A DNA stretch of 52,559 bases, taken from a virus. Position 1 is the stretch's first letter, and the number at the start of each line of letters is the position of its first letter. The stretch lies in IMG/VR virus record IMGVR_UViG_3300035162_002861, positions 1 to 52,559 of that record. One strand, written 5' to 3'. The notes beneath the pieces are model-generated. The model was given only the letters and a program-made list of their open reading frames with translations, did not search any database and was not told the DNA's origin. A program made the translations under genes and the position numbers. This document shows, piece by piece, positions 1-52,559 of the stretch.

Positions 1-1
1 A

Positions 2-844
2 TTTACAAATACTGCTGTTGCAGGACATGTAGAATATGAAGATATTGAAAAAGAACGTACACCATATGTAAATTGTCCTGCTGTAGACCATGGATGGATT
101 TGGAAAATTCCTACACAGTCACGCATGGGCAGTGGCATGGTATTCAATAGAGATATTACTGACGTTGATACTGCTAAACAATATTTTAGCGATCATTGGG
201 ATGGAAGAATCAAACCAGAAGATATGAAAGTTATTAACTGGAACCCGTACTATAGTAAAAACTTTTGGGAAAAGAATGTTGTTTCAATTGGTCTAAGTGG
301 CGGATTTATTGAGCCGTTAGAGAGTACAGGATTAGCAAGTATGACAACAGGTGTTCAAGAACTTGCAAAAATGATACCCCAGCAATGGTATGATGACAAG
401 AGAATTAGTGCTTACAATAATTATATGATGGATTGGTATGATGATGCTGTTGATTTTATTAACAGTCATTATGCTGATACTGAATGGGATACACCTTTTT
501 GGAATTTTGTAAAAGAAACACATGTAAAATCAGACAAACATAAATTTTATGAACGTTGGTTAAAGGATCCTAAAAGAAGTTTTTACTCTAGAGTAGATTC
601 AGTTACACTATTTCATCCACCTAATTGGCAACTTTGGTTAATACAAATGGGATATCCAACACACTCTGACTTATCAAGGATACCAAAATTAGATCTAGAA
701 GCTCAACAACAAGAGTTTATTAAACAAGAATACCTAAGACATATAGTTAGTATGTCACACTCTGATGCAATTGAAACTACTAACTTAGGTGTTGACTGGT
801 TCTCAAAAGCTATGAGTCGTACAGATAGAGACACAATGATATGA
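2..844 (+). CDS. Flavin-dependent (tryptophan-type) halogenase, 5' end missing
   Basis: The reading frame is open from base 2, so the window starts inside this gene; the ATG at 125 is internal. About 280 C-terminal residues are present. Two family signatures are visible. GWIWKIP matches the WxWxIP motif that separates flavin-dependent halogenases from flavin monooxygenases. FIEPLESTG carries the catalytic Glu (Glu346 in PrnA), followed by Ser as in PrnA. Family members use FADH2, O2 and halide to make HOCl or HOBr, which a catalytic Lys delivers to an electron-rich substrate. That Lys and the N-terminal FAD GxGxxG motif would lie left of the window. The stop overlaps the next halogenase start as ATGA (841-844), so the two are translationally coupled. 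The substrate is unknown. The marine viral halogenase VirX1 (cyanophage Syn10) iodinates varied substrates, so tryptophan need not be the target. Confidence 0.9.
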   Translation, partial: FTNTAVAGHVEYEDIEKERTPYVNCPAVDHGWIWKIPTQSRMGSGMVFNRDITDVDTAKQYFSDHWDGRIKPEDMKVINWNPYYSKNFWEKNVVSIGLSGGFIEPLESTGLASMTTGVQELAKMIPQQWYDDKRISAYNNYMMDWYDDAVDFINSHYADTEWDTPFWNFVKETHVKSDKHKFYERWLKDPKRSFYSRVDSVTLFHPPNWQLWLIQMGYPTHSDLSRIPKLDLEAQQQEFIKQEYLRHIVSMSHSDAIETTNLGVDWFSKAMSRTDRDTMI

Positions 845-2322
845 AAATAGTTATTGTAGGTGGTGGTACAGCCGGTTGGCTTGCGGCACTTTTAATTAGT
901 AAAATTAAGCCAGAACATACAGTTACTTGTATTGAAAGTACTAAAGTTGGAGTAGTTGGAGTAGGCGAAAGCACTACTGGTGCTCTTACAACTATTATAC
1001 AAAATGAAATGTGGGACCTTGGTTGTAATGAACAAGACTTTATTAAAGAGTGTGATGCTACAATTAAGTTAGGCATCAAACATATAGGCTGGAATGAAGA
1101 TCCTAGTAAGTTTTATATTGGTCCTATTGATGGCACTCCTACTAGTAATGACCATGGTGATATTGTTTTTCAACATGCTTTAGGCTTTAGAGATCAAGAT
1201 TTACTACACATTGCAACAGAACTTGGTTATAAAATACATCACAATAAAAATAGCCTTGTACAAGTTAACGGCAATCATGCATATCATATGGATGCACATC
1301 TTGCAGGGCAATATTTCAAAAAAGTTGCTACACATGCTGAACATATTGATAGTGAAGTAGAGCATGTACAACTTGATAGTGAAACAGGTTTTGTTACTTC
1401 AGTAAAATTAAGTAATGGCAAGACAGTAGAAGGTGACATGTTTATTGATGCTACTGGATTTAATAGAATATTAATTAATGCAGTTGGCGGCAAATGGAAA
1501 AGTTACAAGGATAATTTACCTGTAAACAGTGCATTACCGTTTCATTTACCATATGAAGATGATGAAGTTATTCAGCCAGTAACTAATGCCTGGGCACAAA
1601 ATAATGGTTGGTGTTGGCAAATACCTACAAAGCACAGGCGCGGTTGTGGCTATGTATTCTGTGATGATTTTGTTACTCCTGATCAAGCACATGCAGAACT
1701 TGAACAAACAATTGGACGTAAAGTTGACCCAATTAGGCATATTAAATTTGATAGTGGTAGACAAGAAAAACTTTGGATTAAGAACGTATTATCAATTGGC
1801 CTAGCTGGAGCGTTTGCAGAACCATTAGAGGCAACAAGTATTCATACAACAATAATGCAAATAAAACATTTTGTTTTTGGTTGCTTAGGAGCAACTAAAG
1901 AAGAGACCTGTAACATTGGAACTGTAGATGATTATAATAAAAAGAATGCTCATTTATACGATACAATGAAGGACTTTTTAGTAGCACATTATACATGTGG
2001 GCGTAAAGATACAGAATTTTGGAAGTATATTAACAGCGGTGCAACAGCTACTGACTTTGTAAAGTCTATGCACGAAGTTTGTAAACACAGAGTACCTAAT
2101 GCAACATTATTCCCAAGACCAGAGGGAGGAGCGGGCTGGCCGTTGTGGAGTTATGTACTTGCAGGTACAGGCAAATTAACATCTGAAGTTGCCCAAAAAG
2201 AATTAAATTTTAATAACGATGTACAAATTAGTGACGGTGCATATCGTTATCATGTTGAAACTTTTGATCAACGTATTCAAAATTTACCAGACAACACACA
2301 ATACATAAAGGGTATGAAATGA
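841..2322 (+). CDS. Flavin-dependent (tryptophan-type) halogenase
   Basis: This 493-residue protein is full family length (about 500-540). It opens with the FAD-binding motif VGGGTAGW. K76 in DATIKLGIK fits the catalytic Lys79 of PrnA. W257-C-W259-Q-I261-P262 is the WxWxIP signature. FAEPLEATS keeps the catalytic Glu, with Ala replacing the following Ser. All residues needed for chemistry are therefore present, and an active FADH2-dependent halogenase is likely. No flavin reductase is seen in the window, so reduced flavin would come from the host or another phage region. It overlaps the genes on both sides by ATGA (841-844 and 2319-2322), placing it in one unit with the first halogenase and hldE. 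It is only distantly similar to the third halogenase at 14705-16162. The substrate cannot be inferred. Confidence 0.93.
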   Translation: MKIVIVGGGTAGWLAALLISKIKPEHTVTCIESTKVGVVGVGESTTGALTTIIQNEMWDLGCNEQDFIKECDATIKLGIKHIGWNEDPSKFYIGPIDGTPTSNDHGDIVFQHALGFRDQDLLHIATELGYKIHHNKNSLVQVNGNHAYHMDAHLAGQYFKKVATHAEHIDSEVEHVQLDSETGFVTSVKLSNGKTVEGDMFIDATGFNRILINAVGGKWKSYKDNLPVNSALPFHLPYEDDEVIQPVTNAWAQNNGWCWQIPTKHRRGCGYVFCDDFVTPDQAHAELEQTIGRKVDPIRHIKFDSGRQEKLWIKNVLSIGLAGAFAEPLEATSIHTTIMQIKHFVFGCLGATKEETCNIGTVDDYNKKNAHLYDTMKDFLVAHYTCGRKDTEFWKYINSGATATDFVKSMHEVCKHRVPNATLFPRPEGGAGWPLWSYVLAGTGKLTSEVAQKELNFNNDVQISDGAYRYHVETFDQRIQNLPDNTQYIKGMK

Positions 2323-3467
2323 AAGTTTTAGTACTTGGCGATGTAATAATCGACAAATATATCTACGGAACATCAACACGTATTAGCCCTGAAGCACCTG
2401 TACCTGTTATAACTTATATTGAAGAAAAAGAAACAAGAGGTGGCGCAGGACTTGTATACGAAAATTTAAAAAGTTTGGGTGTTGACGTTGATATGTTTGA
2501 AACGCCTGGGCAGATTAGTGTAAAAACAAGAATAATCTGTGACGGACATTACATTACACGTATTGATGATGACGCACAAGCTGACAGTACTGCTGTACTC
2601 CAACAAGTGTTAGCAACAAATTTTTCTCAGTATGAATATGTTGTACTAAGTGACTACAACAAGGGTGTACTAGACGAAGCACGAGATATCATAAAACATA
2701 TTAATACGTTTGGTTGTAAGATAATTGTTGATCCTAAGGAAAATTTTTGGTATTATGAAAATGCTTGGTTAGTAAAACCAAACTACAGCGAATTTGAATC
2801 TTTAGAATTTGATAGTTGGTACGGTAACATTATTACTACTAATGCAGGCGATGAAGTTATTGCTACGATTGATGGTAAAAAATATGAAATACCGGTAGAC
2901 AATGTTGAAGTATCTGATGTTACAGGTGCTGGAGATTGTTTCTTAGCAGGGTTTGTATATGCACTTACACAAGGGTATGATTATGGAAAGTCATTAAAAC
3001 TTGCAGTACGTGGATCAACAGAAAGTGTAAAACATTCTGGTACATATATTCTTAAAAAAGACGACTTAGAAGATGTAGTTGTATGGACAAACGGAGTGTT
3101 TGATATACTGCATATAGGTCATTTAAAGCTACTTAGACACGCACACAGCTTAGGAAATAGGCTTATAGTGGGTATTAACAGCGATGCAAGTGTCAAGCGT
3201 TTAAAAGGTGATTTAAGACCCATTAACGATGAGACCACCCGCAAGGAAGTGCTCTTAGAGCTTGGTTTTGTAGATGATGTCATTATATTTGATGAAGATA
3301 CTCCTTTGGAAGCAATGACCAAATTAGAGCCAGATATTATAGTAAAAGGTGGCGATTATACATTTGATACTGTAGTTGGAAATCACTTAGCTAAAGTTAT
3401 TATATTTCCTACAGTTGAAGGACATAGTACAACAAGCACAATTAAAAAGATTGACAGCAACAATTAA
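2319..3467 (+). CDS. hldE: Bifunctional heptose-7-P kinase / heptose-1-P adenylyltransferase (HldE)
   Basis: Two fused domains are clear. Residues 1 to about 245 are a PfkB/ribokinase-type kinase: N-terminal VLVLGDVIIDKYIYG, the GGAG sugar-binding region, LSDYNKGVL, VDPKENFW, and the anion-hole/base motif DVTGAGDCF. Residues about 250-382 are a nucleotidyltransferase with NGVFDILHIGH (HxGH), VGINSDASVKRLKGD and VKGGDY, all close to E. coli HldE. The first domain phosphorylates D-glycero-beta-D-manno-heptose 7-phosphate at O1. The second makes ADP-heptose after GmhB removes the 7-phosphate. At 382 residues it is shorter than E. coli HldE (477). The loss is in the kinase half, where the lid and linker region after GGAG is compressed. 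The start overlaps the halogenase stop. Its 3' end contains the -35 box of the next promoter. Confidence 0.93.
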   Translation: MKVLVLGDVIIDKYIYGTSTRISPEAPVPVITYIEEKETRGGAGLVYENLKSLGVDVDMFETPGQISVKTRIICDGHYITRIDDDAQADSTAVLQQVLATNFSQYEYVVLSDYNKGVLDEARDIIKHINTFGCKIIVDPKENFWYYENAWLVKPNYSEFESLEFDSWYGNIITTNAGDEVIATIDGKKYEIPVDNVEVSDVTGAGDCFLAGFVYALTQGYDYGKSLKLAVRGSTESVKHSGTYILKKDDLEDVVVWTNGVFDILHIGHLKLLRHAHSLGNRLIVGINSDASVKRLKGDLRPINDETTRKEVLLELGFVDDVIIFDEDTPLEAMTKLEPDIIVKGGDYTFDTVVGNHLAKVIIFPTVEGHSTTSTIKKIDSNN

Positions 3468-3479
3468 AGATAGTATAAT
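3451..3479 (+). promoter_or_regulatory. Perfect consensus sigma70-type promoter for hldD
   Basis: TTGACA at 3451-3456 and TATAAT at 3474-3479 are separated by exactly 17 bases, an ideal bacterial housekeeping promoter. The -35 box is inside the last codons of hldE and the -10 box lies in the 29-base gap before hldD. A start near 3486 would give a leader of about 10 bases, with GAGG at 3488-3491 just upstream of the ATG at 3497. It suggests that hldD and the cupin can be transcribed by unmodified host polymerase, independently of the upstream halogenases and of late transcription. Confidence 0.8.
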
Positions 3480-3496
3480 AGTAAAAAGAGGTAGAA

Positions 3497-4327
3497 ATGA
3501 AAGTATTAGTAACAGGACATAAAGGATTTATTGGTAGTTATATTGCTAATTATCTAACAGAAAAAGGTCACGAAGTTGAAGGCTTTGAATGGGTTGAACA
3601 TGTAGTGCCAGACGTATCAGCATACGATTGGGTAATACATTGTGGTGCAATATCAGATACTACTGAAAGAGATATAGATAAAGTTTGGGCTCATAATTAT
3701 GAATTTACATTACGATTAATGCAAGTTTGCGAAAATTATAATACTAATATTCAGCTTGTAAGTACTTCTGCTGTTTATGGTAACAACACAAGTTTTAAAG
3801 AAACAGATCCTGTTTATCCACAAACTCCTTATGCATGGAGTAAATTTCTTATTGATAAGTTTTTAAAAGAAAATGGATACGAAAACTTTGGTATGCTTGT
3901 ACAAAACTTTAGATACTTCAATGTATATGGTCCTGGAGAAGGGCATAAAGGTGATCAAATGAGTTTGGTTAGCAAGTTCCAACAGCAAGCCGCACACAAT
4001 GGTGTAATTAAATTATTTGAAGGTAGTGACAAATATCAAAGAGATTGTGTAAGTGTACATGATGTTGCAGTAGTCCATGAAAAGATGATGCACGAAACAG
4101 ATGCATGTGGATTATATAACTTAGGAACAGGCAAAACAAACAACGTTGAAGAAGTTGCTAAAATTATTGCTAAAAAGTATGATGCAAAAATTGAATATAT
4201 TCCAATGCCTACTCATTTAAAAAGTCAATATCAAGAATACACTTGTGCAGATAATGCAAAACTACATAATGCTATAGCAATAAGACACTGGCACACAATC
4301 GAGGAGTATATTAATGCAACCAACTAG
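3497..4327 (+). CDS. hldD: ADP-L-glycero-D-manno-heptose 6-epimerase (HldD-like)
   Basis: This is a 276-residue short-chain dehydrogenase/epimerase with an NAD(P)-binding GHKGFIGSYIA (GxxGxxG) and the catalytic pair in TPYAWSK (YxxxK). Segments typical of HldD rather than of generic sugar epimerases include FRYFNVYGPGEGHKG, KLFEGSDKYQRD, LYNLGTGKTN and IEYIPMP. HldD converts ADP-D-glycero-D-manno-heptose to ADP-L-glycero-D-manno-heptose, the last step before transfer to LPS core. E. coli HldD is about 310 residues; this copy is slightly shortened. It has its own sigma70-like promoter, and its 3' end overlaps the cupin gene by 14 bases. With HldE beside it and GmhB at 13277, it makes a near-complete pathway. 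Confidence 0.9.
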   Translation: MKVLVTGHKGFIGSYIANYLTEKGHEVEGFEWVEHVVPDVSAYDWVIHCGAISDTTERDIDKVWAHNYEFTLRLMQVCENYNTNIQLVSTSAVYGNNTSFKETDPVYPQTPYAWSKFLIDKFLKENGYENFGMLVQNFRYFNVYGPGEGHKGDQMSLVSKFQQQAAHNGVIKLFEGSDKYQRDCVSVHDVAVVHEKMMHETDACGLYNLGTGKTNNVEEVAKIIAKKYDAKIEYIPMPTHLKSQYQEYTCADNAKLHNAIAIRHWHTIEEYINATN

Positions 4328-4727
4328 ACTAGAAGGTAAAGTAGATAAAGGCTGGGGATACGAATTAATCTGGGCAACTAACGAACACTATTGTGGTAAA
4401 ATTATGGTGTTTGAAAAGGTTGGATCTAAGTTTAGTATGCACTTCCATAAAGAAAAAGATGAATCATGGTTTGTTAATAACGGAAGATTTTTATTAAACT
4501 ATGTTGATACAACTACTGCTGAATTTAAATCATTAGAACTTACTGACGGTATGACTTGGAGAAATCCTCCACTAATGCCTCATCAATTAGTTTGTATGGA
4601 ACCTGGAAGTAGTATTACTGAAGTAAGTACCCCTGATAGTGTTGAAGACAACTATCGAATTGCACCTGGCGATAGTCAAAAGCCAAAGCCTCAATTAGAA
4701 GAAACTAAGGACGAAGCAGGCTCTTAA
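4314..4727 (+). CDS. Small cupin-fold protein
   Basis: This 137-residue single-domain cupin has motif 1 as H43-F-H45-KEKDE-SWFV, giving metal ligands H43, H45 and probably E50, and a motif-2 His in PPLMPHQL (H90). Such small cupins act as sugar isomerases, epimerases or dioxygenases, or only bind sugars; the motif spacing resembles the cupin half of type II phosphomannose isomerases. A role in nucleotide-sugar metabolism is suggested by co-transcription with hldD, but this is inference. The start is supported by GAGGAG at 4301-4306, seven bases upstream. The stop overlaps the stop of the convergent minus-strand gene at TTAA (4724-4727). Confidence 0.8.
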   Translation: MQPTRLEGKVDKGWGYELIWATNEHYCGKIMVFEKVGSKFSMHFHKEKDESWFVNNGRFLLNYVDTTTAEFKSLELTDGMTWRNPPLMPHQLVCMEPGSSITEVSTPDSVEDNYRIAPGDSQKPKPQLEETKDEAGS

Positions 4728-4738
4728 GCCTGTGCTTC
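4713..4738. terminator. Hairpin centred on two convergent stop codons
   Basis: GAAGC and AGGCT (4713-4722) pair with AGCCT (4727-4731) and GCTTC (4734-4738), leaving a CTTA loop and a two-base bulge at 4732-4733. The loop and inner stem contain both stop codons of the converging genes. No strong T-run follows on either strand, so it is a possible bidirectional transcription barrier or mRNA 3'-end stabiliser, not a textbook intrinsic terminator. Confidence 0.4.
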
Positions 4739-7700
4739 ACCCCATTTAATAATAATATTAGCGTTTACTGCCGCACCTGACGTTTTATATACGTTTAGTG
4801 CAAGCACGTCTGGACCATTTGGGAAAGTACCTCTACCACCTAGTGTAGTATTTGTAAGTTCTTTCAAGTCTTTTAGATCCAATGTAGATCTTTCTCCAGG
4901 TTGTGCAATAAATGAGAACACAGTTTCACCTGGCTGTGCAAATGGTGGTTGACTAAACTCAAAGTTAATTAAATCACCTGGGCTAACTGTACCATTGTAT
5001 GCATTGTTAAACGTAACCTTATAGTATTCAAGAGTACCAAATAGTAATGGTCCTTCAATATTCGAAACACTTGACGAAGCTGGAAAAGTAACATCACTTT
5101 GGTTAGTTGGGGCACCACCTGCATCGCCTAATGATGTACCTGGTTTAGCTCCTGCTGAATCCCAAACACTCTTGGTAAAGTATACGAAACTTGAGTTTGC
5201 TTCATTACCACCTTTTTGGAATGTTTGTGTAGCACCGTTACTTGAGTTTGAATTTGAATTACCTGAGAAGTAAACTAGATATCTTCCGTAAATTGTTTGG
5301 TCAACAACCTGTTGAATTGTAGTTCCTGCAGGAAAGTATTCATTTCCTCCTCCGTCAGCATTAACTTGATCACCAGCTTGTAAGTTAGCTGTTTCCCATG
5401 AAGTTTGATCAAAATAAGCATAGCTTCTGTTAGTTCTAAATGACCACCATGGCATTAATTGTGCTGTAGTTGTAACCTGAGCCATTACTGCCGCTGTTGT
5501 ATATGTTGCTGTATCACCACTATTCCAGTTAGTAGAACCACCTGATGCAACCTGTGCAAAACTTGGCTGTCCACCTTGTGCTAGTCCTGACAATCCTGTC
5601 CAACCAATATCATTTGGGTTAAGTGGATAGTTTTGTGGATTAAGAACACCTTCAATAACTATACCGCCGTAAATCTTTGAATCATCTGTTGGATCTTGTC
5701 CATCTGATGTAATCTCTAAACCTTGCATAAGCAACTGAGCTCTGTTTAGTAGTTCTCTATCACCTAAGTCTCCAACAATAGCATTACTAACACTTGGTGC
5801 TAGTCTTAATAAAAACGCTGTCTGTTTAGTTGTACTAATGCTTAGACCTGTTTCTGTGTATGAGAAGATATAACCTCTATCATCATCAAAGCCACCGTCT
5901 GTAATAAACGCTGAACCCCAGTGTGATATAAGTGGAGTAATTGTATTACTAATTAAAATTACACCAGTTCGATTAGCGTGTCCACTTGCTGGACCTGCGT
6001 TGTACTGCCTAGTTGAACCAGCTTGGAAGTTCTGTAGTGAAGTTCCTCTTGTGATGTTTGTAAGTCTTTTTAGTGTGTGATCAATAGTTGTAAAGCTAAT
6101 AATTTCGTTATCAATATACACTGTACCATTGTCTGGAAAGAACTTAGATTCTGTTAATGGAATAAATGTTTGTGTAGCATCAATATCGTCACTAAGTGAA
6201 GTAAATGCTCCTTCGTTTGTAACTTCGTAACGCACAGGTAAGTTACCTGAACGCATAAACGCTTCTGTGTTTACGTTTGAGTTACGCATTCTGTGACAGA
6301 ATACAAAGTTACCGTCTGCACCACGTGCCATCCAGTCAATAAATCCAGCACCATACCAACTGTATTGAATTCCAATCATCTGCATGTACCTAACATCCAT
6401 ATTGTATCCACTTGGTCCTGTGCCGTCCATTCTATCTAAGTTAAATTCTTCTTGTAAAACTTTTTTATCTGTAATTAAGTTAACCTTACATGCCGCAACA
6501 TTGTTAACACCTCTAAAGTCTGGTGTTACTGTTATTTGTGTTTGTGAATCAACGTTTGCAACAACATGTGTCATTCCTTTAATAACAATTCTATCACCAG
6601 CTTTTAATTGGTCTCTAAATCTTGTGTTACTACCAGTAATTAAGTTTGAGTCAACTGTAACTTGTGCGGTACCTGCAATTTGCTTTGTACTTGTACGCTG
6701 TGCAACACTAATGTTAGATCCATCAAACTCCCAATAAATTCCGTTTTGATCATCAAACACTCCTGAACGTACTGTAGCGCCATGCCAACCAACAACTGTT
6801 AGCTGTGCCGCAAATCCTAAGACTGCTGTAGTAGCACCTAGTCTACGTGATGATAAACATCTTAGTGTTCTTTCATCAACAATTTGTGTAACAGTATATT
6901 CGCCGTTAAATCCTGCTGTCTCAACTCCGATAAGTCTAACTTTACCACCAACTTGGGCACCGTGATCGTTATCATCTGTTGTGATAGTAACGATTGCACC
7001 TATGCCTGTACCGTTAGTTGTAACAGTTCTTAAGTCGTAACTTGGAGCAAATAGAGCACCAGTTGTGTACATAATACCTTTACCTGATTGGTATCTGATA
7101 TACTTTTTACTTTGTCTGATTGCTTGAGCACCGTGTTGTGGTCCACCTGTTCCTAACTGTACACCACCATCATATGGTCTGTGAATAAAGAAACTATCTG
7201 GGCGTAAGTAAACGTTACCTTGGATTCTATCCTCAGTACTATCTCCTGTAAATTCAGATATTGAACCTGGAGCTCTTGTATTATATCTAATTTTCTTAGT
7301 TGTTGGAACGTTAATAGCAATAAACGATCCAGCCGCTAGTGTATGATTGTTTGTTCCGCCGTCATCTGAGTTAACATCAACAACAAATGTGTCGCCTGGT
7401 ACAATACCGTGTGCATAAGGCCATGAAACTTCAATAGTCGATAACGCTTCAAAGTTTACACTTGTTGCCGCATCAATAGTAGTTGTTGTAAAGTCTGTTA
7501 ATGTAACACCACTTACAAGATTTAGTCCTCCACCTGGAATACCTGAACCTGTAATACTTGCTGTGCTTAATCCGCCACTACCATCTTTGCCTGTAACAAT
7601 AACTGTTGCATCTTGTGCTGGAGTTGCACCACCTAGTGTATTACCTGGAATAGTAATTATGTTGCCAATTTCATATCCGCTACCACTTGCGTTAATAGCA

Positions 7701-10651
7701 AGACTATATGTACCTGAAGTTCTAGTAATATTAAATGTTCCGCTTGTACCTGCGTGTGCTTGGTTTGCTCCTGCTTGTCCTGTAAACACTGTTGGCAATG
7801 CCGGAGCACTACCTGTTACACTTGCTGTAGCAATAGCACCTGTTGAACCGTTAACACTATCAATTGTAATTGTTGCATCATTAGCTGGAGTAGATCCGCC
7901 AATTAAGTTACCTGCTATTACATAATTTTGTCCTACATGGTAATTAGTACCGTTTGCTGTAGTTACAAGACCAAATGCTGAACCGTCATTTGTAATATTA
8001 AATGTTGCACTTGCTCCAACTAAGTCTGTTAAAGTTTTACCTTCAAACACACCAGCATTTAATGCTACTGGTACACTTGATTCATCTGAACCTTCTATTC
8101 TTACATCAGTAATTCCGCCTACACCGTCTGTTGAAACAACTCTCAAGTATACATCGTTTGCTGGGCTTGCGCCGCCTAAGTTAGTACCAGCACAAACAAG
8201 TGTATCTGCTGTTGTATAACCTGTACCTGGTACTCCTGTATATTGGATACTATATGTGGTGTTATCTACGTTAATAGCAAATTCAAATGCTGATCCTGAT
8301 CCACCTGTAAATGATAAGTTAGATCCACCAAAGCTATAGTTTCTAGTTTGAGTTGGTGGTGTACCAATACTCCAACCACCGTTATCTGGATCTAATGAGC
8401 TAATACTACCGCCACTGCCAACTGCTGTAACTTTAGCAACAAAGTCGTTACCGCCAGCATTTTGATTTCCATCTTGTCCTGTGCCACCTAATAATTGGCT
8501 ACCTGTAATTCTTAATCTATCGCCAACTGCATAACCTGTTGTATCGTTTGGTGAGTTAATGTCTACTGTTGTAAATCCGCCGCCTGCAAAGTTAATATCA
8601 AAGTTTACTGACCCTACAGTTCCACCGTTTTGTGTAAGTATTGCAGTTGGACCTGTGTATGCAATAGTTCCACTTAGTGCAGTTCCACTAATAGTTGCGG
8701 CTGTAACTGCTCCTGTTCCAGCATTTACTGTTGTAACTAATATTGTTGCATCATGTGCAGGTGTAGTACCACCTAAATTATTACCTGCAACTAATATTCT
8801 GTCACCAGCTTTGTATCCTGATCCTGCTTGTGAAATTGCATCTACTGCATACACTGTGCCGGTTCTTGAAATTGTAAACTCTCCATTAGTACCTGCTGGA
8901 GCAGTAATTGTTCCTGTTACACCTGTGTATGTTTCTGTATTTCTTGTAATTGTGCTTGTAAATGCACCACTCATACTAATTGTAGTTCCAGAAATGTTAT
9001 TAACAAATATAGCATCTCCGCTACCGTTATCAGCCGCCTGGCCTGCAACAATACCTGTTGTGCTTGAAACTTGAATGTCTGTGTTTCCAATAGAAATATC
9101 TTGTGTTAAGTTTAGTGCTAACGCTGTTCCGCCTGGCGTACTTGAAATTGCAGTAACCTGTGTTCCTGTTGGGAATGCCGCGTTAGCAATTGGAGCACCA
9201 ACTTCTGGTATATCACCTGTAAATGCTAATCTGTTTTCACTAATTTGAGCCGCCAAACTTAGTGTCATAGTACCGTTTGTACCATTACTAAACACACTAA
9301 ACGCTGGCTGTCCAACACTTGCTCCAGTGTAGAATGCACCTTTACGTAACTGTGTATACGTTGTTGAAAGTACTTGTCCGCTTGTTGTTCCAACTTTTGC
9401 TTTAGCAAAGAATGTAAATGTATTTGATGATGGTATAGTATCAATAATAAATGATCCTTCACCACGTGCCGCACCTACAATACTATCTTCGAGTGCTTTA
9501 ATTGTAATTGGAATTCCTGCTAAAAATCCGTGAGCACTTTGAGTAGTAACTGTAATTTTTGAAGCACCAATTCCTGCTGTACCAGCTGAAGCATCTGTAA
9601 TAACAGTTAACACTGGGGTGTCAGTTCCTGGTAGCTCGTATACACTTGGATAACCACGCATCATACCAATAGCTGACCATTTAGTAGGCTGTAGTCCGTA
9701 CTCAAAGTCAGCATCAAGCATACTTAAAGGAGGAGCAATACGCATACGTTCAATAGCGTCTGTGCCAAAATCAAATGGTCTTGTTCTTTGCTCTGGCGAA
9801 TCAATAAAGATTTGTAATTCGTCTGTTGTTAATTGTCCTACAGTGTTCCATGTAAGATCTAAAATTGTAACAGCATCTGTTGTTTGTAAATATTTTGGAA
9901 AGTCTGGATCTGCGTTTTCGTTGGAATCTGTACTATCATATTTTGGTACATATCCGCTTGAGTCTCTTGGTGTTACATCATCAACTCTAGTAACTTTACC
10001 GCCCTTAGTTGCATCTGTAAAGTTGTAGATAACTTCTGTCTTAGTTGTGTTAGTAACAATTAATAAGTCACTAGCATCATAGTTACCTTGAAATCTTACG
10101 TGTCCTAATCCTTTACGCTCAAATGTTGGTAATGCACTTGTTCCAGTAGTTAGTACGTTAATAACAATTCCTGAAAGTGTTTGAATTCTTGATCCAGCAC
10201 CACTTTCTCCAGTTGCACTATTAGTTATTTGTGCAACATTACCTTGGTATGGAGATCCTTGTGGACTGTTATTGAACACATGGTTAACAATTAAGTCTCG
10301 TGTAAATTCTTTTGCTTTAATTTCTGCTTGTCTATCGCCATCAACTTGTGCGACATCTTGTTCCCAATATGTATTTGAAATTCTTGTTGTTTCTTCGTTA
10401 CCTGTGTAACGTAAGTCGTGAGCCCAAGCATCAATGTTGTAGCCTGTGTCACGTTCGCATCTTGCTGAATCATATGTATAACCAACAAAGCCAGTAGCAT
10501 TATCGTTTACTTGTTGTAAAATCCATGCCGCAACTTCTTTTTTAATAAAATCTTTGTTAGTTGTAAGTAGTGCCCAAGCATTTGGATATGTGTTATCGTT
10601 TAATCCTAATCCTGGGTAAAACTTGTAATTATAAATCTTTTTCTTAGCCAT
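4724..10651 (-). CDS. Giant virion structural protein (1975 aa), tail/baseplate or fibre type
   Basis: This protein is low in Cys and rich in Gly, Thr, Asn and Ala, like phage fibre and baseplate-wedge-associated proteins. Residues 1 to about 330 look like an attachment head domain. A segment around AHGFLAGIPITIKAL (near residue 375) resembles the E1-FCCH-like module common in phage virion proteins. Residues about 600-1030 hold five degenerate repeats of roughly 85-95 residues, each with a core like GSGYxxGDxxxxxGxxLGG followed by TPAxDATI. The C-terminal third is varied beta-rich sequence. No enzymatic motif was recognised. It is the last gene of a run starting near 13223, and its stop overlaps the convergent cupin stop. 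A long virion protein exposed on the tail is likely; the exact position in the particle is unknown. Confidence 0.8.
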   Translation of the reverse strand: MAKKKIYNYKFYPGLGLNDNTYPNAWALLTTNKDFIKKEVAAWILQQVNDNATGFVGYTYDSARCERDTGYNIDAWAHDLRYTGNEETTRISNTYWEQDVAQVDGDRQAEIKAKEFTRDLIVNHVFNNSPQGSPYQGNVAQITNSATGESGAGSRIQTLSGIVINVLTTGTSALPTFERKGLGHVRFQGNYDASDLLIVTNTTKTEVIYNFTDATKGGKVTRVDDVTPRDSSGYVPKYDSTDSNENADPDFPKYLQTTDAVTILDLTWNTVGQLTTDELQIFIDSPEQRTRPFDFGTDAIERMRIAPPLSMLDADFEYGLQPTKWSAIGMMRGYPSVYELPGTDTPVLTVITDASAGTAGIGASKITVTTQSAHGFLAGIPITIKALEDSIVGAARGEGSFIIDTIPSSNTFTFFAKAKVGTTSGQVLSTTYTQLRKGAFYTGASVGQPAFSVFSNGTNGTMTLSLAAQISENRLAFTGDIPEVGAPIANAAFPTGTQVTAISSTPGGTALALNLTQDISIGNTDIQVSSTTGIVAGQAADNGSGDAIFVNNISGTTISMSGAFTSTITRNTETYTGVTGTITAPAGTNGEFTISRTGTVYAVDAISQAGSGYKAGDRILVAGNNLGGTTPAHDATILVTTVNAGTGAVTAATISGTALSGTIAYTGPTAILTQNGGTVGSVNFDINFAGGGFTTVDINSPNDTTGYAVGDRLRITGSQLLGGTGQDGNQNAGGNDFVAKVTAVGSGGSISSLDPDNGGWSIGTPPTQTRNYSFGGSNLSFTGGSGSAFEFAINVDNTTYSIQYTGVPGTGYTTADTLVCAGTNLGGASPANDVYLRVVSTDGVGGITDVRIEGSDESSVPVALNAGVFEGKTLTDLVGASATFNITNDGSAFGLVTTANGTNYHVGQNYVIAGNLIGGSTPANDATITIDSVNGSTGAIATASVTGSAPALPTVFTGQAGANQAHAGTSGTFNITRTSGTYSLAINASGSGYEIGNIITIPGNTLGGATPAQDATVIVTGKDGSGGLSTASITGSGIPGGGLNLVSGVTLTDFTTTTIDAATSVNFEALSTIEVSWPYAHGIVPGDTFVVDVNSDDGGTNNHTLAAGSFIAINVPTTKKIRYNTRAPGSISEFTGDSTEDRIQGNVYLRPDSFFIHRPYDGGVQLGTGGPQHGAQAIRQSKKYIRYQSGKGIMYTTGALFAPSYDLRTVTTNGTGIGAIVTITTDDNDHGAQVGGKVRLIGVETAGFNGEYTVTQIVDERTLRCLSSRRLGATTAVLGFAAQLTVVGWHGATVRSGVFDDQNGIYWEFDGSNISVAQRTSTKQIAGTAQVTVDSNLITGSNTRFRDQLKAGDRIVIKGMTHVVANVDSQTQITVTPDFRGVNNVAACKVNLITDKKVLQEEFNLDRMDGTGPSGYNMDVRYMQMIGIQYSWYGAGFIDWMARGADGNFVFCHRMRNSNVNTEAFMRSGNLPVRYEVTNEGAFTSLSDDIDATQTFIPLTESKFFPDNGTVYIDNEIISFTTIDHTLKRLTNITRGTSLQNFQAGSTRQYNAGPASGHANRTGVILISNTITPLISHWGSAFITDGGFDDDRGYIFSYTETGLSISTTKQTAFLLRLAPSVSNAIVGDLGDRELLNRAQLLMQGLEITSDGQDPTDDSKIYGGIVIEGVLNPQNYPLNPNDIGWTGLSGLAQGGQPSFAQVASGGSTNWNSGDTATYTTAAVMAQVTTTAQLMPWWSFRTNRSYAYFDQTSWETANLQAGDQVNADGGGNEYFPAGTTIQQVVDQTIYGRYLVYFSGNSNSNSSNGATQTFQKGGNEANSSFVYFTKSVWDSAGAKPGTSLGDAGGAPTNQSDVTFPASSSVSNIEGPLLFGTLEYYKVTFNNAYNGTVSPGDLINFEFSQPPFAQPGETVFSFIAQPGERSTLDLKDLKELTNTTLGGRGTFPNGPDVLALNVYKTSGAAVNANIIIKWGEAQA
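7560..8830 (-). repeat. Five degenerate protein repeats within the 1975-aa protein
   Basis: Repeat cores lie near 8780, 8500, 8180, 7900 and 7640, so the period is about 260-320 bases. Shared elements are G(S/T)GY or GTNY, a GD or GQ turn, then (N/T)LGG(T/A)(T/S)PAxD, then a stretch ending in xTxSGS. The second copy (near 8500) is the most diverged, with LLGGTG and a Gly/Asn-rich insert. Boundaries are approximate. Confidence 0.75.
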
Positions 10652-10654
10652 TCT

Positions 10655-11212
10655 TTATGCTCCAAATGCTACTGCAAGGGCTGTTGCCGTTGCGTCTACA
10701 TAACTTTTACTTGTTGCGTGGGTGCCTACAGTAGGCTGATTATTTAGTACCACGTTGTTTACAATGCTGACATCACCGTTAATTGATGCACCATTCATAT
10801 TTATACTTGATGCTGAACTGTCTGGATTAGATGCCATATCAATTGTATGTACTTTAATCTGTGACGGTGTATTATATCCAATTTCTACATTGTCAATACT
10901 ACCTGGAGTTGCACCAATACTATTAATTGTTAGTGTGCCGTTAATTACTGATAATGCTGTGTTATTCAAGTAATTAACTTTGAAAACTCCGCCTGTTACA
11001 GCAAGGCTATCAAAACTATTTGATACCTGTGTGCCAGTGTCATCGCCTGTATCATCTGCTGGCGGAACATATGCCACAAACGGTGTTCCATTAAGCAAAA
11101 TACTTTGAACGTCAATGATTGGAGTAGTTAACTTACCAGTTGTATCAACTGTAAAGTTAGGACTTTCAAATCCGTTCTGTGCTTGGAATTTATCGTTAAT
11201 TACTGTTGCCAT
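10655..11212 (-). CDS. Probable virion/fibre protein, 185 aa
   Basis: The sequence is beta-rich with Asn/Thr/Ser, without Cys, and has no enzyme motif. The C-terminus ends in PTVGTHATSKSYVDATATA, a form of the THAT(N/S)KxYVD element found near the end of many phage tail-fibre proteins, where it precedes a trimeric C-terminal helix. Residues about 70-160 consist of short repeating beta units (for example INGTLTINSIG, ASINGDVSIVNN) consistent with a fibre shaft. It lies 14 bases after the 492-residue protein and three bases before the giant 1975-residue gene, so all are probably co-transcribed. Its exact role is not known. Confidence 0.7.
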   Translation of the reverse strand: MATVINDKFQAQNGFESPNFTVDTTGKLTTPIIDVQSILLNGTPFVAYVPPADDTGDDTGTQVSNSFDSLAVTGGVFKVNYLNNTALSVINGTLTINSIGATPGSIDNVEIGYNTPSQIKVHTIDMASNPDSSASSINMNGASINGDVSIVNNVVLNNQPTVGTHATSKSYVDATATALAVAFGA

Positions 11213-11226
11213 TTATTCCTATTTCC

Positions 11227-12705
11227 TTAGATTGCACTTAATGCTTTAACTACAATAGTACCTTGCATCGAGCTATGTATTGTACACTGATATTGATAGT
11301 TGCCGCTAATGTTAGCTGGTACTTGCCAATATAATGTTCCACTTACTTTACCTTGTGCTGATGAACCTGTTGATTCTGTTCCGTCTAATGCAACATGAAC
11401 AAGTCCGTTATCATATGCAGAACCGCCACTTGTTTCAATTTGGAATGGATGATTTGCTCCACTGTTAATTTTAAATGCAATAGTTGCTCCTGCCAAAGCA
11501 TAAATTGTTGGATCTTCTGTGTTGCCGTATTGACTAAACTTATATCCGTTATTACTATCAGCTGTTACAGTTAATAGTGTTATTGCAGGATATGCAATCA
11601 TATCGTATGTATTTGGACTATCTATCCAATTAGTTCCGTTATACACAAGTACGTTACCTGCTGTTGCTCCTGTTAAATCTGTATCTGATAAACTTGCAAA
11701 CGTTGGAACTGTACCGTTAATTGTAACTGTATCACCTGTTACTGCTGTAGTAATATTTGTACCACCTGCAATAGTTAGTGTGTCAGTTGTGCTATCAGCT
11801 TGTGCTATTCCTGAATCAGATTGTACGTTACTGAAAGCGTTTTGGTTAGCTTCTCCTGATAATGCATCACCACTATAGTTAAATGTTACAGTGTCGCCAA
11901 CAATACTAGTTGTAATATTAGTACCGCCTGCTAGTGTTAATGTATCTGCTGTTGAGTTTGCAGTAGTTGTACCTGTGTCCGCATCAACAGTTGCATAAAT
12001 GTTTTGTAGGCCGCCTGCCGCTGGTGTAATGAAAGTAAATGTTCCGTTACCGTTTGCAGATAAAACTTGTCCACTTGATCCATCTGTAATACTTAAATTA
12101 ACAATTGATGTTGGAATAGTTGGCTTGTTGTTTAAGTTGTTGTAGTTTGTAAAGTACGAGCTGTCAAAGCCATCAAGGGTGCCAGCATCAACTGCCGCTC
12201 CACCTGATGATACGTCAACTCCAGGTGCCCATTTGCCTCCGTCCCATTTAAGAACGTTGCCAGCTTGTGGTGCTTGTGAAGTTGTATCAACATCTGATAA
12301 ACTATTAATGTTTCCGATGTATGCAATTGGTTTTAACGGGTCTGTATAGTTAGGAATTGCACCTGCACTTGCATCTAATAGCATCTTGCGCCAAGCACTT
12401 GAGTGTGCAACATAAACTGTTCCGCCTTCATGTACGTGTAGCATTGCACCATGATATGTACTTGTGCTAATTGCATTCATTTGGTTTAACGTTGCGGCAT
12501 GAAACGATATTTTGTTAATCTTTGCATCGTCATTTTGCACATCAAGTTCTAAACTTGAATTTACAATGTCTTTAATATTTGTTCCGTCGCCTAAAGCGTT
12601 ATACAGCTCGTCGACGTTAGCATTAACCTTAGTAGCACCTGCTCTAAGATTATCACCAGTACCGTCGTTTGCGGCTGTACCTAAGTTAATTGTTGATTTT
12701 GCCAT
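11227..12705 (-). CDS. Fibre-like virion protein with C-terminal cupredoxin-like domain
   Basis: The first ~30 residues (INLGTAANDGTGDNLRAG) are a common phage fibre N-terminal motif. The middle contains two copies of a module with (T/S)ADTLT(L/I)AGGTNITT followed by VTGDTVT. The last ~110 residues differ. They carry H419 (NHPFQI) and C474-T-I-H477-SS-M480 within YQYQCTIHSSMQGTI, followed by a final beta strand. C-x2-H-x2-M plus an upstream His is the type-1 copper site of amicyanin-like cupredoxins, and the fold ends right after the motif as in that family. It may bind copper, or the fold may be reused for adhesion. GAxAGNVLVYNGTNW-type elements also mark it as a fibre. Residues 1-380 as fibre: confident; copper binding: inferred from motif only. 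Confidence 0.75.
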   Translation of the reverse strand: MAKSTINLGTAANDGTGDNLRAGATKVNANVDELYNALGDGTNIKDIVNSSLELDVQNDDAKINKISFHAATLNQMNAISTSTYHGAMLHVHEGGTVYVAHSSAWRKMLLDASAGAIPNYTDPLKPIAYIGNINSLSDVDTTSQAPQAGNVLKWDGGKWAPGVDVSSGGAAVDAGTLDGFDSSYFTNYNNLNNKPTIPTSIVNLSITDGSSGQVLSANGNGTFTFITPAAGGLQNIYATVDADTGTTTANSTADTLTLAGGTNITTSIVGDTVTFNYSGDALSGEANQNAFSNVQSDSGIAQADSTTDTLTIAGGTNITTAVTGDTVTINGTVPTFASLSDTDLTGATAGNVLVYNGTNWIDSPNTYDMIAYPAITLLTVTADSNNGYKFSQYGNTEDPTIYALAGATIAFKINSGANHPFQIETSGGSAYDNGLVHVALDGTESTGSSAQGKVSGTLYWQVPANISGNYQYQCTIHSSMQGTIVVKALSAI

Positions 12706-12710
12706 TCCTT

Positions 12711-13223
12711 TTACACCTTATCAAATGTTATGTTTGTATTGTCGAAATACGTAGTTGTTGCATCAAAAGTATTTACCCCAGACTCCTCTACACTGGATAC
12801 ATCTGCGACTATCGCAGGAGGAGTAAGCTGATGAATAGTTTTTGCATACGTAGCATGGAAAATTAACTTTGCGCCAGCATAAATGTTTGACGTTGGACTA
12901 GCATTAATTTTACATACACTTGCATCAACTGTAACAGATAAATTTACTAACTCTTGGTTAATACTTGATCGTCCAAATATAGTTGCAACAGCTCTATCTG
13001 GTCTAGCAACTACTGAAAGTTGCATAATTTCTTTTTCGTTTGAATCAAATTCTACCGTAATTTGATACACTGCACTACTGTATTCACCTAAGTGAAACTG
13101 GTCAACTACAGTATTATACTGTACGCCAATCCAGCTACCTCTATAGCTAAAACTTGATCTGTCTGGCAGATGAATAGTGTTATTTGCACCTTTAGTAAAA
13201 AGATTTGTCAGAAGTTTATTCAT
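12711..13223 (-). CDS. Hypothetical virion-associated protein, 170 aa
   Basis: The protein is beta-rich, with no recognised family. It starts MNKLLTNLFTKGANN and has a single Cys. It is the first gene of the structural run 13223 to 4724, directly preceded by a late-promoter-like element at 13242-13249. TGGAG lies about nine bases upstream of the start. The ATG seven bases further upstream (13228-13230) would terminate after four codons, which supports the start given. Position and composition suggest a structural or assembly role, but nothing in the sequence proves it. Confidence 0.6.
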   Translation of the reverse strand: MNKLLTNLFTKGANNTIHLPDRSSFSYRGSWIGVQYNTVVDQFHLGEYSSAVYQITVEFDSNEKEIMQLSVVARPDRAVATIFGRSSINQELVNLSVTVDASVCKINASPTSNIYAGAKLIFHATYAKTIHQLTPPAIVADVSSVEESGVNTFDATTTYFDNTNITFDKV

Positions 13224-13241
13224 TGTTCATGCTCCATATTG

Positions 13242-13249
13242 TATTTATC
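13242..13249 (-). promoter_or_regulatory. T4-like late promoter element (GATAAATA)
   Basis: Read on the minus strand the site is GATAAATA, one base from T4 late TATAAATA. It lies 18 bases upstream of the 170-residue gene in a 53-base gap separating the enzyme operon from the structural genes 12711-4724. Confidence 0.6.
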
Positions 13250-13276
13250 GTTTTACAAAGATATGTAACAGTACAA

Positions 13277-13840
13277 TTAAGTTAGATCTACTAAGCTATG
13301 AGCAAACTGACTTAGGTTATCGAACGTTTCTGTTTGATTTTTTAGGTCTTTGTTAGCAAACGTATTTAACTTCTTAGCTGTTTCAACACCATGTCCTGTA
13401 CGCACTAGTATGGGCTTTGCTTTTGCTTTAACAGCCGCCTTTAAATCGCTAATTTTGTCACCTACATACACTCCATTCTTCCAGTCAACACCAATTTCAG
13501 AGGCCGCCCGTTTAAACATACCTGTATTAGGTTTGGCATATACATCGTCTTTTAAATTAGATGTACTATAATACAATCCGTTGATACTTTTACACCCTAT
13601 TTTCCAAAGTAGCTCTAACATATAATTATTAACAATGTCAACATCTACAGGATCCATAATTCCCTTCATAATACCTGCTTGATTAGTAAGAATAACTACA
13701 TCATATCCTTTATTACGAATCATTTTAACTGCTTCTAAACTTCCTTCAATGGGTTTAAAATCTTCAGGCTTTGTTACATACGTGCCAATGTCTACATTTA
13801 TTGTTCCATCTCTGTCTAGTCCTATTACAGGGGTACTCAT
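13277..13840 (-). CDS. gmhB: D,D-heptose 1,7-bisphosphate phosphatase-like HAD protein (GmhB-like)
   Basis: The protein is 187 residues from the chosen ATG at 13840, which has GGAG eight bases upstream. An upstream in-frame ATG at 13873 lies inside the preceding gene. HAD motif I is D9-R-D11-G-T, motif II is ILTNQAG, the conserved Lys is in AKPNTGM, and motif IV is VYVGDKISDLKAA. Length and arrangement fit the HisB-N/GmhB class, which removes the 7-phosphate from heptose bisphosphate between the two HldE reactions. The usual zinc-binding Cys/His loop between motif II and the Lys is absent: YYSTSNLKDDVYAKP stands where bacterial GmhB has a CPHH...CxC-type loop. It is the last gene of the enzyme run, one base after the SGNH gene. 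A different sugar-phosphate phosphatase is possible, but HldE and HldD in the same window favour GmhB. Confidence 0.78.
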   Translation of the reverse strand: MSTPVIGLDRDGTINVDIGTYVTKPEDFKPIEGSLEAVKMIRNKGYDVVILTNQAGIMKGIMDPVDVDIVNNYMLELLWKIGCKSINGLYYSTSNLKDDVYAKPNTGMFKRAASEIGVDWKNGVYVGDKISDLKAAVKAKAKPILVRTGHGVETAKKLNTFANKDLKNQTETFDNLSQFAHSLVDLT

Positions 13841-13841
13841 C

Positions 13842-14708
13842 TTAAGGTCTCCATCTATCGTCTGACCAGCCATGTATTTCTGAGTTAAACCAGTCTAATT
13901 CATAAAGTTTTATTGAGTCTTCAGCTGTCAATGTTTGCTTCCATTTGTCAACAAATGCTAAAGTTTTATCATTTAATTTGCATACGTGTTTTTGCACAAA
14001 GTCTGCCGCTTCGTGTGTAAGTGGATGTACTTCAGGTTGATGTAAGTGTAAAAGTTCTGGATTTGGATCTGGTATACTAGTTGGTCTTGTGTTAAAAAAT
14101 TCATCATCAGTACCAAAACCTAATGCATTAAGTATTGGTGGGCATGTAGTTTTAATATCATCTTTATATTTTTCCATTATAGCTCTTACATCTTCTAGTT
14201 CTAAATACTTGTTTTTAATATTAAACTCTTTACTAAGTTCTTCCCAACCTTCAGTAGGTTCTCTAAATCCAGTTGATATAACTTTACAGCCTAGGCTTTC
14301 TAATGCTTTGTGTGTACTGCTTATTAATGCACAGTCACGCATTGTAGCCCAGGCCATGTCAGCCCATTGCCACATAGATTCATAACGCCAGCTATTAAGT
14401 ACAAAAGGAATATCTTGTCCAACAGTTACTTTACTAAAGTTTCCAGGAGTATGCCAACCGTTGCCCATATGAAATCTATCTTCTCTAAAAAAACTTGACC
14501 ATTGTAATAAAATAATATCGTCTTTGTTTAGATTATGTTCAGTATGTGCTTCCCATAATTTCGTTGAGATATATTGATTGCCTGCGCCGCTACGTCCCCA
14601 GTTCTCTCCAACTGTGGCTCCTTCTTGTTTATAATGATGTATTAAAATGTCAGCCCAAGTAGGATAAAAATACTGTGTTAAACTGCAACCAAAAGCAAAT
14701 ATTCTCAC
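13842..14708 (-). CDS. SGNH/GDSL-type hydrolase-like protein
   Basis: This 288-residue protein begins with FAFGCSLTQ, so S9 would be the block I nucleophile. NWGRSGAGNQYI fits the block II Gly, and LLQWSSFFRED occupies the block III position, where the canonical Asn is not obvious. A C-terminal HQPEVHPLTHEAADFV supplies the block V His in a His-Pro context (E/DxxHP). Family members are esterases, lipases or carbohydrate O-acetyl esterases, or transferases. Here a deacylase or acyltransferase acting on a glycan is plausible but unproven. It overlaps the upstream halogenase by ATGA (14705-14708) and ends one base before gmhB, so it is probably translated from the same message. Confidence 0.65.
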   Translation of the reverse strand: MRIFAFGCSLTQYFYPTWADILIHHYKQEGATVGENWGRSGAGNQYISTKLWEAHTEHNLNKDDIILLQWSSFFREDRFHMGNGWHTPGNFSKVTVGQDIPFVLNSWRYESMWQWADMAWATMRDCALISSTHKALESLGCKVISTGFREPTEGWEELSKEFNIKNKYLELEDVRAIMEKYKDDIKTTCPPILNALGFGTDDEFFNTRPTSIPDPNPELLHLHQPEVHPLTHEAADFVQKHVCKLNDKTLAFVDKWKQTLTAEDSIKLYELDWFNSEIHGWSDDRWRP

Positions 14709-16162
14709 ACCAGTCTCCGTAATAACTGAAGCATTAATTTGTGAGGAATAGTTTTTGTTTTATCAAATTCTAATTTGTGCTGTATTGACTGTTCAACATG
14801 ATCTTTTGCACCTTGTGGAATTGATTCGTACTGTTTTAAAATACTATCAGTGTCAAATAATTCTAACCCGTGCATTACTAGTGTATAGTTATATTCGTTA
14901 AACAAAACTTTTTTGGTATGCGTGGTCAAATCGTCAGCAATAGGCATTCTTACTTTCCACATGCGTAAATTTTGATCTAAACTGTCTGGAATTGGTGTTT
15001 CTGATACTGCTTTCCAAAACGGTGTATCTCTTCTTTTAGTAATGTAGTGTAAGGCAATAAAATCTCTAATGTTATCCATAATAGCAGTAACTTCAAGATT
15101 ATATCTGTTAGTTGTTTCTTTATTATAATTTATAAGACGTTGTGCTAATAAAAATGTTTGATTAATGCTACTACCAATGCTACTAGCTTCTAAAGGCTCT
15201 ACAAAACTTTGACTTAATCCAATTGCACATACGTTACCTATCCAAGCCTTGTCTAATGTACCTGGATCAAATTTAATATGCTTTGCTACTTCGACTCCGT
15301 AACCTAAGTATTTTTCAACTTCAGTATGTGCTTGTTCGGCTGTAATAAAATCGCTATCAAAAATATAACCATTGCCTGTACGTCCTTGAACAGGAATACG
15401 AAACATCCAACCAGCGTCCATTGCTTTTGCTAATGTCCAAATTGGAATTTGATCCTCTTCAGCTGTAGGAAATACAATAGCTTCTTTCATTTTAAGATAC
15501 TTACTATAACTTTGCCATTCGGCACCTACTGCGTTAATTAGTAAACGACTAAATCCTGTACAGTCTATATAGAAGTCGTATTCATATACTTGTTTTTCAC
15601 CTTGTATAGTTGACACATTGTTGTTTTCTGATACACTTACATTGATAATTTCATCGTCGATAACATTGATGCCTTTGTCTATTGCAAAGTTTGTTAGAAA
15701 GTCATTTAATTTAGCAGTATTAAAATGATATTGTGCTACACCAGTGTCATTTGGGCGTTCATCCATAAACTTGTTAAATGGTGTTTCGTTATTCCAAAGG
15801 TATTCGCCGGTAAGTTCTCTCGCACTTACTTTTTCGCCAATTAGTTTAGCATATGCAATTGGAGCTCCTAGTTGTTCAGAAACATAAGGCTCATGGACAC
15901 TTTGTAAGTACGGAGTTTCACTCCAGTCTTCAAACATAATACCAGATTTAAAACTAGCATCACATTCGTTAATAAGGTGGCCTGTTTGAATGCCAACAAA
16001 ATCCATAAATGTAGACCAATGTTCGGTAGATCCTTCACCAACACCAATAGTTCCAATCTTACTAGAACGTATTACGTCAATTTGGAAGTTTGGGAAACTT
16101 GTTTTTAAAATTAATGCTGACACAAAGCCTGCTGTGCCGCCACCTACTACTGCTATTTTCAT
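14705..16162 (-). CDS. Flavin-dependent halogenase, WxFxIP variant
   Basis: This 485-residue protein has N-terminal FAD motif VGGGTAGF, K72 in DASFKSGIMFEDW at the catalytic Lys position, and FVEPLEASS carrying the catalytic Glu. The signature is W252-M-F254-R-I256-P257, so the second Trp of WxWxIP is Phe. The overall architecture is otherwise complete and an active enzyme is likely. It lies between an oxygenase (16170) and the SGNH gene, overlapping the latter by four bases. It is diverged from the two halogenases at the left end, so the phage keeps at least three distinct enzymes, probably with different substrates. RBS-like AGGAAT precedes the ATG. Confidence 0.9.
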   Translation of the reverse strand: MKIAVVGGGTAGFVSALILKTSFPNFQIDVIRSSKIGTIGVGEGSTEHWSTFMDFVGIQTGHLINECDASFKSGIMFEDWSETPYLQSVHEPYVSEQLGAPIAYAKLIGEKVSARELTGEYLWNNETPFNKFMDERPNDTGVAQYHFNTAKLNDFLTNFAIDKGINVIDDEIINVSVSENNNVSTIQGEKQVYEYDFYIDCTGFSRLLINAVGAEWQSYSKYLKMKEAIVFPTAEEDQIPIWTLAKAMDAGWMFRIPVQGRTGNGYIFDSDFITAEQAHTEVEKYLGYGVEVAKHIKFDPGTLDKAWIGNVCAIGLSQSFVEPLEASSIGSSINQTFLLAQRLINYNKETTNRYNLEVTAIMDNIRDFIALHYITKRRDTPFWKAVSETPIPDSLDQNLRMWKVRMPIADDLTTHTKKVLFNEYNYTLVMHGLELFDTDSILKQYESIPQGAKDHVEQSIQHKLEFDKTKTIPHKLMLQLLRRLV

Positions 16163-16169
16163 TTTATTC

Positions 16170-16751
16170 CTAGTGGTCTAAAGTATACCATCCGCTTATA
16201 ATGTACTTAACACCTTTGTAGATAGGATTACCCCGATGTGGATGTGTAAACGATGTAGGAAAGATAGCTAGTCTGCCTGGAGCTGGTTTAATCTTGTGTC
16301 CTTGGTATAAGAACTCTGTTTCGCCGCCTTCTTCAACTCCATTTAAGTACAATGTATATGCTAACACTCGAGTACTTGTCGGTACATCTGCATTTTCACA
16401 GTGCCATGCATGATATCCCTGATGTGGTTTTGTTTTTTGAACACTCATGCCCTTTGCTGTATGCTGGAATAGTAATCCAAGGCTTTCGTATTTTGTTTTA
16501 TACTTTTCTAAATAAGTTTTATTAAGAGTTTCAAAAAAGAATTTACATAAGTCTTCATCTGCATGATAATGACTATTATGATTAGCCCAGTCCATATATA
16601 TGCGTTCGTCTTGATTACGGTCAATACCTTGCTGTTGTATTGCTGTCATTTGCATTGAAGATAGCTCTTCAAACCTTTTAATTATTTGTTTACAATAATC
16701 AATTGGGTATACGTTGTCGTATACTTCAACTCCGTCAAAATTATCATCCAT
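16170..16751 (-). CDS. 2OG-Fe(II) oxygenase, prolyl-4-hydroxylase-like
   Basis: This 193-residue protein has a clear double-stranded beta-helix core. Iron ligands are H117-C-E119 in YHAWHCEN and H172 in THPHRGNP, and K182 in GVKYIISGW is the likely 2-oxoglutarate salt bridge. LYLNGVEEGGETEF and PAPGRLAIFP are typical of the PKHD/P4H group. The motif is HxE rather than the common HxD, a variant also used by clavaminate synthase. Such enzymes hydroxylate prolyl or other residues, or small molecules. The neighbouring halogenase and oxygenases suggest successive oxidation of one substrate, or modification of fibre proteins; neither is shown. GGAG lies just upstream of the start. Confidence 0.85.
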   Translation of the reverse strand: MDDNFDGVEVYDNVYPIDYCKQIIKRFEELSSMQMTAIQQQGIDRNQDERIYMDWANHNSHYHADEDLCKFFFETLNKTYLEKYKTKYESLGLLFQHTAKGMSVQKTKPHQGYHAWHCENADVPTSTRVLAYTLYLNGVEEGGETEFLYQGHKIKPAPGRLAIFPTSFTHPHRGNPIYKGVKYIISGWYTLDH

Positions 16752-16760
16752 ATTAGTCTC

Positions 16761-17480
16761 CTATATAAAAAACTGCTGATTCATTCTGTAGTTATTATTT
16801 ACAAACGTACCTGGTTTAACATATGCAGTATGTAAAACTGCTTGATTATATAATATCATTCTATTAAACGACATTGGAATCATTCCAATCATTTCCCAAT
16901 CATGTGAGCTATCGGTAATATAGCTAGTTACTGGAATTTTACCTTCAACATCCATAGTAACATTAAAGTCATTGTTTACTACATCATCTGTGTAAAAATG
17001 TTTACCGCCAAATTCATAAAAACTTGTGCCTCCAGCAGATTCATTTTCGTCGTTTAGATAAATTGTACTAGCAAGATTCATGCCTGAACGATTATCTTGG
17101 TGTGGAGCAAGTGGTGGCAAGTCTTCAGATTGCATAACATTAATCATAAACGTTGCGTTCATAAAACTTTTTTGCATGTAATCATGCGGCCAATTTAGCA
17201 TCACTTCAGGAAAAAACTCTTTAGCTAGGCTATTATATATAGGAGCCATACCAGATAATTCATAAAATGCATTAATACGTAGTGCAGGATTGCCGCCTCT
17301 AATTCGTCTATTAACAGATGCTGGAATATCTAATGCAAGTTGTCTTACTAGATAAGGATTTTGGTAAAAATTATCAACTACTAATACTCGTACGCCAGCT
17401 TTTCCAAACGTATATACTCTTGTATCTAAATTTTCGTTGATAGCAAATGCTTCTTCTTCGTTAATTGTATTTTTAATCAT
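16761..17480 (-). CDS. DUF6445-like putative 2OG-Fe(II) oxygenase
   Basis: The protein is 239 residues from the ATG at 17480. That start has GGAG seven to eight bases upstream, and the further in-frame ATG at 17510 is inside the preceding gene. Sequence features are VRVLVVDNFYQNPYLVRQLAL near the N-terminus, H127-Q-D129 in APHQDNRSG, GGTSFYEF, and a distal H217 in AVLHTAY, consistent with an Fe(II) HxD...H site in a cupin/2OG fold. To my knowledge DUF6445 genes often neighbour tryptophan-halogenase genes in marine bacteria, and here one lies two genes from a halogenase. It overlaps the upstream oxygenase by eight bases. The reaction is unknown. Confidence 0.7.
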   Translation of the reverse strand: MIKNTINEEEAFAINENLDTRVYTFGKAGVRVLVVDNFYQNPYLVRQLALDIPASVNRRIRGGNPALRINAFYELSGMAPIYNSLAKEFFPEVMLNWPHDYMQKSFMNATFMINVMQSEDLPPLAPHQDNRSGMNLASTIYLNDENESAGGTSFYEFGGKHFYTDDVVNNDFNVTMDVEGKIPVTSYITDSSHDWEMIGMIPMSFNRMILYNQAVLHTAYVKPGTFVNNNYRMNQQFFI

Positions 17481-18072
17481 CTTGTTTCTCCGATAGCACA
17501 AAATTTGCACTAATTGTTGACCTTAATTGGTCGCTAGTATTATTAGATACGTAATGCTCTAAGTTACTAGGAAAAAATACAATATCACCTTCTTCTAAAG
17601 GAGGTGTTACTCTGTTATTGTATCTGAATGGTTGTGTAGTTAATGATGGAAGACCTGACTGATGTAAAAAATCATATGCTTTGTTGTAGAATACAAAGTT
17701 ACCACTGTCTTTAGGAGTATGCATCATATATGCACAACTAATCTGTGCTACGCCTACATGATTATGTACTTCTTGGTAAGACCCAGGTTTGTATTTGTTA
17801 AGCCAACACTCAATCCTATAGTCTAATGTTAAGTCTATATTAAAATTTTCAAGATATTCGTTTAAACCTGTAATTGCTGATCTAATAAAAGTTTTAAATG
17901 GTAAGTTTGAAGCCTCAGGGTTACCATAAGTAGTGTCTACAGGACTATACCAAGAAGGGACTCTACTAAAATACTCTTCTTTATCAAGTATGTCAGCAAA
18001 GTCTTGTTGTACTTGCTCATGCTCCGGTAATTTAATCTTATATACTGGAATTGAATATAAGTTTACTAGCAT
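17473..18072 (-). CDS. 2OG-Fe(II) oxygenase, TIGR02466-like
   Basis: This 199-residue protein has a conserved core: WLNKYKPGSYQEVHNH with H103-N-H105, then a strand like SCAYMMHTPKDSGNFVFY, EGDIVFFPSNLEHYV with H173, and R184 in LRSTISANF as the 2-oxoglutarate-binding Arg. This matches the putative 2OG-Fe(II) oxygenase family common in marine phages and bacteria. Its start shares one base with the carbamoyltransferase stop (18072), so the two are coupled. Substrate unknown. Confidence 0.78.
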   Translation of the reverse strand: MLVNLYSIPVYKIKLPEHEQVQQDFADILDKEEYFSRVPSWYSPVDTTYGNPEASNLPFKTFIRSAITGLNEYLENFNIDLTLDYRIECWLNKYKPGSYQEVHNHVGVAQISCAYMMHTPKDSGNFVFYNKAYDFLHQSGLPSLTTQPFRYNNRVTPPLEEGDIVFFPSNLEHYVSNNTSDQLRSTISANFVLSEKQDD

Positions 18073-19901
18073 TAGTTTTTCATTTCAATTAGTTTGCCGT
18101 ACTCAGGTAAGTAACAATATTCCATTTCACTGTTATATAGTGTACGTACAGCATCATCCAAAGTTTCAACAAGTGGTTCGCCGCCTAAGTTAAAACTAGT
18201 ATTAAAAATAATTGGAATGCCAGTTTTTTTATGAAACTCTTCAATAAGTTCATAGTAGTGTTTGTTCTGTTCTTTAGTTACAGTTTGAATTCTACAAGTA
18301 CCATCAACGTGAATAATGCTTGGAATCTTTTCTGCAATACCTTCTTGACAATCCATTGCATACATCATATGCGGAGTTTGTTCTAACCCACGCATATCAA
18401 ACCATTCATGTGCATGTTCTAACATGATACTTCCTGCAAAAGGTCTAAAGTATTCTCTACGTTTTACGTTGTTTACGTAATCTTTGCCATCTTCAAATGT
18501 TGGATCAAACAATATACTTCTATTACCTAATGCACGAGGGCCGTTTTCACTCTTACCTTGGAATAATGTTACAATGTTTTTGTTTCTAATAAGTTCTACA
18601 ACTTTTTCGTTGTCAGAATCAACAATAGAAGCACCATATTTGTTTGCAGTTTCTTCAATTTGGGCATCAGTGTATGTATACTCAAATCCTTCATAAATTG
18701 TTTCTGCATAGTGTCGTACAGTTTTGTCTTTTGTAGTTTGATGGTACACTAACATAGCCGCACCCATTGCAGTACCTGCATCATTACTAACAGGTTCAAC
18801 ATATAACTTAATATTTTCTTTGTTTAGTTTATCAAGATACCAATAGTTTGCAACACAGTTAAGTGCATAGCCGCCACTTAGTACTACATTTTTATTACCT
18901 GACATTTCAACTGCTTTAAAGATAAGGTTTAAAACTTCTTGTTGTGATCCTTCTTGTACTGCATATGCTAAGTCTCTACGGTTTTCTTGTGTAGTTAGGT
19001 CAGTATTACTGTCAACTATGTCTTGTGATGTTTCTAAGTATTCATATTTTGCTTCATTAACTAATGCCGCATTTGGATATGTTGGAATAATAACATTTCT
19101 ATCACTTGTACGCCATTTACTACCATTGGCGTCTGAATAAATTGGAGGAATATTTAAGTTTTTCTTACCATACGGAGCAAGCCCCATTGTTTTACCAGCT
19201 TCAATAGGTTGAAATCCACAATATTGTGTTACTGCTTCGTATGCTTTAACAATACCTGCACTATCATCTAATATAAGTTCATGGAATCCTTCTTCGCCTT
19301 CGCGATCTGATGGAATATACGGAATACGTGTTCCTGGAAACGGTCCATTCCCACCTTGGTGCTTATATAAAGTTTTAAAGTTATCAGGATATGCACAATT
19401 AAAAATACTTTCACATTCCCATGACATATATTCTTCATTAAACACACCCATATTAATGTTCATAGGAATAAATGTTCCTGCTCCGTCAACAATAACACTT
19501 ACTGCTGATTCAAATCCTGAACGATAAAATGCACATGCCGCATGTAGTTTGTGATGTATGTGGCTTAAATCAATAACTTGTCTATGGTTATGTTGACCGT
19601 CTGCTGTATAAGCATTGTCATGTCTATCAATTAATCCTAACTTTCTTGCTAACCCAGTATACATATCACCGCCACTAAAGTCAATTCTGCTTGACTCTGC
19701 TAACGGTTGTGTGTGTGCTACTACAAGATAGTCTAATTTGTCTGTGTACTCAAGGAATTTAATCATTGCGGCAAGAGGTCCACCATCGTATTTTTTACGA
19801 GTTAAACGTTCTTCTTCAATTGAAAATACAATTTCACCATCTTTTAATAATACGGCGCCGCCGTTGTGTCCTCTTGTAATCGCTCCAATCCACTGTGTCA
19901 T
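18072..19901 (-). CDS. O-carbamoyltransferase (NodU/CmcH/TobZ family)
   Basis: The 609-residue length is normal for the family. The N-terminal Kae1/YrdC-like part begins WIGAITRGHNGGAVLL with H12, followed by SIEEERLTRKKYDGG, and contains HIHHKLHAACAFYRSGF. The C-terminal YrdC-like/carbamoyl-transfer part contains GKSENGPRALGNRSIL and FNTSFNLGGEPLV. These enzymes activate carbamoyl phosphate with ATP and transfer the carbamoyl group to a hydroxyl of a sugar or antibiotic. In this operon a glycan hydroxyl is the likely acceptor (inference). The ATG at 19901 is preceded by AAGGAAAA. A gap of 79 bases precedes it, the largest gap inside the enzyme run. Confidence 0.92.
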   Translation of the reverse strand: MTQWIGAITRGHNGGAVLLKDGEIVFSIEEERLTRKKYDGGPLAAMIKFLEYTDKLDYLVVAHTQPLAESSRIDFSGGDMYTGLARKLGLIDRHDNAYTADGQHNHRQVIDLSHIHHKLHAACAFYRSGFESAVSVIVDGAGTFIPMNINMGVFNEEYMSWECESIFNCAYPDNFKTLYKHQGGNGPFPGTRIPYIPSDREGEEGFHELILDDSAGIVKAYEAVTQYCGFQPIEAGKTMGLAPYGKKNLNIPPIYSDANGSKWRTSDRNVIIPTYPNAALVNEAKYEYLETSQDIVDSNTDLTTQENRRDLAYAVQEGSQQEVLNLIFKAVEMSGNKNVVLSGGYALNCVANYWYLDKLNKENIKLYVEPVSNDAGTAMGAAMLVYHQTTKDKTVRHYAETIYEGFEYTYTDAQIEETANKYGASIVDSDNEKVVELIRNKNIVTLFQGKSENGPRALGNRSILFDPTFEDGKDYVNNVKRREYFRPFAGSIMLEHAHEWFDMRGLEQTPHMMYAMDCQEGIAEKIPSIIHVDGTCRIQTVTKEQNKHYYELIEEFHKKTGIPIIFNTSFNLGGEPLVETLDDAVRTLYNSEMEYCYLPEYGKLIEMKN

Positions 19902-19941
19902 ATGTTTTCCTTTTATATTTCTTTATATACTGTATGTAGTT

Positions 19942-19958
19942 GCAATCCCACTGATTGC
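19942..19958 (-). other. Small hairpin in the 79-base gap before the carbamoyltransferase
   Basis: GCAATC (19942-19947) and GATTGC (19953-19958) form a perfect 6-bp stem with a 5-base loop. On the minus strand it is followed by AT-rich sequence including TATATAAAG and the ribosome-binding site. It is not followed by a T-run. It could attenuate or process the long message. No convincing sigma70 promoter was found in the gap. Confidence 0.35.
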
Positions 19959-19980
19959 TGATAAGATGTGAACTTTAACC

Positions 19981-20586
19981 TTAGTTAAGTTCTACATCAT
20001 AAGTAAAATCAACTACAAATACTTTTCTTTCTTCTAATGTAGGGTATACTCCGTGATAAACTTTACCATCCATTACTACTACATCGCCTGCTATGCATTT
20101 TATCATATCACTAACTAGTTCACCTGTTACAGGATTCATAGTAATTGCTTTTAATTTGCCATTTAACGGTGTTAACGTACTCACTGATATTGTGTTTAAA
20201 AACATAACACAAGTCATTATACGTTGGCCTCTATCTTCATGTGTGTGTAATCCTGAAAATGTATTCTCAGGATATGTTAGCCACCAACACTTCTTAAATT
20301 TTACGTTTTTAAATTGAAACTTTTCTATAGATTTTTTAATCCATTCTAAGTATATACCTTGTTGGTCTACATTATACGGATATGAAAAGTCATCATCGTT
20401 ATATTGTATAATTGCACCACCGTAATCTACATGCGACTTTGGTGGACTATCAAATAGTTCTAAAAATTTATTATAGTCTGCATACTTGTCTTTACTAATC
20501 CAATAATCAGGTATTCGGCCATTATAACATAACCAAAAAAAGTCTTTATCGCCTTGATATGCAGTATCTAAAGTTTCTATATCCAT
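19981..20586 (-). CDS. 2OG-Fe(II) oxygenase-like protein (tandem paralogue A)
   Basis: In this 201-residue protein H114-T-H116 in YPENTFSGLHTHED, H178 in MDGKVYHGVYP and R187 in EERKVFVVDF form a complete 2OG-Fe(II) type site, with an HxH or HxHE first motif. It is clearly paralogous to the next gene upstream (20586-21188): both have SHVDYG or RHVDYG near residues 51-60, a Y-P-x-(N/G)-x-x-SGLHxH element, and VxMDGKVxHGxYPxLExR. The two share one base (TAATG) and were probably made by tandem duplication. Substrate unknown; co-expression with GT9 and the carbamoyltransferase suggests a glycan or peptide target. Confidence 0.75.
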   Translation of the reverse strand: MDIETLDTAYQGDKDFFWLCYNGRIPDYWISKDKYADYNKFLELFDSPPKSHVDYGGAIIQYNDDDFSYPYNVDQQGIYLEWIKKSIEKFQFKNVKFKKCWWLTYPENTFSGLHTHEDRGQRIMTCVMFLNTISVSTLTPLNGKLKAITMNPVTGELVSDMIKCIAGDVVVMDGKVYHGVYPTLEERKVFVVDFTYDVELN

Positions 20587-21188
20587 TATATTACACTTTC
20601 ATATTCAAAGTCTACAACAAATACATGTCTATCTTCTAATGCAGGGTAAGAACCATGAAATACTTTACCATCCATAATTACCATTTTGCCTTCAATAGGA
20701 TTATGCGTTAAGTAAGTAATTTCACTGTCTGCTGGTTGAAGTGTAGTTAAACATCCTGCCAACGGATATGCTACACTTGGTTTTGGAGTGTCTAAAAATA
20801 ATACACTAGTAAGTTGTCTACCTGGTTGATGACAGTGTAATCCGCTATATGCACCTGGAGGATATTTTACACCCCATGCTTTTTGAAAGTCTTTTATTCT
20901 AATAGGCAAATTTTGTAATTGAAACTTAATAAAGGACAAGTATTCTTTTATAGGATCAATATCTGTAGGATATTTCATATCTCGTTTGTAATACAATGTT
21001 CCATTGCCATAATCAACATGTCTTTCACTAGATTCGTTAAACAGCTTTAGGAACTTTTTGTACCCAGGATAGTACAAGTCATCTACAACCCATGTATCAA
21101 GTGCTTGTAGCTTCTGTATATCAGGCTCTACCATAGTGGTAATACCACTTAAAAAACTATCAGGTGAAGGAAAGTTAGGACCACTCAT
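20586..21188 (-). CDS. 2OG-Fe(II) oxygenase-like protein (tandem paralogue B)
   Basis: In this 200-residue protein the predicted metal and cosubstrate residues are H118-C-H120 in YSGLHCHQPGRQ, H178 in MDGKVFHGSYP and R187 in LEDRHVFVVDFEY. It differs from paralogue A mainly in its first 55 residues and in the loop at 135-160, where substrate specificity usually lies. It starts one base after the GT9 gene and overlaps paralogue A by one base, so the three genes are a tight translational unit. Confidence 0.75.
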   Translation of the reverse strand: MSGPNFPSPDSFLSGITTMVEPDIQKLQALDTWVVDDLYYPGYKKFLKLFNESSERHVDYGNGTLYYKRDMKYPTDIDPIKEYLSFIKFQLQNLPIRIKDFQKAWGVKYPPGAYSGLHCHQPGRQLTSVLFLDTPKPSVAYPLAGCLTTLQPADSEITYLTHNPIEGKMVIMDGKVFHGSYPALEDRHVFVVDFEYESVI

Positions 21189-21189
21189 T

Positions 21190-22251
21190 TTACTGACCTG
21201 TGTGACCTAAGATTTTTGCTTGTTGTTTATTACCATGTGATGCACCATCTGCATGTACTACTCCATGAGTCGGGCAGACTTCCCCTTGCTGTTCTTGTGG
21301 AACGTGGTTTCCGGTGTAGCTTCTTGGCTTACCCAAACGCTTGCGAGTACTTGTAATAATTTTCTTAAAACTTTCATCATCTAACTCCATAACTTCGTCA
21401 TTAAATCTTTCAATTGAATCTTCCATTGTAAGTCTAATAGGACTAAACTTACGTCTACCTTCTCCTAGATCAATAATATCAAAGTCAGGAGAATTAGGAT
21501 AAGAAATATTAATTGGATATGTACTTCCAATAACACTAGTACATGTTGTCCCTAATGCTTTTGCCATATGTTGTCCTAAACTATCACATCCAATAAAATG
21601 ATCAGCAATTTGAATTACACTTGACCATACTCTTACATCTGGAATCTGCGGAACTGCTACTGGAACTTTAGTATTTTCTTCAATAATTACAGGAAATTCG
21701 CTCATTATAATTACAGCATAGTCATCACGTAAATCTTTACAAATACGTATAACATCATTTAGATGAAAGCTTCTGCTTGTACCGTCAATTACAAAGTCGC
21801 CCATGTTTTCGGCTGTACGACCAAATGGTTGAAACACTACTACTTTGTCTTTACCTGTTACTGCTTTAATTTCTTCAACAACTTTATAACCTTGTACAAG
21901 TTCATGCTTGTTCATATGTATTGTTGGGTCAGGTAAATCTCTAACGCCTTCGTTATTAATTGCAATATCAAATGCTTGTGCTAAACTACACTTTTGATTA
22001 TAGTATTCCCAAACTCTGTATGGTTCTGGTGAATAACAATCTCTGTCTTTAATATAATCTTTAAACAAGTTTTTATGCCAGTTGTCGTATGCTAGTTCAT
22101 GTAGTTGCGGATGACCTTTATAAAAGTCCATTCCTCCTTCACAAACAATAATAAAGTCTTGATCTGTTTTGTAGAGTTTTTCAAACGCTGGAATACTTGC
22201 GACAACTCTGCCTGCTCCACCGTTGATAAAATATGCTTTTTTGCGTTCCAA
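21190..22251 (-). CDS. GT9-like glycosyltransferase (ADP-heptose:LPS heptosyltransferase-like), TTG start
   Basis: The protein is 353 residues. The N-terminal part is a Rossmann-like FINGGAGRVVASIPAFEKL, matching the GT9 acceptor domain that opens with a GD/GA-hVxxhPhhxxL pattern. The C-terminal part has VVFQPFGRT and ADHFIGCDSLGQHMAKALGT followed by IGSTYP, the GT9 donor-binding region (usually ADLFIGxDSGxxHLAAALG...GPTxP). GT9 enzymes transfer heptose from ADP-heptose, which fits HldE, HldD and GmhB nearby. The start codon is TTG (22249-22251) with AGGAG six bases upstream; no ATG lies in range. The last ~40 residues are His/Gln/Gly-rich and look disordered. It is the first gene of the enzyme run, behind a late-type promoter and an upstream terminator. 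Confidence 0.75.
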   Translation of the reverse strand: MERKKAYFINGGAGRVVASIPAFEKLYKTDQDFIIVCEGGMDFYKGHPQLHELAYDNWHKNLFKDYIKDRDCYSPEPYRVWEYYNQKCSLAQAFDIAINNEGVRDLPDPTIHMNKHELVQGYKVVEEIKAVTGKDKVVVFQPFGRTAENMGDFVIDGTSRSFHLNDVIRICKDLRDDYAVIIMSEFPVIIEENTKVPVAVPQIPDVRVWSSVIQIADHFIGCDSLGQHMAKALGTTCTSVIGSTYPINISYPNSPDFDIIDLGEGRRKFSPIRLTMEDSIERFNDEVMELDDESFKKIITSTRKRLGKPRSYTGNHVPQEQQGEVCPTHGVVHADGASHGNKQQAKILGHTGQ

Positions 22252-22274
22252 TGTTTTCTCCTGTATAGTACAAA

Positions 22275-22282
22275 TATTTATT
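22275..22282 (-). promoter_or_regulatory. T4-like late promoter element (AATAAATA)
   Basis: The minus-strand AATAAATA lies about 23 bases upstream of the TTG start of the GT9 gene and just downstream of the terminator at 22319-22342. It is the best candidate for starting the ten-gene enzyme transcript (22251 to 13277). Confidence 0.55.
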
Positions 22283-22318
22283 GGTAGGACAGTTTACAGG
22301 AGGCTGATCTGGTAGTCA

Positions 22319-22342
22319 TAAAAAAAGGGCCTAGTGGCCCTT
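22319..22342 (-). terminator. Intrinsic terminator after the 262-aa gene
   Basis: On the minus strand AAGGGCC pairs with GGCCCTT around an ACTA loop (22325-22342, perfect 7-bp stem), followed by a run of seven T (22326-22320). It closes the fibre/adhesin transcript 26 bases downstream of the stop of the 262-residue gene and separates it from the enzyme operon. Confidence 0.85.
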
Positions 22343-22367
22343 AATTTATTAATTTATAATGCTAAAT

Positions 22368-23156
22368 CTATTTTTTACCTGCAACCTTTTGAGCGGCAAT
22401 TCCTACGTCAATAGCAAATGCACCATCTCTGTACGGATCTTCTGGATCACTTGAAGTATCTGGATCACGCATATCTTTAGGTTGTACTGGCCACATCATA
22501 ACTGCTTGCCATGGCTCGTATCCTCTTGCTTCCATTACTGACGGTAGATCTCTTAACTGCTGTCTAAAGTTTTTCCATCCATCCTGGATAGATTCTGGAG
22601 CATCACTCTGTCCAACTTTAGCATCTGTATCGTGTAAGTCTGCATCTCTTACATCTCTAAGGTCTTGCCAAGTTAAGGCTTTATTTGTGCCTGTTGCTTC
22701 CCAATCATGAACTCCTAATACAAACTCTTGTGTGTCAAAGTTGTAAGTAATATTCCATTCGTCGTAAACATCTCTTGGTTCTAATTCATCTGTGTATTCA
22801 ACGTCCATGTATCCATCTGGTGCGTCCCAAAGAATTTTCCACTCTCGTTGGCGTCTCATTAATACTTGTTCGTCTTTACCATCGTCATTACCAATTTCGC
22901 ATAGTAAAGGATTTTCTTTACAATCAACTGTTACTCTTGTAATGTCCATACCTGACGGACGTTCTAAATCTGCTTTTGTCCATAAACACCAACCAGATTC
23001 TTTACCGTAGTCTGGACTTGCTGGGTCGTTTTGCACTTCAAACGTTAAGAATTCAGGACCTTTATAAGTAAAGGTACCAGTTTTTCCTTGCGTAAAGCTA
23101 TTCATTCTCCACTCGTCCCAAACTGGGTAAGTAAATGTTTTTTCAATTTTTCTCAT
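22368..23156 (-). CDS. Putative tail-fibre assembly chaperone-like protein, 262 aa
   Basis: The protein is highly charged and Trp/Asp-rich, unlike the fibre proteins around it. Residues about 190-215 contain DGWKNFRQQLRDLPSVM, which resembles the W-x-x-(Y/F)RQxLRD(L/I)P element of phage tail-fibre assembly (tail assembly chaperone) proteins. It lies directly downstream of three adhesin-like Cys/Gly-rich genes, the usual place for such a chaperone. A late-promoter-like GATAAATA (23176-23183) and AGGAG precede its start, and a strong terminator follows. The rest of the protein is not recognised, so the chaperone role is inferred from one motif and position. Confidence 0.55.
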   Translation of the reverse strand: MRKIEKTFTYPVWDEWRMNSFTQGKTGTFTYKGPEFLTFEVQNDPASPDYGKESGWCLWTKADLERPSGMDITRVTVDCKENPLLCEIGNDDGKDEQVLMRRQREWKILWDAPDGYMDVEYTDELEPRDVYDEWNITYNFDTQEFVLGVHDWEATGTNKALTWQDLRDVRDADLHDTDAKVGQSDAPESIQDGWKNFRQQLRDLPSVMEARGYEPWQAVMMWPVQPKDMRDPDTSSDPEDPYRDGAFAIDVGIAAQKVAGKK

Positions 23157-23175
23157 GTTATTCAGCTCCTAAAAC

Positions 23176-23183
23176 TATTTATC
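23176..23183 (-). promoter_or_regulatory. T4-like late promoter element (GATAAATA)
   Basis: The minus-strand GATAAATA is 20 bases upstream of the 262-residue gene, followed by AGGAG. It overlaps the intergenic space after the first Cys-rich gene, so the chaperone-like gene can be transcribed separately. Confidence 0.6.
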
Positions 23184-23185
23184 AT

Positions 23186-24025
23186 TTACATGAATGTTAT
23201 TCGAACAACGCCTGAGCCGCCTTGTCCAGATCCGCCTGCACAGCACTTAGCCCAGTTATTACAATATGAACTAACGCCTGGCATTCCGCCACCTGCTGGC
23301 CACTCAATGTGGCAACCGCAGTTACACCATGCTTCGTTAGTTACTGATACTGTCATTTTTCCAATTAATGGAGGTTGTCCTGATCCTGAATACTGATACA
23401 CACAGTGACAGTAACCATGTCCTGGCTCCCATCCTGTAGATCCCATCATTCCAAAATCTGCTCCAAAAATTCCGCATATATTACAGTTTTCACAACCAAA
23501 GTGAGTGTGTCTTGGACCCCATGCGTCTCCATTACACATCCAACCACCACAGCCGCCTACTGTACAAAAATTCGATAAGTTATATCCGTTTACATAACTT
23601 TTACAACCCATGCTTGCACCACAAGTGTGTGACTTACCACATGGCCAAGCACCACCAGCACATACACTGTACTGACATCCTGGAGCTGTAGCAACAGTCT
23701 TAGACCCGTAATTGCCACCTGCGCCACCAATTGAAAATGAACAACAGTTACAACAAGTGTGGCCTGGGCCACCGCCTCCGCCTGACCAAACTTCAAATGT
23801 TACTGTGCTTGCACCATCTGGTACACACCAGTAACAACATCTACCGTTTGCTTGCTGACAACAACCTGATTGTCTAGCACACTGATGACATTGCATGCCA
23901 CGTTCATTGAAAATCCATTGTACACCCATGTTGTTACCATTACCATGAGCAATATCTGCTGAGGTAATCGATGCGTCTGTTATGCTGTCATTTGCTACTT
24001 TTTTATAACTTGCGTATGTTGCCAT
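23186..24025 (-). CDS. Cys/Gly-rich adhesin-like protein, copy 1
   Basis: This 279-residue protein has 30 Cys, an extreme content. It begins MATYASYKK and has NERGMQCHQCARQSGCC near residues 40-55. A Gly-rich module follows: VTFEVWSGGGGGPG, then GGAGGNY, then YSVCAGG. This pattern (hydrophobic strand, WGGGGG, GGxGGxY, VGAGG) is the glycine-rich domain found at receptor-binding tips of phage fibres. The C-terminus is KCCAGGSGQGGSGVVRITF. Cys positions are nearly identical in all three copies, which suggests disulfides or metal sites rather than chance composition. No signal peptide or enzyme motif is seen. Likely a virion tip adhesin; not tested. Confidence 0.7.
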   Translation of the reverse strand: MATYASYKKVANDSITDASITSADIAHGNGNNMGVQWIFNERGMQCHQCARQSGCCQQANGRCCYWCVPDGASTVTFEVWSGGGGGPGHTCCNCCSFSIGGAGGNYGSKTVATAPGCQYSVCAGGAWPCGKSHTCGASMGCKSYVNGYNLSNFCTVGGCGGWMCNGDAWGPRHTHFGCENCNICGIFGADFGMMGSTGWEPGHGYCHCVYQYSGSGQPPLIGKMTVSVTNEAWCNCGCHIEWPAGGGMPGVSSYCNNWAKCCAGGSGQGGSGVVRITFM

Positions 24026-24037
24026 TTCTTATCCTTA

Positions 24038-24874
24038 CTATGCGAATGTTATTCTTACCATGCCTGATCCGCCCATATTACCACCTGAACAACATTTTGC
24101 CCAGTTACCACAATATGAACTCTGTCCTGTTTGTCCGCCGCCTGCTGGCCAGTTAACATAACATGCACAGTTACACCACGCTTCTGCGTTTGCACCTGCA
24201 CTATGTTTACCTACAAAAGGTGCTGAACCTGACATTCCCCAGTCTGCTGATTTACATTGACATCCACCGTGTCCGCCTGTTACTCCGGTTGATCCCATGA
24301 TTCCAAAGTCTGCTCCAAAAATTCCGCAAATTAAACAGTTTGCACATGTTTGTGTATGGCTTGGTCCCCATGCACCACCGTTACACATCCAACCTGGACA
24401 TCCACCTACTGTACAAAAATTACTTAAATTGTGTCCGTTTACATAACTCTTACAACCCATACCTGCTACACAAGTATGTGATTTACTGCAAGGCCATGAT
24501 CCTCCTGCACATACTGAATATGTACAACCTGGACACGTACTAATAGTTTTTACTGCGTAGTTACCGCCTGATCCACCTGCTGAAGACTGACAGTTACTAC
24601 AACAAGTACCACCTGCACCTGCGCCTCCACCTGACCAAATTTCGAATACTACTTTTGAAGTGTTAGCTGGAACTGTCCAGTAACAACACTTACCATTTGC
24701 TTGTTCGCAACAGTCGCCAGCATCTGAACATGCTTGACAATACATGCCACGTTCATTGTAAACCCATTGTACACAATATTTGTTACCTGCGCCTGCACCT
24801 AGTTTAGCCGCTGTAATACTATTGTCTTGGAAGTTGTCTGCTGTTAATGTTTTATAACTTGCGTATGTTGCCAT
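24038..24874 (-). CDS. Cys/Gly-rich adhesin-like protein, copy 2
   Basis: This 278-residue protein also has 30 Cys. It shares the N-terminus MATYASYK, the CCYWTVPANTSKVVFEIW strand into a Gly-rich run, CKSYVNGHNLSNFCTVGGC, CGIFGADFGIMGS and KCCSGGNMGGSGMVRITF with its neighbours. It differs most around residues 205-235 (GGCQCKSADWGMSGSAPFVG), the segment that varies among all three copies and could be the receptor-contact loop. It is spaced 12 bases from each neighbour, consistent with tandem duplication and one message. Confidence 0.7.
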   Translation of the reverse strand: MATYASYKTLTADNFQDNSITAAKLGAGAGNKYCVQWVYNERGMYCQACSDAGDCCEQANGKCCYWTVPANTSKVVFEIWSGGGAGAGGTCCSNCQSSAGGSGGNYAVKTISTCPGCTYSVCAGGSWPCSKSHTCVAGMGCKSYVNGHNLSNFCTVGGCPGWMCNGGAWGPSHTQTCANCLICGIFGADFGIMGSTGVTGGHGGCQCKSADWGMSGSAPFVGKHSAGANAEAWCNCACYVNWPAGGGQTGQSSYCGNWAKCCSGGNMGGSGMVRITFA

Positions 24875-24886
24875 TATTTTCTTTCC

Positions 24887-25726
24887 TTATACAAACGTTA
24901 TCTTTACTATGCCAGATCCGCCTTGACCTGATCCGCCTGAACAACATTTTGCCCAGTTACCACAGTAACTAGATGTTCCAGGAACTCCGCCACCTGATGG
25001 CCAAACAATATGACATCCACAAGCACACCATGCTTCATTAGTAGTTGTACCTGCGTATACTCCCATACCTGCGGCCGCTCCTGACCAACCTGTTTGTCCG
25101 TGACATCTACAAGTTGTTGTACCTGCTTTCATACCCATGCCGCCCATCATTCCGAAGTCAGCACCAAATATTCCACAAATTAAACAGTTAGCACAGTTTG
25201 ATACAGCATGTCTTTGACCCCATGCGTCTCCATTACACATCCAACCGCCACATGCGCCAGTAACACAAAAGTTACTTAGATTGGCTCCGTTAACATAGGA
25301 TTTACAACCCATGCCCGCTGAACAAGTATGTGACTTACCACATGGCCAACTTCCGCCTGCACAAACACTATATTGACATCCTGGTTGAGTATCTACCGTT
25401 TGTATTGCATAGTTACCACCTGCTCCGCCAATAGCAAAAGAACAACAGTTACAACATGTGTGTCCTGGACCACCGCCGCCACCGCCCCAGATTTCAAATG
25501 TTACTTTATAAACATTGTCTGGTGCACACCAGTAACAACATCTACCATTTGCCTGTTGACAACAGCCACTATTTCTAGCACACATATGGCATTGCATACC
25601 ACGCTCGTTAAACACCCATTGTGTTCTACGACAAGCGCCTGCTCCGGGAGTCAGCTTAGATCTAGTAATAGATCCATCTGGTATTCCTTCCGAAGTAATC
25701 TTCTTATAACTGCTGTATGTTGCCAT
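24887..25726 (-). CDS. Cys/Gly-rich adhesin-like protein, copy 3
   Basis: This 279-residue protein has 31 Cys. It is closest to copy 1 in the core (CCQQANGRCCYWC, GGGGGGPGHTCCNCC, SGGSGQGGSGIVKITF). Its variable segment is MKAGTTTCRCHGQTGWSGAA. As the first of the trio to be transcribed, it follows a 149-residue fibre-type protein. TAAGGAAACG lies upstream of the start. Function as for copies 1 and 2. Confidence 0.7.
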   Translation of the reverse strand: MATYSSYKKITSEGIPDGSITRSKLTPGAGACRRTQWVFNERGMQCHMCARNSGCCQQANGRCCYWCAPDNVYKVTFEIWGGGGGGPGHTCCNCCSFAIGGAGGNYAIQTVDTQPGCQYSVCAGGSWPCGKSHTCSAGMGCKSYVNGANLSNFCVTGACGGWMCNGDAWGQRHAVSNCANCLICGIFGADFGMMGGMGMKAGTTTCRCHGQTGWSGAAAGMGVYAGTTTNEAWCACGCHIVWPSGGGVPGTSSYCGNWAKCCSGGSGQGGSGIVKITFV

Positions 25727-25747
25727 CTACGTTTCCTTAATAATTCT

Positions 25748-26197
25748 TTATACAGTAAAGATACGCCATCCGTAGCTATCGCCCGAATAAACAATATCAA
25801 AAGCCGCGCCTTCTGAATTGACAGTTAAGTCTGCACTATCACCTTGTATTAGTTTACTGTTTCTACCTAGTGTTAAAGCATTGGAATCAAAAGTTTTTCT
25901 TAAGTCGAAGAATCTTACGATATCACCCACTGCTGGACTACCTGGTAAAGTAACTGTAAAGCCGCCACCGTTAGTGTCACAGAACAACTGTTGTCCTGAT
26001 TGTGCCGAATATGTTGTTGTTACTGTCACGCCATTAAGAACGCCTACTGGTAGCCAAGCAGTACCATTGTATAATTCTAAGTTTGTTAACTCAGTATTAA
26101 ATCTTAGTGCTCCTGCTCCAGCATCGTCTGTTCTTTGTGCCGTAGTTCCAAAAGGGACAGTTAAACCTGGTGAACCTACTGATAATCTTCTTCCCAT
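25748..26197 (-). CDS. Small fibre-type virion protein, 149 aa
   Basis: Residues about 14-55 contain VPFGTTAQRTDDAGAGALRF and LELYNGTAWLPVG. This is the (V/L)PxGTTAQRP...(L/M)RYN...(L/F)ExxxxxxW element that also occurs in the 1238- and 1350-residue giants and the 172-residue protein at 45708. The remainder is a beta-rich domain with GGGFTVTLPGSPAVGDIVRF, similar to C-terminal domains of short phage fibres. It sits between a 108-residue beta-protein and the Cys-rich trio. The structural role is inferred. Confidence 0.65.
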   Translation of the reverse strand: MGRRLSVGSPGLTVPFGTTAQRTDDAGAGALRFNTELTNLELYNGTAWLPVGVLNGVTVTTTYSAQSGQQLFCDTNGGGFTVTLPGSPAVGDIVRFFDLRKTFDSNALTLGRNSKLIQGDSADLTVNSEGAAFDIVYSGDSYGWRIFTV

Positions 26198-26217
26198 TGC
26201 TTTATCCTATCCTTATG

Positions 26218-26544
26218 TTATGCCGCCGGTACGGCTGTTTCAATACCCATAACCATTGAGGTTACAGATGCTTGACTCGATCTTACTACAATTTTTTTAG
26301 TTGCGTCAATTACAATACCAGTTCTTTCTAGTACGCCATTTGGACCAACGGATACATCATACTCTAAGTATTCTGCCGCTCCTGGTGAATCTCCAGTACT
26401 TGTTGATAATCTAATGTTGGTTGTGTTTGAACCTCTGTTACAAAAGTTCACAGTAACAACACTATATGTATCAGCAGGTACTGTATAGATCGTAGTATTT
26501 GTATTTGCTGTAAGATCGCTTGATCCTAATATTCCTGATGCCAT
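26218..26544 (-). CDS. Small beta-sandwich virion protein, 108 aa
   Basis: The pattern TTIYTVPADTYSVVTVNFCNRG...IDATKKIVVRSSQASVTSMVMGIE predicts a compact beta-sandwich. The same layout (threonine-rich strand, VPA turn, TT-hydrophobic strand, Gly/Asp turn, late VxAxD-hydrophobic strand) is seen in the small genes at 37424 and 46227, suggesting distant paralogues. Each precedes a mid-size protein in the transcript. Likely a virion connector or decoration protein; no specific homologue recognised. Confidence 0.6.
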   Translation of the reverse strand: MASGILGSSDLTANTNTTIYTVPADTYSVVTVNFCNRGSNTTNIRLSTSTGDSPGAAEYLEYDVSVGPNGVLERTGIVIDATKKIVVRSSQASVTSMVMGIETAVPAA

Positions 26545-26563
26545 TTTATTACTCCTATGTTAG

Positions 26564-26571
26564 TATTTAGC
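26564..26571 (-). promoter_or_regulatory. Weak late-promoter-like element (GCTAAATA)
   Basis: The minus-strand GCTAAATA lies in the 29-base gap before the 108-residue gene, about 20 bases upstream of its ATG. Two bases differ from TATAAATA. The position matches the other late-type sites, but the match is weaker. Confidence 0.35.
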
Positions 26572-26573
26572 CA

Positions 26574-29500
26574 TTATGTTTTACTTGTTAAAAAGTACGC
26601 AAATGCAACTGGACTTCCACTTACACCGCCGTTAAAGTTCATTCCCGTAGTTACAGTAATTGGACTATTATCGGTTGTACCTATTGTATTACCAGTAATA
26701 TTTATTTTACCTGCTGTAACTGCGTTAACGTTCAGAGAGCTACTACCTCCACCAATCTGTGAATTGATGTATGTAATAATTGCTCTTTGTGTCGGAACAA
26801 CGTTATCTGAATTACCACTAAATGTACCATCTGTGCTAAATTCATTAATAACAGCGCCGCCTTGTCCTAAGCCAACTGCGCCTAATGACAATTCTTGTAG
26901 TCCTGCTAAACTAAATGCACTTGTATTTAAACTCGCAGATCCTGTTGACTGTTCAACGTTGAACAATCTACCTACTCTAAAGTTACCATCTTGGTCAGTA
27001 CTTGTGTAGAATATTCTACCTCCGCCTGATTCAGTAACTTCGTCACTTGGATCGTTAGCATAAACAGGTGTTCCTGGATAGTTAGTGTTACTGAAGTTAC
27101 CAGTACCAATATCTAGGAAGTCGTGTCCTGTTAATCTTACTTGACTAAATCTCTTTCTAATTGTAATGTTAGTACCATGCTCTGGAGCAGTTTCAACTCC
27201 TAAGTCTGGTGATACTTGTAAGTTAGCAGTATAGTTACCTGCACTACCTAAAAGTTCTCTAACAAACACAATTTTAAAGAATCTATCATCGCCGTCTAGT
27301 TGTAAGTTTGCACCTTCAACTGGAACATCGCTCATTCCGTAAACGTTCATAAACTGTGCCGCTTGATAAATGTCAGCATATCCATCTCCGCTTACTGTTC
27401 CGCCAGCTGTTTCAAAGTCTATACCTCTTGATGTCCATGTAGGTTGTGCTAGTACACCGTTACCAATTCTACATTCCCATGGAACTTCAGTAGTTTCACT
27501 TGGGTCTGTAATTGTTAGTGTTGGAGTAGTTGTATAACCGCTACCTGGATTAACAATATAGAACTGTGTAATTCTACCAGTTGTAACCCCTGCTCTAACT
27601 TGTGCGTTTGAACCACCGCCACCAACTACTTGGATTCTTGGCTCAATACTGTATGCTGTTGTAGCATCAAGTGTTGATGCAACAGCGTTAGTTGGATGCC
27701 ATGTTTCCCAGCCTGCCGCGTTATCACTTTCTTTAGCAATACTTGCAACTTTAGTACCTGAATTGTATGCACTAATAAATCCATACTGTCCTGCACCTGT
27801 ACCTGCTGTAATTACAACTCTCATACCAACGTATTTTGTACTGTTAGCTGTTTCAGTGTTTGACAATGTAATACTAGTTGTATTACCTGCCTGTGCAGTA
27901 TTTTCACTGCTAGAGTAACCTCTACCACCTATTGAATCAGCATCGTTGAGTAAGCCATCACTGTTGGTATCTTTTTCGTTATAACTAGATCCATCATCTG
28001 GGTTACGTAATCTAACTTCAAACAATCCGTTATTTACATAGTTACCGTTAGCTACTACTGCACCATATCCATCTCCACTAATTGTGTAAGTTGAATTTGA
28101 GTAGTTGTTACCAGCGTTAGTATATTCAAAGTGAATAATAGCAGTTCCGTCTGTTAATGCTCTACCAATTTGTGCTTCAGTTTTTCTGTTATTAACTCCG
28201 CCTGTTGTTGGAATCTCAGTAACATCAATGTATTCTGATACTGCACCTCTGTCACCATATGAACAGTTACCATTAGTACCACGTATCTTACCACCGTTTT
28301 CAGCTAGATAACCAATGTGTGCGTAGTATGAGAACACTGAAACAAGTTCAGCTCTACCTAAATTAGTAATCCATGCGCCAATACCATCACTTAAGATCTG
28401 TGTAAAGTCGTTGGCAACAATTGAATCGTTACCACCGTTGTGCAATGCACCATCAATTTTTAGTCCTACACAACCAGTACCAAAGTTTGTTACACCTTGT
28501 ACATATGGTGAACGTGATGTAATCCATACACGGTCATCATCTGGTCCCCACCCTGGATCCAATGAACAGTATGCTCCTGCTGTTGGACGTTTAGTTCCGT
28601 AAGCATTTACTGAACTTAATGTTCCTGTTAATCCGCCAAGTGTTTGATTTCTAATACCTGTACCATCTCTTAGTAAGTACATGTTTTCTAATACAGAACC
28701 GTTTACACTGTTACCATACATTAATCCTGCTGTTAGTGTAGCATAGTTACTACCTTCGCCTGTTGCATTAATTAAGTCATATATAAATGCATCAATATAA
28801 TGTGCAACGTCTGATTTACAAGTTGCTTCGTTAAACGAATATGACGGATAGTTAACATTAATGTATTTTGTTACATCTTCGCCAATGAACGCTTTGTTCA
28901 AATGCAGTATTCTTGCCGCCGCAAACTTAGTTTGATCATCAACTCTAGAATTTGCACCTCTATATAATGGTGCTGTACTATCGCCTGATGCTCCGTTAAC
29001 TAAGTAATCAATTTGATCATAAAGTTCTGTACATAAGTTTTCAACATAAGTCGATACACCACTAGTACTCCAAGGCTTACTAACATTTTGTGTAAGTGTA
29101 TTACCAGTTTGTCTTGTAATAGCTGTACCTTCAATAATGTCATCAATGATAGATTTCATGTGCAAAATACCAGCTAGTGAATAAGTTGTATCTGCGGCTT
29201 GTGTTTGCACACCTGCTGGTTCAACCCTTGTACTACGTAGTTCGTCACCAACTATAGCTACTAGTTCTGGAACTCTAATTGGAAGTACTTCAGTATATGT
29301 TCCTGTTTTAACATAGACAACTTTGTGTGTTTTCTTTGCTGTTGGAACTGTATATCCTGCACCTAGTGTAACAGCTGAAGTAATAATAGCCATACTTGCT
29401 GTTAACTCTGCTAATGCACCTGCTTCTTCAACTCTTGTAGCATCTTTAATTTGTAAGTATCTATCACCTGATGCAACACTATCTAAATCTTGATAGTCTG

Positions 29501-31418
29501 CCGCTGGAGTAGCACTGTCTAGTACATCTTCTACTAGATCAATTACAAAGTTAAGTGCCGCAACGTTTTGTGCCTCGCCACCTGTTGTAAAGTAGTCTGG
29601 ACTTACATTGTCTTTCATTGCTTGTGCAACTCTAACAGTATGTACGTTTCCACCTTTTTTAAGATCTAATACAATACCGTCTAGAGCAAAACCTGCTAGT
29701 CTTTGGAACTTAGCTTCATCAAAAGCAAAACCAATAAAGAATGGTGATGTCTGTGTAATGATTTGTCTCTTAGCCCATTTAGCAGTTTCATATGCTATAA
29801 ACATTCTGTTTTCTTCTAACAGTGATGCCGCATTTGGACTCTTAGGTCCTTTTTCAATTTCTTCACATGCGTAACGAATTGACTTCCAAGGACGATCGAG
29901 TGTTGCGCCGCCTGTTGGGAATTTTTTATTTGCGCCGTTAGTTGCAACATAATAAACATCTGGAGTTAAACCAAAGTCTCTCCATTCAGGTAATCCTGAT
30001 GAACTTACACTTAATACTTGGCCTTCTGAACCAATTGGTAATCTTGCAGGTCCTGATCCTGAACGATAAAGTATATCACCTTCAGTAGTAATTGCTGATT
30101 CTTCAGCACCACTTGCTAGTGTATTCCAATAATCGCCATCTGTATCTGCTGATGGTTTATTAGTACCACTTGATGTATGTGCCGCAATACAAATATAACT
30201 GATTAGGCCTTCACGTACTGTGTCACCTGCATCGTATAATGTAGCACTTGTCCATCCATTTTTCCATTCAATACCTTGGTTTAATCTTGACCAATATGTA
30301 GTGTTTGGTGGACGTTGGTTTTGGTTATCGGCAGTAGCTAGGTAAGTATAACCACCTAGTCTAACAACATCACCAATTCTGTAATCTTGGTTAGTTGAGT
30401 CGTCTCCCCAGTCACCTCTATTATTAAATCCTGAAGTTACAAGATCATATTTAGAACTTGATGCTGGATTTTCTCCGTATACGTTATCGTTAGCAACATA
30501 TTGGTTACCACCGTAAGTTACAAAGTCACCTGGTTGATATCTTTCAAATGGATTCCAACTATTTTCAAATTCTAATCCTGGAACAAACTTTTCCCAATTT
30601 GCAATATCAGCTTGTAGTGTACCTAATTGTGAATCGTTATTAGTAACAACTGATGTATGATGAGTTGTTGCAATATAAAGTGTTGCACCAAATAGTACAA
30701 TGTCGTTAACTTTATAACGTGTTTGGTTTGTCCATTCACCTAAGTATTCAAAACCTTTGTTTAAATAATCCCACTTCGATTGATCTGCTTCAAGTCCGTT
30801 TGCGGCTGTAGCATTTGAAGTGTGACCAGTATTACAAACATAAAGTGTTCCGCCATACTTAATAATGTCGTTAATTTTATAACGTGTTGATACCGCCCAA
30901 TTTTGTTTCCAATCTTGGCCTTCTGAGAACAAATCCCATTTTAAAATATCTTGTTCAAGTCCTAATGCATTACTAGCCGCGGCAGTGTGACCAGTGTTAC
31001 ACAAATAAATGTTACCACCATATTTTACCAAGTCGTTTGCTTTATAAACTGTTGCCGCTACCCAATTATCTTTCCAGTCAATTGATGTAGCAAACTGATC
31101 CCATTTTGATTGATCAGCTTCAAGTGTTGATTGAGCAGTGTGTCCAGTATTACAAATGTAAATAATACCACCGTATCTTACGATGTCATTAATTTTGTAA
31201 AAAGTTGCACTTGACCAATCACTTTGCCATTTTGTACCATCACTGAATAAGTTCCAGTGTGTCGCGTCTGTGTAGAAATCAGCACTAGAAGTGTGTCCCT
31301 TAATTGCAACATAAGTACGTCCACCGTACCTAATTACGTCATCTTTTAGGTAACTCGATCCTGTTGTCCACGAGTCCTTCCAAATAAATCTAATTCTACC
31401 TAGCTTAAATTCTGCCAT
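26574..31418 (-). CDS. Giant modular tail-fibre protein, 1614 aa, with eight CBM5/12-like repeats
   Basis: Residues about 10-450 are eight repeats of roughly 45-60 residues with the pattern W-x2-x-W-x5-Y-x3-D-hydrophobic-V-x-Y/F-GG-x-x-Y-x-(C/A), as in WKDNWVAATVYKANDLVKYG. This resembles CBM5/12 chitin-binding modules. Next is ARLPIGSEGQVLSV, then a long beta-helix-like region beginning YYVATNGANKKFPTGG. DTNSDGLLNDAD near residue 1160 looks like a calcium-binding loop. The C-terminal part carries GHDFLDIGTGNFSNTNYPG, FYTSTDQDGNFRVG and STDGTFSGNSDNVVPTQRA, shared with the 1861-residue gene. A surface fibre binding host polysaccharide is likely. A late-type promoter lies 28 bases before the start. 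Confidence 0.8.
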   Translation of the reverse strand: MAEFKLGRIRFIWKDSWTTGSSYLKDDVIRYGGRTYVAIKGHTSSADFYTDATHWNLFSDGTKWQSDWSSATFYKINDIVRYGGIIYICNTGHTAQSTLEADQSKWDQFATSIDWKDNWVAATVYKANDLVKYGGNIYLCNTGHTAAASNALGLEQDILKWDLFSEGQDWKQNWAVSTRYKINDIIKYGGTLYVCNTGHTSNATAANGLEADQSKWDYLNKGFEYLGEWTNQTRYKVNDIVLFGATLYIATTHHTSVVTNNDSQLGTLQADIANWEKFVPGLEFENSWNPFERYQPGDFVTYGGNQYVANDNVYGENPASSSKYDLVTSGFNNRGDWGDDSTNQDYRIGDVVRLGGYTYLATADNQNQRPPNTTYWSRLNQGIEWKNGWTSATLYDAGDTVREGLISYICIAAHTSSGTNKPSADTDGDYWNTLASGAEESAITTEGDILYRSGSGPARLPIGSEGQVLSVSSSGLPEWRDFGLTPDVYYVATNGANKKFPTGGATLDRPWKSIRYACEEIEKGPKSPNAASLLEENRMFIAYETAKWAKRQIITQTSPFFIGFAFDEAKFQRLAGFALDGIVLDLKKGGNVHTVRVAQAMKDNVSPDYFTTGGEAQNVAALNFVIDLVEDVLDSATPAADYQDLDSVASGDRYLQIKDATRVEEAGALAELTASMAIITSAVTLGAGYTVPTAKKTHKVVYVKTGTYTEVLPIRVPELVAIVGDELRSTRVEPAGVQTQAADTTYSLAGILHMKSIIDDIIEGTAITRQTGNTLTQNVSKPWSTSGVSTYVENLCTELYDQIDYLVNGASGDSTAPLYRGANSRVDDQTKFAAARILHLNKAFIGEDVTKYINVNYPSYSFNEATCKSDVAHYIDAFIYDLINATGEGSNYATLTAGLMYGNSVNGSVLENMYLLRDGTGIRNQTLGGLTGTLSSVNAYGTKRPTAGAYCSLDPGWGPDDDRVWITSRSPYVQGVTNFGTGCVGLKIDGALHNGGNDSIVANDFTQILSDGIGAWITNLGRAELVSVFSYYAHIGYLAENGGKIRGTNGNCSYGDRGAVSEYIDVTEIPTTGGVNNRKTEAQIGRALTDGTAIIHFEYTNAGNNYSNSTYTISGDGYGAVVANGNYVNNGLFEVRLRNPDDGSSYNEKDTNSDGLLNDADSIGGRGYSSSENTAQAGNTTSITLSNTETANSTKYVGMRVVITAGTGAGQYGFISAYNSGTKVASIAKESDNAAGWETWHPTNAVASTLDATTAYSIEPRIQVVGGGGSNAQVRAGVTTGRITQFYIVNPGSGYTTTPTLTITDPSETTEVPWECRIGNGVLAQPTWTSRGIDFETAGGTVSGDGYADIYQAAQFMNVYGMSDVPVEGANLQLDGDDRFFKIVFVRELLGSAGNYTANLQVSPDLGVETAPEHGTNITIRKRFSQVRLTGHDFLDIGTGNFSNTNYPGTPVYANDPSDEVTESGGGRIFYTSTDQDGNFRVGRLFNVEQSTGSASLNTSAFSLAGLQELSLGAVGLGQGGAVINEFSTDGTFSGNSDNVVPTQRAIITYINSQIGGGSSSLNVNAVTAGKINITGNTIGTTDNSPITVTTGMNFNGGVSGSPVAFAYFLTSKT
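27058..27139 (-). repeat. Conserved DNA block shared with 31992-32074
   Basis: The stretch encoding NYPG back through GHDFLDIGTGNFSNTN is nearly the same at nucleotide level as 31992-32074 in the neighbouring giant gene, with only scattered third-position changes. A second shared block follows at about 26983-27011 and 31898-31927 (STDQDGN). It marks a recent duplication, recombination or strong constraint on the C-terminal module. Confidence 0.7.
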
Positions 31419-31445
31419 TTTTTGCTCCGTTCTTGATATTATACA

Positions 31446-31453
31446 TATTTATC
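31446..31453 (-). promoter_or_regulatory. T4-like late promoter element (GATAAATA)
   Basis: Minus-strand GATAAATA about 28 bases upstream of the 1614-residue gene, in the 36-base gap behind the 1861-residue gene; CGGAGC follows as ribosome-binding site. Confidence 0.6.
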
Positions 31454-31454
31454 A

Positions 31455-34400
31455 TTATCCGTTAAAGTCATCTCGTTCAGTTCTGCCCGACATAAACATA
31501 TTAAGTGCCGCTAATCCACCGCCTAATGGTCCGTTAATAGTCATATCAACCAATACACTAGCTTGTGAGTCCGGAATATTTACTCCAGCTGTATTTGACC
31601 ATGTAGTGTCTTCAAATACTAGCTGACCTGCTGTTAGTTTGTTTGTAAACAAATTAGATCCACCACCATTAAATCTGTTTTCAATATACAGTTTTAATGC
31701 TCTTTGTGTAGGAATAATATTGTCTGAGTTAGCAACAAAAGTATTATCAGTACTAAATTCTCTAATAACAGCCTGTGTTCCACCAACTCTAATTCCACCA
31801 AGTCTTAACTCATCTAACCCTTCTAAGTCAAAGAAGTCTGCACTTAATGTTACACCACCTTGTGCCTGTGAAACTCTAAATAGTTCACCAACTCTGTAGT
31901 TACCATCTTGGTCAGTACTTGTGTAGAATACTCGTCCACCGTTTGATTCAACAACTTCGTTTGATTGTCTTGTTTCATTTGCGGCGCTTTGTCCAAATAC
32001 ATAAAGTCCTGGATAGTTAGTGTTACTAAAGTTACCAGTACCAATGTCTAAGAAGTCGTGTCCTGTAAGTCTACAGCTACTATAACGTTCACGTATAGTA
32101 ACTCCTGTTCCATGTATTGGAGCTAATGCACGACCTAATATTGGACTAATTTGGAATGTTAATTCAATGTTTGGTGCAGTTCCACTTTGTGCAGTTACTT
32201 TAACCAATCTATAAATTGTATCACTTCCTGTAAATCTTACGTTTGCTCCAGGTCCTGGAACTAAACTTAGTCCACTAATTTTCATAGTGTTACCAATTTG
32301 TAATTCTTCGCCAAAACCATTACCAGTTATTGTTACAATCGCACTTTGGTATCCTGTACCTCTATTATAGAATGTTGGTTGAGGTAATGCACCGTTGTTA
32401 ATATCAACAATATAATACGGCTCACTGTACTCTTCAGGATCTTCAACTGTTACTGTTGGTGGAGTAATGTATCCACTACCTGGATTGTAAATATTAAACT
32501 GATTTAATTTTCCATCTTTAACTTCAACTCTAGCAAATGCTGTTGCACCACCAGTAATAATATTACCTACTGATCCTGCATTTGATAAGCCAACCCATGT
32601 TGGCAAGTTATTTCTAATTCCGCCTGCTACTGCTGTTAAGTTTCCTGTTACTTCTCTTACAGTCCAACCGTACCCATTGTCTGAACTTACTGTAGTTCCT
32701 GTAGAACTTACTGCTAAGAACACACCTTGTGTATAACCAATTTTCCAATCTTCTCTGCCTGAGTCGCCAACTAGTTGTGAGTCTGACCAAGTAGTTCCAG
32801 TGTCACTGTAAATAACTCTATCTGACTGCGCCATTGTTGCAATCCAACAGTTACTACCAAATACTAAGTCATTGTATACTTCTGGTGATGCAGGTGTTAC
32901 TGCCGCTCCAGTAGTCCAAGTTACGCCATTATCTGCTGAAATAACTGTAGTACCATCTTCAGCGATTGCAATCCATTTGCCTGCGCCATATGCTAATCCT
33001 ACCCAAGTAGTTGCACTTCCGCCTGTAGCTACTGTAGTCCAACTTCCTGATGGAACTTGTGTTGAGTCGCCGCCAGTATCAAGTGTATTTTTATAAATGT
33101 TAGCACTTCCTGTTGCTAGTGCCATAATAGTATTTCCGCTAGGTCCACCTATTTCAACATGCTTCCAAGTTGTACTTGCAGGAAGTGTTGAATGATCAAA
33201 GTTAATACCATCATTTGAATATACTAGTCTGTCACTACCGTCTGCTACTGCCGCTATAACTGGGCCATTTTTTGCAAATCCTGTCCAGTTTAAACTGTAT
33301 GCTGGTAAATCTCTAAGTGTCCAAACTGCACCGTCTGTGGAAACATAAAAGTCGTTTGTTCCGCTAGGAGCATAATACCACATACCAATACTTGGACTGT
33401 ACCCTATGTCTAATGCACCTGTTTGTACACTAGTGTTTGACTTACTAAATATTGGGCTTGACACACTAACTCTTGGCTCGTAAAAGTAAACTGTAGTTTC
33501 TGATAATGCTGTTGCATTTAATTTTCCTGGAACAATATTATCCCAGCCTGCTGTATTTGTAGATTCTTTATAAACTGTTGCAGTAAATGTTGAAGGATTA
33601 TAATTTTGAATCCATCCATATTGTCCTGCACCAATACCTTCAGTAATAACAATACGCATTCCTACTAGCTGTGCTTTAGTTCGTACTTCTGAAGCCGCTA
33701 AAATAACGCTTGATAAATCGCCACCTTGTGCTGAGTTACCAAAAGATTTAAATCCTCTACCACCAACGTTTGTACTGTCATCTGGTAATTGTAAATCAAT
33801 TTTAGAAATTCCGCCTTGTCTAAATTCATCGTATATCATATTTAAACCAACACCTGATGCTTGTGTAGTTGATGTTGTTGCTTGTGTATATGATTGACCT
33901 GTATTTTTATATGCTATTGCTAGTATTGAAGTACCAGTTGACCAAACTTCGTCTACTGTTGCCTCTCCGCTTTGGTTGTTAACTGTAGCTAACTGTGGAG
34001 TTTCTGTTGAGTCAAATCCTTCTGCAACACTACCAAATGTTCCGTATGAGTTGTTACCGTTAGTAGCACGTAAAATACCACCGTTTTCAGCTAGGTAACC
34101 AATGTGTGCATAATATGTAAACACACTAACTAGCTCTGAACGTCCTCTATTTGTAGCCCAGTAGCCAATGCCGTCACTTAGTACTTGTGTAAAGTCGTTA
34201 GCAACGATTGATTTATTACCACCGTTGTGTAATGCACCGTCAATTTTCATTCCAATACAGTTATTACCAATTGTAGTAACACCTTGTACATATGTTGATT
34301 TACCGCCTGCAATTCTTTTTAAGTTAACAGCACCTGCTGTTGCACTTACAAATGTGTGTGCAGATAATTCTGAACTAATACCGACATTCATTGTAATAAC

Positions 34401-37040
34401 ATTACCACTTACATTTGTAATTAAAATATTCTTATTGTAGTACGGATCTGTTGATCTTGGGTGTAACAGTTGTGTTGCATTACCATCACTAGCACAGGTC
34501 CATGCTAAACTATTTGCATCAATAGTAATTGTGTTTCCAATTTTAATATTATGAGCCCAGCTTATTGAATTATTGCTAGAACTTATAAATCTATGTTCAT
34601 AAACACCGTCTGGGTTAACGCCAACATTTACAGTAATTGTTTTATCTGTTTTGGCAACAACTTTACGTTTTTCTCCGTATGCTGGATCTGTAACTCTTGG
34701 GTACGTATGATTACTATCAAAGTTGTCTTTTGCACATGTAAATGTTAAACTATTATTTGCAAAGCTAATTTCTTCTCCTACAGCTAATCCGTGTGCTGTC
34801 GCAAATGCTAATACCATTTGGCCCGTTGATGGATTATAAGTTGTTCCATCTACTGGTGTATATTGTGCAGTTGGAAGAGTCAATGTCATTACACCTGATG
34901 CTGGTGCATAAGTACCAGTTGTTGGTGTGTATTCCATGTTGTTTACGTTTGCAATCCAAACACTTGTATCGTCTGGGCCAGTACCTGGATCTAATGAAAC
35001 AAATGCTCCGCCTGTTGGACGGCTTGTTCCGTAATCATTTGGTCCTACTAGTGTTCCTGTTAATCCTTTTAGTGTACAGTTTCGAATTCCGCAACCATTT
35101 CTAACATAGAACATATTTGATAAACTGTTAGCTGATGGAATAATTAATGGTATCTGTGGTTGTGGTACACCGTGTAAATAAGTTTTTTCACCTAATACAA
35201 CATCTTCAGTAGGTACTGCTGGTCTAATTGTAGTTGTTCTAAGTTCTGCGCCTACTAGTGCAACTTTACTTGGAATACTAATTGGAAGTATTTCAGCAAA
35301 TTCGCCTGACATAACTTGGACTTTTGCGTGTTCACCAACTCTATTAGGTTCATCTGCTAATAAGTAACTCATTGCAAATCCAACAGTTCTAAATGGAGCG
35401 TTTAATGAGCCACCACCTGTTGCATCATCAACTCCGTTAAGTGAAACATAATATAATTTTGCTTGTAAGTCTAATGTATCCCAATCCGGCATACCAGTAG
35501 TTGATCTTAATGCTTGACCAAATGCACCAATTGGTAAACGTAATGTGTCAATTGCTGTTGAATCTTGATCTTGGAAAGTTTTTAAGTCACCTTTTCTTGC
35601 TAACTTGTTAGTTAATGTACCAAGTACTGCAATTTTCCAGTAGTTTTGATCTGGTTGTTCTACATCTAAATCTGGTCTTGATGCTGATTCTGTTGAACGA
35701 TGATATGCTAGACAAGTATATGTAGAGCCTTCCCAGTTAACCATATCACCTTTAAAGTACTCAATGTTATCTTCCCAGTAATCACGCCATTGTCTTCCGT
35801 CAATAACTAATTCCCAATATGCTGGCCACGCATCAGGTTGTAAGTTTGTATTATCTTGAATAGCAATATATAAGTTTCCTGAATAACGTATTAGATCGCC
35901 TGTTTTATAATCTACAAACGAACTTGCACCATCTTCGCCGTTCCAGTCATCTCTAAACTTATATCCTTCAAATGTAACATTCCAGTCAGTTGCATATAAA
36001 CTTGGGTTTAACGCTGTATTAAATGTAACTGCTTTATAAATGTAACCACCGTATAATACAGTATCGCCTGGTTGGTAGTAAACGTTATCTGCCCAAACAT
36101 TTTCATATTCTGAACCTGGCAAATATATTGCCCATTTACTTGTTCCGTAATCAGTATTAAATCCTGCTGAACCTGTTGTTGAAGTATGTCCAGCTAGACA
36201 CTTCATTAAGTTTGCACCACGTTTTACAATATCGTTTTTCTTATATCTATAACCTGCTTGCCAAATGCCTTGAATAGTTTCTGCACCTGATTGTTCATTA
36301 ACATAAACTTTAGTTACATATTCAATACCGTCTAGTTGTACTGCCCACTTAGCTTGATCTTCTTCTAGGCCAAGTGCAATTGAATCTGCTGATGTATGTC
36401 CTTGAGCACATTGATAAACAATACCACCGTACTTAACAATATCATTAACACGATATCGTGTACCAATTGACCATGTAGCTCTCCAAGTATCACTGTCTGA
36501 TAGTACAGTCCAGTCAGCTTGGTTAGCTTCAAGTCCTAATAGCGTAGTTGCGGCAGAAACGTGCTGATTAGTTGCTTTATAAACTTTACCGTTATAACGT
36601 ACAAGATCATTTGTTCTATATAATGTATTAATAGTCCAGTTGTATTTCCAGTCAGCGGACGAAACAGCAACTAATGTCCATTTTCCAATGTCAGCAACTA
36701 GTCCGTCTGTTCCTGAAGTAAACGTAGCGGCAGATGTATGTGATTCAGTACATTCGTAAATACTAGCACCATACTTAACAATGTTACCTATAGAATAATG
36801 TGTGCTTACAGTCCAAGTGTTTTTCCAAACTTTACCTTCGGATTGTTTAATCCATTTTGGTTCAGCTGGTGTAACATCTGTACCTGCAACATCATTATAG
36901 AAAGTTCCTCCTGTATGTGTTTTTAATGCCACATACGTAAAACCTTGGTATTCAATCATATCATCAACGATATAATCACTACCACCGGCCCAAGCACCCT
37001 TCCAGTTAAATCTAATTCTACTAAGTTTAAATTCTGCCAT
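31455..37040 (-). CDS. Giant modular tail-fibre protein, 1861 aa, CBM5/12-like repeats plus Asp-box propeller
   Basis: Residues about 10-450 hold eight CBM5/12-like repeats, for example WRATWSIGTRYRVNDIVKYG. A beta-helix-like section starts near YYVSLNGVDDATGGG. Residues about 1210-1490 contain at least five Asp-box/BNR motifs (STDGAVWT, SNDGINF, SADNGVTWT, SDTGTTWS, SSDNGYGWT), indicating a six- or seven-bladed sialidase-like beta-propeller. This insert is absent from the 1614-residue paralogue. The C-terminal module (GHDFLDIGTGNFSNTNYPG, FYTSTDQDGNYRVG, STDNTFVANSDNIIPTQRA) is common to both. Sialidase catalytic residues were not identified, so the propeller may only bind glycans. AATAAATA lies 18 bases before the start. 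Confidence 0.8.
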   Translation of the reverse strand: MAEFKLSRIRFNWKGAWAGGSDYIVDDMIEYQGFTYVALKTHTGGTFYNDVAGTDVTPAEPKWIKQSEGKVWKNTWTVSTHYSIGNIVKYGASIYECTESHTSAATFTSGTDGLVADIGKWTLVAVSSADWKYNWTINTLYRTNDLVRYNGKVYKATNQHVSAATTLLGLEANQADWTVLSDSDTWRATWSIGTRYRVNDIVKYGGIVYQCAQGHTSADSIALGLEEDQAKWAVQLDGIEYVTKVYVNEQSGAETIQGIWQAGYRYKKNDIVKRGANLMKCLAGHTSTTGSAGFNTDYGTSKWAIYLPGSEYENVWADNVYYQPGDTVLYGGYIYKAVTFNTALNPSLYATDWNVTFEGYKFRDDWNGEDGASSFVDYKTGDLIRYSGNLYIAIQDNTNLQPDAWPAYWELVIDGRQWRDYWEDNIEYFKGDMVNWEGSTYTCLAYHRSTESASRPDLDVEQPDQNYWKIAVLGTLTNKLARKGDLKTFQDQDSTAIDTLRLPIGAFGQALRSTTGMPDWDTLDLQAKLYYVSLNGVDDATGGGSLNAPFRTVGFAMSYLLADEPNRVGEHAKVQVMSGEFAEILPISIPSKVALVGAELRTTTIRPAVPTEDVVLGEKTYLHGVPQPQIPLIIPSANSLSNMFYVRNGCGIRNCTLKGLTGTLVGPNDYGTSRPTGGAFVSLDPGTGPDDTSVWIANVNNMEYTPTTGTYAPASGVMTLTLPTAQYTPVDGTTYNPSTGQMVLAFATAHGLAVGEEISFANNSLTFTCAKDNFDSNHTYPRVTDPAYGEKRKVVAKTDKTITVNVGVNPDGVYEHRFISSSNNSISWAHNIKIGNTITIDANSLAWTCASDGNATQLLHPRSTDPYYNKNILITNVSGNVITMNVGISSELSAHTFVSATAGAVNLKRIAGGKSTYVQGVTTIGNNCIGMKIDGALHNGGNKSIVANDFTQVLSDGIGYWATNRGRSELVSVFTYYAHIGYLAENGGILRATNGNNSYGTFGSVAEGFDSTETPQLATVNNQSGEATVDEVWSTGTSILAIAYKNTGQSYTQATTSTTQASGVGLNMIYDEFRQGGISKIDLQLPDDSTNVGGRGFKSFGNSAQGGDLSSVILAASEVRTKAQLVGMRIVITEGIGAGQYGWIQNYNPSTFTATVYKESTNTAGWDNIVPGKLNATALSETTVYFYEPRVSVSSPIFSKSNTSVQTGALDIGYSPSIGMWYYAPSGTNDFYVSTDGAVWTLRDLPAYSLNWTGFAKNGPVIAAVADGSDRLVYSNDGINFDHSTLPASTTWKHVEIGGPSGNTIMALATGSANIYKNTLDTGGDSTQVPSGSWTTVATGGSATTWVGLAYGAGKWIAIAEDGTTVISADNGVTWTTGAAVTPASPEVYNDLVFGSNCWIATMAQSDRVIYSDTGTTWSDSQLVGDSGREDWKIGYTQGVFLAVSSTGTTVSSDNGYGWTVREVTGNLTAVAGGIRNNLPTWVGLSNAGSVGNIITGGATAFARVEVKDGKLNQFNIYNPGSGYITPPTVTVEDPEEYSEPYYIVDINNGALPQPTFYNRGTGYQSAIVTITGNGFGEELQIGNTMKISGLSLVPGPGANVRFTGSDTIYRLVKVTAQSGTAPNIELTFQISPILGRALAPIHGTGVTIRERYSSCRLTGHDFLDIGTGNFSNTNYPGLYVFGQSAANETRQSNEVVESNGGRVFYTSTDQDGNYRVGELFRVSQAQGGVTLSADFFDLEGLDELRLGGIRVGGTQAVIREFSTDNTFVANSDNIIPTQRALKLYIENRFNGGGSNLFTNKLTAGQLVFEDTTWSNTAGVNIPDSQASVLVDMTINGPLGGGLAALNMFMSGRTERDDFNG
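31992..32074 (-). repeat. Conserved DNA block shared with 27058-27139
   Basis: This is the partner of the block in the 1614-residue gene. Both encode RLTGHDFLDIGTGNFSNTN and are close to identical over about 65 bases (32009-32074 against 27074-27139). Confidence 0.7.
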
Positions 37041-37057
37041 TTTCTTTACCTTTTACG

Positions 37058-37065
37058 TATTTATT
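37058..37065 (-). promoter_or_regulatory. T4-like late promoter element (AATAAATA)
   Basis: Minus-strand AATAAATA 18 bases upstream of the 1861-residue gene; AAAGGT follows near the ATG. Confidence 0.5.
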
Positions 37066-37424
37066 CATACTCCAGTTGGGTATGTATAATCCTCATTAAT
37101 TCGTGCTACTAAATTTCCGCTATCATCAATATAGTAACTAATGTTTCTATTATCCCATCTAAACTGCTCGTAGTTTAAATTTAGGTAAACCCTTTTATGG
37201 TTTACATCTCTACCTTCAAGAAAGTCTTCACCTTGTTGGAAATCTTCGTAATTTTCTGCAGGGTCACCTTCGCCATTAATTGCAATACTATCATGACTTT
37301 TTAATTGATCAACTTTACCAATAAATAGTTCACCTTCGGTTGTTCTACGTAATCCGTAAAAATACCTTGTGTCGGTTTGGTTAACCATATCTGAAAGACT
37401 TTGTCCTAAGCTACCATCACTCAT
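37065..37424 (-). CDS. Small virion-associated protein, 119 aa
   Basis: The protein is acidic and soluble with a conserved-looking core: DTRYFYGLRRTTEGELFIGKVDQL, a Gly/Asp/Glu-rich middle, and YEQFRWDNRNISYYIDDSGNLVARIN at the end. No family was recognised. It shares one base with the stop of the 109-residue gene upstream (TAATG) and precedes the 1861-residue fibre. It fills the same slot as the 172- and 149-residue proteins in the repeated gene order, but without their GTTAQRP motif. Confidence 0.6.
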   Translation of the reverse strand: MSDGSLGQSLSDMVNQTDTRYFYGLRRTTEGELFIGKVDQLKSHDSIAINGEGDPAENYEDFQQGEDFLEGRDVNHKRVYLNLNYEQFRWDNRNISYYIDDSGNLVARINEDYTYPTGV

Positions 37425-37753
37425 TATACTATCTCCACTAAGCTAAGAATCACATCAAGTGACTCAGTTGTGTCCGATCTAACATACAACGTATTAGTTG
37501 CATCAAGGACAATTTTTTCACCTTTACCAATTGGCTTCATTGCAGTACTTGGAGGAATAGGCATTCCCTTAATCATATATCCAATGGAACTTGCTTCGTC
37601 TCCAATTTCAATATCAACACTTACCATACTTCCTGTTAAGTTAGCAATGTTCATACCAATAATTGTTGTACTAGTTGCCGCTGGTGTTGTGTACACTGCT
37701 ACTCTTTCAGTACCAATTTGTTTGCCTATAATATTTTTAAAATTAGTTGCCAT
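37424..37753 (-). CDS. Small beta-sandwich virion protein, 109 aa
   Basis: The layout resembles the 108- and 114-residue proteins at 26218 and 46227: RVAVYTTPAATSTTIIGMNIANLTG, then an Asp/Glu-rich turn, then GKGEKIVLDATNTLYVRSD and a final hydrophobic strand. It has no Cys and no enzyme motif. TTAGGAAAG lies upstream of the ATG. It is translated just ahead of the 119-residue protein, with overlapping stop and start. A structural role is inferred from context. Confidence 0.6.
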   Translation of the reverse strand: MATNFKNIIGKQIGTERVAVYTTPAATSTTIIGMNIANLTGSMVSVDIEIGDEASSIGYMIKGMPIPPSTAMKPIGKGEKIVLDATNTLYVRSDTTESLDVILSLVEIV

Positions 37754-37762
37754 ATTTCTTTC

Positions 37763-40700
37763 CTAAATTGTTAATGCAAGTTTAATCGCAATTTCCTCTG
37801 CATCATTAAACGTTACAGCACCAGTGGCACCTGCAACTGAAACCCAGTTATTTCCAATATCGTATATTTCAACTCTATCTTCAACAGTGTTATAACGCAT
37901 CATTCCTAGTTCGGGACTTGGATGTCTGTTTGCATTATTACCAACTGGAATAACAAATCCGCCTGTACCATCAACTTTAAAGTAACCTGTACCTTGTTGC
38001 TTTAATGTAGTAACAGCACCATCTATAGTATTAGTTATCTGATTTCCGTTAAAACTAAAGTTTTCAACAGCAACATAACCACTTCCATTTGCACGTAAAA
38101 GCAAGTTTTGATTAGTTGTAATTGTTTCTAATATACTACCGTGTACAGCAATATCATCAACTTCTAACCGTTTTGCATCAAATCTTTGTGAAGTAACGTC
38201 AGCTACAAGTGATCCACCAGCATAAAAGCGTAATGTATCGTCATCTGCACCTGGTGTTATTTCTGGTGTAATATAAGTATCTCTATCAAGATCGTATACA
38301 CCACCTAGTGTATTCCAATCAGTAGTATATGCTTCAAATACGCTTGTAGTTGTATTATAACGTAGCATACCTGCTATTGGTGATCCTGGACGTTGTGCTG
38401 TTGTACCCTTAGGTAATGTTAATGATCCTGTACCGTCAATTTTAACAGTTTGACTACTCGGATCTAATACAATATCTCCACCTGGGTTAGCAACAGTATT
38501 TCCACTAAGTTCAATGTTGTCAATAATAACTTGACCAACACCGTTAGTTGTAATATTAATATCGCCGTTACTTGCAGTTGTAGTAATAGTATCGTTGTCA
38601 ATGATAATATCATCAACGTAAACTTTACCAATATTTGCTTCTGACCAGTTTAATAAAGTAGTACCTAGTTTGTATGTGTCATCAAGATTAGGTATAATAT
38701 CACTATCAATTCTAGCATTAATATTAATTGTGTCAGTGTCTTCGTCACCAAGTGTGATATTGCCACCAACTGTTACATTGCCAGTAACATCTAAGTTACC
38801 TGTAATGTTAACATTGTCTTGTAAATTAATTGTACTTGTTGAACTATTAATATTAATGTCGCCGCTCGTACTACTAATAGTATTTCCGCTAATTTTAATA
38901 TTTCCGCTTTCAACTTTTGTTCCGTCAATAATAGTTGTACTTGTACCATCAGTAAATGTAATACCTTGGTTATTGTTAAACAAGAATTCTGCGTTAGTAA
39001 ATGTTACTTCGCCTGTTTCTTGATTAATTCTAAATAAATCTCCAACTCTAAAGTCGCCTTTATGATCAACTGTGCTAAAGTAAACGTTTGCATCACTATT
39101 AGCAACTACTTCGTTTGCTTGTATAACTGCTGTATTGTCGTTAGTTACATCTTTGCCTGTACCAATATAAGCAAGGTTCATACCAATTGCATAAACAACT
39201 GATCCGCTTCCTGTGCCATGAATACCATAGTTACCGTAAACACTTGCACTTGCAATACTTCTAATTTCTCCACCAAAGTCTGAATGATCAATTAATGTTA
39301 AACCTGTTGCTGTGCCACCTGCACTAAAATCAATGTCTTGAATAAATGTATCATCGTCTACTAAAATTTGTGATCCGTTATCACCGTTAAAGTCTAATTT
39401 TAAAACTGTATACTGATCAACTACTGTAGGTGCTGTAGGGTTACTAAATGCATTTGTTACACCTACGCCTTTTCTAACTCTAAAGTCATCAATACGTCCA
39501 TCAAATCCCTGTGTACCTGCATAATTGTTACCAATTATTAATGGCTTTGTTGTTCCTAAGTTAGTATTATTAGATGTTGTTGCTTGTACTGCACCGTCTA
39601 TAAATAATTTAATTGTAGTGCCTACTCTTGATACCATGATATGATAGTAAGTAGTATTAATTAACGTAACATCAGGAGCCATTATTTCAGTATTACCAAT
39701 GTATACTTTAGGCTTCCTATCAACTGTATAAAAATGTAGTGCGTTATCTGTATCTGATCCTGCTCTAAAATCAAATTTACTTTCAGTTCCAGTATCGTCT
39801 GCAATATAAATTACACATTCAACACTAAAGTCACCAGTTCCAAATCCAAAATCACTTGCTGTTGTTAATGTAAATCTGTCGTCAGTACCGTCAAATAATC
39901 CCATACCAGTACCATACTTAACAGCACCTGTTGTAACTATCTGTGCATTGCCTACTGCTGTAACAGTTTTCTTAGCTCTACTTAATGGGGTAATAAATCC
40001 GTTTGCTCTACCGTCAATAATAACTTCGTTTGTTCCTACACTTTCAATAGTTGATTGTGCTAGTTGTGTTCCGTCAGCATCTTTTAATGTAATTGTTTGT
40101 CCTGCGGCAGGTGTTGTTCCTGCTAGGCCGCTGTACTTAATTCTTGTTTTACCATCACCTTTAAGACCAGTTGCGCCTTCAAGTATTTCAATACCTTTGT
40201 CTGCAAAATATGTAAAACAATTTAGCCATTCTACTCTTGCACCATTAGTAACTTTTAATCCACTTGCATTTGGCGTAATAAATGTTACACTGTGGAATAA
40301 CATCGCCGCTTCTCTTGAATCAGTATGAGCAACACTTCCGTCTAAATATGCGCCACGTCCTGCATCGCCGGCCGCAAAGCCTCTTGGATCTGTGTTGGAA
40401 ACAGTAGTACCTTTTGTAATAACACTTACGTTTCTAATATAAGGTGATCTTTCGTAAACTCTAAAGTTGTTTGCAAAACGGAAAGCGTGTCCTGTTACTG
40501 CTCCAGCATTGTAATAAAAATCTTTAATTGTAACATCTTCAACTGCTGAGTCGCCTTGCATTAAAAATACATCGTTGCTTTGTGTTCCACTTGTTGGTGA
40601 AATTTCAACTGCACGTAAACTGTGTCCTCTTACTGTAACACCTTGTGGTACAGTTAATGGAAATGCTTCTTGGTATTGTCCTGGATAAATGTAAACTGTA

Positions 40701-41479
40701 TCATGTAATCCAGCAAGTTCTAAACCTTTTGCAATAGTTGCAACTGGATCTTGTGGGTGTGTTCCTGTTCTTGCATCACTACCGTTAGATGATACATAAA
40801 TGATATTTCCTGGTATACTGATCAAATCAATAGCACCAAAATCTAGGTCATTTGTTGTTAGTGTGTTTGTTGTTACGTTAGCAAAGTTACCTGTTGCCCA
40901 ACGTTTTGTTGCAGTACCAATGTTATAAGTGTTATGCACATCAGGCATAATATCACTTGCAATGTCTGCATTAATAAAAATATTGTCAGTGTCACTATCA
41001 CCAATTGTAATATTTCCGTCGGCACTAATATTTCCTGTAGCGTGTAAATTACCAGTAACAGTTGTGTTACCTACAATGTTAATAACTCCAGTGCCGTTAG
41101 CACGGATAAACAAATCATCGTTTGTATTTGTATTTTCAATAAAGTTGTTATTAAGTTCTAAATCGCCTACAACAACTCTATTACCAACAATAGTATTGTC
41201 AGCAGTTGCAATAGCAAATTCTTGTGCAGTAGTTGATATAGTGCTTGTTGCACCATTAATAGTTACGTTTCCAACTTGGAAAGTAGTATTTGTAATTTCT
41301 AAATCTGTTACTCGGGCAACGCCTGCAACGTCTAGTGCGTATTGTGGATTGGTGGTTTTAATACCGATTCGACGATTTGTTACATCTAAGTATAATAGGT
41401 CTGTCTCAAAAGCTAAATCCGTCCCATTACGTAGGAGGTTTTCCTTTAAGAGAGGACCCGATATGCGACCAATTGCCAT
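37763..41479 (-). CDS. Giant modular tail-fibre protein, 1238 aa, with LamG-like lectin insert
   Basis: The N-terminus GRISGPLLKENLLRNGTDLAFETDLLYLDV is shared with the 1350-residue neighbour (GGQLLQDNLLRELADLKFDNDLLVV) and is probably the attachment domain. A pectate-lyase-like beta-helix follows (residues about 230-450), with YVSSNGSDARTGTHPQDP, YIYPGQYQEAFPLTVP and GVTVRGHSLRAVEI. Residues about 515-690 are an inserted concanavalin/LamG-like domain (LFDGTDDRFTL, GTGDFSVECVIYI, KLFIDGAV, GFDGRIDDFRV). Then come the FRVGDLF module and two GTTAQRP-type fibre units. It probably binds a host glycan through the lectin insert. RBS GGAGAG and a long leader precede the start. Confidence 0.82.
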   Translation of the reverse strand: MAIGRISGPLLKENLLRNGTDLAFETDLLYLDVTNRRIGIKTTNPQYALDVAGVARVTDLEITNTTFQVGNVTINGATSTISTTAQEFAIATADNTIVGNRVVVGDLELNNNFIENTNTNDDLFIRANGTGVINIVGNTTVTGNLHATGNISADGNITIGDSDTDNIFINADIASDIMPDVHNTYNIGTATKRWATGNFANVTTNTLTTNDLDFGAIDLISIPGNIIYVSSNGSDARTGTHPQDPVATIAKGLELAGLHDTVYIYPGQYQEAFPLTVPQGVTVRGHSLRAVEISPTSGTQSNDVFLMQGDSAVEDVTIKDFYYNAGAVTGHAFRFANNFRVYERSPYIRNVSVITKGTTVSNTDPRGFAAGDAGRGAYLDGSVAHTDSREAAMLFHSVTFITPNASGLKVTNGARVEWLNCFTYFADKGIEILEGATGLKGDGKTRIKYSGLAGTTPAAGQTITLKDADGTQLAQSTIESVGTNEVIIDGRANGFITPLSRAKKTVTAVGNAQIVTTGAVKYGTGMGLFDGTDDRFTLTTASDFGFGTGDFSVECVIYIADDTGTESKFDFRAGSDTDNALHFYTVDRKPKVYIGNTEIMAPDVTLINTTYYHIMVSRVGTTIKLFIDGAVQATTSNNTNLGTTKPLIIGNNYAGTQGFDGRIDDFRVRKGVGVTNAFSNPTAPTVVDQYTVLKLDFNGDNGSQILVDDDTFIQDIDFSAGGTATGLTLIDHSDFGGEIRSIASASVYGNYGIHGTGSGSVVYAIGMNLAYIGTGKDVTNDNTAVIQANEVVANSDANVYFSTVDHKGDFRVGDLFRINQETGEVTFTNAEFLFNNNQGITFTDGTSTTIIDGTKVESGNIKISGNTISSTSGDININSSTSTINLQDNVNITGNLDVTGNVTVGGNITLGDEDTDTININARIDSDIIPNLDDTYKLGTTLLNWSEANIGKVYVDDIIIDNDTITTTASNGDINITTNGVGQVIIDNIELSGNTVANPGGDIVLDPSSQTVKIDGTGSLTLPKGTTAQRPGSPIAGMLRYNTTTSVFEAYTTDWNTLGGVYDLDRDTYITPEITPGADDDTLRFYAGGSLVADVTSQRFDAKRLEVDDIAVHGSILETITTNQNLLLRANGSGYVAVENFSFNGNQITNTIDGAVTTLKQQGTGYFKVDGTGGFVIPVGNNANRHPSPELGMMRYNTVEDRVEIYDIGNNWVSVAGATGAVTFNDAEEIAIKLALTI

Positions 41480-41618
41480 CTTCTCTCCTCAATACGGGGA
41501 TCCTGTCCCTCTAGCCAAATTTACAGTTTTCACTCTTTGCCGGCTAACCACAGTTTGTCCAGCATCGGGTTGGTCTACCCTTGTTGATGCGTTATTATTA
41601 TTTATCCGTATTAAGAAA
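41480..41618 (-). promoter_or_regulatory. Structured leader of the 1238-aa gene with late promoter element at 41599-41606
   Basis: This 139-base gap is the longest untranslated leader in the window. A minus-strand GATAAATA lies at 41599-41606, giving a transcript leader of roughly 110 bases. The leader looks less AT-rich than its surroundings and contains short self-complementary segments, for example GGGT with ACCC and GGGA with TCCC near the start codon. No open frame with a good start was seen. A regulatory RNA structure is possible but unproven. Confidence 0.45.
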
Positions 41619-44600
41619 TTAGTCTAGTATAAGGTTGAATACGTATGCTAATTCTTCAACATCAGATGCTTCGATACTTTCAACTTCACCAGCCGCATTA
41701 ATCCAGTTAGATCCGTTCCAAGTTTCAAGGAATTCTAGTTGTTTATTGTACCTTGTATGCCCCACTTCTGGTCCTGCAGGACGCTGTGCAGTAGTACCAA
41801 GTGGCACAACCATACCGCTTGTATTATCAATTTTTAAGAAAGCATTTCCGGTAGTGTTAGTTAAATTAAATGTAAAGTTATCACTACTCCAATTCCAAAG
41901 TTCACTGTTTCTAAATTTAACATTTTCAATTTCAGTGTATCCAGTACCGTTTGATCTAAGTGTACTTGTACCGTCTACTTCATCACTTGATACTATATTA
42001 CCGTCGATACTAAATTTATGATCACTACTAAATCCAGTTGATTCAATTAATGTTCCGTTAAGTGTATGATTTGTTTGACCTGCTGTAACAAAGTTAAACT
42101 GGTTATTACTTAGATTTAAATATGTATCTCTATCGGTATCGTAAATACCATCAAGGGAAACACTACCAGCAGATTCTAGTCCTTCTAGTGTTCCATACGT
42201 AGTGTTATACCTTATTCCGCCTTGTATTGCAGGACGTTGAGCTGTTGTTCCTTTTGGAACTTGTAAATCACTTGTGGCACTTATAGTTACATTTCCTGTT
42301 GGTTTAAGTATAACATCTCTATTTGTTCCGCCTAGGTTATTTGTTACACTTGTCCAATAATCAATTGAAGGACTATTTGTAATAGGCAAATAGAACGAAG
42401 CAGTATTTGCTATTGAAAATCCTGCCGCATCGTTATTTGATAATAAGTTACTTGTGTAATGATCAAACAATGCAGTAATAGTTCCTGATCTCCAAGATAA
42501 ACTACCTGCCATAGTTGCTGTTAACAAGTACAAATACTCATAACATAAATCGTTATAATTTAATCCAGTAGCATCAGTATACCATGCAAACGCTGGATAG
42601 TTATAGTTTACAACACCGCCTGCTTGATATCCGCCACGTGCTGAATCTAATGCTGTTGTAAGTGTGCTTGGTCTAGTTGTGCTTAATGCAGTATACAATC
42701 CACTTATTCTTGGAATAAGCATATTTTTAAATATCTTTTCGCTTGCTAAATCTCTTTGACTGTTTACTCCGTCACCTAAGTAACTATTCATTTCGCTTTG
42801 ATAAACACCAAATGTTCTGTTTATTGCAAACGAACCAAATGTACTTGATAATGAAGTTTCTTCGGATGCATCAGCATATACAACAATACCATATAAGCCG
42901 CTTGAGAATGTTGCAAGTAATGCTGTGTTATCTGCAACACCGTTATAGTCATTGTCAAGATAACTTGCTAACATATTTGCCGCATGTTTAATTGCAAGGT
43001 CGCTAACTGTTGATGTTCCTAATACCGGAATACCAAACACTGTTGTATATCTTGGTAACTGAGTTTTAAATGCTTGATTACCATTAAAAATAGATGGTGT
43101 TGATAGTTCATAATCAGTAACAATAAATTCGCCTTCCGGACTAAACTTACCAATAATTTTATTATCTTTAAATTCTAAATTTTCTACACGAACTTTACCT
43201 GTACCTGTTGCAGTAATATATAAATCTGCATTAGATTCGTTAGTAGCAATAGATTGTGATGATATAGTAATACTATTAATTATTGCTGTTTTTGTATGTA
43301 ATTCTTTCCAACGTTTTACATCAGTACCTAAAACTAATCCTTCAGTTGATCCTGGCTCAAAGTTTTGACTAATGTTTGTATTAAAATCAACAGTGTCTGT
43401 TGGAGAATTTCCTATAGTATTAAGTGCTCCACCAACTGACAAGTTTCCTGTTATATCAACACTTGGTGCAATAACATTTCCTTGGAATACAATATTTCCT
43501 ACACTATTAAAATTAATAGCTGACTTTGTTGCTTCAATTACATTGCCTTGTACAACAATATTATCTAATGCAACTACACCTTGATTAAGTGTAACAGTAT
43601 CATTTCCATTACGGATTTGTACTTGTGAATTTGTTGCAAAAATACTTTCAATATCAAAGCTAGTTCTTTCGTTTTCTAAGTCAACTAAGAATTTATCTCC
43701 AACTCTAAAGTTACCTTTTTGATCTTGTCCTGTAAAATAAACTGTAGCATTGTTTAATTCAGTTACTTCATTTACTTGTATAGTTGTTGTATTGTCGTTA
43801 GTAATATTTTTACCTGAACCAATATACGCAAAGTTATGATTAACCATGTATGCTAAACAGTTAGCACCATCTGCTTCAATACCTTTGTTTCCATATACGT
43901 TTGCACTAGCAATAGTTCTTAGTTCGCCACCGTAGACTGTAGTTCCATCTTTTGCTGTTCTCCCAGAACCCTGTAACATGTAAATGCCTCTGTTAGCAAA
44001 GTAGGTAAAACTATTGAGCCATTCAACTCTAACACCGTTTGTAATTGTTAGTGCATCTACACCCGGAGTAATAAATGTACAACTATGGAATAACATGCTT
44101 GCACTTGCACTATTTTGATCAACAACTGATCCGTCAACTAATGCACCTTTACCTGCATCGCCTGCATCAAATCCTCTTGGATCGCTTACGCTTGTAGTTG
44201 ATCCTTTTGTAAGTACAGTTACGTTTCTTATATATGGACTTCTTCCTGGTTCTTGTTCAAAAATGTTTGTTGAGAAGTTATTTGGAAAACGGAAAGCATA
44301 CCCTGTATTTCCGCCACTAGCATAATAAAAGTCTTTAACAGTTATATTTTCAATAGTAGCATCACTGTTAACTAAAAATGCATCGTTACTTTGTGTAGCT
44401 GATGTTGGATAAATTTCAACACCTCTAATACTATCACCTTGTATAGTAACACCTTTAGGCACAGTCATTGGAAATGTTTCTTGATACTGTCCTGGGTAAA
44501 TGTAAATTAGATCTCCGTCTGTTGCAACGCTAAGAGCCTTTGTAATTGATGCAAATGGTCCGCCTGGGTTATTACCATCATTAACGTCATTACCGTTATT

Positions 44601-45671
44601 AGTTGAAACATAATAAATTCCAACATCTTTTGTAAGTTCAATTCCTTGATAAACTAGTCCGTTTGCTTTTACACTGTCTGCAATTAAGTTATCAACAGCA
44701 ATTTTAAATCCTTTTGCAGGTCCTGTGCTGTCATCGTCTTTACCAATATGAAATCTATCATTATCATCGGGTATTAAATCATTTTTAAATTCTGCTAGAA
44801 AACTTGCTGTGTCTGTACTATCATCACCAATAGTAATTGAAGTACCACCGTATGTAATGTTACCTGTTGCATGTAGATTACCTGTAACAGTAAGTGTTCC
44901 GCCGGTTTGTAATTGTAACTCTCTTGGAACTGATCTAGGATAATAACTTGCAATGTATGCTTTAAATGCATCAGTATTAGCATGGTCTGCTAATGTTCTA
45001 GATGCAGGATAAGCAACACCATCAACAAATTTAGTGTTCATTGTTCCTAGTTTAAGTACGTCATCTGCTTGTATATCACCGTCACCGTCAAAGTCAAGTG
45101 CCGCAAGTTCTTCAGCTGTCCAGTTACCAGATTGTGATAATGTTAACGCATAATCATACAATCGATCCATGTCGTTAGGAGGACTACTTGCACTAGTTAT
45201 TGGCCCTGGATTCCAAAAGTTACCGTAGTTACTGTTAGAGTTCCAAGCCTCAGTTTGTCCAGTAAGTACTTCTGACTTAATGCCAATACCGCCGTTAGTT
45301 TGTAATGCTTGTATACCATCGCCTTTAACAGCAAAGTTATAACTACCAATACCTGTTGTTGTTATATAACCTTCAGAGTGTGTAGATTTGAGAGTAATGT
45401 TTCCACTTGGAGAGCTAATACCAGTTGTTGCTAGTGTTAGATCGCCAACTTTAAAACTGTTTCCAAATAGAATATCAGGATCACTGTTACCTGATGTTGT
45501 ACGTAATGTACCGCTAACTGTTAAATTTCGAGGAGTTGTAGTAGTGTTAATACCTAAAGTATTATCACGTTTGACAACCAAAAGATCGTTATCAAATTTT
45601 AAATCTGCTAATTCTCTTAATAAGTTATCTTGTAGTAACTGTCCACCAATGCGGGCAACTTGTGTACTCAT
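41619..45671 (-). CDS. Giant modular tail-fibre protein, 1350 aa, with dockerin-like EF-hand and extra globular domain
   Basis: This is a paralogue of the 1238-residue gene, with the same N-terminal attachment motif and beta-helix (YYVSTNNGNDVNDGNN, YIYPGQYQETFPMTVP). Two inserts are specific. Residues about 140-240 contain D193-F-D195-G-D197-G-D199-IQAD-D204, a canonical EF-hand/dockerin-type calcium loop. Residues about 855-1105 form a globular domain (TVFGIPVLGTSTVSDLAIKH, YLDNDYNGVADN, a Tyr/Leu-rich helical part) that I do not recognise. The FRVGDKF module and two GTTAQRP-type units follow. An exact TATAAATA lies 25 bases upstream of the start. Confidence 0.82.
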   Translation of the reverse strand: MSTQVARIGGQLLQDNLLRELADLKFDNDLLVVKRDNTLGINTTTTPRNLTVSGTLRTTSGNSDPDILFGNSFKVGDLTLATTGISSPSGNITLKSTHSEGYITTTGIGSYNFAVKGDGIQALQTNGGIGIKSEVLTGQTEAWNSNSNYGNFWNPGPITSASSPPNDMDRLYDYALTLSQSGNWTAEELAALDFDGDGDIQADDVLKLGTMNTKFVDGVAYPASRTLADHANTDAFKAYIASYYPRSVPRELQLQTGGTLTVTGNLHATGNITYGGTSITIGDDSTDTASFLAEFKNDLIPDDNDRFHIGKDDDSTGPAKGFKIAVDNLIADSVKANGLVYQGIELTKDVGIYYVSTNNGNDVNDGNNPGGPFASITKALSVATDGDLIYIYPGQYQETFPMTVPKGVTIQGDSIRGVEIYPTSATQSNDAFLVNSDATIENITVKDFYYASGGNTGYAFRFPNNFSTNIFEQEPGRSPYIRNVTVLTKGSTTSVSDPRGFDAGDAGKGALVDGSVVDQNSASASMLFHSCTFITPGVDALTITNGVRVEWLNSFTYFANRGIYMLQGSGRTAKDGTTVYGGELRTIASANVYGNKGIEADGANCLAYMVNHNFAYIGSGKNITNDNTTTIQVNEVTELNNATVYFTGQDQKGNFRVGDKFLVDLENERTSFDIESIFATNSQVQIRNGNDTVTLNQGVVALDNIVVQGNVIEATKSAINFNSVGNIVFQGNVIAPSVDITGNLSVGGALNTIGNSPTDTVDFNTNISQNFEPGSTEGLVLGTDVKRWKELHTKTAIINSITISSQSIATNESNADLYITATGTGKVRVENLEFKDNKIIGKFSPEGEFIVTDYELSTPSIFNGNQAFKTQLPRYTTVFGIPVLGTSTVSDLAIKHAANMLASYLDNDYNGVADNTALLATFSSGLYGIVVYADASEETSLSSTFGSFAINRTFGVYQSEMNSYLGDGVNSQRDLASEKIFKNMLIPRISGLYTALSTTRPSTLTTALDSARGGYQAGGVVNYNYPAFAWYTDATGLNYNDLCYEYLYLLTATMAGSLSWRSGTITALFDHYTSNLLSNNDAAGFSIANTASFYLPITNSPSIDYWTSVTNNLGGTNRDVILKPTGNVTISATSDLQVPKGTTAQRPAIQGGIRYNTTYGTLEGLESAGSVSLDGIYDTDRDTYLNLSNNQFNFVTAGQTNHTLNGTLIESTGFSSDHKFSIDGNIVSSDEVDGTSTLRSNGTGYTEIENVKFRNSELWNWSSDNFTFNLTNTTGNAFLKIDNTSGMVVPLGTTAQRPAGPEVGHTRYNKQLEFLETWNGSNWINAAGEVESIEASDVEELAYVFNLILD

Positions 45672-45695
45672 AATATTCCCTCTCTATATTACTAC

Positions 45696-45703
45696 TATTT
45701 ATA
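45696..45703 (-). promoter_or_regulatory. Exact T4 late promoter core (TATAAATA)
   Basis: Minus-strand TATAAATA, a full match to the T4 late core, 25 bases upstream of the 1350-residue fibre gene. A purine-rich GAGAGGGAA follows as ribosome-binding region. Confidence 0.75.
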
Positions 45704-45707
45704 GTAA

Positions 45708-46226
45708 TTACTTGTCGAAGTTATGTAGTACTTGTACTGGTTTGCCTGTTGGGACTGGAGTTCCAAACACTAGATAATATCCTGATGCATATGGAGCACC
45801 TGGTCCTGAACTTGGATTTTGAACTATTGAATAGTTTGTTGTTGCTAATTGGAATACGTTTTCAATTGTAACTAAAATATTGTTTTCTGAAATTGGCACA
45901 GGATAATATGTATCACCTGAATTTAATGGTCCAAATGTAGTTTCAGTGCCGTTACCATTACCTAAGTTTTGTTGAACAATAGTTGTTGGCTCTCTAAATC
46001 TAACTGGTTTCCAAACACTGTTTTGAAAAACTTCAAAATCATTAGTATCAGAATTATATCTAAGCATACCTTCAACACCAGTGTACGGACGTTGGTTTTG
46101 TGTTCCTTTAGGTACAATAACTGCTTTGTCAGTATTAATATTTGCTAGTCCTAAAGAATCAATATTAAATCCTTTAGTATCTGAGTTAATACCTCTAGAA
46201 GTTGTTTGTGCTTTTAAAAATCTCAT
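45708..46226 (-). CDS. Fibre-type virion protein, 172 aa
   Basis: The N-terminal half has KAVIVPKGTQNQRPYTGVEG then LRYNSDTNDFEVFQNSVWKPV, the same unit found repeatedly in the giants and in the 149-residue protein. The C-terminal half (GNGTETTFGPLNSGDTYYPV, ENVFQLATTNYSIV, YLVFGTPVPTGKPVQVLHNF) is a beta-rich domain also frequent in phage baseplate or fibre proteins. Its start directly abuts the stop of the 114-residue gene. Probably a small fibre or connector. Confidence 0.65.
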   Translation of the reverse strand: MRFLKAQTTSRGINSDTKGFNIDSLGLANINTDKAVIVPKGTQNQRPYTGVEGMLRYNSDTNDFEVFQNSVWKPVRFREPTTIVQQNLGNGNGTETTFGPLNSGDTYYPVPISENNILVTIENVFQLATTNYSIVQNPSSGPGAPYASGYYLVFGTPVPTGKPVQVLHNFDK

Positions 46227-46571
46227 TTATACTTCCAAGTAACTAATAGTCATAACCAAGTTAGCTGGAGACTGACTTGCTGTAACAATAGTATCGCCTG
46301 CTTCTAAAACTAACTTTTCAGTATCGAACGTAAATGTGTCAGCGCCAGCAACTACTAAATTATTAATAATTTGGTTTGCGTTTGGATCTGCTGTACCTTT
46401 AGTTTGGCCACTTGGTACAACATGCAAATCAAACTGTGAGTCGTTGTTTCCGCCTGTGTCTACAGGTTGTGTGTTACAAACCATAATAGTTGTAATTGCA
46501 TATCTTTTACCAGCTGGCACTGTTAAGTGTGTTTTGTCTGCTATAGATAGTTGTCCGTTTATAATCGCCAT
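46227..46571 (-). CDS. Small beta-sandwich virion protein, 114 aa
   Basis: Pattern HLTVPAGKRYAITTIMVCNTQ, then a Gly/Asn/Asp loop, FTFDTEKLVLEAGDTIVTAS and a final LVMTISYLEV strand. This is the third member of the small beta-sandwich group with 26218 and 37424. TAAGGAAAG precedes the start. It follows the 316-residue fibre-type protein by ten bases. Confidence 0.6.
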   Translation of the reverse strand: MAIINGQLSIADKTHLTVPAGKRYAITTIMVCNTQPVDTGGNNDSQFDLHVVPSGQTKGTADPNANQIINNLVVAGADTFTFDTEKLVLEAGDTIVTASQSPANLVMTISYLEV

Positions 46572-46581
46572 ATTTCTTTCC

Positions 46582-47532
46582 TTAAAATAACATACTAAAC
46601 AATAGTGATCTATTAGTACTTATCAATTCGTCTTCGTATGCATCTTTGTTTTTATACCAAACACCACTATTTCCTATAGCCGGATCTTTTCCGTATATAG
46701 CAATATTAGTACCTGGATTAATACTTGCGCCACCTGCTTGCACTGGCATTTTTAAAATACCGTCAATAGTTACAAATGATGTACCTGAACTACTAAGTGT
46801 TAAGTCTGTTGCACTTGTTAATGTTGATATTGTATTATCTTGGAAAACAATATCTTCAATTTCTGTTGTATTCTTTTTAAACTGTGCTACTTCAGTACCG
46901 TCAATTGTAATTTTTAAATTACTAACTCCGCCGTCAATACTTTCATCAAACAAGTTAAGACTTGAGTCTCCTCTAGCAATACTTTGAATAGTAATAGTTT
47001 GAATACCCGTTGTAACTGTATCGTCAACATACTTCTTGTTTGGAATATCGTCGTCGTCTGTAATTTGACTTTCGTAATTATTTGTACCGCTTACACTAAT
47101 TACACCTGTACCACTATTGATTAGATATAGATCTCCTCCACCAGTAGTAATAGCATTTGTTCTTAGTCCAATAATAGCATTGTCTGCTGTCTTAAACACA
47201 AATGTGCCTGCTTTAACAGTTTGTGTTACAGGATCATTAAAAGATGTTTGTTCATCAAAAATCAATAATGCATCTGTTGCAGTTCCTCTATCAATTTGAA
47301 GACCTGCTGTATTTTCAGTAACTCCTGCACCAGATTCACCTTTGTTTAAAGTGATGATGTTGTCAACTAAATCTAATGTTTGCGAATTAACAGTAGTTTG
47401 CGTACCGTTAATTTGTAAGTCGCCCGTTATAACAACTGTACCTGCCTGGGTACCTGTGTCAAAAGTAATAGTGTTTCCACTTGATACTCTTGCTACATAA
47501 TTACCTGTGTTTACATTTAAAATCTTTGACAT
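46582..47532 (-). CDS. Fibre-type virion protein, 316 aa
   Basis: Residues 25-75 contain GTVVITGDLQINGTQTTVNS and LDLVDNIITLNKGESG, repeats typical of trimeric phage fibre shafts, and DDDDIPNKKYVDDTV near residue 165 matches the (N/S)KxYVD fibre element. The region LKITIDGTEVAQFKKN is another shaft unit. The C-terminus ends in a hydrophobic LLFSMLF. AAGGAA lies before the start. It is the first gene after the hairpin at 47549-47575. Confidence 0.7.
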   Translation of the reverse strand: MSKILNVNTGNYVARVSSGNTITFDTGTQAGTVVITGDLQINGTQTTVNSQTLDLVDNIITLNKGESGAGVTENTAGLQIDRGTATDALLIFDEQTSFNDPVTQTVKAGTFVFKTADNAIIGLRTNAITTGGGDLYLINSGTGVISVSGTNNYESQITDDDDIPNKKYVDDTVTTGIQTITIQSIARGDSSLNLFDESIDGGVSNLKITIDGTEVAQFKKNTTEIEDIVFQDNTISTLTSATDLTLSSSGTSFVTIDGILKMPVQAGGASINPGTNIAIYGKDPAIGNSGVWYKNKDAYEDELISTNRSLLFSMLF

Positions 47533-47548
47533 TTATAATTCCTTAAAT

Positions 47549-47575
47549 TGTTGTGGGGAACTTGCCCCCACAACA
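47549..47575 (-). other. 10-bp perfect hairpin between virion genes
   Basis: Bases 47549-47558 pair fully with 47566-47575 (core GTTGTGGGG with CCCCACAAC) around a seven-base loop. On the minus strand it follows the stop of the gene ending at 47589 and is followed by AATTTAAGG, not a T-run. It may be a weak terminator, an RNase-processing or mRNA-stability element. Confidence 0.55.
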
Positions 47576-47588
47576 TTTATATCTTATA

Positions 47589-48206
47589 TTAAGATGCTTG
47601 TGCGTCAATTACAATGCCGCCACTTTCAGCCGCCGCTTTAGTTGCTACACCATCTGATGTATAACCAGTAAAGCCAGTACTATTAACACCTGCTAATTCA
47701 AATGTGTTAGTTGCTTTGTTTGCCACTGTGTATGCAGTTTCAAGATTAAGCTCAACCATGCCAACTACGCCACGGATAGATACTTTATCTCCGTTGCTGA
47801 AGCCGTGTCCAGTTGCTGTAATAACACATGGATTTGCCGCTGTTGCACCTGAAATAACTTTTTCAACTGCTGAACTTGTTCCTGTAGCTGATCTTGCCCA
47901 TTTGTGCTTTGATCCGCTTTCAAGTTGCATTTTTCTGTTGTACATTTTTGTAATCTGTTTAGTAACACCGTCACTGTCAGTTACGTTAATGCAAAATTCA
48001 CCAGCACCTAATCCACCGATTGACTTGTTAACAAGTGTACAAGTTTCTGTTTTACTTCCATCAGTTACGATGAATTTCTTTGTTGATCTTTGTGACACAA
48101 TATGTGACTCAGTAGTAATTTCTCCGCCTGCCGCAAATTTAACTGCTGTTACTTGGATTTTACCTGCTCCATCACCAATGTGTTTTTTATTAATTGGTCT
48201 ACCCAT
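47589..48206 (-). CDS. Virion-associated protein with E1-FCCH-like domain, 205 aa
   Basis: The chosen start, ATG at 48206 (MGRPINKKHIGDG), has AAGGAG seven bases upstream. An in-frame ATG at 48260 with a weaker GAGG is possible. The N-terminal ~110 residues are an unrecognised basic beta domain. Residues about 125-190 (NPCVITATGHGFSNGDKVSI, VANKATNTFELAGVN, GFTGYTSDG) match the FCCH-like module of E1 enzymes that recurs in phage tail proteins, where it has no ubiquitin role. A hairpin follows the stop. Likely a structural protein made with the capsid and tail genes. Confidence 0.65.
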   Translation of the reverse strand: MGRPINKKHIGDGAGKIQVTAVKFAAGGEITTESHIVSQRSTKKFIVTDGSKTETCTLVNKSIGGLGAGEFCINVTDSDGVTKQITKMYNRKMQLESGSKHKWARSATGTSSAVEKVISGATAANPCVITATGHGFSNGDKVSIRGVVGMVELNLETAYTVANKATNTFELAGVNSTGFTGYTSDGVATKAAAESGGIVIDAQAS

Positions 48207-48266
48207 TTTGTTTCTCCTTAAAAGTTGACGTTCTAGGTCTACGGAGATGGTGTTCTCCATAAGTCC

Positions 48267-48683
48267 TCATCTAGAGGCTCTCCTCTTGACATTGTATTTA
48301 TCATTGCGAATATGATTAATAAAAAAACGAATGTGATCAAAGTGTTTTGACAGAGTTTCAAACAATTCTATGTTTAAGTTATGTGTGCATCTGTTATAGC
48401 TCATCTTACCAATACTTGAATAATATTCAACGTTTAGACCGTATTCAGGAAATATACCTGTAACAAACAAACAAGTATCTCCTAGAGTCTTTGCATCTCT
48501 TGAATTACTAATCTTTAATATAGATTCAGCAAATGTTTTTGTAGGGAGGAAATCGGATTTGTCAACATGGGAAGCCAGCAAACATACAATGTAATGTTCG
48601 ATGTACTCGGGCATCGCAATGCCTGTTCTATTACGAGTGTCTTTAACTACGTCATAGAACGCTGAGGCGTACTCGTCTCTCAT
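48267..48683 (-). CDS. Hypothetical protein downstream of gene 23, 138 aa
   Basis: The protein is mostly helical and not fibre-like: MRDEYASAFYDVVKDTRNRTG, EYIEHYIVCLLASHV, YYSSIGKMSYNRC and a basic C-terminal tail ending KRRASR. Many conserved-looking Tyr, His and Cys residues are present, but no family was recognised. It starts just after the gene 23 terminator, and its own 3' end contains a late-promoter-like site serving the next gene. Its helical, charged character suggests a non-structural or assembly factor. Confidence 0.6.
   Translation of the reverse strand: MRDEYASAFYDVVKDTRNRTGIAMPEYIEHYIVCLLASHVDKSDFLPTKTFAESILKISNSRDAKTLGDTCLFVTGIFPEYGLNVEYYSSIGKMSYNRCTHNLNIELFETLSKHFDHIRFFINHIRNDKYNVKRRASR
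48295..48302 (-). promoter_or_regulatory. T4-like late promoter element (GATAAATA)
   Basis: Minus-strand GATAAATA within the last codons of the 138-residue gene, about 90 bases upstream of the 205-residue gene start at 48206. The leader contains a GGAGA/TCTCC hairpin (48243-48258). Confidence 0.5.
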
Positions 48684-48697
48684 ACTAATATTTAGTC

Positions 48698-48728
48698 AAA
48701 AAAATAGGCCCCCTAAGGGACCTATTTT
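48698..48728 (-). terminator. Intrinsic terminator after gene 23
   Basis: On the minus strand an 8-bp stem (48721-48728 with 48701-48708), one A/C mismatch, then a 3-bp GC stem (48717-48719 with 48710-48712) and a four-base loop, followed by a run of seven T (48704-48698). It lies 24 bases after the gene 23 stop, as expected for isolating the highly expressed capsid message. Confidence 0.85.
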
Positions 48729-48751
48729 AATTTTGTTTCTACTAAGAGATC

Positions 48752-49909
48752 TTAGCTGAATGTTACGTTGGCAACAGAAACTTTGCCTAAGTAGTCAGCC
48801 GCGTTACCTAGTGAAGAAGCAACGTTAGACAACTCAACATAACCGTAGCGTGTCATAAATGATACTACTGGCTCAAATGTTGATGGATCTAAAACAACAC
48901 CACTTGACATTAATGGAATGTAAGGAGCGTAGAACGCTGGTGCGTCTGATTCGCTTGATCCTTTGTATCCAATTAGTACGTCAGTACTGTCGCCTGCATA
49001 TGCGTCTACGTATACTTTCATTGCACCGTTCAAAGTACCAACCATTTTAGTGTTTGTTGGAGCTTCAAAAGTACCTTCAGTTGTACGTGCAAATGCACTT
49101 GTTGTTGCAGACTGTAGGATAGTTAATGCAAATGGGCTAACCACTGCATAATTACCTGCGCCACGACGTGTTCTTGCCGCGATATCGTTAGCAACTTTGT
49201 TGATCATAACAGCTAATGCCGCATGTTCGTCGCCTACGAATGTTGCAGTTCCTGAAACGCCTGCTTGATCATATGCTTGGCTAGCTGTACCAGCTAAGTT
49301 ACGCAATGATGCAAGGATCTCTTGATCTATTTCAGCAGTAATTTCTTGGGCTAATGCCGCCATTACTTCTGCTTCGATGTCGATACCTTGTTGTGCTTGA
49401 GCGTCTTGAGCCGCTTCAAAAGTCCATCTAGCTGATAGCTTTCTGGTTTTTGCTTCGACTGTCTGCTTCAAGATTTGAATTGACAATCTCTTGCCAGCTT
49501 GACCTTCTAAAGTTGCAGTAGTATCAGCTTTATCTGTACTTCCGCCTCCTGAGTAGCCAACACCAATCTTGAATGGTGATAGAGCTTCTTCGCCTGCAGT
49601 CACATCATCTTGTGTGTCTGAGTAACGAACTCTTAATGTGTGGATCTGACCCACGGGACCTGTCATTGGCTGTACACCGACTAACTCATTGGCGATAACA
49701 GTTGGCATAACACGTCTGATTACTGGTAGGATAACTCTGTTTAGAGTTGCAACATTACCTGCTGAAGATGCACCTGCTGTAGCAGTCTCTGCCAAATACC
49801 TTTTGGTATTTTCCAGAGTCACGCCCATCACGGCTTTCTTATTGCCTTCTAGGCCTTCAAGAAGTGCAGTCTTTGTATCCTGCCAGCGACTTTCTAATAG
49901 TTCTGACAT
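48752..49909 (-). CDS. 23: Major capsid protein (T4 gp23-like)
   Basis: This 385-residue protein lies directly after genes 21 and 22 in T4 order. Segments typical of gp23 in marine T4-like phages are NVATLNRVILPVIRRVMPTVIANELVGVQPMTGPVGQI, the LRVRYSD stretch, and KRLSIQILKQTVEAKTRKLSARWTFEAAQDAQ, followed by IDIEAEVMAALAQEITAEIDQEIL. YLAE at residues 38-41 fits the gp21 cleavage rule (I/L-x-E), so mature protein may begin at T42. It is clearly shorter than T4 gp23 (521), a difference seen in the N-terminal propeptide and surface insertion regions. It forms the hexameric capsid lattice. RBS AAGGAG precedes the start and an intrinsic terminator follows the stop. Confidence 0.96.
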   Translation of the reverse strand: MSELLESRWQDTKTALLEGLEGNKKAVMGVTLENTKRYLAETATAGASSAGNVATLNRVILPVIRRVMPTVIANELVGVQPMTGPVGQIHTLRVRYSDTQDDVTAGEEALSPFKIGVGYSGGGSTDKADTTATLEGQAGKRLSIQILKQTVEAKTRKLSARWTFEAAQDAQAQQGIDIEAEVMAALAQEITAEIDQEILASLRNLAGTASQAYDQAGVSGTATFVGDEHAALAVMINKVANDIAARTRRGAGNYAVVSPFALTILQSATTSAFARTTEGTFEAPTNTKMVGTLNGAMKVYVDAYAGDSTDVLIGYKGSSESDAPAFYAPYIPLMSSGVVLDPSTFEPVVSFMTRYGYVELSNVASSLGNAADYLGKVSVANVTFS

Positions 49910-49919
49910 TTTTTTCTCC

Positions 49920-51020
49920 TTATTTCAATCCTGCAAGTCTTCTAATATCAACTACGTTATCCGTAGCCGACGAGCTTGCATCTATGTCATTGGTTTGTTT
50001 ATTGCCTGTAATTTGTGTGCCTTCAGTAAGTGTTGCCTTGGTTTCCTTAGCTGGAGAGTTCCCTGCGATAACGCTTGGCATGTACTTGTCAAAAGACTTA
50101 TTAAGTTTTTCGGTTTGTACAGATTCCAGTAAGTCAGCCATGATTTCTCTTTGACCTTGGTTAAGAGGTGAAAGTAGTTCATTCATAACTTCTTTTCGTT
50201 TGGCAGTATCTTTAGCAATTTTAATCTGAGTATTCTTACTTTCTACTAGACTAACTGCTTTACTTGCCATTTTTTTAGCTTCAGCTAATTGTTTATCTTT
50301 CAACGTAACTACTTTTAATAGTTTAGAAGTTTCGGATTTCTCATTAAGATAGCTGTTAGTGTATTCTGATGCAAAAGATTCGAAAATCTTACGTCCAAAA
50401 TCATTCTTACGAGCTGTATCAATGTCTTCCTTCAATTGAGTTATTTCTTTATTAAGACCTTTCTCAACTGTTCCTGCAACAATCTTAGTTGCGTCTGTGA
50501 TAAACTTAGATTTAACTTTAGCTAGATGTGTTTTGGCTTCGCGTACTAAACGTACTTTTGTCTCAGCCAAGTCTTTTTTGTCTTCGTAAAACTCTGCGAT
50601 TTCTTTAGATAATGAATCAACAACAAAATTCTCAAGTTTGGAAAACTTTCCTGCCATAGCTTTTTGATCTTCATGAAGCTCGCCAATCTCTTTGCCTAAC
50701 TGCCCAACAACAAACTTCTGCATTAGTGTTGCGTTTTCACGCATTGCTACTGCATATTTTGCTCTTGCTTCGGCTAGTTTTTGACGATCGTCTGCGAACT
50801 CATTAAGTTCTTCTGCAAGTTTTTCTTCTAACATAGTATCAATAGCTTCCACCATTGTTCCTTTGTCATGCTCATACTTTTGAGCGAATTCCTCGCGAAG
50901 TTCAGCTGTGGCATTCAAACGATTCTCTTGAATCCTTTGTTCCCATGCTTGTTCGATTTCTGCTCTGATTTCTTCGGAAATTGCATTATTTTCAAAGAGT
51001 GTCTTCAGTGCATCTAACAT
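49920..51020 (-). CDS. 22: Prohead core scaffold protein (T4 gp22-like)
   Basis: This 366-residue protein is strongly charged and almost entirely predicted coiled coil, for example ISEEIRAEIEQAWEQRIQEN, KLAEELNEFADDRQKLAEAR and repeated GQLGKEIGELHEDQKAM / DSLSKEIAEFYEDKKDL units. The C-terminus is Ser/Thr/Asp-rich and ends VVDIRRLAGLK. gp22 forms the internal scaffold around which gp23 assembles and is later cut to small peptides by gp21; several L-x-E sites here could serve. Ten bases separate it from gene 23 and 13 from gene 21. AAGGAG lies upstream of the start. Confidence 0.93.
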   Translation of the reverse strand: MLDALKTLFENNAISEEIRAEIEQAWEQRIQENRLNATAELREEFAQKYEHDKGTMVEAIDTMLEEKLAEELNEFADDRQKLAEARAKYAVAMRENATLMQKFVVGQLGKEIGELHEDQKAMAGKFSKLENFVVDSLSKEIAEFYEDKKDLAETKVRLVREAKTHLAKVKSKFITDATKIVAGTVEKGLNKEITQLKEDIDTARKNDFGRKIFESFASEYTNSYLNEKSETSKLLKVVTLKDKQLAEAKKMASKAVSLVESKNTQIKIAKDTAKRKEVMNELLSPLNQGQREIMADLLESVQTEKLNKSFDKYMPSVIAGNSPAKETKATLTEGTQITGNKQTNDIDASSSATDNVVDIRRLAGLK

Positions 51021-51033
51021 ATTTTTCTCCTTG

Positions 51034-51666
51034 TTAGCGGAGACCGTTGATAATGTTCACCAACGATTCCTTTAAGTATTTCTGTGCCTTTTCGTCGCCA
51101 TTAAGTTCGCGAGCCATATTTATTGCCTTATACCCACCACGGGTATTCATTAAGTGTTCGTAAATAGGCGTTGGATACGCCCCTGGAGCACTTGGTTGAG
51201 CAACGGCATCAACTGTAATAATTTCAAATTCGCTGACTTCGCCGCTTCCATCTTCTTTAACATTTCCAGATCCCCTAGACGAAACACCTAATTTTACACC
51301 ATTTTGTATCATGGTTTGAATTAGTTGTCCCATCGGGGTTGGAATTACTTTAAGTTTTCCGTAACCGTTTGGACCATCCATCCACATTTCTGTGATCATA
51401 TGACTTACACGATCTAAATTAACATTAAGTCCTTCAGGATGATCTACTTCACCTAACACACTATATCCACCTTGAATCTGATCGTTGAGCGTGTTGACAG
51501 CTCTACCAATCTCAGTTACAGGATATACACGCTGGTTAGCGTTACGAACACCACCTTGTATGCAGATACCTTTGAGATACAAGTCTTTTCCACCTGCATC
51601 GTTTTCAGTAGTCTCGACGACCATCTTTGCTTGGTCGAATGATAGTGTTTCAGTTAAGTTTAACAT
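51034..51666 (-). CDS. 21: Prohead core protease (T4 gp21-like)
   Basis: This 210-residue protein has family features: GGVRNANQRVYPVTEIGRAV, H76 in VLGEVDHPEGL, S129/S130 in KLGVSSRGSG, and EFEIITVDAVAQPSAPGAYP. This is the herpes-type serine protease fold (MEROPS S80) with a His-Ser centre. gp21 processes scaffold and capsid proteins at I/L-x-E sites during prohead maturation and then digests itself. Gene order with 22 and 23 is exactly as in T4. AGGAAA precedes the start. Confidence 0.95.
   Translation of the reverse strand: MLNLTETLSFDQAKMVVETTENDAGGKDLYLKGICIQGGVRNANQRVYPVTEIGRAVNTLNDQIQGGYSVLGEVDHPEGLNVNLDRVSHMITEMWMDGPNGYGKLKVIPTPMGQLIQTMIQNGVKLGVSSRGSGNVKEDGSGEVSEFEIITVDAVAQPSAPGAYPTPIYEHLMNTRGGYKAINMARELNGDEKAQKYLKESLVNIINGLR
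51117..51124 (-). promoter_or_regulatory. Possible late promoter element inside gene 21 (AATAAATA)
   Basis: Minus-strand AATAAATA within the coding region of gene 21, about 97 bases before gene 22. T4 has late promoters near genes 21-23, so it could boost scaffold expression, but a coding coincidence in AT-rich DNA is not excluded. Confidence 0.3.
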
Positions 51667-51686
51667 CTAGTTTTCCTTAATCTCAA

Positions 51687-52559
51687 TTAAGAACCAATAG
51701 TACTTTTACTATTTGTTCCAGACTCGCCTGCGCCTTTTTTCTCTGCGCCATGGCCTTTAGCGTTTGCACTCATTGACTTAGAAGCTTTTCCGCCTGGTAC
51801 ATTTACGTTCCCTGCATTTTCTTCTTTAGGAGTATTACCAGCTAATCCGCCAGCAGTACCTTTTTCACTACCTGTACCGCCTTTTGCGATATTAGCAGTA
51901 GTTCCACCCATGTCATTTTTACCAGCAACTGGTGATTTAGTGCCGTCTGTTCCAGTATCGCCCATTTTAGCCGTTACTTTCTCTACGTACTCTCTCATTT
52001 GCTCTCCAGCAGTTCTAGTGCCTTCGAAAGCTGGTGCTTCGTCTTCTACGCTAAGTTCGGATCCGACATTAAATGCCTCGTCCTTGTCTTCATCACCTTC
52101 GTCATCCATATCTGGCATTTCTTCAGCGTCATCTTCGTCGCCTTCTTCACCATCATCTGAATCACCTGACATCATTTTTTCAAATTCTGCTTTAAGGTCA
52201 TCAAGAGCATCTTCTAGATCAACTACACGGTCTTCAACGTCTGCATCATCTTGTGCATCAGCCATATTGTCCATGTCGCCGTCCATTTCACCTTCTTCGC
52301 CGCCTGCTTCGATGTCTTTCATCATAGCATCCGTCGTGTCGCCGCCCATTGGGTCAGCTTCTGGTGTAAATTCTCCGAAGTTTTCATCAACTTCTTCGTC
52401 TGTTGCTTCGTCTAAATCTTCATCTGACTCATCAACTTCTTCGTCTGTTGCTTCGTTAGTCTCGTCGTCGTCTGACGCTTCGTTAGTTTCCTCATCATCT
52501 GATGATTCATCAACTTCTTCGTCTTTAACTTCGTCAAGATCTTCTAAATCTGTCTCTAG
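51687..52559 (-). CDS. Acidic prohead-core-like protein, 5' end beyond the window
   Basis: The frame is open to the last base of the window: 70 codons upstream of the ATG at 52349 continue without a stop, so at least 290 residues exist and the true start may lie outside. The visible N-terminal half is extremely acidic, with two DEATDEEVDE units and long Asp/Glu runs. The C-terminal part is Gly/Thr/Lys/Ala-rich and disordered-looking (KSPVAGKNDMGGTTANIAKG). Position just before gene 21 is that of the T4 prohead core genes 67/68, whose products are small and acidic. This protein is much longer, so core protein is a positional inference. Confidence 0.6.
   Translation of the reverse strand, partial: LETDLEDLDEVKDEEVDESSDDEETNEASDDDETNEATDEEVDESDEDLDEATDEEVDENFGEFTPEADPMGGDTTDAMMKDIEAGGEEGEMDGDMDNMADAQDDADVEDRVVDLEDALDDLKAEFEKMMSGDSDDGEEGDEDDAEEMPDMDDEGDEDKDEAFNVGSELSVEDEAPAFEGTRTAGEQMREYVEKVTAKMGDTGTDGTKSPVAGKNDMGGTTANIAKGGTGSEKGTAGGLAGNTPKEENAGNVNVPGGKASKSMSANAKGHGAEKKGAGESGTNSKSTIGS
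52385..52456 (-). repeat. Direct repeat in the acidic gene
   Basis: A 27-base unit at 52385-52411 recurs exactly at 52430-52456 (45-base period), with a partial third copy from 52508. It encodes the repeated NEATDEEVDE/DEATDEEVDE segment. Such in-frame repeats allow length change by slippage. Confidence 0.8.

Follow-up and report, generated by a model that had tools for sequence, protein, structure and literature searches.

Introduction

Where a 2023 review of cyanophages treats flavin halogenases (20 of 153 genomes) and 2OG oxygenases (76 of 153), both are classed as auxiliary metabolic genes with no substrate named (PMC10452541). Co-occurring "LPS genes" (T4-GC 304, 305, 307 and 308) have been described in P-SSM2, S-SM2 and S-SSM7 (Sullivan et al. 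2010, PMC3037559). A second cluster of jumbo cyanophage S-SSM6a comprises carbamoyltransferases, a halogenase, 2OG oxygenases, a cupin and a HAD protein (Iyer et al. 2021, PMC7824862, section 3.4.10), and from it a sugar/halogenated-amino-acid system was predicted. In bacteria, TibC places heptose on adhesins, with Asp110 as its catalytic Asp, and a four-Cys iron finger is a feature of the bacterial autotransporter heptosyltransferases (BAHT; PMC4358343).

The window analysed here is a stretch of 52,559 nucleotides from an uncultured marine phage (IMG/VR record IMGVR_UViG_3300035162_002861). Beside its tail-fibre genes it encodes about 15 proteins which, taken together, could apparently synthesise an unusual sugar, attach it and modify it further. 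A preliminary description held the combination of such tailoring enzymes with heptose genes to be undescribed and its place in a structural region to be unusual. Neither view is supported. The homologous cyanophage locus had been reported for S-SSM6a in 2021 (AGH07737, 07739, 07740, 07741, 07745 and 07747, named by Iyer et al., map to it), and homologues adjoin tail-fibre genes in S-SSM7, Sf-FS3, P-SSM2, S-CAM1 and S-CAM3. The window set is a rearranged, halogenase-richer version of the cyanophage locus (S-SSM7/S-SSM6a, Sf-FS3, S-CAM1, S-CAM3). New in this study are the definition of a constant core, the crossing of parts of the locus between distant phages and an argument from host LPS that reportedly lacks heptose.

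Results

Gene content and layout

Pfam and PHROG matches and a predicted SGNH fold agree with the enzyme counts given earlier, i.e. three flavin halogenases, five 2OG-oxygenase-like proteins, one NodU-type carbamoyltransferase and one SGNH-fold protein (Table 1). The set also includes proteins resembling HldE, HldD and GmhB and one with a GT9 fold; the enzymes on the earlier list stand, but the GT9-fold gene (21190) and the HAD gene (13277) belong to the set as well. Positions 2-22251 had been read as one island. They consist of a plus-strand block (2-4727) and a minus-strand block (13277-22251), between which lie four minus-strand genes (4724-13223), structural or of unknown function. In two records, homologues of the 1975-aa protein carry the annotation "virion structural protein"; the 170-aa protein gave no match in Pfam and PHROG searches. 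The minus-strand block does contain ten genes, running from 22251 to 13277. Its junctions, however, are not mostly of 0-4 bases as had been stated: they measure +1, -1, +79, -1, -38, +9, +7, -4 and -32, only four of the nine lying within 4 bases. If translation began at in-frame ATGs lying 30 and 33 bases further in, one of the long overlaps would be shortened and the other abolished.

Table 1. Features of the tailoring locus and its neighbours in the window.
Feature	Position	Strand	Basis
halA, flavin-dependent halogenase, C-terminal 280 aa only	2..844	+	PF04820 6.5e-45
halB, flavin-dependent halogenase	841..2322	+	PF04820 5.6e-96
HldE-like kinase and adenylyltransferase, fused	2319..3467	+	PF00294 and PF01467
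HldD-like NAD-dependent epimerase	3497..4327	+	PF01370
Cupin protein (WbuC-like, weak)	4314..4727	+	Cupin_2 17.9 bits, sub-cut-off
1975-aa virion structural protein homologue, not an enzyme	4724..10651	-	42% over 81% to S-CAM1 protein
T4 gp9/10-like protein	11227..12705	-	PF07880 8.9e-10
170-aa protein at end of minus-strand block	12711..13223	-	conserved in relatives
GmhB-like HAD phosphatase	13277..13873	-	PF13242 5e-11
SGNH-fold hydrolase, predicted	13842..14708	-	predicted model and structure comparison
halC, flavin-dependent halogenase	14705..16162	-	PF04820 2.8e-97
ox1, 2OG-Fe(II) oxygenase, HxE...H...K	16170..16751	-	PF13640 3.2e-13; residues invariant 23/23
ox2, DUF6445 oxygenase-like, HxD...H...R	16761..17510	-	PF20043 2.9e-20; residues invariant 37/37
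ox3, 2OG-FeII_Oxy_5 protein, HxH...H...R	17473..18072	-	PF13759 1.8e-15; residues invariant 33/33
NodU/CmcH-type carbamoyltransferase	18072..19901	-	PF16861 6.6e-58, PF02543 4e-25
ox4, 2OG oxygenase-like, HxH...H...R	19981..20586	-	phrog_81 7.3e-8; residues invariant 13/13
ox5, 2OG oxygenase-like, HxH...H...R	20586..21188	-	phrog_81 5.2e-9; residues invariant 20/20
GT9-fold (heptosyltransferase-like) protein	21190..22251	-	phrog_8954 4.1e-142
Tail-fibre-assembly-like protein, core partner	22368..23156	-	PF16778 26.9 bits (cut-off 26.6)
Three tandem Cys/Gly-rich paralogues, core partners	23186-24025, 24038-24874, 24887-25726	-	candidate substrates
CBM5/12 tail fibre (seven repeats), candidate substrate and core partner	26574..31418	-	PF02839 3.6e-38, 7 stretches

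Halogenases and oxygenase-like proteins

By family criteria (an FAD-binding GxGxxG, the catalytic Lys and Glu, and WxWxIP) three proteins are PF04820 flavin-dependent halogenases of predicted activity. The catalytic role of the Lys and Glu is known from PrnA. The window edge truncates HalA, of which a complete 505-aa copy is present in the near-identical record G006; WIWKIP and EPLES lie in the window part, YKAGI at 75-79 of the complete copy. HalB has GGGTAG, ATIKLGI, WCWQIP and EPLEA, the Lys and Glu motifs being present both here and in full-length HalA. In HalC, K72 and E325 are invariant in 27/27 sequences. Two deviations were seen, GGGSAA in place of GxGxxG in HalA of G006 and WMFRIP in HalC, where Phe replaces the second Trp of WxWxIP (27/27). 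VirX1 (PDB 6qgm), a viral halogenase from cyanophage Syn10, is of the same family (E 1.7e-50 with HalB, 1e-42 with HalC), but the window halogenases score better against bacterial Trp halogenases (Trp 5-halogenase 2wet, 4.8e-67, among the PDB matches of HalB; 5lv9, 1.4e-60).

The expected oxygenase motif, HxD/E...H...R/K, is found in Ox1 (HxE) and Ox2 (HxD), whereas Ox3, Ox4 and Ox5 show HxH and lack the carboxylate. Pfam support is below cut-off for Ox4 (PF13640, 18.4 bits) and Ox5 (PF13759, 17.5 bits). Ox2 also matches phrog_1644, labelled "minor coat protein" (1.1e-30).

Carbamoyltransferase and SGNH protein

Both domains of the carbamoyltransferase score above cut-off (PF02543, 89.4 bits against 24; PF16861, 195.5 bits against 27). 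The predicted hydrolase had no match in Pfam, PHROG and NCBIfam searches. Its AF2 model (mean pLDDT 76) supports an SGNH fold: in the VIA comparison SGNH hydrolases make up nearly all of the 50 matches listed, with TesA at the top (Z 8.9, 3.6 A over 162); the best Foldseek E-value was 2.4e-3, none being at or below 1e-3. SGNH hydrolases share a motif of Ser, Gly, Asn and DxxH. S9, G41, N44, E226 and H228 are invariant in 22/22 sequences; three residues before H228 stands Pro225, not Asp, and a Glu stands two before it.

Heptose genes and the GT9-fold protein

The top NCBIfam models of the three putative heptose enzymes are those of ADP-heptose synthesis, each under its cut-off: HldE NF008454 (274.9 bits, cut-off 521), ADP-heptose 6-epimerase TIGR02197 (217.6 bits, cut-off 274.6) and GmhB NF006506 (134.7 bits, cut-off 178). 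Five HAD residues of the GmhB-like protein are invariant (29/29). The cupin reaches 24.1 bits with TIGR04366 (cut-off 42) and has cyanophage counterparts at the homologous position. GmhA had no match among the scanned window proteins. At family level these predicted enzymes are best read as making a product based on heptose and carrying carbamoyl, and to that extent the earlier proposal holds; its alternative of fibre modification is in keeping with the strict association with fibre genes described below.

The predicted structure of the 21190-22251 protein has the GT-B/GT9 fold and the C-terminal DSxxxH motif. Foldseek found 3tov (1.4e-9) and also TibC, WaaF and WaaC. VIA Z scores were 19.2 (3tov), 17.2, 16.3 and 16.2, the next best being 11.7 when plant NDH subunits (16.3-17.1) are excluded. 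D223, S224, G226 and H228 are invariant (17/17) and align to the D269 region of WaaF. PF01075 gave no match at E 0.1, and in hhalign the C-terminal motif alone was aligned, at very low probability. In WaaC, Asp13 is catalytic. This usual GT9 Asp is absent; in a motif register set against WaaC by eye (GDV...LPA against GRV...IPA), Arg15, invariant in 20/20, takes its place. The predicted fold matches TibC (Z 16.2, 4.2 A over 262), and an adhesin-modifying heptosyltransferase may serve as an analogy. In contrast to TibC and AAH, the protein has neither the conserved catalytic Asp nor the N-terminal beta-barrel (TibC residues 1-97; model residue 1 aligns to TibC residue 91-92), nor the four-Cys iron finger, C88 and C326 being the only invariant Cys in alignment A3.

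A constant core linked to fibre genes

The constant core consists of the fibre, three Cys/Gly-rich paralogues, the GT9-like protein and the carbamoyltransferase; halogenases and oxygenases are variable. The fibre matches phrog_9851 (tail fiber protein), the fibre-assembly-like protein phrog_9740 (unknown, 7.5e-19) and phrog_4912 (tail fiber assembly, 2.4e-7), and the first Cys/Gly-rich paralogue (10.8% Cys, 19% Gly) phrog_4205 (1.6e-33). Two scans started from the Cys-rich proteins returned 80 and 26 loci, many on contigs that the GT scans had also found. The three paralogues and the GT-like gene occurred together in 65/65 and 24/24 assessable loci (those with 4.5 kb downstream or with the GT shown), and every locus with 4.5 kb downstream had the GT. 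The order fibre, three Cys-rich genes, GT, carbamoyltransferase, HldE, cupin, epimerase is found in S-CAM1, S-CAM3, S-SSM7 and Sf-FS3, with other genes interspersed in S-SSM7 and Sf-FS3. P-SSM2 and single-cell contigs have this GT and carbamoyltransferase too, but the neighbouring Cys-rich matches there are weak, reduced in number or missing. All 397 Cys-rich proteins of groups B and C contain at least 6% Cys; since 257 of them sit in loci with no detected halogenase, they are not tied to halogenation.

Comparison with the cyanophage loci

The S-SSM6a cluster, the same locus in S-SSM7, resembles the window in its carbamoyltransferase (66% to S-SSM6a, tblastn), halogenase, 2OG oxygenases, HAD and cupin (the last below cut-off in the window), and the GT-like protein of S-SSM7 is 58% identical to ours. 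Oxygenase number is not a difference, because the S-SSM7 locus has several oxygenase-like genes too. The differences lie elsewhere: one halogenase at the S-SSM7 locus (a second is encoded elsewhere in that genome) as against three, two carbamoyltransferases as against one, and in the window an SGNH protein, HldE as a fusion, a different order of the genes and head genes of the jumbo T4-like type. No methyltransferase family appears among the Pfam matches of the island proteins that would correspond to the HemK-like methylase of the S-SSM6a cluster. The description of that cluster in section 3.4.10 leaves the GT9-fold protein (AGH07736, annotated hypothetical) and the Cys-rich proteins unnamed. 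T4-GC 304/305 (HldE halves), 307 (cupin) and 308 (epimerase) of Sullivan et al. are counterparts of 2319-4727; the window differs in having HldE as one fused gene and in the position of the block, which lies on the opposite flank of the 1975-aa gene and is preceded by two halogenase genes.

Conservation and exchange

Of 80 relatives fetched, 22 keep all ten minus-strand genes in unchanged order, at carbamoyltransferase identities as low as 86% (counted by eye; contig ends cut many of the others). Without ox4 and ox5, the order of the remaining eight is kept down to 79% (L081). Such conservation goes beyond chance and bears out the claim of one concerted gene set; since relatives keep gene order, the missing co-occurrence that was to speak against it is not seen. 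Ox4, ox5 and rarely ox1 are gained or lost among relatives that otherwise keep the order, and the accessory set differs between lineages. Median dN/dS is 0.056-0.22 for 14 genes (the ox4 and halC values include paralogue pairs). The examined active-site positions are invariant in every family tested.

The head genes are jumbo T4-like, not cyanophage-like; the capsid protein is 70% identical to that of a Vibrio jumbo phage and 33% to that of S-SSM7, as against 65% between S-SSM7 and S-CAM1. The carbamoyltransferase behaves in the opposite manner, with 68% between window and S-SSM7 (66% by tblastn) and 50% between S-SSM7 and S-CAM1. Parts of the locus have therefore crossed between distant phages, and the carbamoyltransferase and GT genes have been exchanged between distant lineages. 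Similarity is lower than for the carbamoyltransferase in two other proteins, the epimerase (40%) and the 1975-aa structural homologue (42-45%). High similarity to S-SSM7 is not confined to the cassette, because the ribonucleotide reductase genes, which have no part in adhesion, also reach 61-67%.

Discussion

Our preferred reading, held tentatively and at somewhat less than even chances, is that the tailoring set decorates the phage's own tail adhesins; we infer all substrates, the order and timing of the steps and the virion as target. It is favoured by the constant linkage to fibre and Cys-rich genes, the incongruent gene histories, the GT fold shared with the adhesin-modifying TibC, the low dN/dS and, for cyanophage members, the reported lack of heptose in host LPS. 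The island would form the enlarged tailoring section of a cassette for adhesion whose genes move from phage to phage. Host sedoheptulose-7-phosphate would be converted to ADP-heptose by the HldE-, GmhB- and HldD-like enzymes, the GmhA step possibly being supplied by the host or from elsewhere in the phage genome. The GT9-fold protein would then transfer the heptose to proteins with which the phage adheres; the likeliest acceptors are the CBM5/12 fibres or the three Cys/Gly-rich paralogues whose genes adjoin its own. The carbamoyltransferase would carbamoylate the sugar. Oxygenases and flavin halogenases may hydroxylate and halogenate either the unit that bears the sugar or side chains of proteins (Trp, Tyr, Pro), and the SGNH protein may trim or exchange an acyl group. 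Variable oxidative enzymes could in this way diversify the adhesive surface of the virion. Against adhesin decoration weigh the sub-cut-off scores of the HldE-, HldD- and GmhB-like proteins and the absence of a GmhA match among the scanned window proteins, the GT without its Asp and without the TibC barrel and iron finger, the Cys-rich proteins in that they are not tied to halogenation and are weakly matched or missing in P-SSM2 and single-cell contigs, the high similarity to S-SSM7 outside the cassette, and the lack of a T4-type late-promoter signal (TATAAATA occurs 3 times, 7.6 expected). The fuller proposal is rather unlikely as a whole, namely a mobile adhesion cassette, exchanged between unrelated phage groups as a pathway for modifying virion proteins, whose carriers make their own activated heptose and build on fibres and Cys-rich proteins a glycan that is carbamoylated as well as oxidised and halogenated (or modify side chains directly), with the oxidative set diversifying.

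Given its unvarying association with the genes for fibre and Cys-rich proteins, the locus offers in adhesin decoration a specific, testable substrate hypothesis, and the core set is present in already cultured cyanophages. Should virion adhesins bear a sugar that host LPS lacks, the view of cyanophage adsorption and host range would change, and the locus could become a source of enzymes that halogenate or heptosylate proteins.

Instead, the enzymes may place a carbamoylated, oxidised or halogenated heptose on the polysaccharide of the infected cell and so block re-adsorption of progeny and superinfection. We regard this as doubtful, yet as a serious competitor. It uses the enzyme classes of sugar-nucleotide and glycan clusters, the GT fold matches WaaC/WaaF as well as TibC, and a match between receptor and receptor masking would explain the fibre linkage nearly as well as adhesin decoration does. 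PF04820 halogenases act on electron-rich rings and would fit a plain polysaccharide oddly; moreover, no flippase, ligase or polymerase is among the Pfam matches of the island proteins. Host-surface modification is close to the cyanophage "LPS genes" view (PMC3037559), and Iyer et al. give it first among their two readings of the S-SSM6a cluster (PMC7824862); S-SSM7 and likewise P-SSM2 carry an extra sugar cluster. The LPS of Synechococcus WH8102, the listed host of Sf-FS3, is reported to contain neither heptose nor KDO (PMC4515613), and heptose is likewise reported absent from that of CC9311, which speaks against a heptose destined for the cell surface. Because the LPS of the Sf-FS3 host strain reportedly lacks heptose, copying of a host LPS core is disfavoured; this argument is limited to the cyanophage members.

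Improbable in our view is a diffusible halogenated, carbamoylated sugar/amino-acid antibiotic, toxin or signal made during infection. The enzyme mix does resemble natural-product tailoring, and such a metabolite is the second reading of Iyer et al., drawn from the S-SSM6a locus homologous to ours (PMC7824862). Yet the Pfam matches of the island include no backbone enzyme (NRPS, PKS, adenylation), no transporter and no HemK-like methylase of Iyer's core, and it is genes for fibres and Cys-rich proteins that accompany the set constantly. That the genes are stuffer or decaying acquisitions with no present function, as raised for cyanophage LPS genes by Sullivan et al. (PMC3037559) and in line with an accessory set that varies between lineages, is hardly credible given their invariant active-site positions, low dN/dS and the gene order kept in relatives.

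Gene content and prior description

The gene set is real and conserved, probably functional, and constitutes a rearranged, extended variant of a set already described in phages, carried by an uncultured lineage whose head genes are of the jumbo T4-like kind. To the preliminary description the combination seemed undescribed, which does not hold. For cyanophages, the accessible parts of Sullivan et al. 2010 tabulate prnA, carbamoyltransferase and several 2OG oxygenases; they also report the co-occurrence of LPS genes, among them T4-GC 304, 305, 307 and 308. Moreover, the proteins named in the gene cluster of Iyer et al., as far as that text was accessible, sit at the homologous locus.

The IMG/VR virus record of 52,559 bases is probably a fragment of a virus genome. 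Besides a T4-type capsid gene it encodes large fibres, the tailoring island lies toward its left end, and no tRNA genes were found in it. The G+C content of the two tailoring blocks (0.346 and 0.348) is below that of the other compared parts (0.374 to 0.428). Junctions between the minus-strand genes had been given as mostly 0-4 bases; measurement yielded 4 bases or fewer at only four of nine. The cupin gene and the gene of the 1975-aa protein are convergent and their stop codons overlap (4724-4727). The NCBIfam matches of the halogenases to LodB, QhpG, GoxB and CmlS are weak, lie far below the cut-offs and were given no weight.

Features of the virus record
Position	Strand	Feature	Family or source
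2-4727	+	halA (cut), halB, HldE-like, HldD-like, cupin, left to right	Pfam, PHROGs, NCBIfam
4724-13223	-	1975-aa structural homologue, 185-aa protein, gp9/10-like protein, 170-aa protein	Pfam, PHROGs, NCBIfam
13277-22251	-	HAD (GmhB-like), SGNH, halC, ox1, ox2, ox3, carbamoyltransferase, ox4, ox5, phrog_8954 protein (GT, 21190-22251)	Pfam, PHROGs, NCBIfam
23186-25726		three tandem Cys/Gly-rich paralogues, about 11% Cys	phrog_4205
26574-31418		tail fibre, seven CBM5/12 repeats	
31455-37040		tail fibre, seven CBM5/12 repeats	
37763-41479		fibre-like protein with LamG-like domain	PF13385
47589-48260		protein between fibre and capsid genes, E1_FCCH domain match (7.6e-12)	PF16190
48752-49909		T4-type capsid gene	PF07068

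In the near-identical record G006, halA is intact (505 aa), and past this end of the island lie genes whose matches to gp15, gp13, sheath, head-closure gp4 and terminase of cyanophage S-SSM7 are weak to moderate (25-41%). The island therefore sits between the fibres and the neck and sheath genes. In cyanophages S-CAM1, S-CAM3, S-SSM7 and Sf-FS3 the set is likewise located between fibres and gp13.

Conservation of the gene set

Co-occurrence in related phages had been proposed as a test, and the gene set is indeed kept. Relatives of the carbamoyltransferase are encoded in 472 stretches of viral contigs, the best 80 of which (best-segment identity 100 to 70%) were retained; counted by eye, 22 of these 80 carry all ten minus-strand genes in order, down to an identity of 86%. 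Below 86%, ox4, ox5 or ox1 is sometimes absent, and the most distant locus (70%) has a different set. Among the best 80, 47 loci extend 8 kb past the GT. A halogenase, SGNH, ox2 and ox3 are present in all 47, ox1 in 44, HAD in 41 (too low a count due to the 8-kb limit), ox5 in 36 and ox4 in 24; four of the 47 seem to lack the carbamoyltransferase through the rule for ORF starts, although this gene is what they were found by. Three halogenases occur in five of six long related records; the remaining one, G003, has a single halogenase on a contig that apparently stops short of the second block.

Scans with cyanophage GTs separate the core from its additions. With the GT of S-CAM1, 51 of the best 80 loci qualified; the carbamoyltransferase is present in all 51, HldE, cupin and epimerase in 34 each, an oxygenase in five and a halogenase in none. 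With that of S-SSM7, 33 of the best 80 qualified, and here HldE and cupin (33), carbamoyltransferase (32) and epimerase (31) are accompanied by a halogenase in 27 and at least one oxygenase in 30. These counts, which come from at most the 80 best loci per scan, from loci that are not independent (several near-identical or on the same contig) and from iterated oxygenase profiles that overlap, therefore indicate a constant core with variable oxidative additions. In another scan, 13 of 51 loci (L190, L197, L208 and others) show a match to the iterated SGNH profile between GT and carbamoyltransferase, and in some of them the fibre genes are reversed in orientation. Off the island, the long related record G001 encodes a second SGNH-like protein (83054-83782, L107; 109.9 bits), a second carbamoyltransferase-like protein (232632-234095, L114) and further oxygenase-like genes (38194-38793, L104).

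The examined active-site positions are invariant in all families tested. Median dN/dS is 0.056 to 0.22 for the 14 genes represented by many pairs (HAD, SGNH, halC, ox1-5, carbamoyltransferase, GT and four neighbours), values which are rough since dS is saturated in many pairs and which for halC and ox4 (53 pairs vs 33 loci with an ox4 best match) include paralogues. The halB comparison was one of paralogues and was excluded, the cupin gave no usable pair, and hldE and the epimerase gave one pair each.

Starting from Cys-rich proteins, three Cys-rich paralogues and the GT were found in 65 of 65 and 24 of 24 loci (89/89 together), these being the assessable ones of 80 and 26 returned. The carbamoyltransferase is present in 57 of the 65 and 23 of the 24. 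P-SSM2 and three single-cell virus contigs have GT and carbamoyltransferase, and their Cys-rich matches are weak, at most two, or absent. Cys content shows no association with halogenases. The fibre adjoining the block has seven CBM5/12 repeats as compared to 3 to 5 in the fibres of S-CAM1, S-CAM3 and S-SSM7.

The SGNH and GT proteins

Neither Pfam, PHROGs nor NCBIfam gave a family match for the SGNH protein, and tblastn against 50,697 phage records gave none either. The AF2 model of the protein (mean pLDDT 76) resembles SGNH hydrolases (Foldseek best E 2.4e-3; VIA Z 8.9, 3.6 A over 162 residues for TesA), and Ser9, Gly41, Asn44 and His228 are unchanged in 22/22. Against sequences of solved structures, SGNH and GT profiles gave chance matches only.

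The phrog_8954 protein has no Pfam match. Its predicted model (mean pLDDT 70) gave VIA Z scores of 19.2 with 3tov (GT9), 17.2 with WaaF, 16.3 with WaaC and 16.2 with TibC; plant NDH subunits score in the same range (16.3-17.1), and the best of the remaining matches reaches 11.7. Since a GT9 family search in a Limnohabitans genome found none, the comparison was made with waaF and waaC of E. coli K-12. The Asp in WaaC is the catalytic base; at the position of this WaaC/WaaF residue the phage GT has an invariant Arg. Given the fold match and this replacement, the predicted GT9 fold is well supported, the chemistry is not. TibC puts heptose on adhesins, according to the accessible part of PMC4358343. 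The phage GT has neither the barrel nor the iron finger of the TibC family and is not a member; TibC, as a heptosyltransferase acting on adhesins, serves as an analogy.

Possible function and host

Synechococcus WH8102 and CC9311 are reported, in the part of PMC4515613 available, to have an LPS without heptose and KDO. Sf-FS3, which has the core set, is listed with WH8102 as its host; a heptose pathway there is unlikely to copy host LPS. Because of this, and of the constant fibre and Cys-rich partners, we tentatively favour decoration of virion adhesins. Modification of the host surface, against which the heptose-free LPS speaks, is somewhat less probable, and a free metabolite as the product is improbable. 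In the parts of the open-licence literature that were covered, we found no proposal of virion proteins as target. The mechanism of the gene set is testable in cultured phages.

PF00124 was found in none of six long relatives, none of which is known to be complete. Likewise, psbA, petE, PTOX and CP12 of S-SSM7 gave no match at 1e-8 to ORFs of 70 aa or more in G001, in a comparison that covered ~192 of 233 kb of S-SSM7 and G001 minus its last 1.8 kb; hli proteins are shorter than the 70-aa floor and therefore outside its reach. A scan of genome contigs returned seven loci, four at 48-66% and three at 29-30%. The former four come from MAGs labelled Rhodobacteraceae, Actinomycetota, Euryarchaeota and Flavobacteriales; they appear to be mis-binned phage DNA and identify no host. 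The TATAAATA scan revealed no enrichment.

Mosaic history

The virus is a mosaic: its head genes (48752-52559, and in G001) are jumbo T4-like (Vibrio 2.275.O, RaK2/GAP32-like), and for the fibres and part of the tailoring set cyanophages are nearest. The whole virus as a cyanophage was rejected on account of the best capsid matches, which are jumbo T4-like phages, and of the identities between G001 and S-SSM7 genes given below. Identity of the capsid protein is 70% with Vibrio jumbo phage 2.275.O; with three cyanophages it is 33 to 37%. The G001 terminase is 33 to 36% identical to those of four cyanophages, and among these four the identities are 69 to 85%. The carbamoyltransferase reaches 68% to S-SSM7 and Sf-FS3, that of S-SSM7 49 to 51% to P-SSM2, S-CAM1 and S-CAM3, and the GT follows the same pattern (58% vs 44 to 47%). 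Set against capsid and terminase, these identities indicate that both genes have passed between two distant groups. Similarity is lower for the epimerase (40%) and the 1975-aa protein (42 to 45%), whose exchange was therefore piecemeal or older.

Matching head, tail, terminase and replication genes of G001 and S-SSM7 are ~25-40% identical, with the exceptions of nrdA (67%), nrdB (61%) and an off-island adenylyltransferase-like gene (56%). Exchange or slow change was, judged by the ribonucleotide reductase genes, thus not limited to adhesion genes. In G001, nrdB and nrdA lie at 31914-35399 (L104), their identity to S-SSM7 being far above that of the other shared replication genes.
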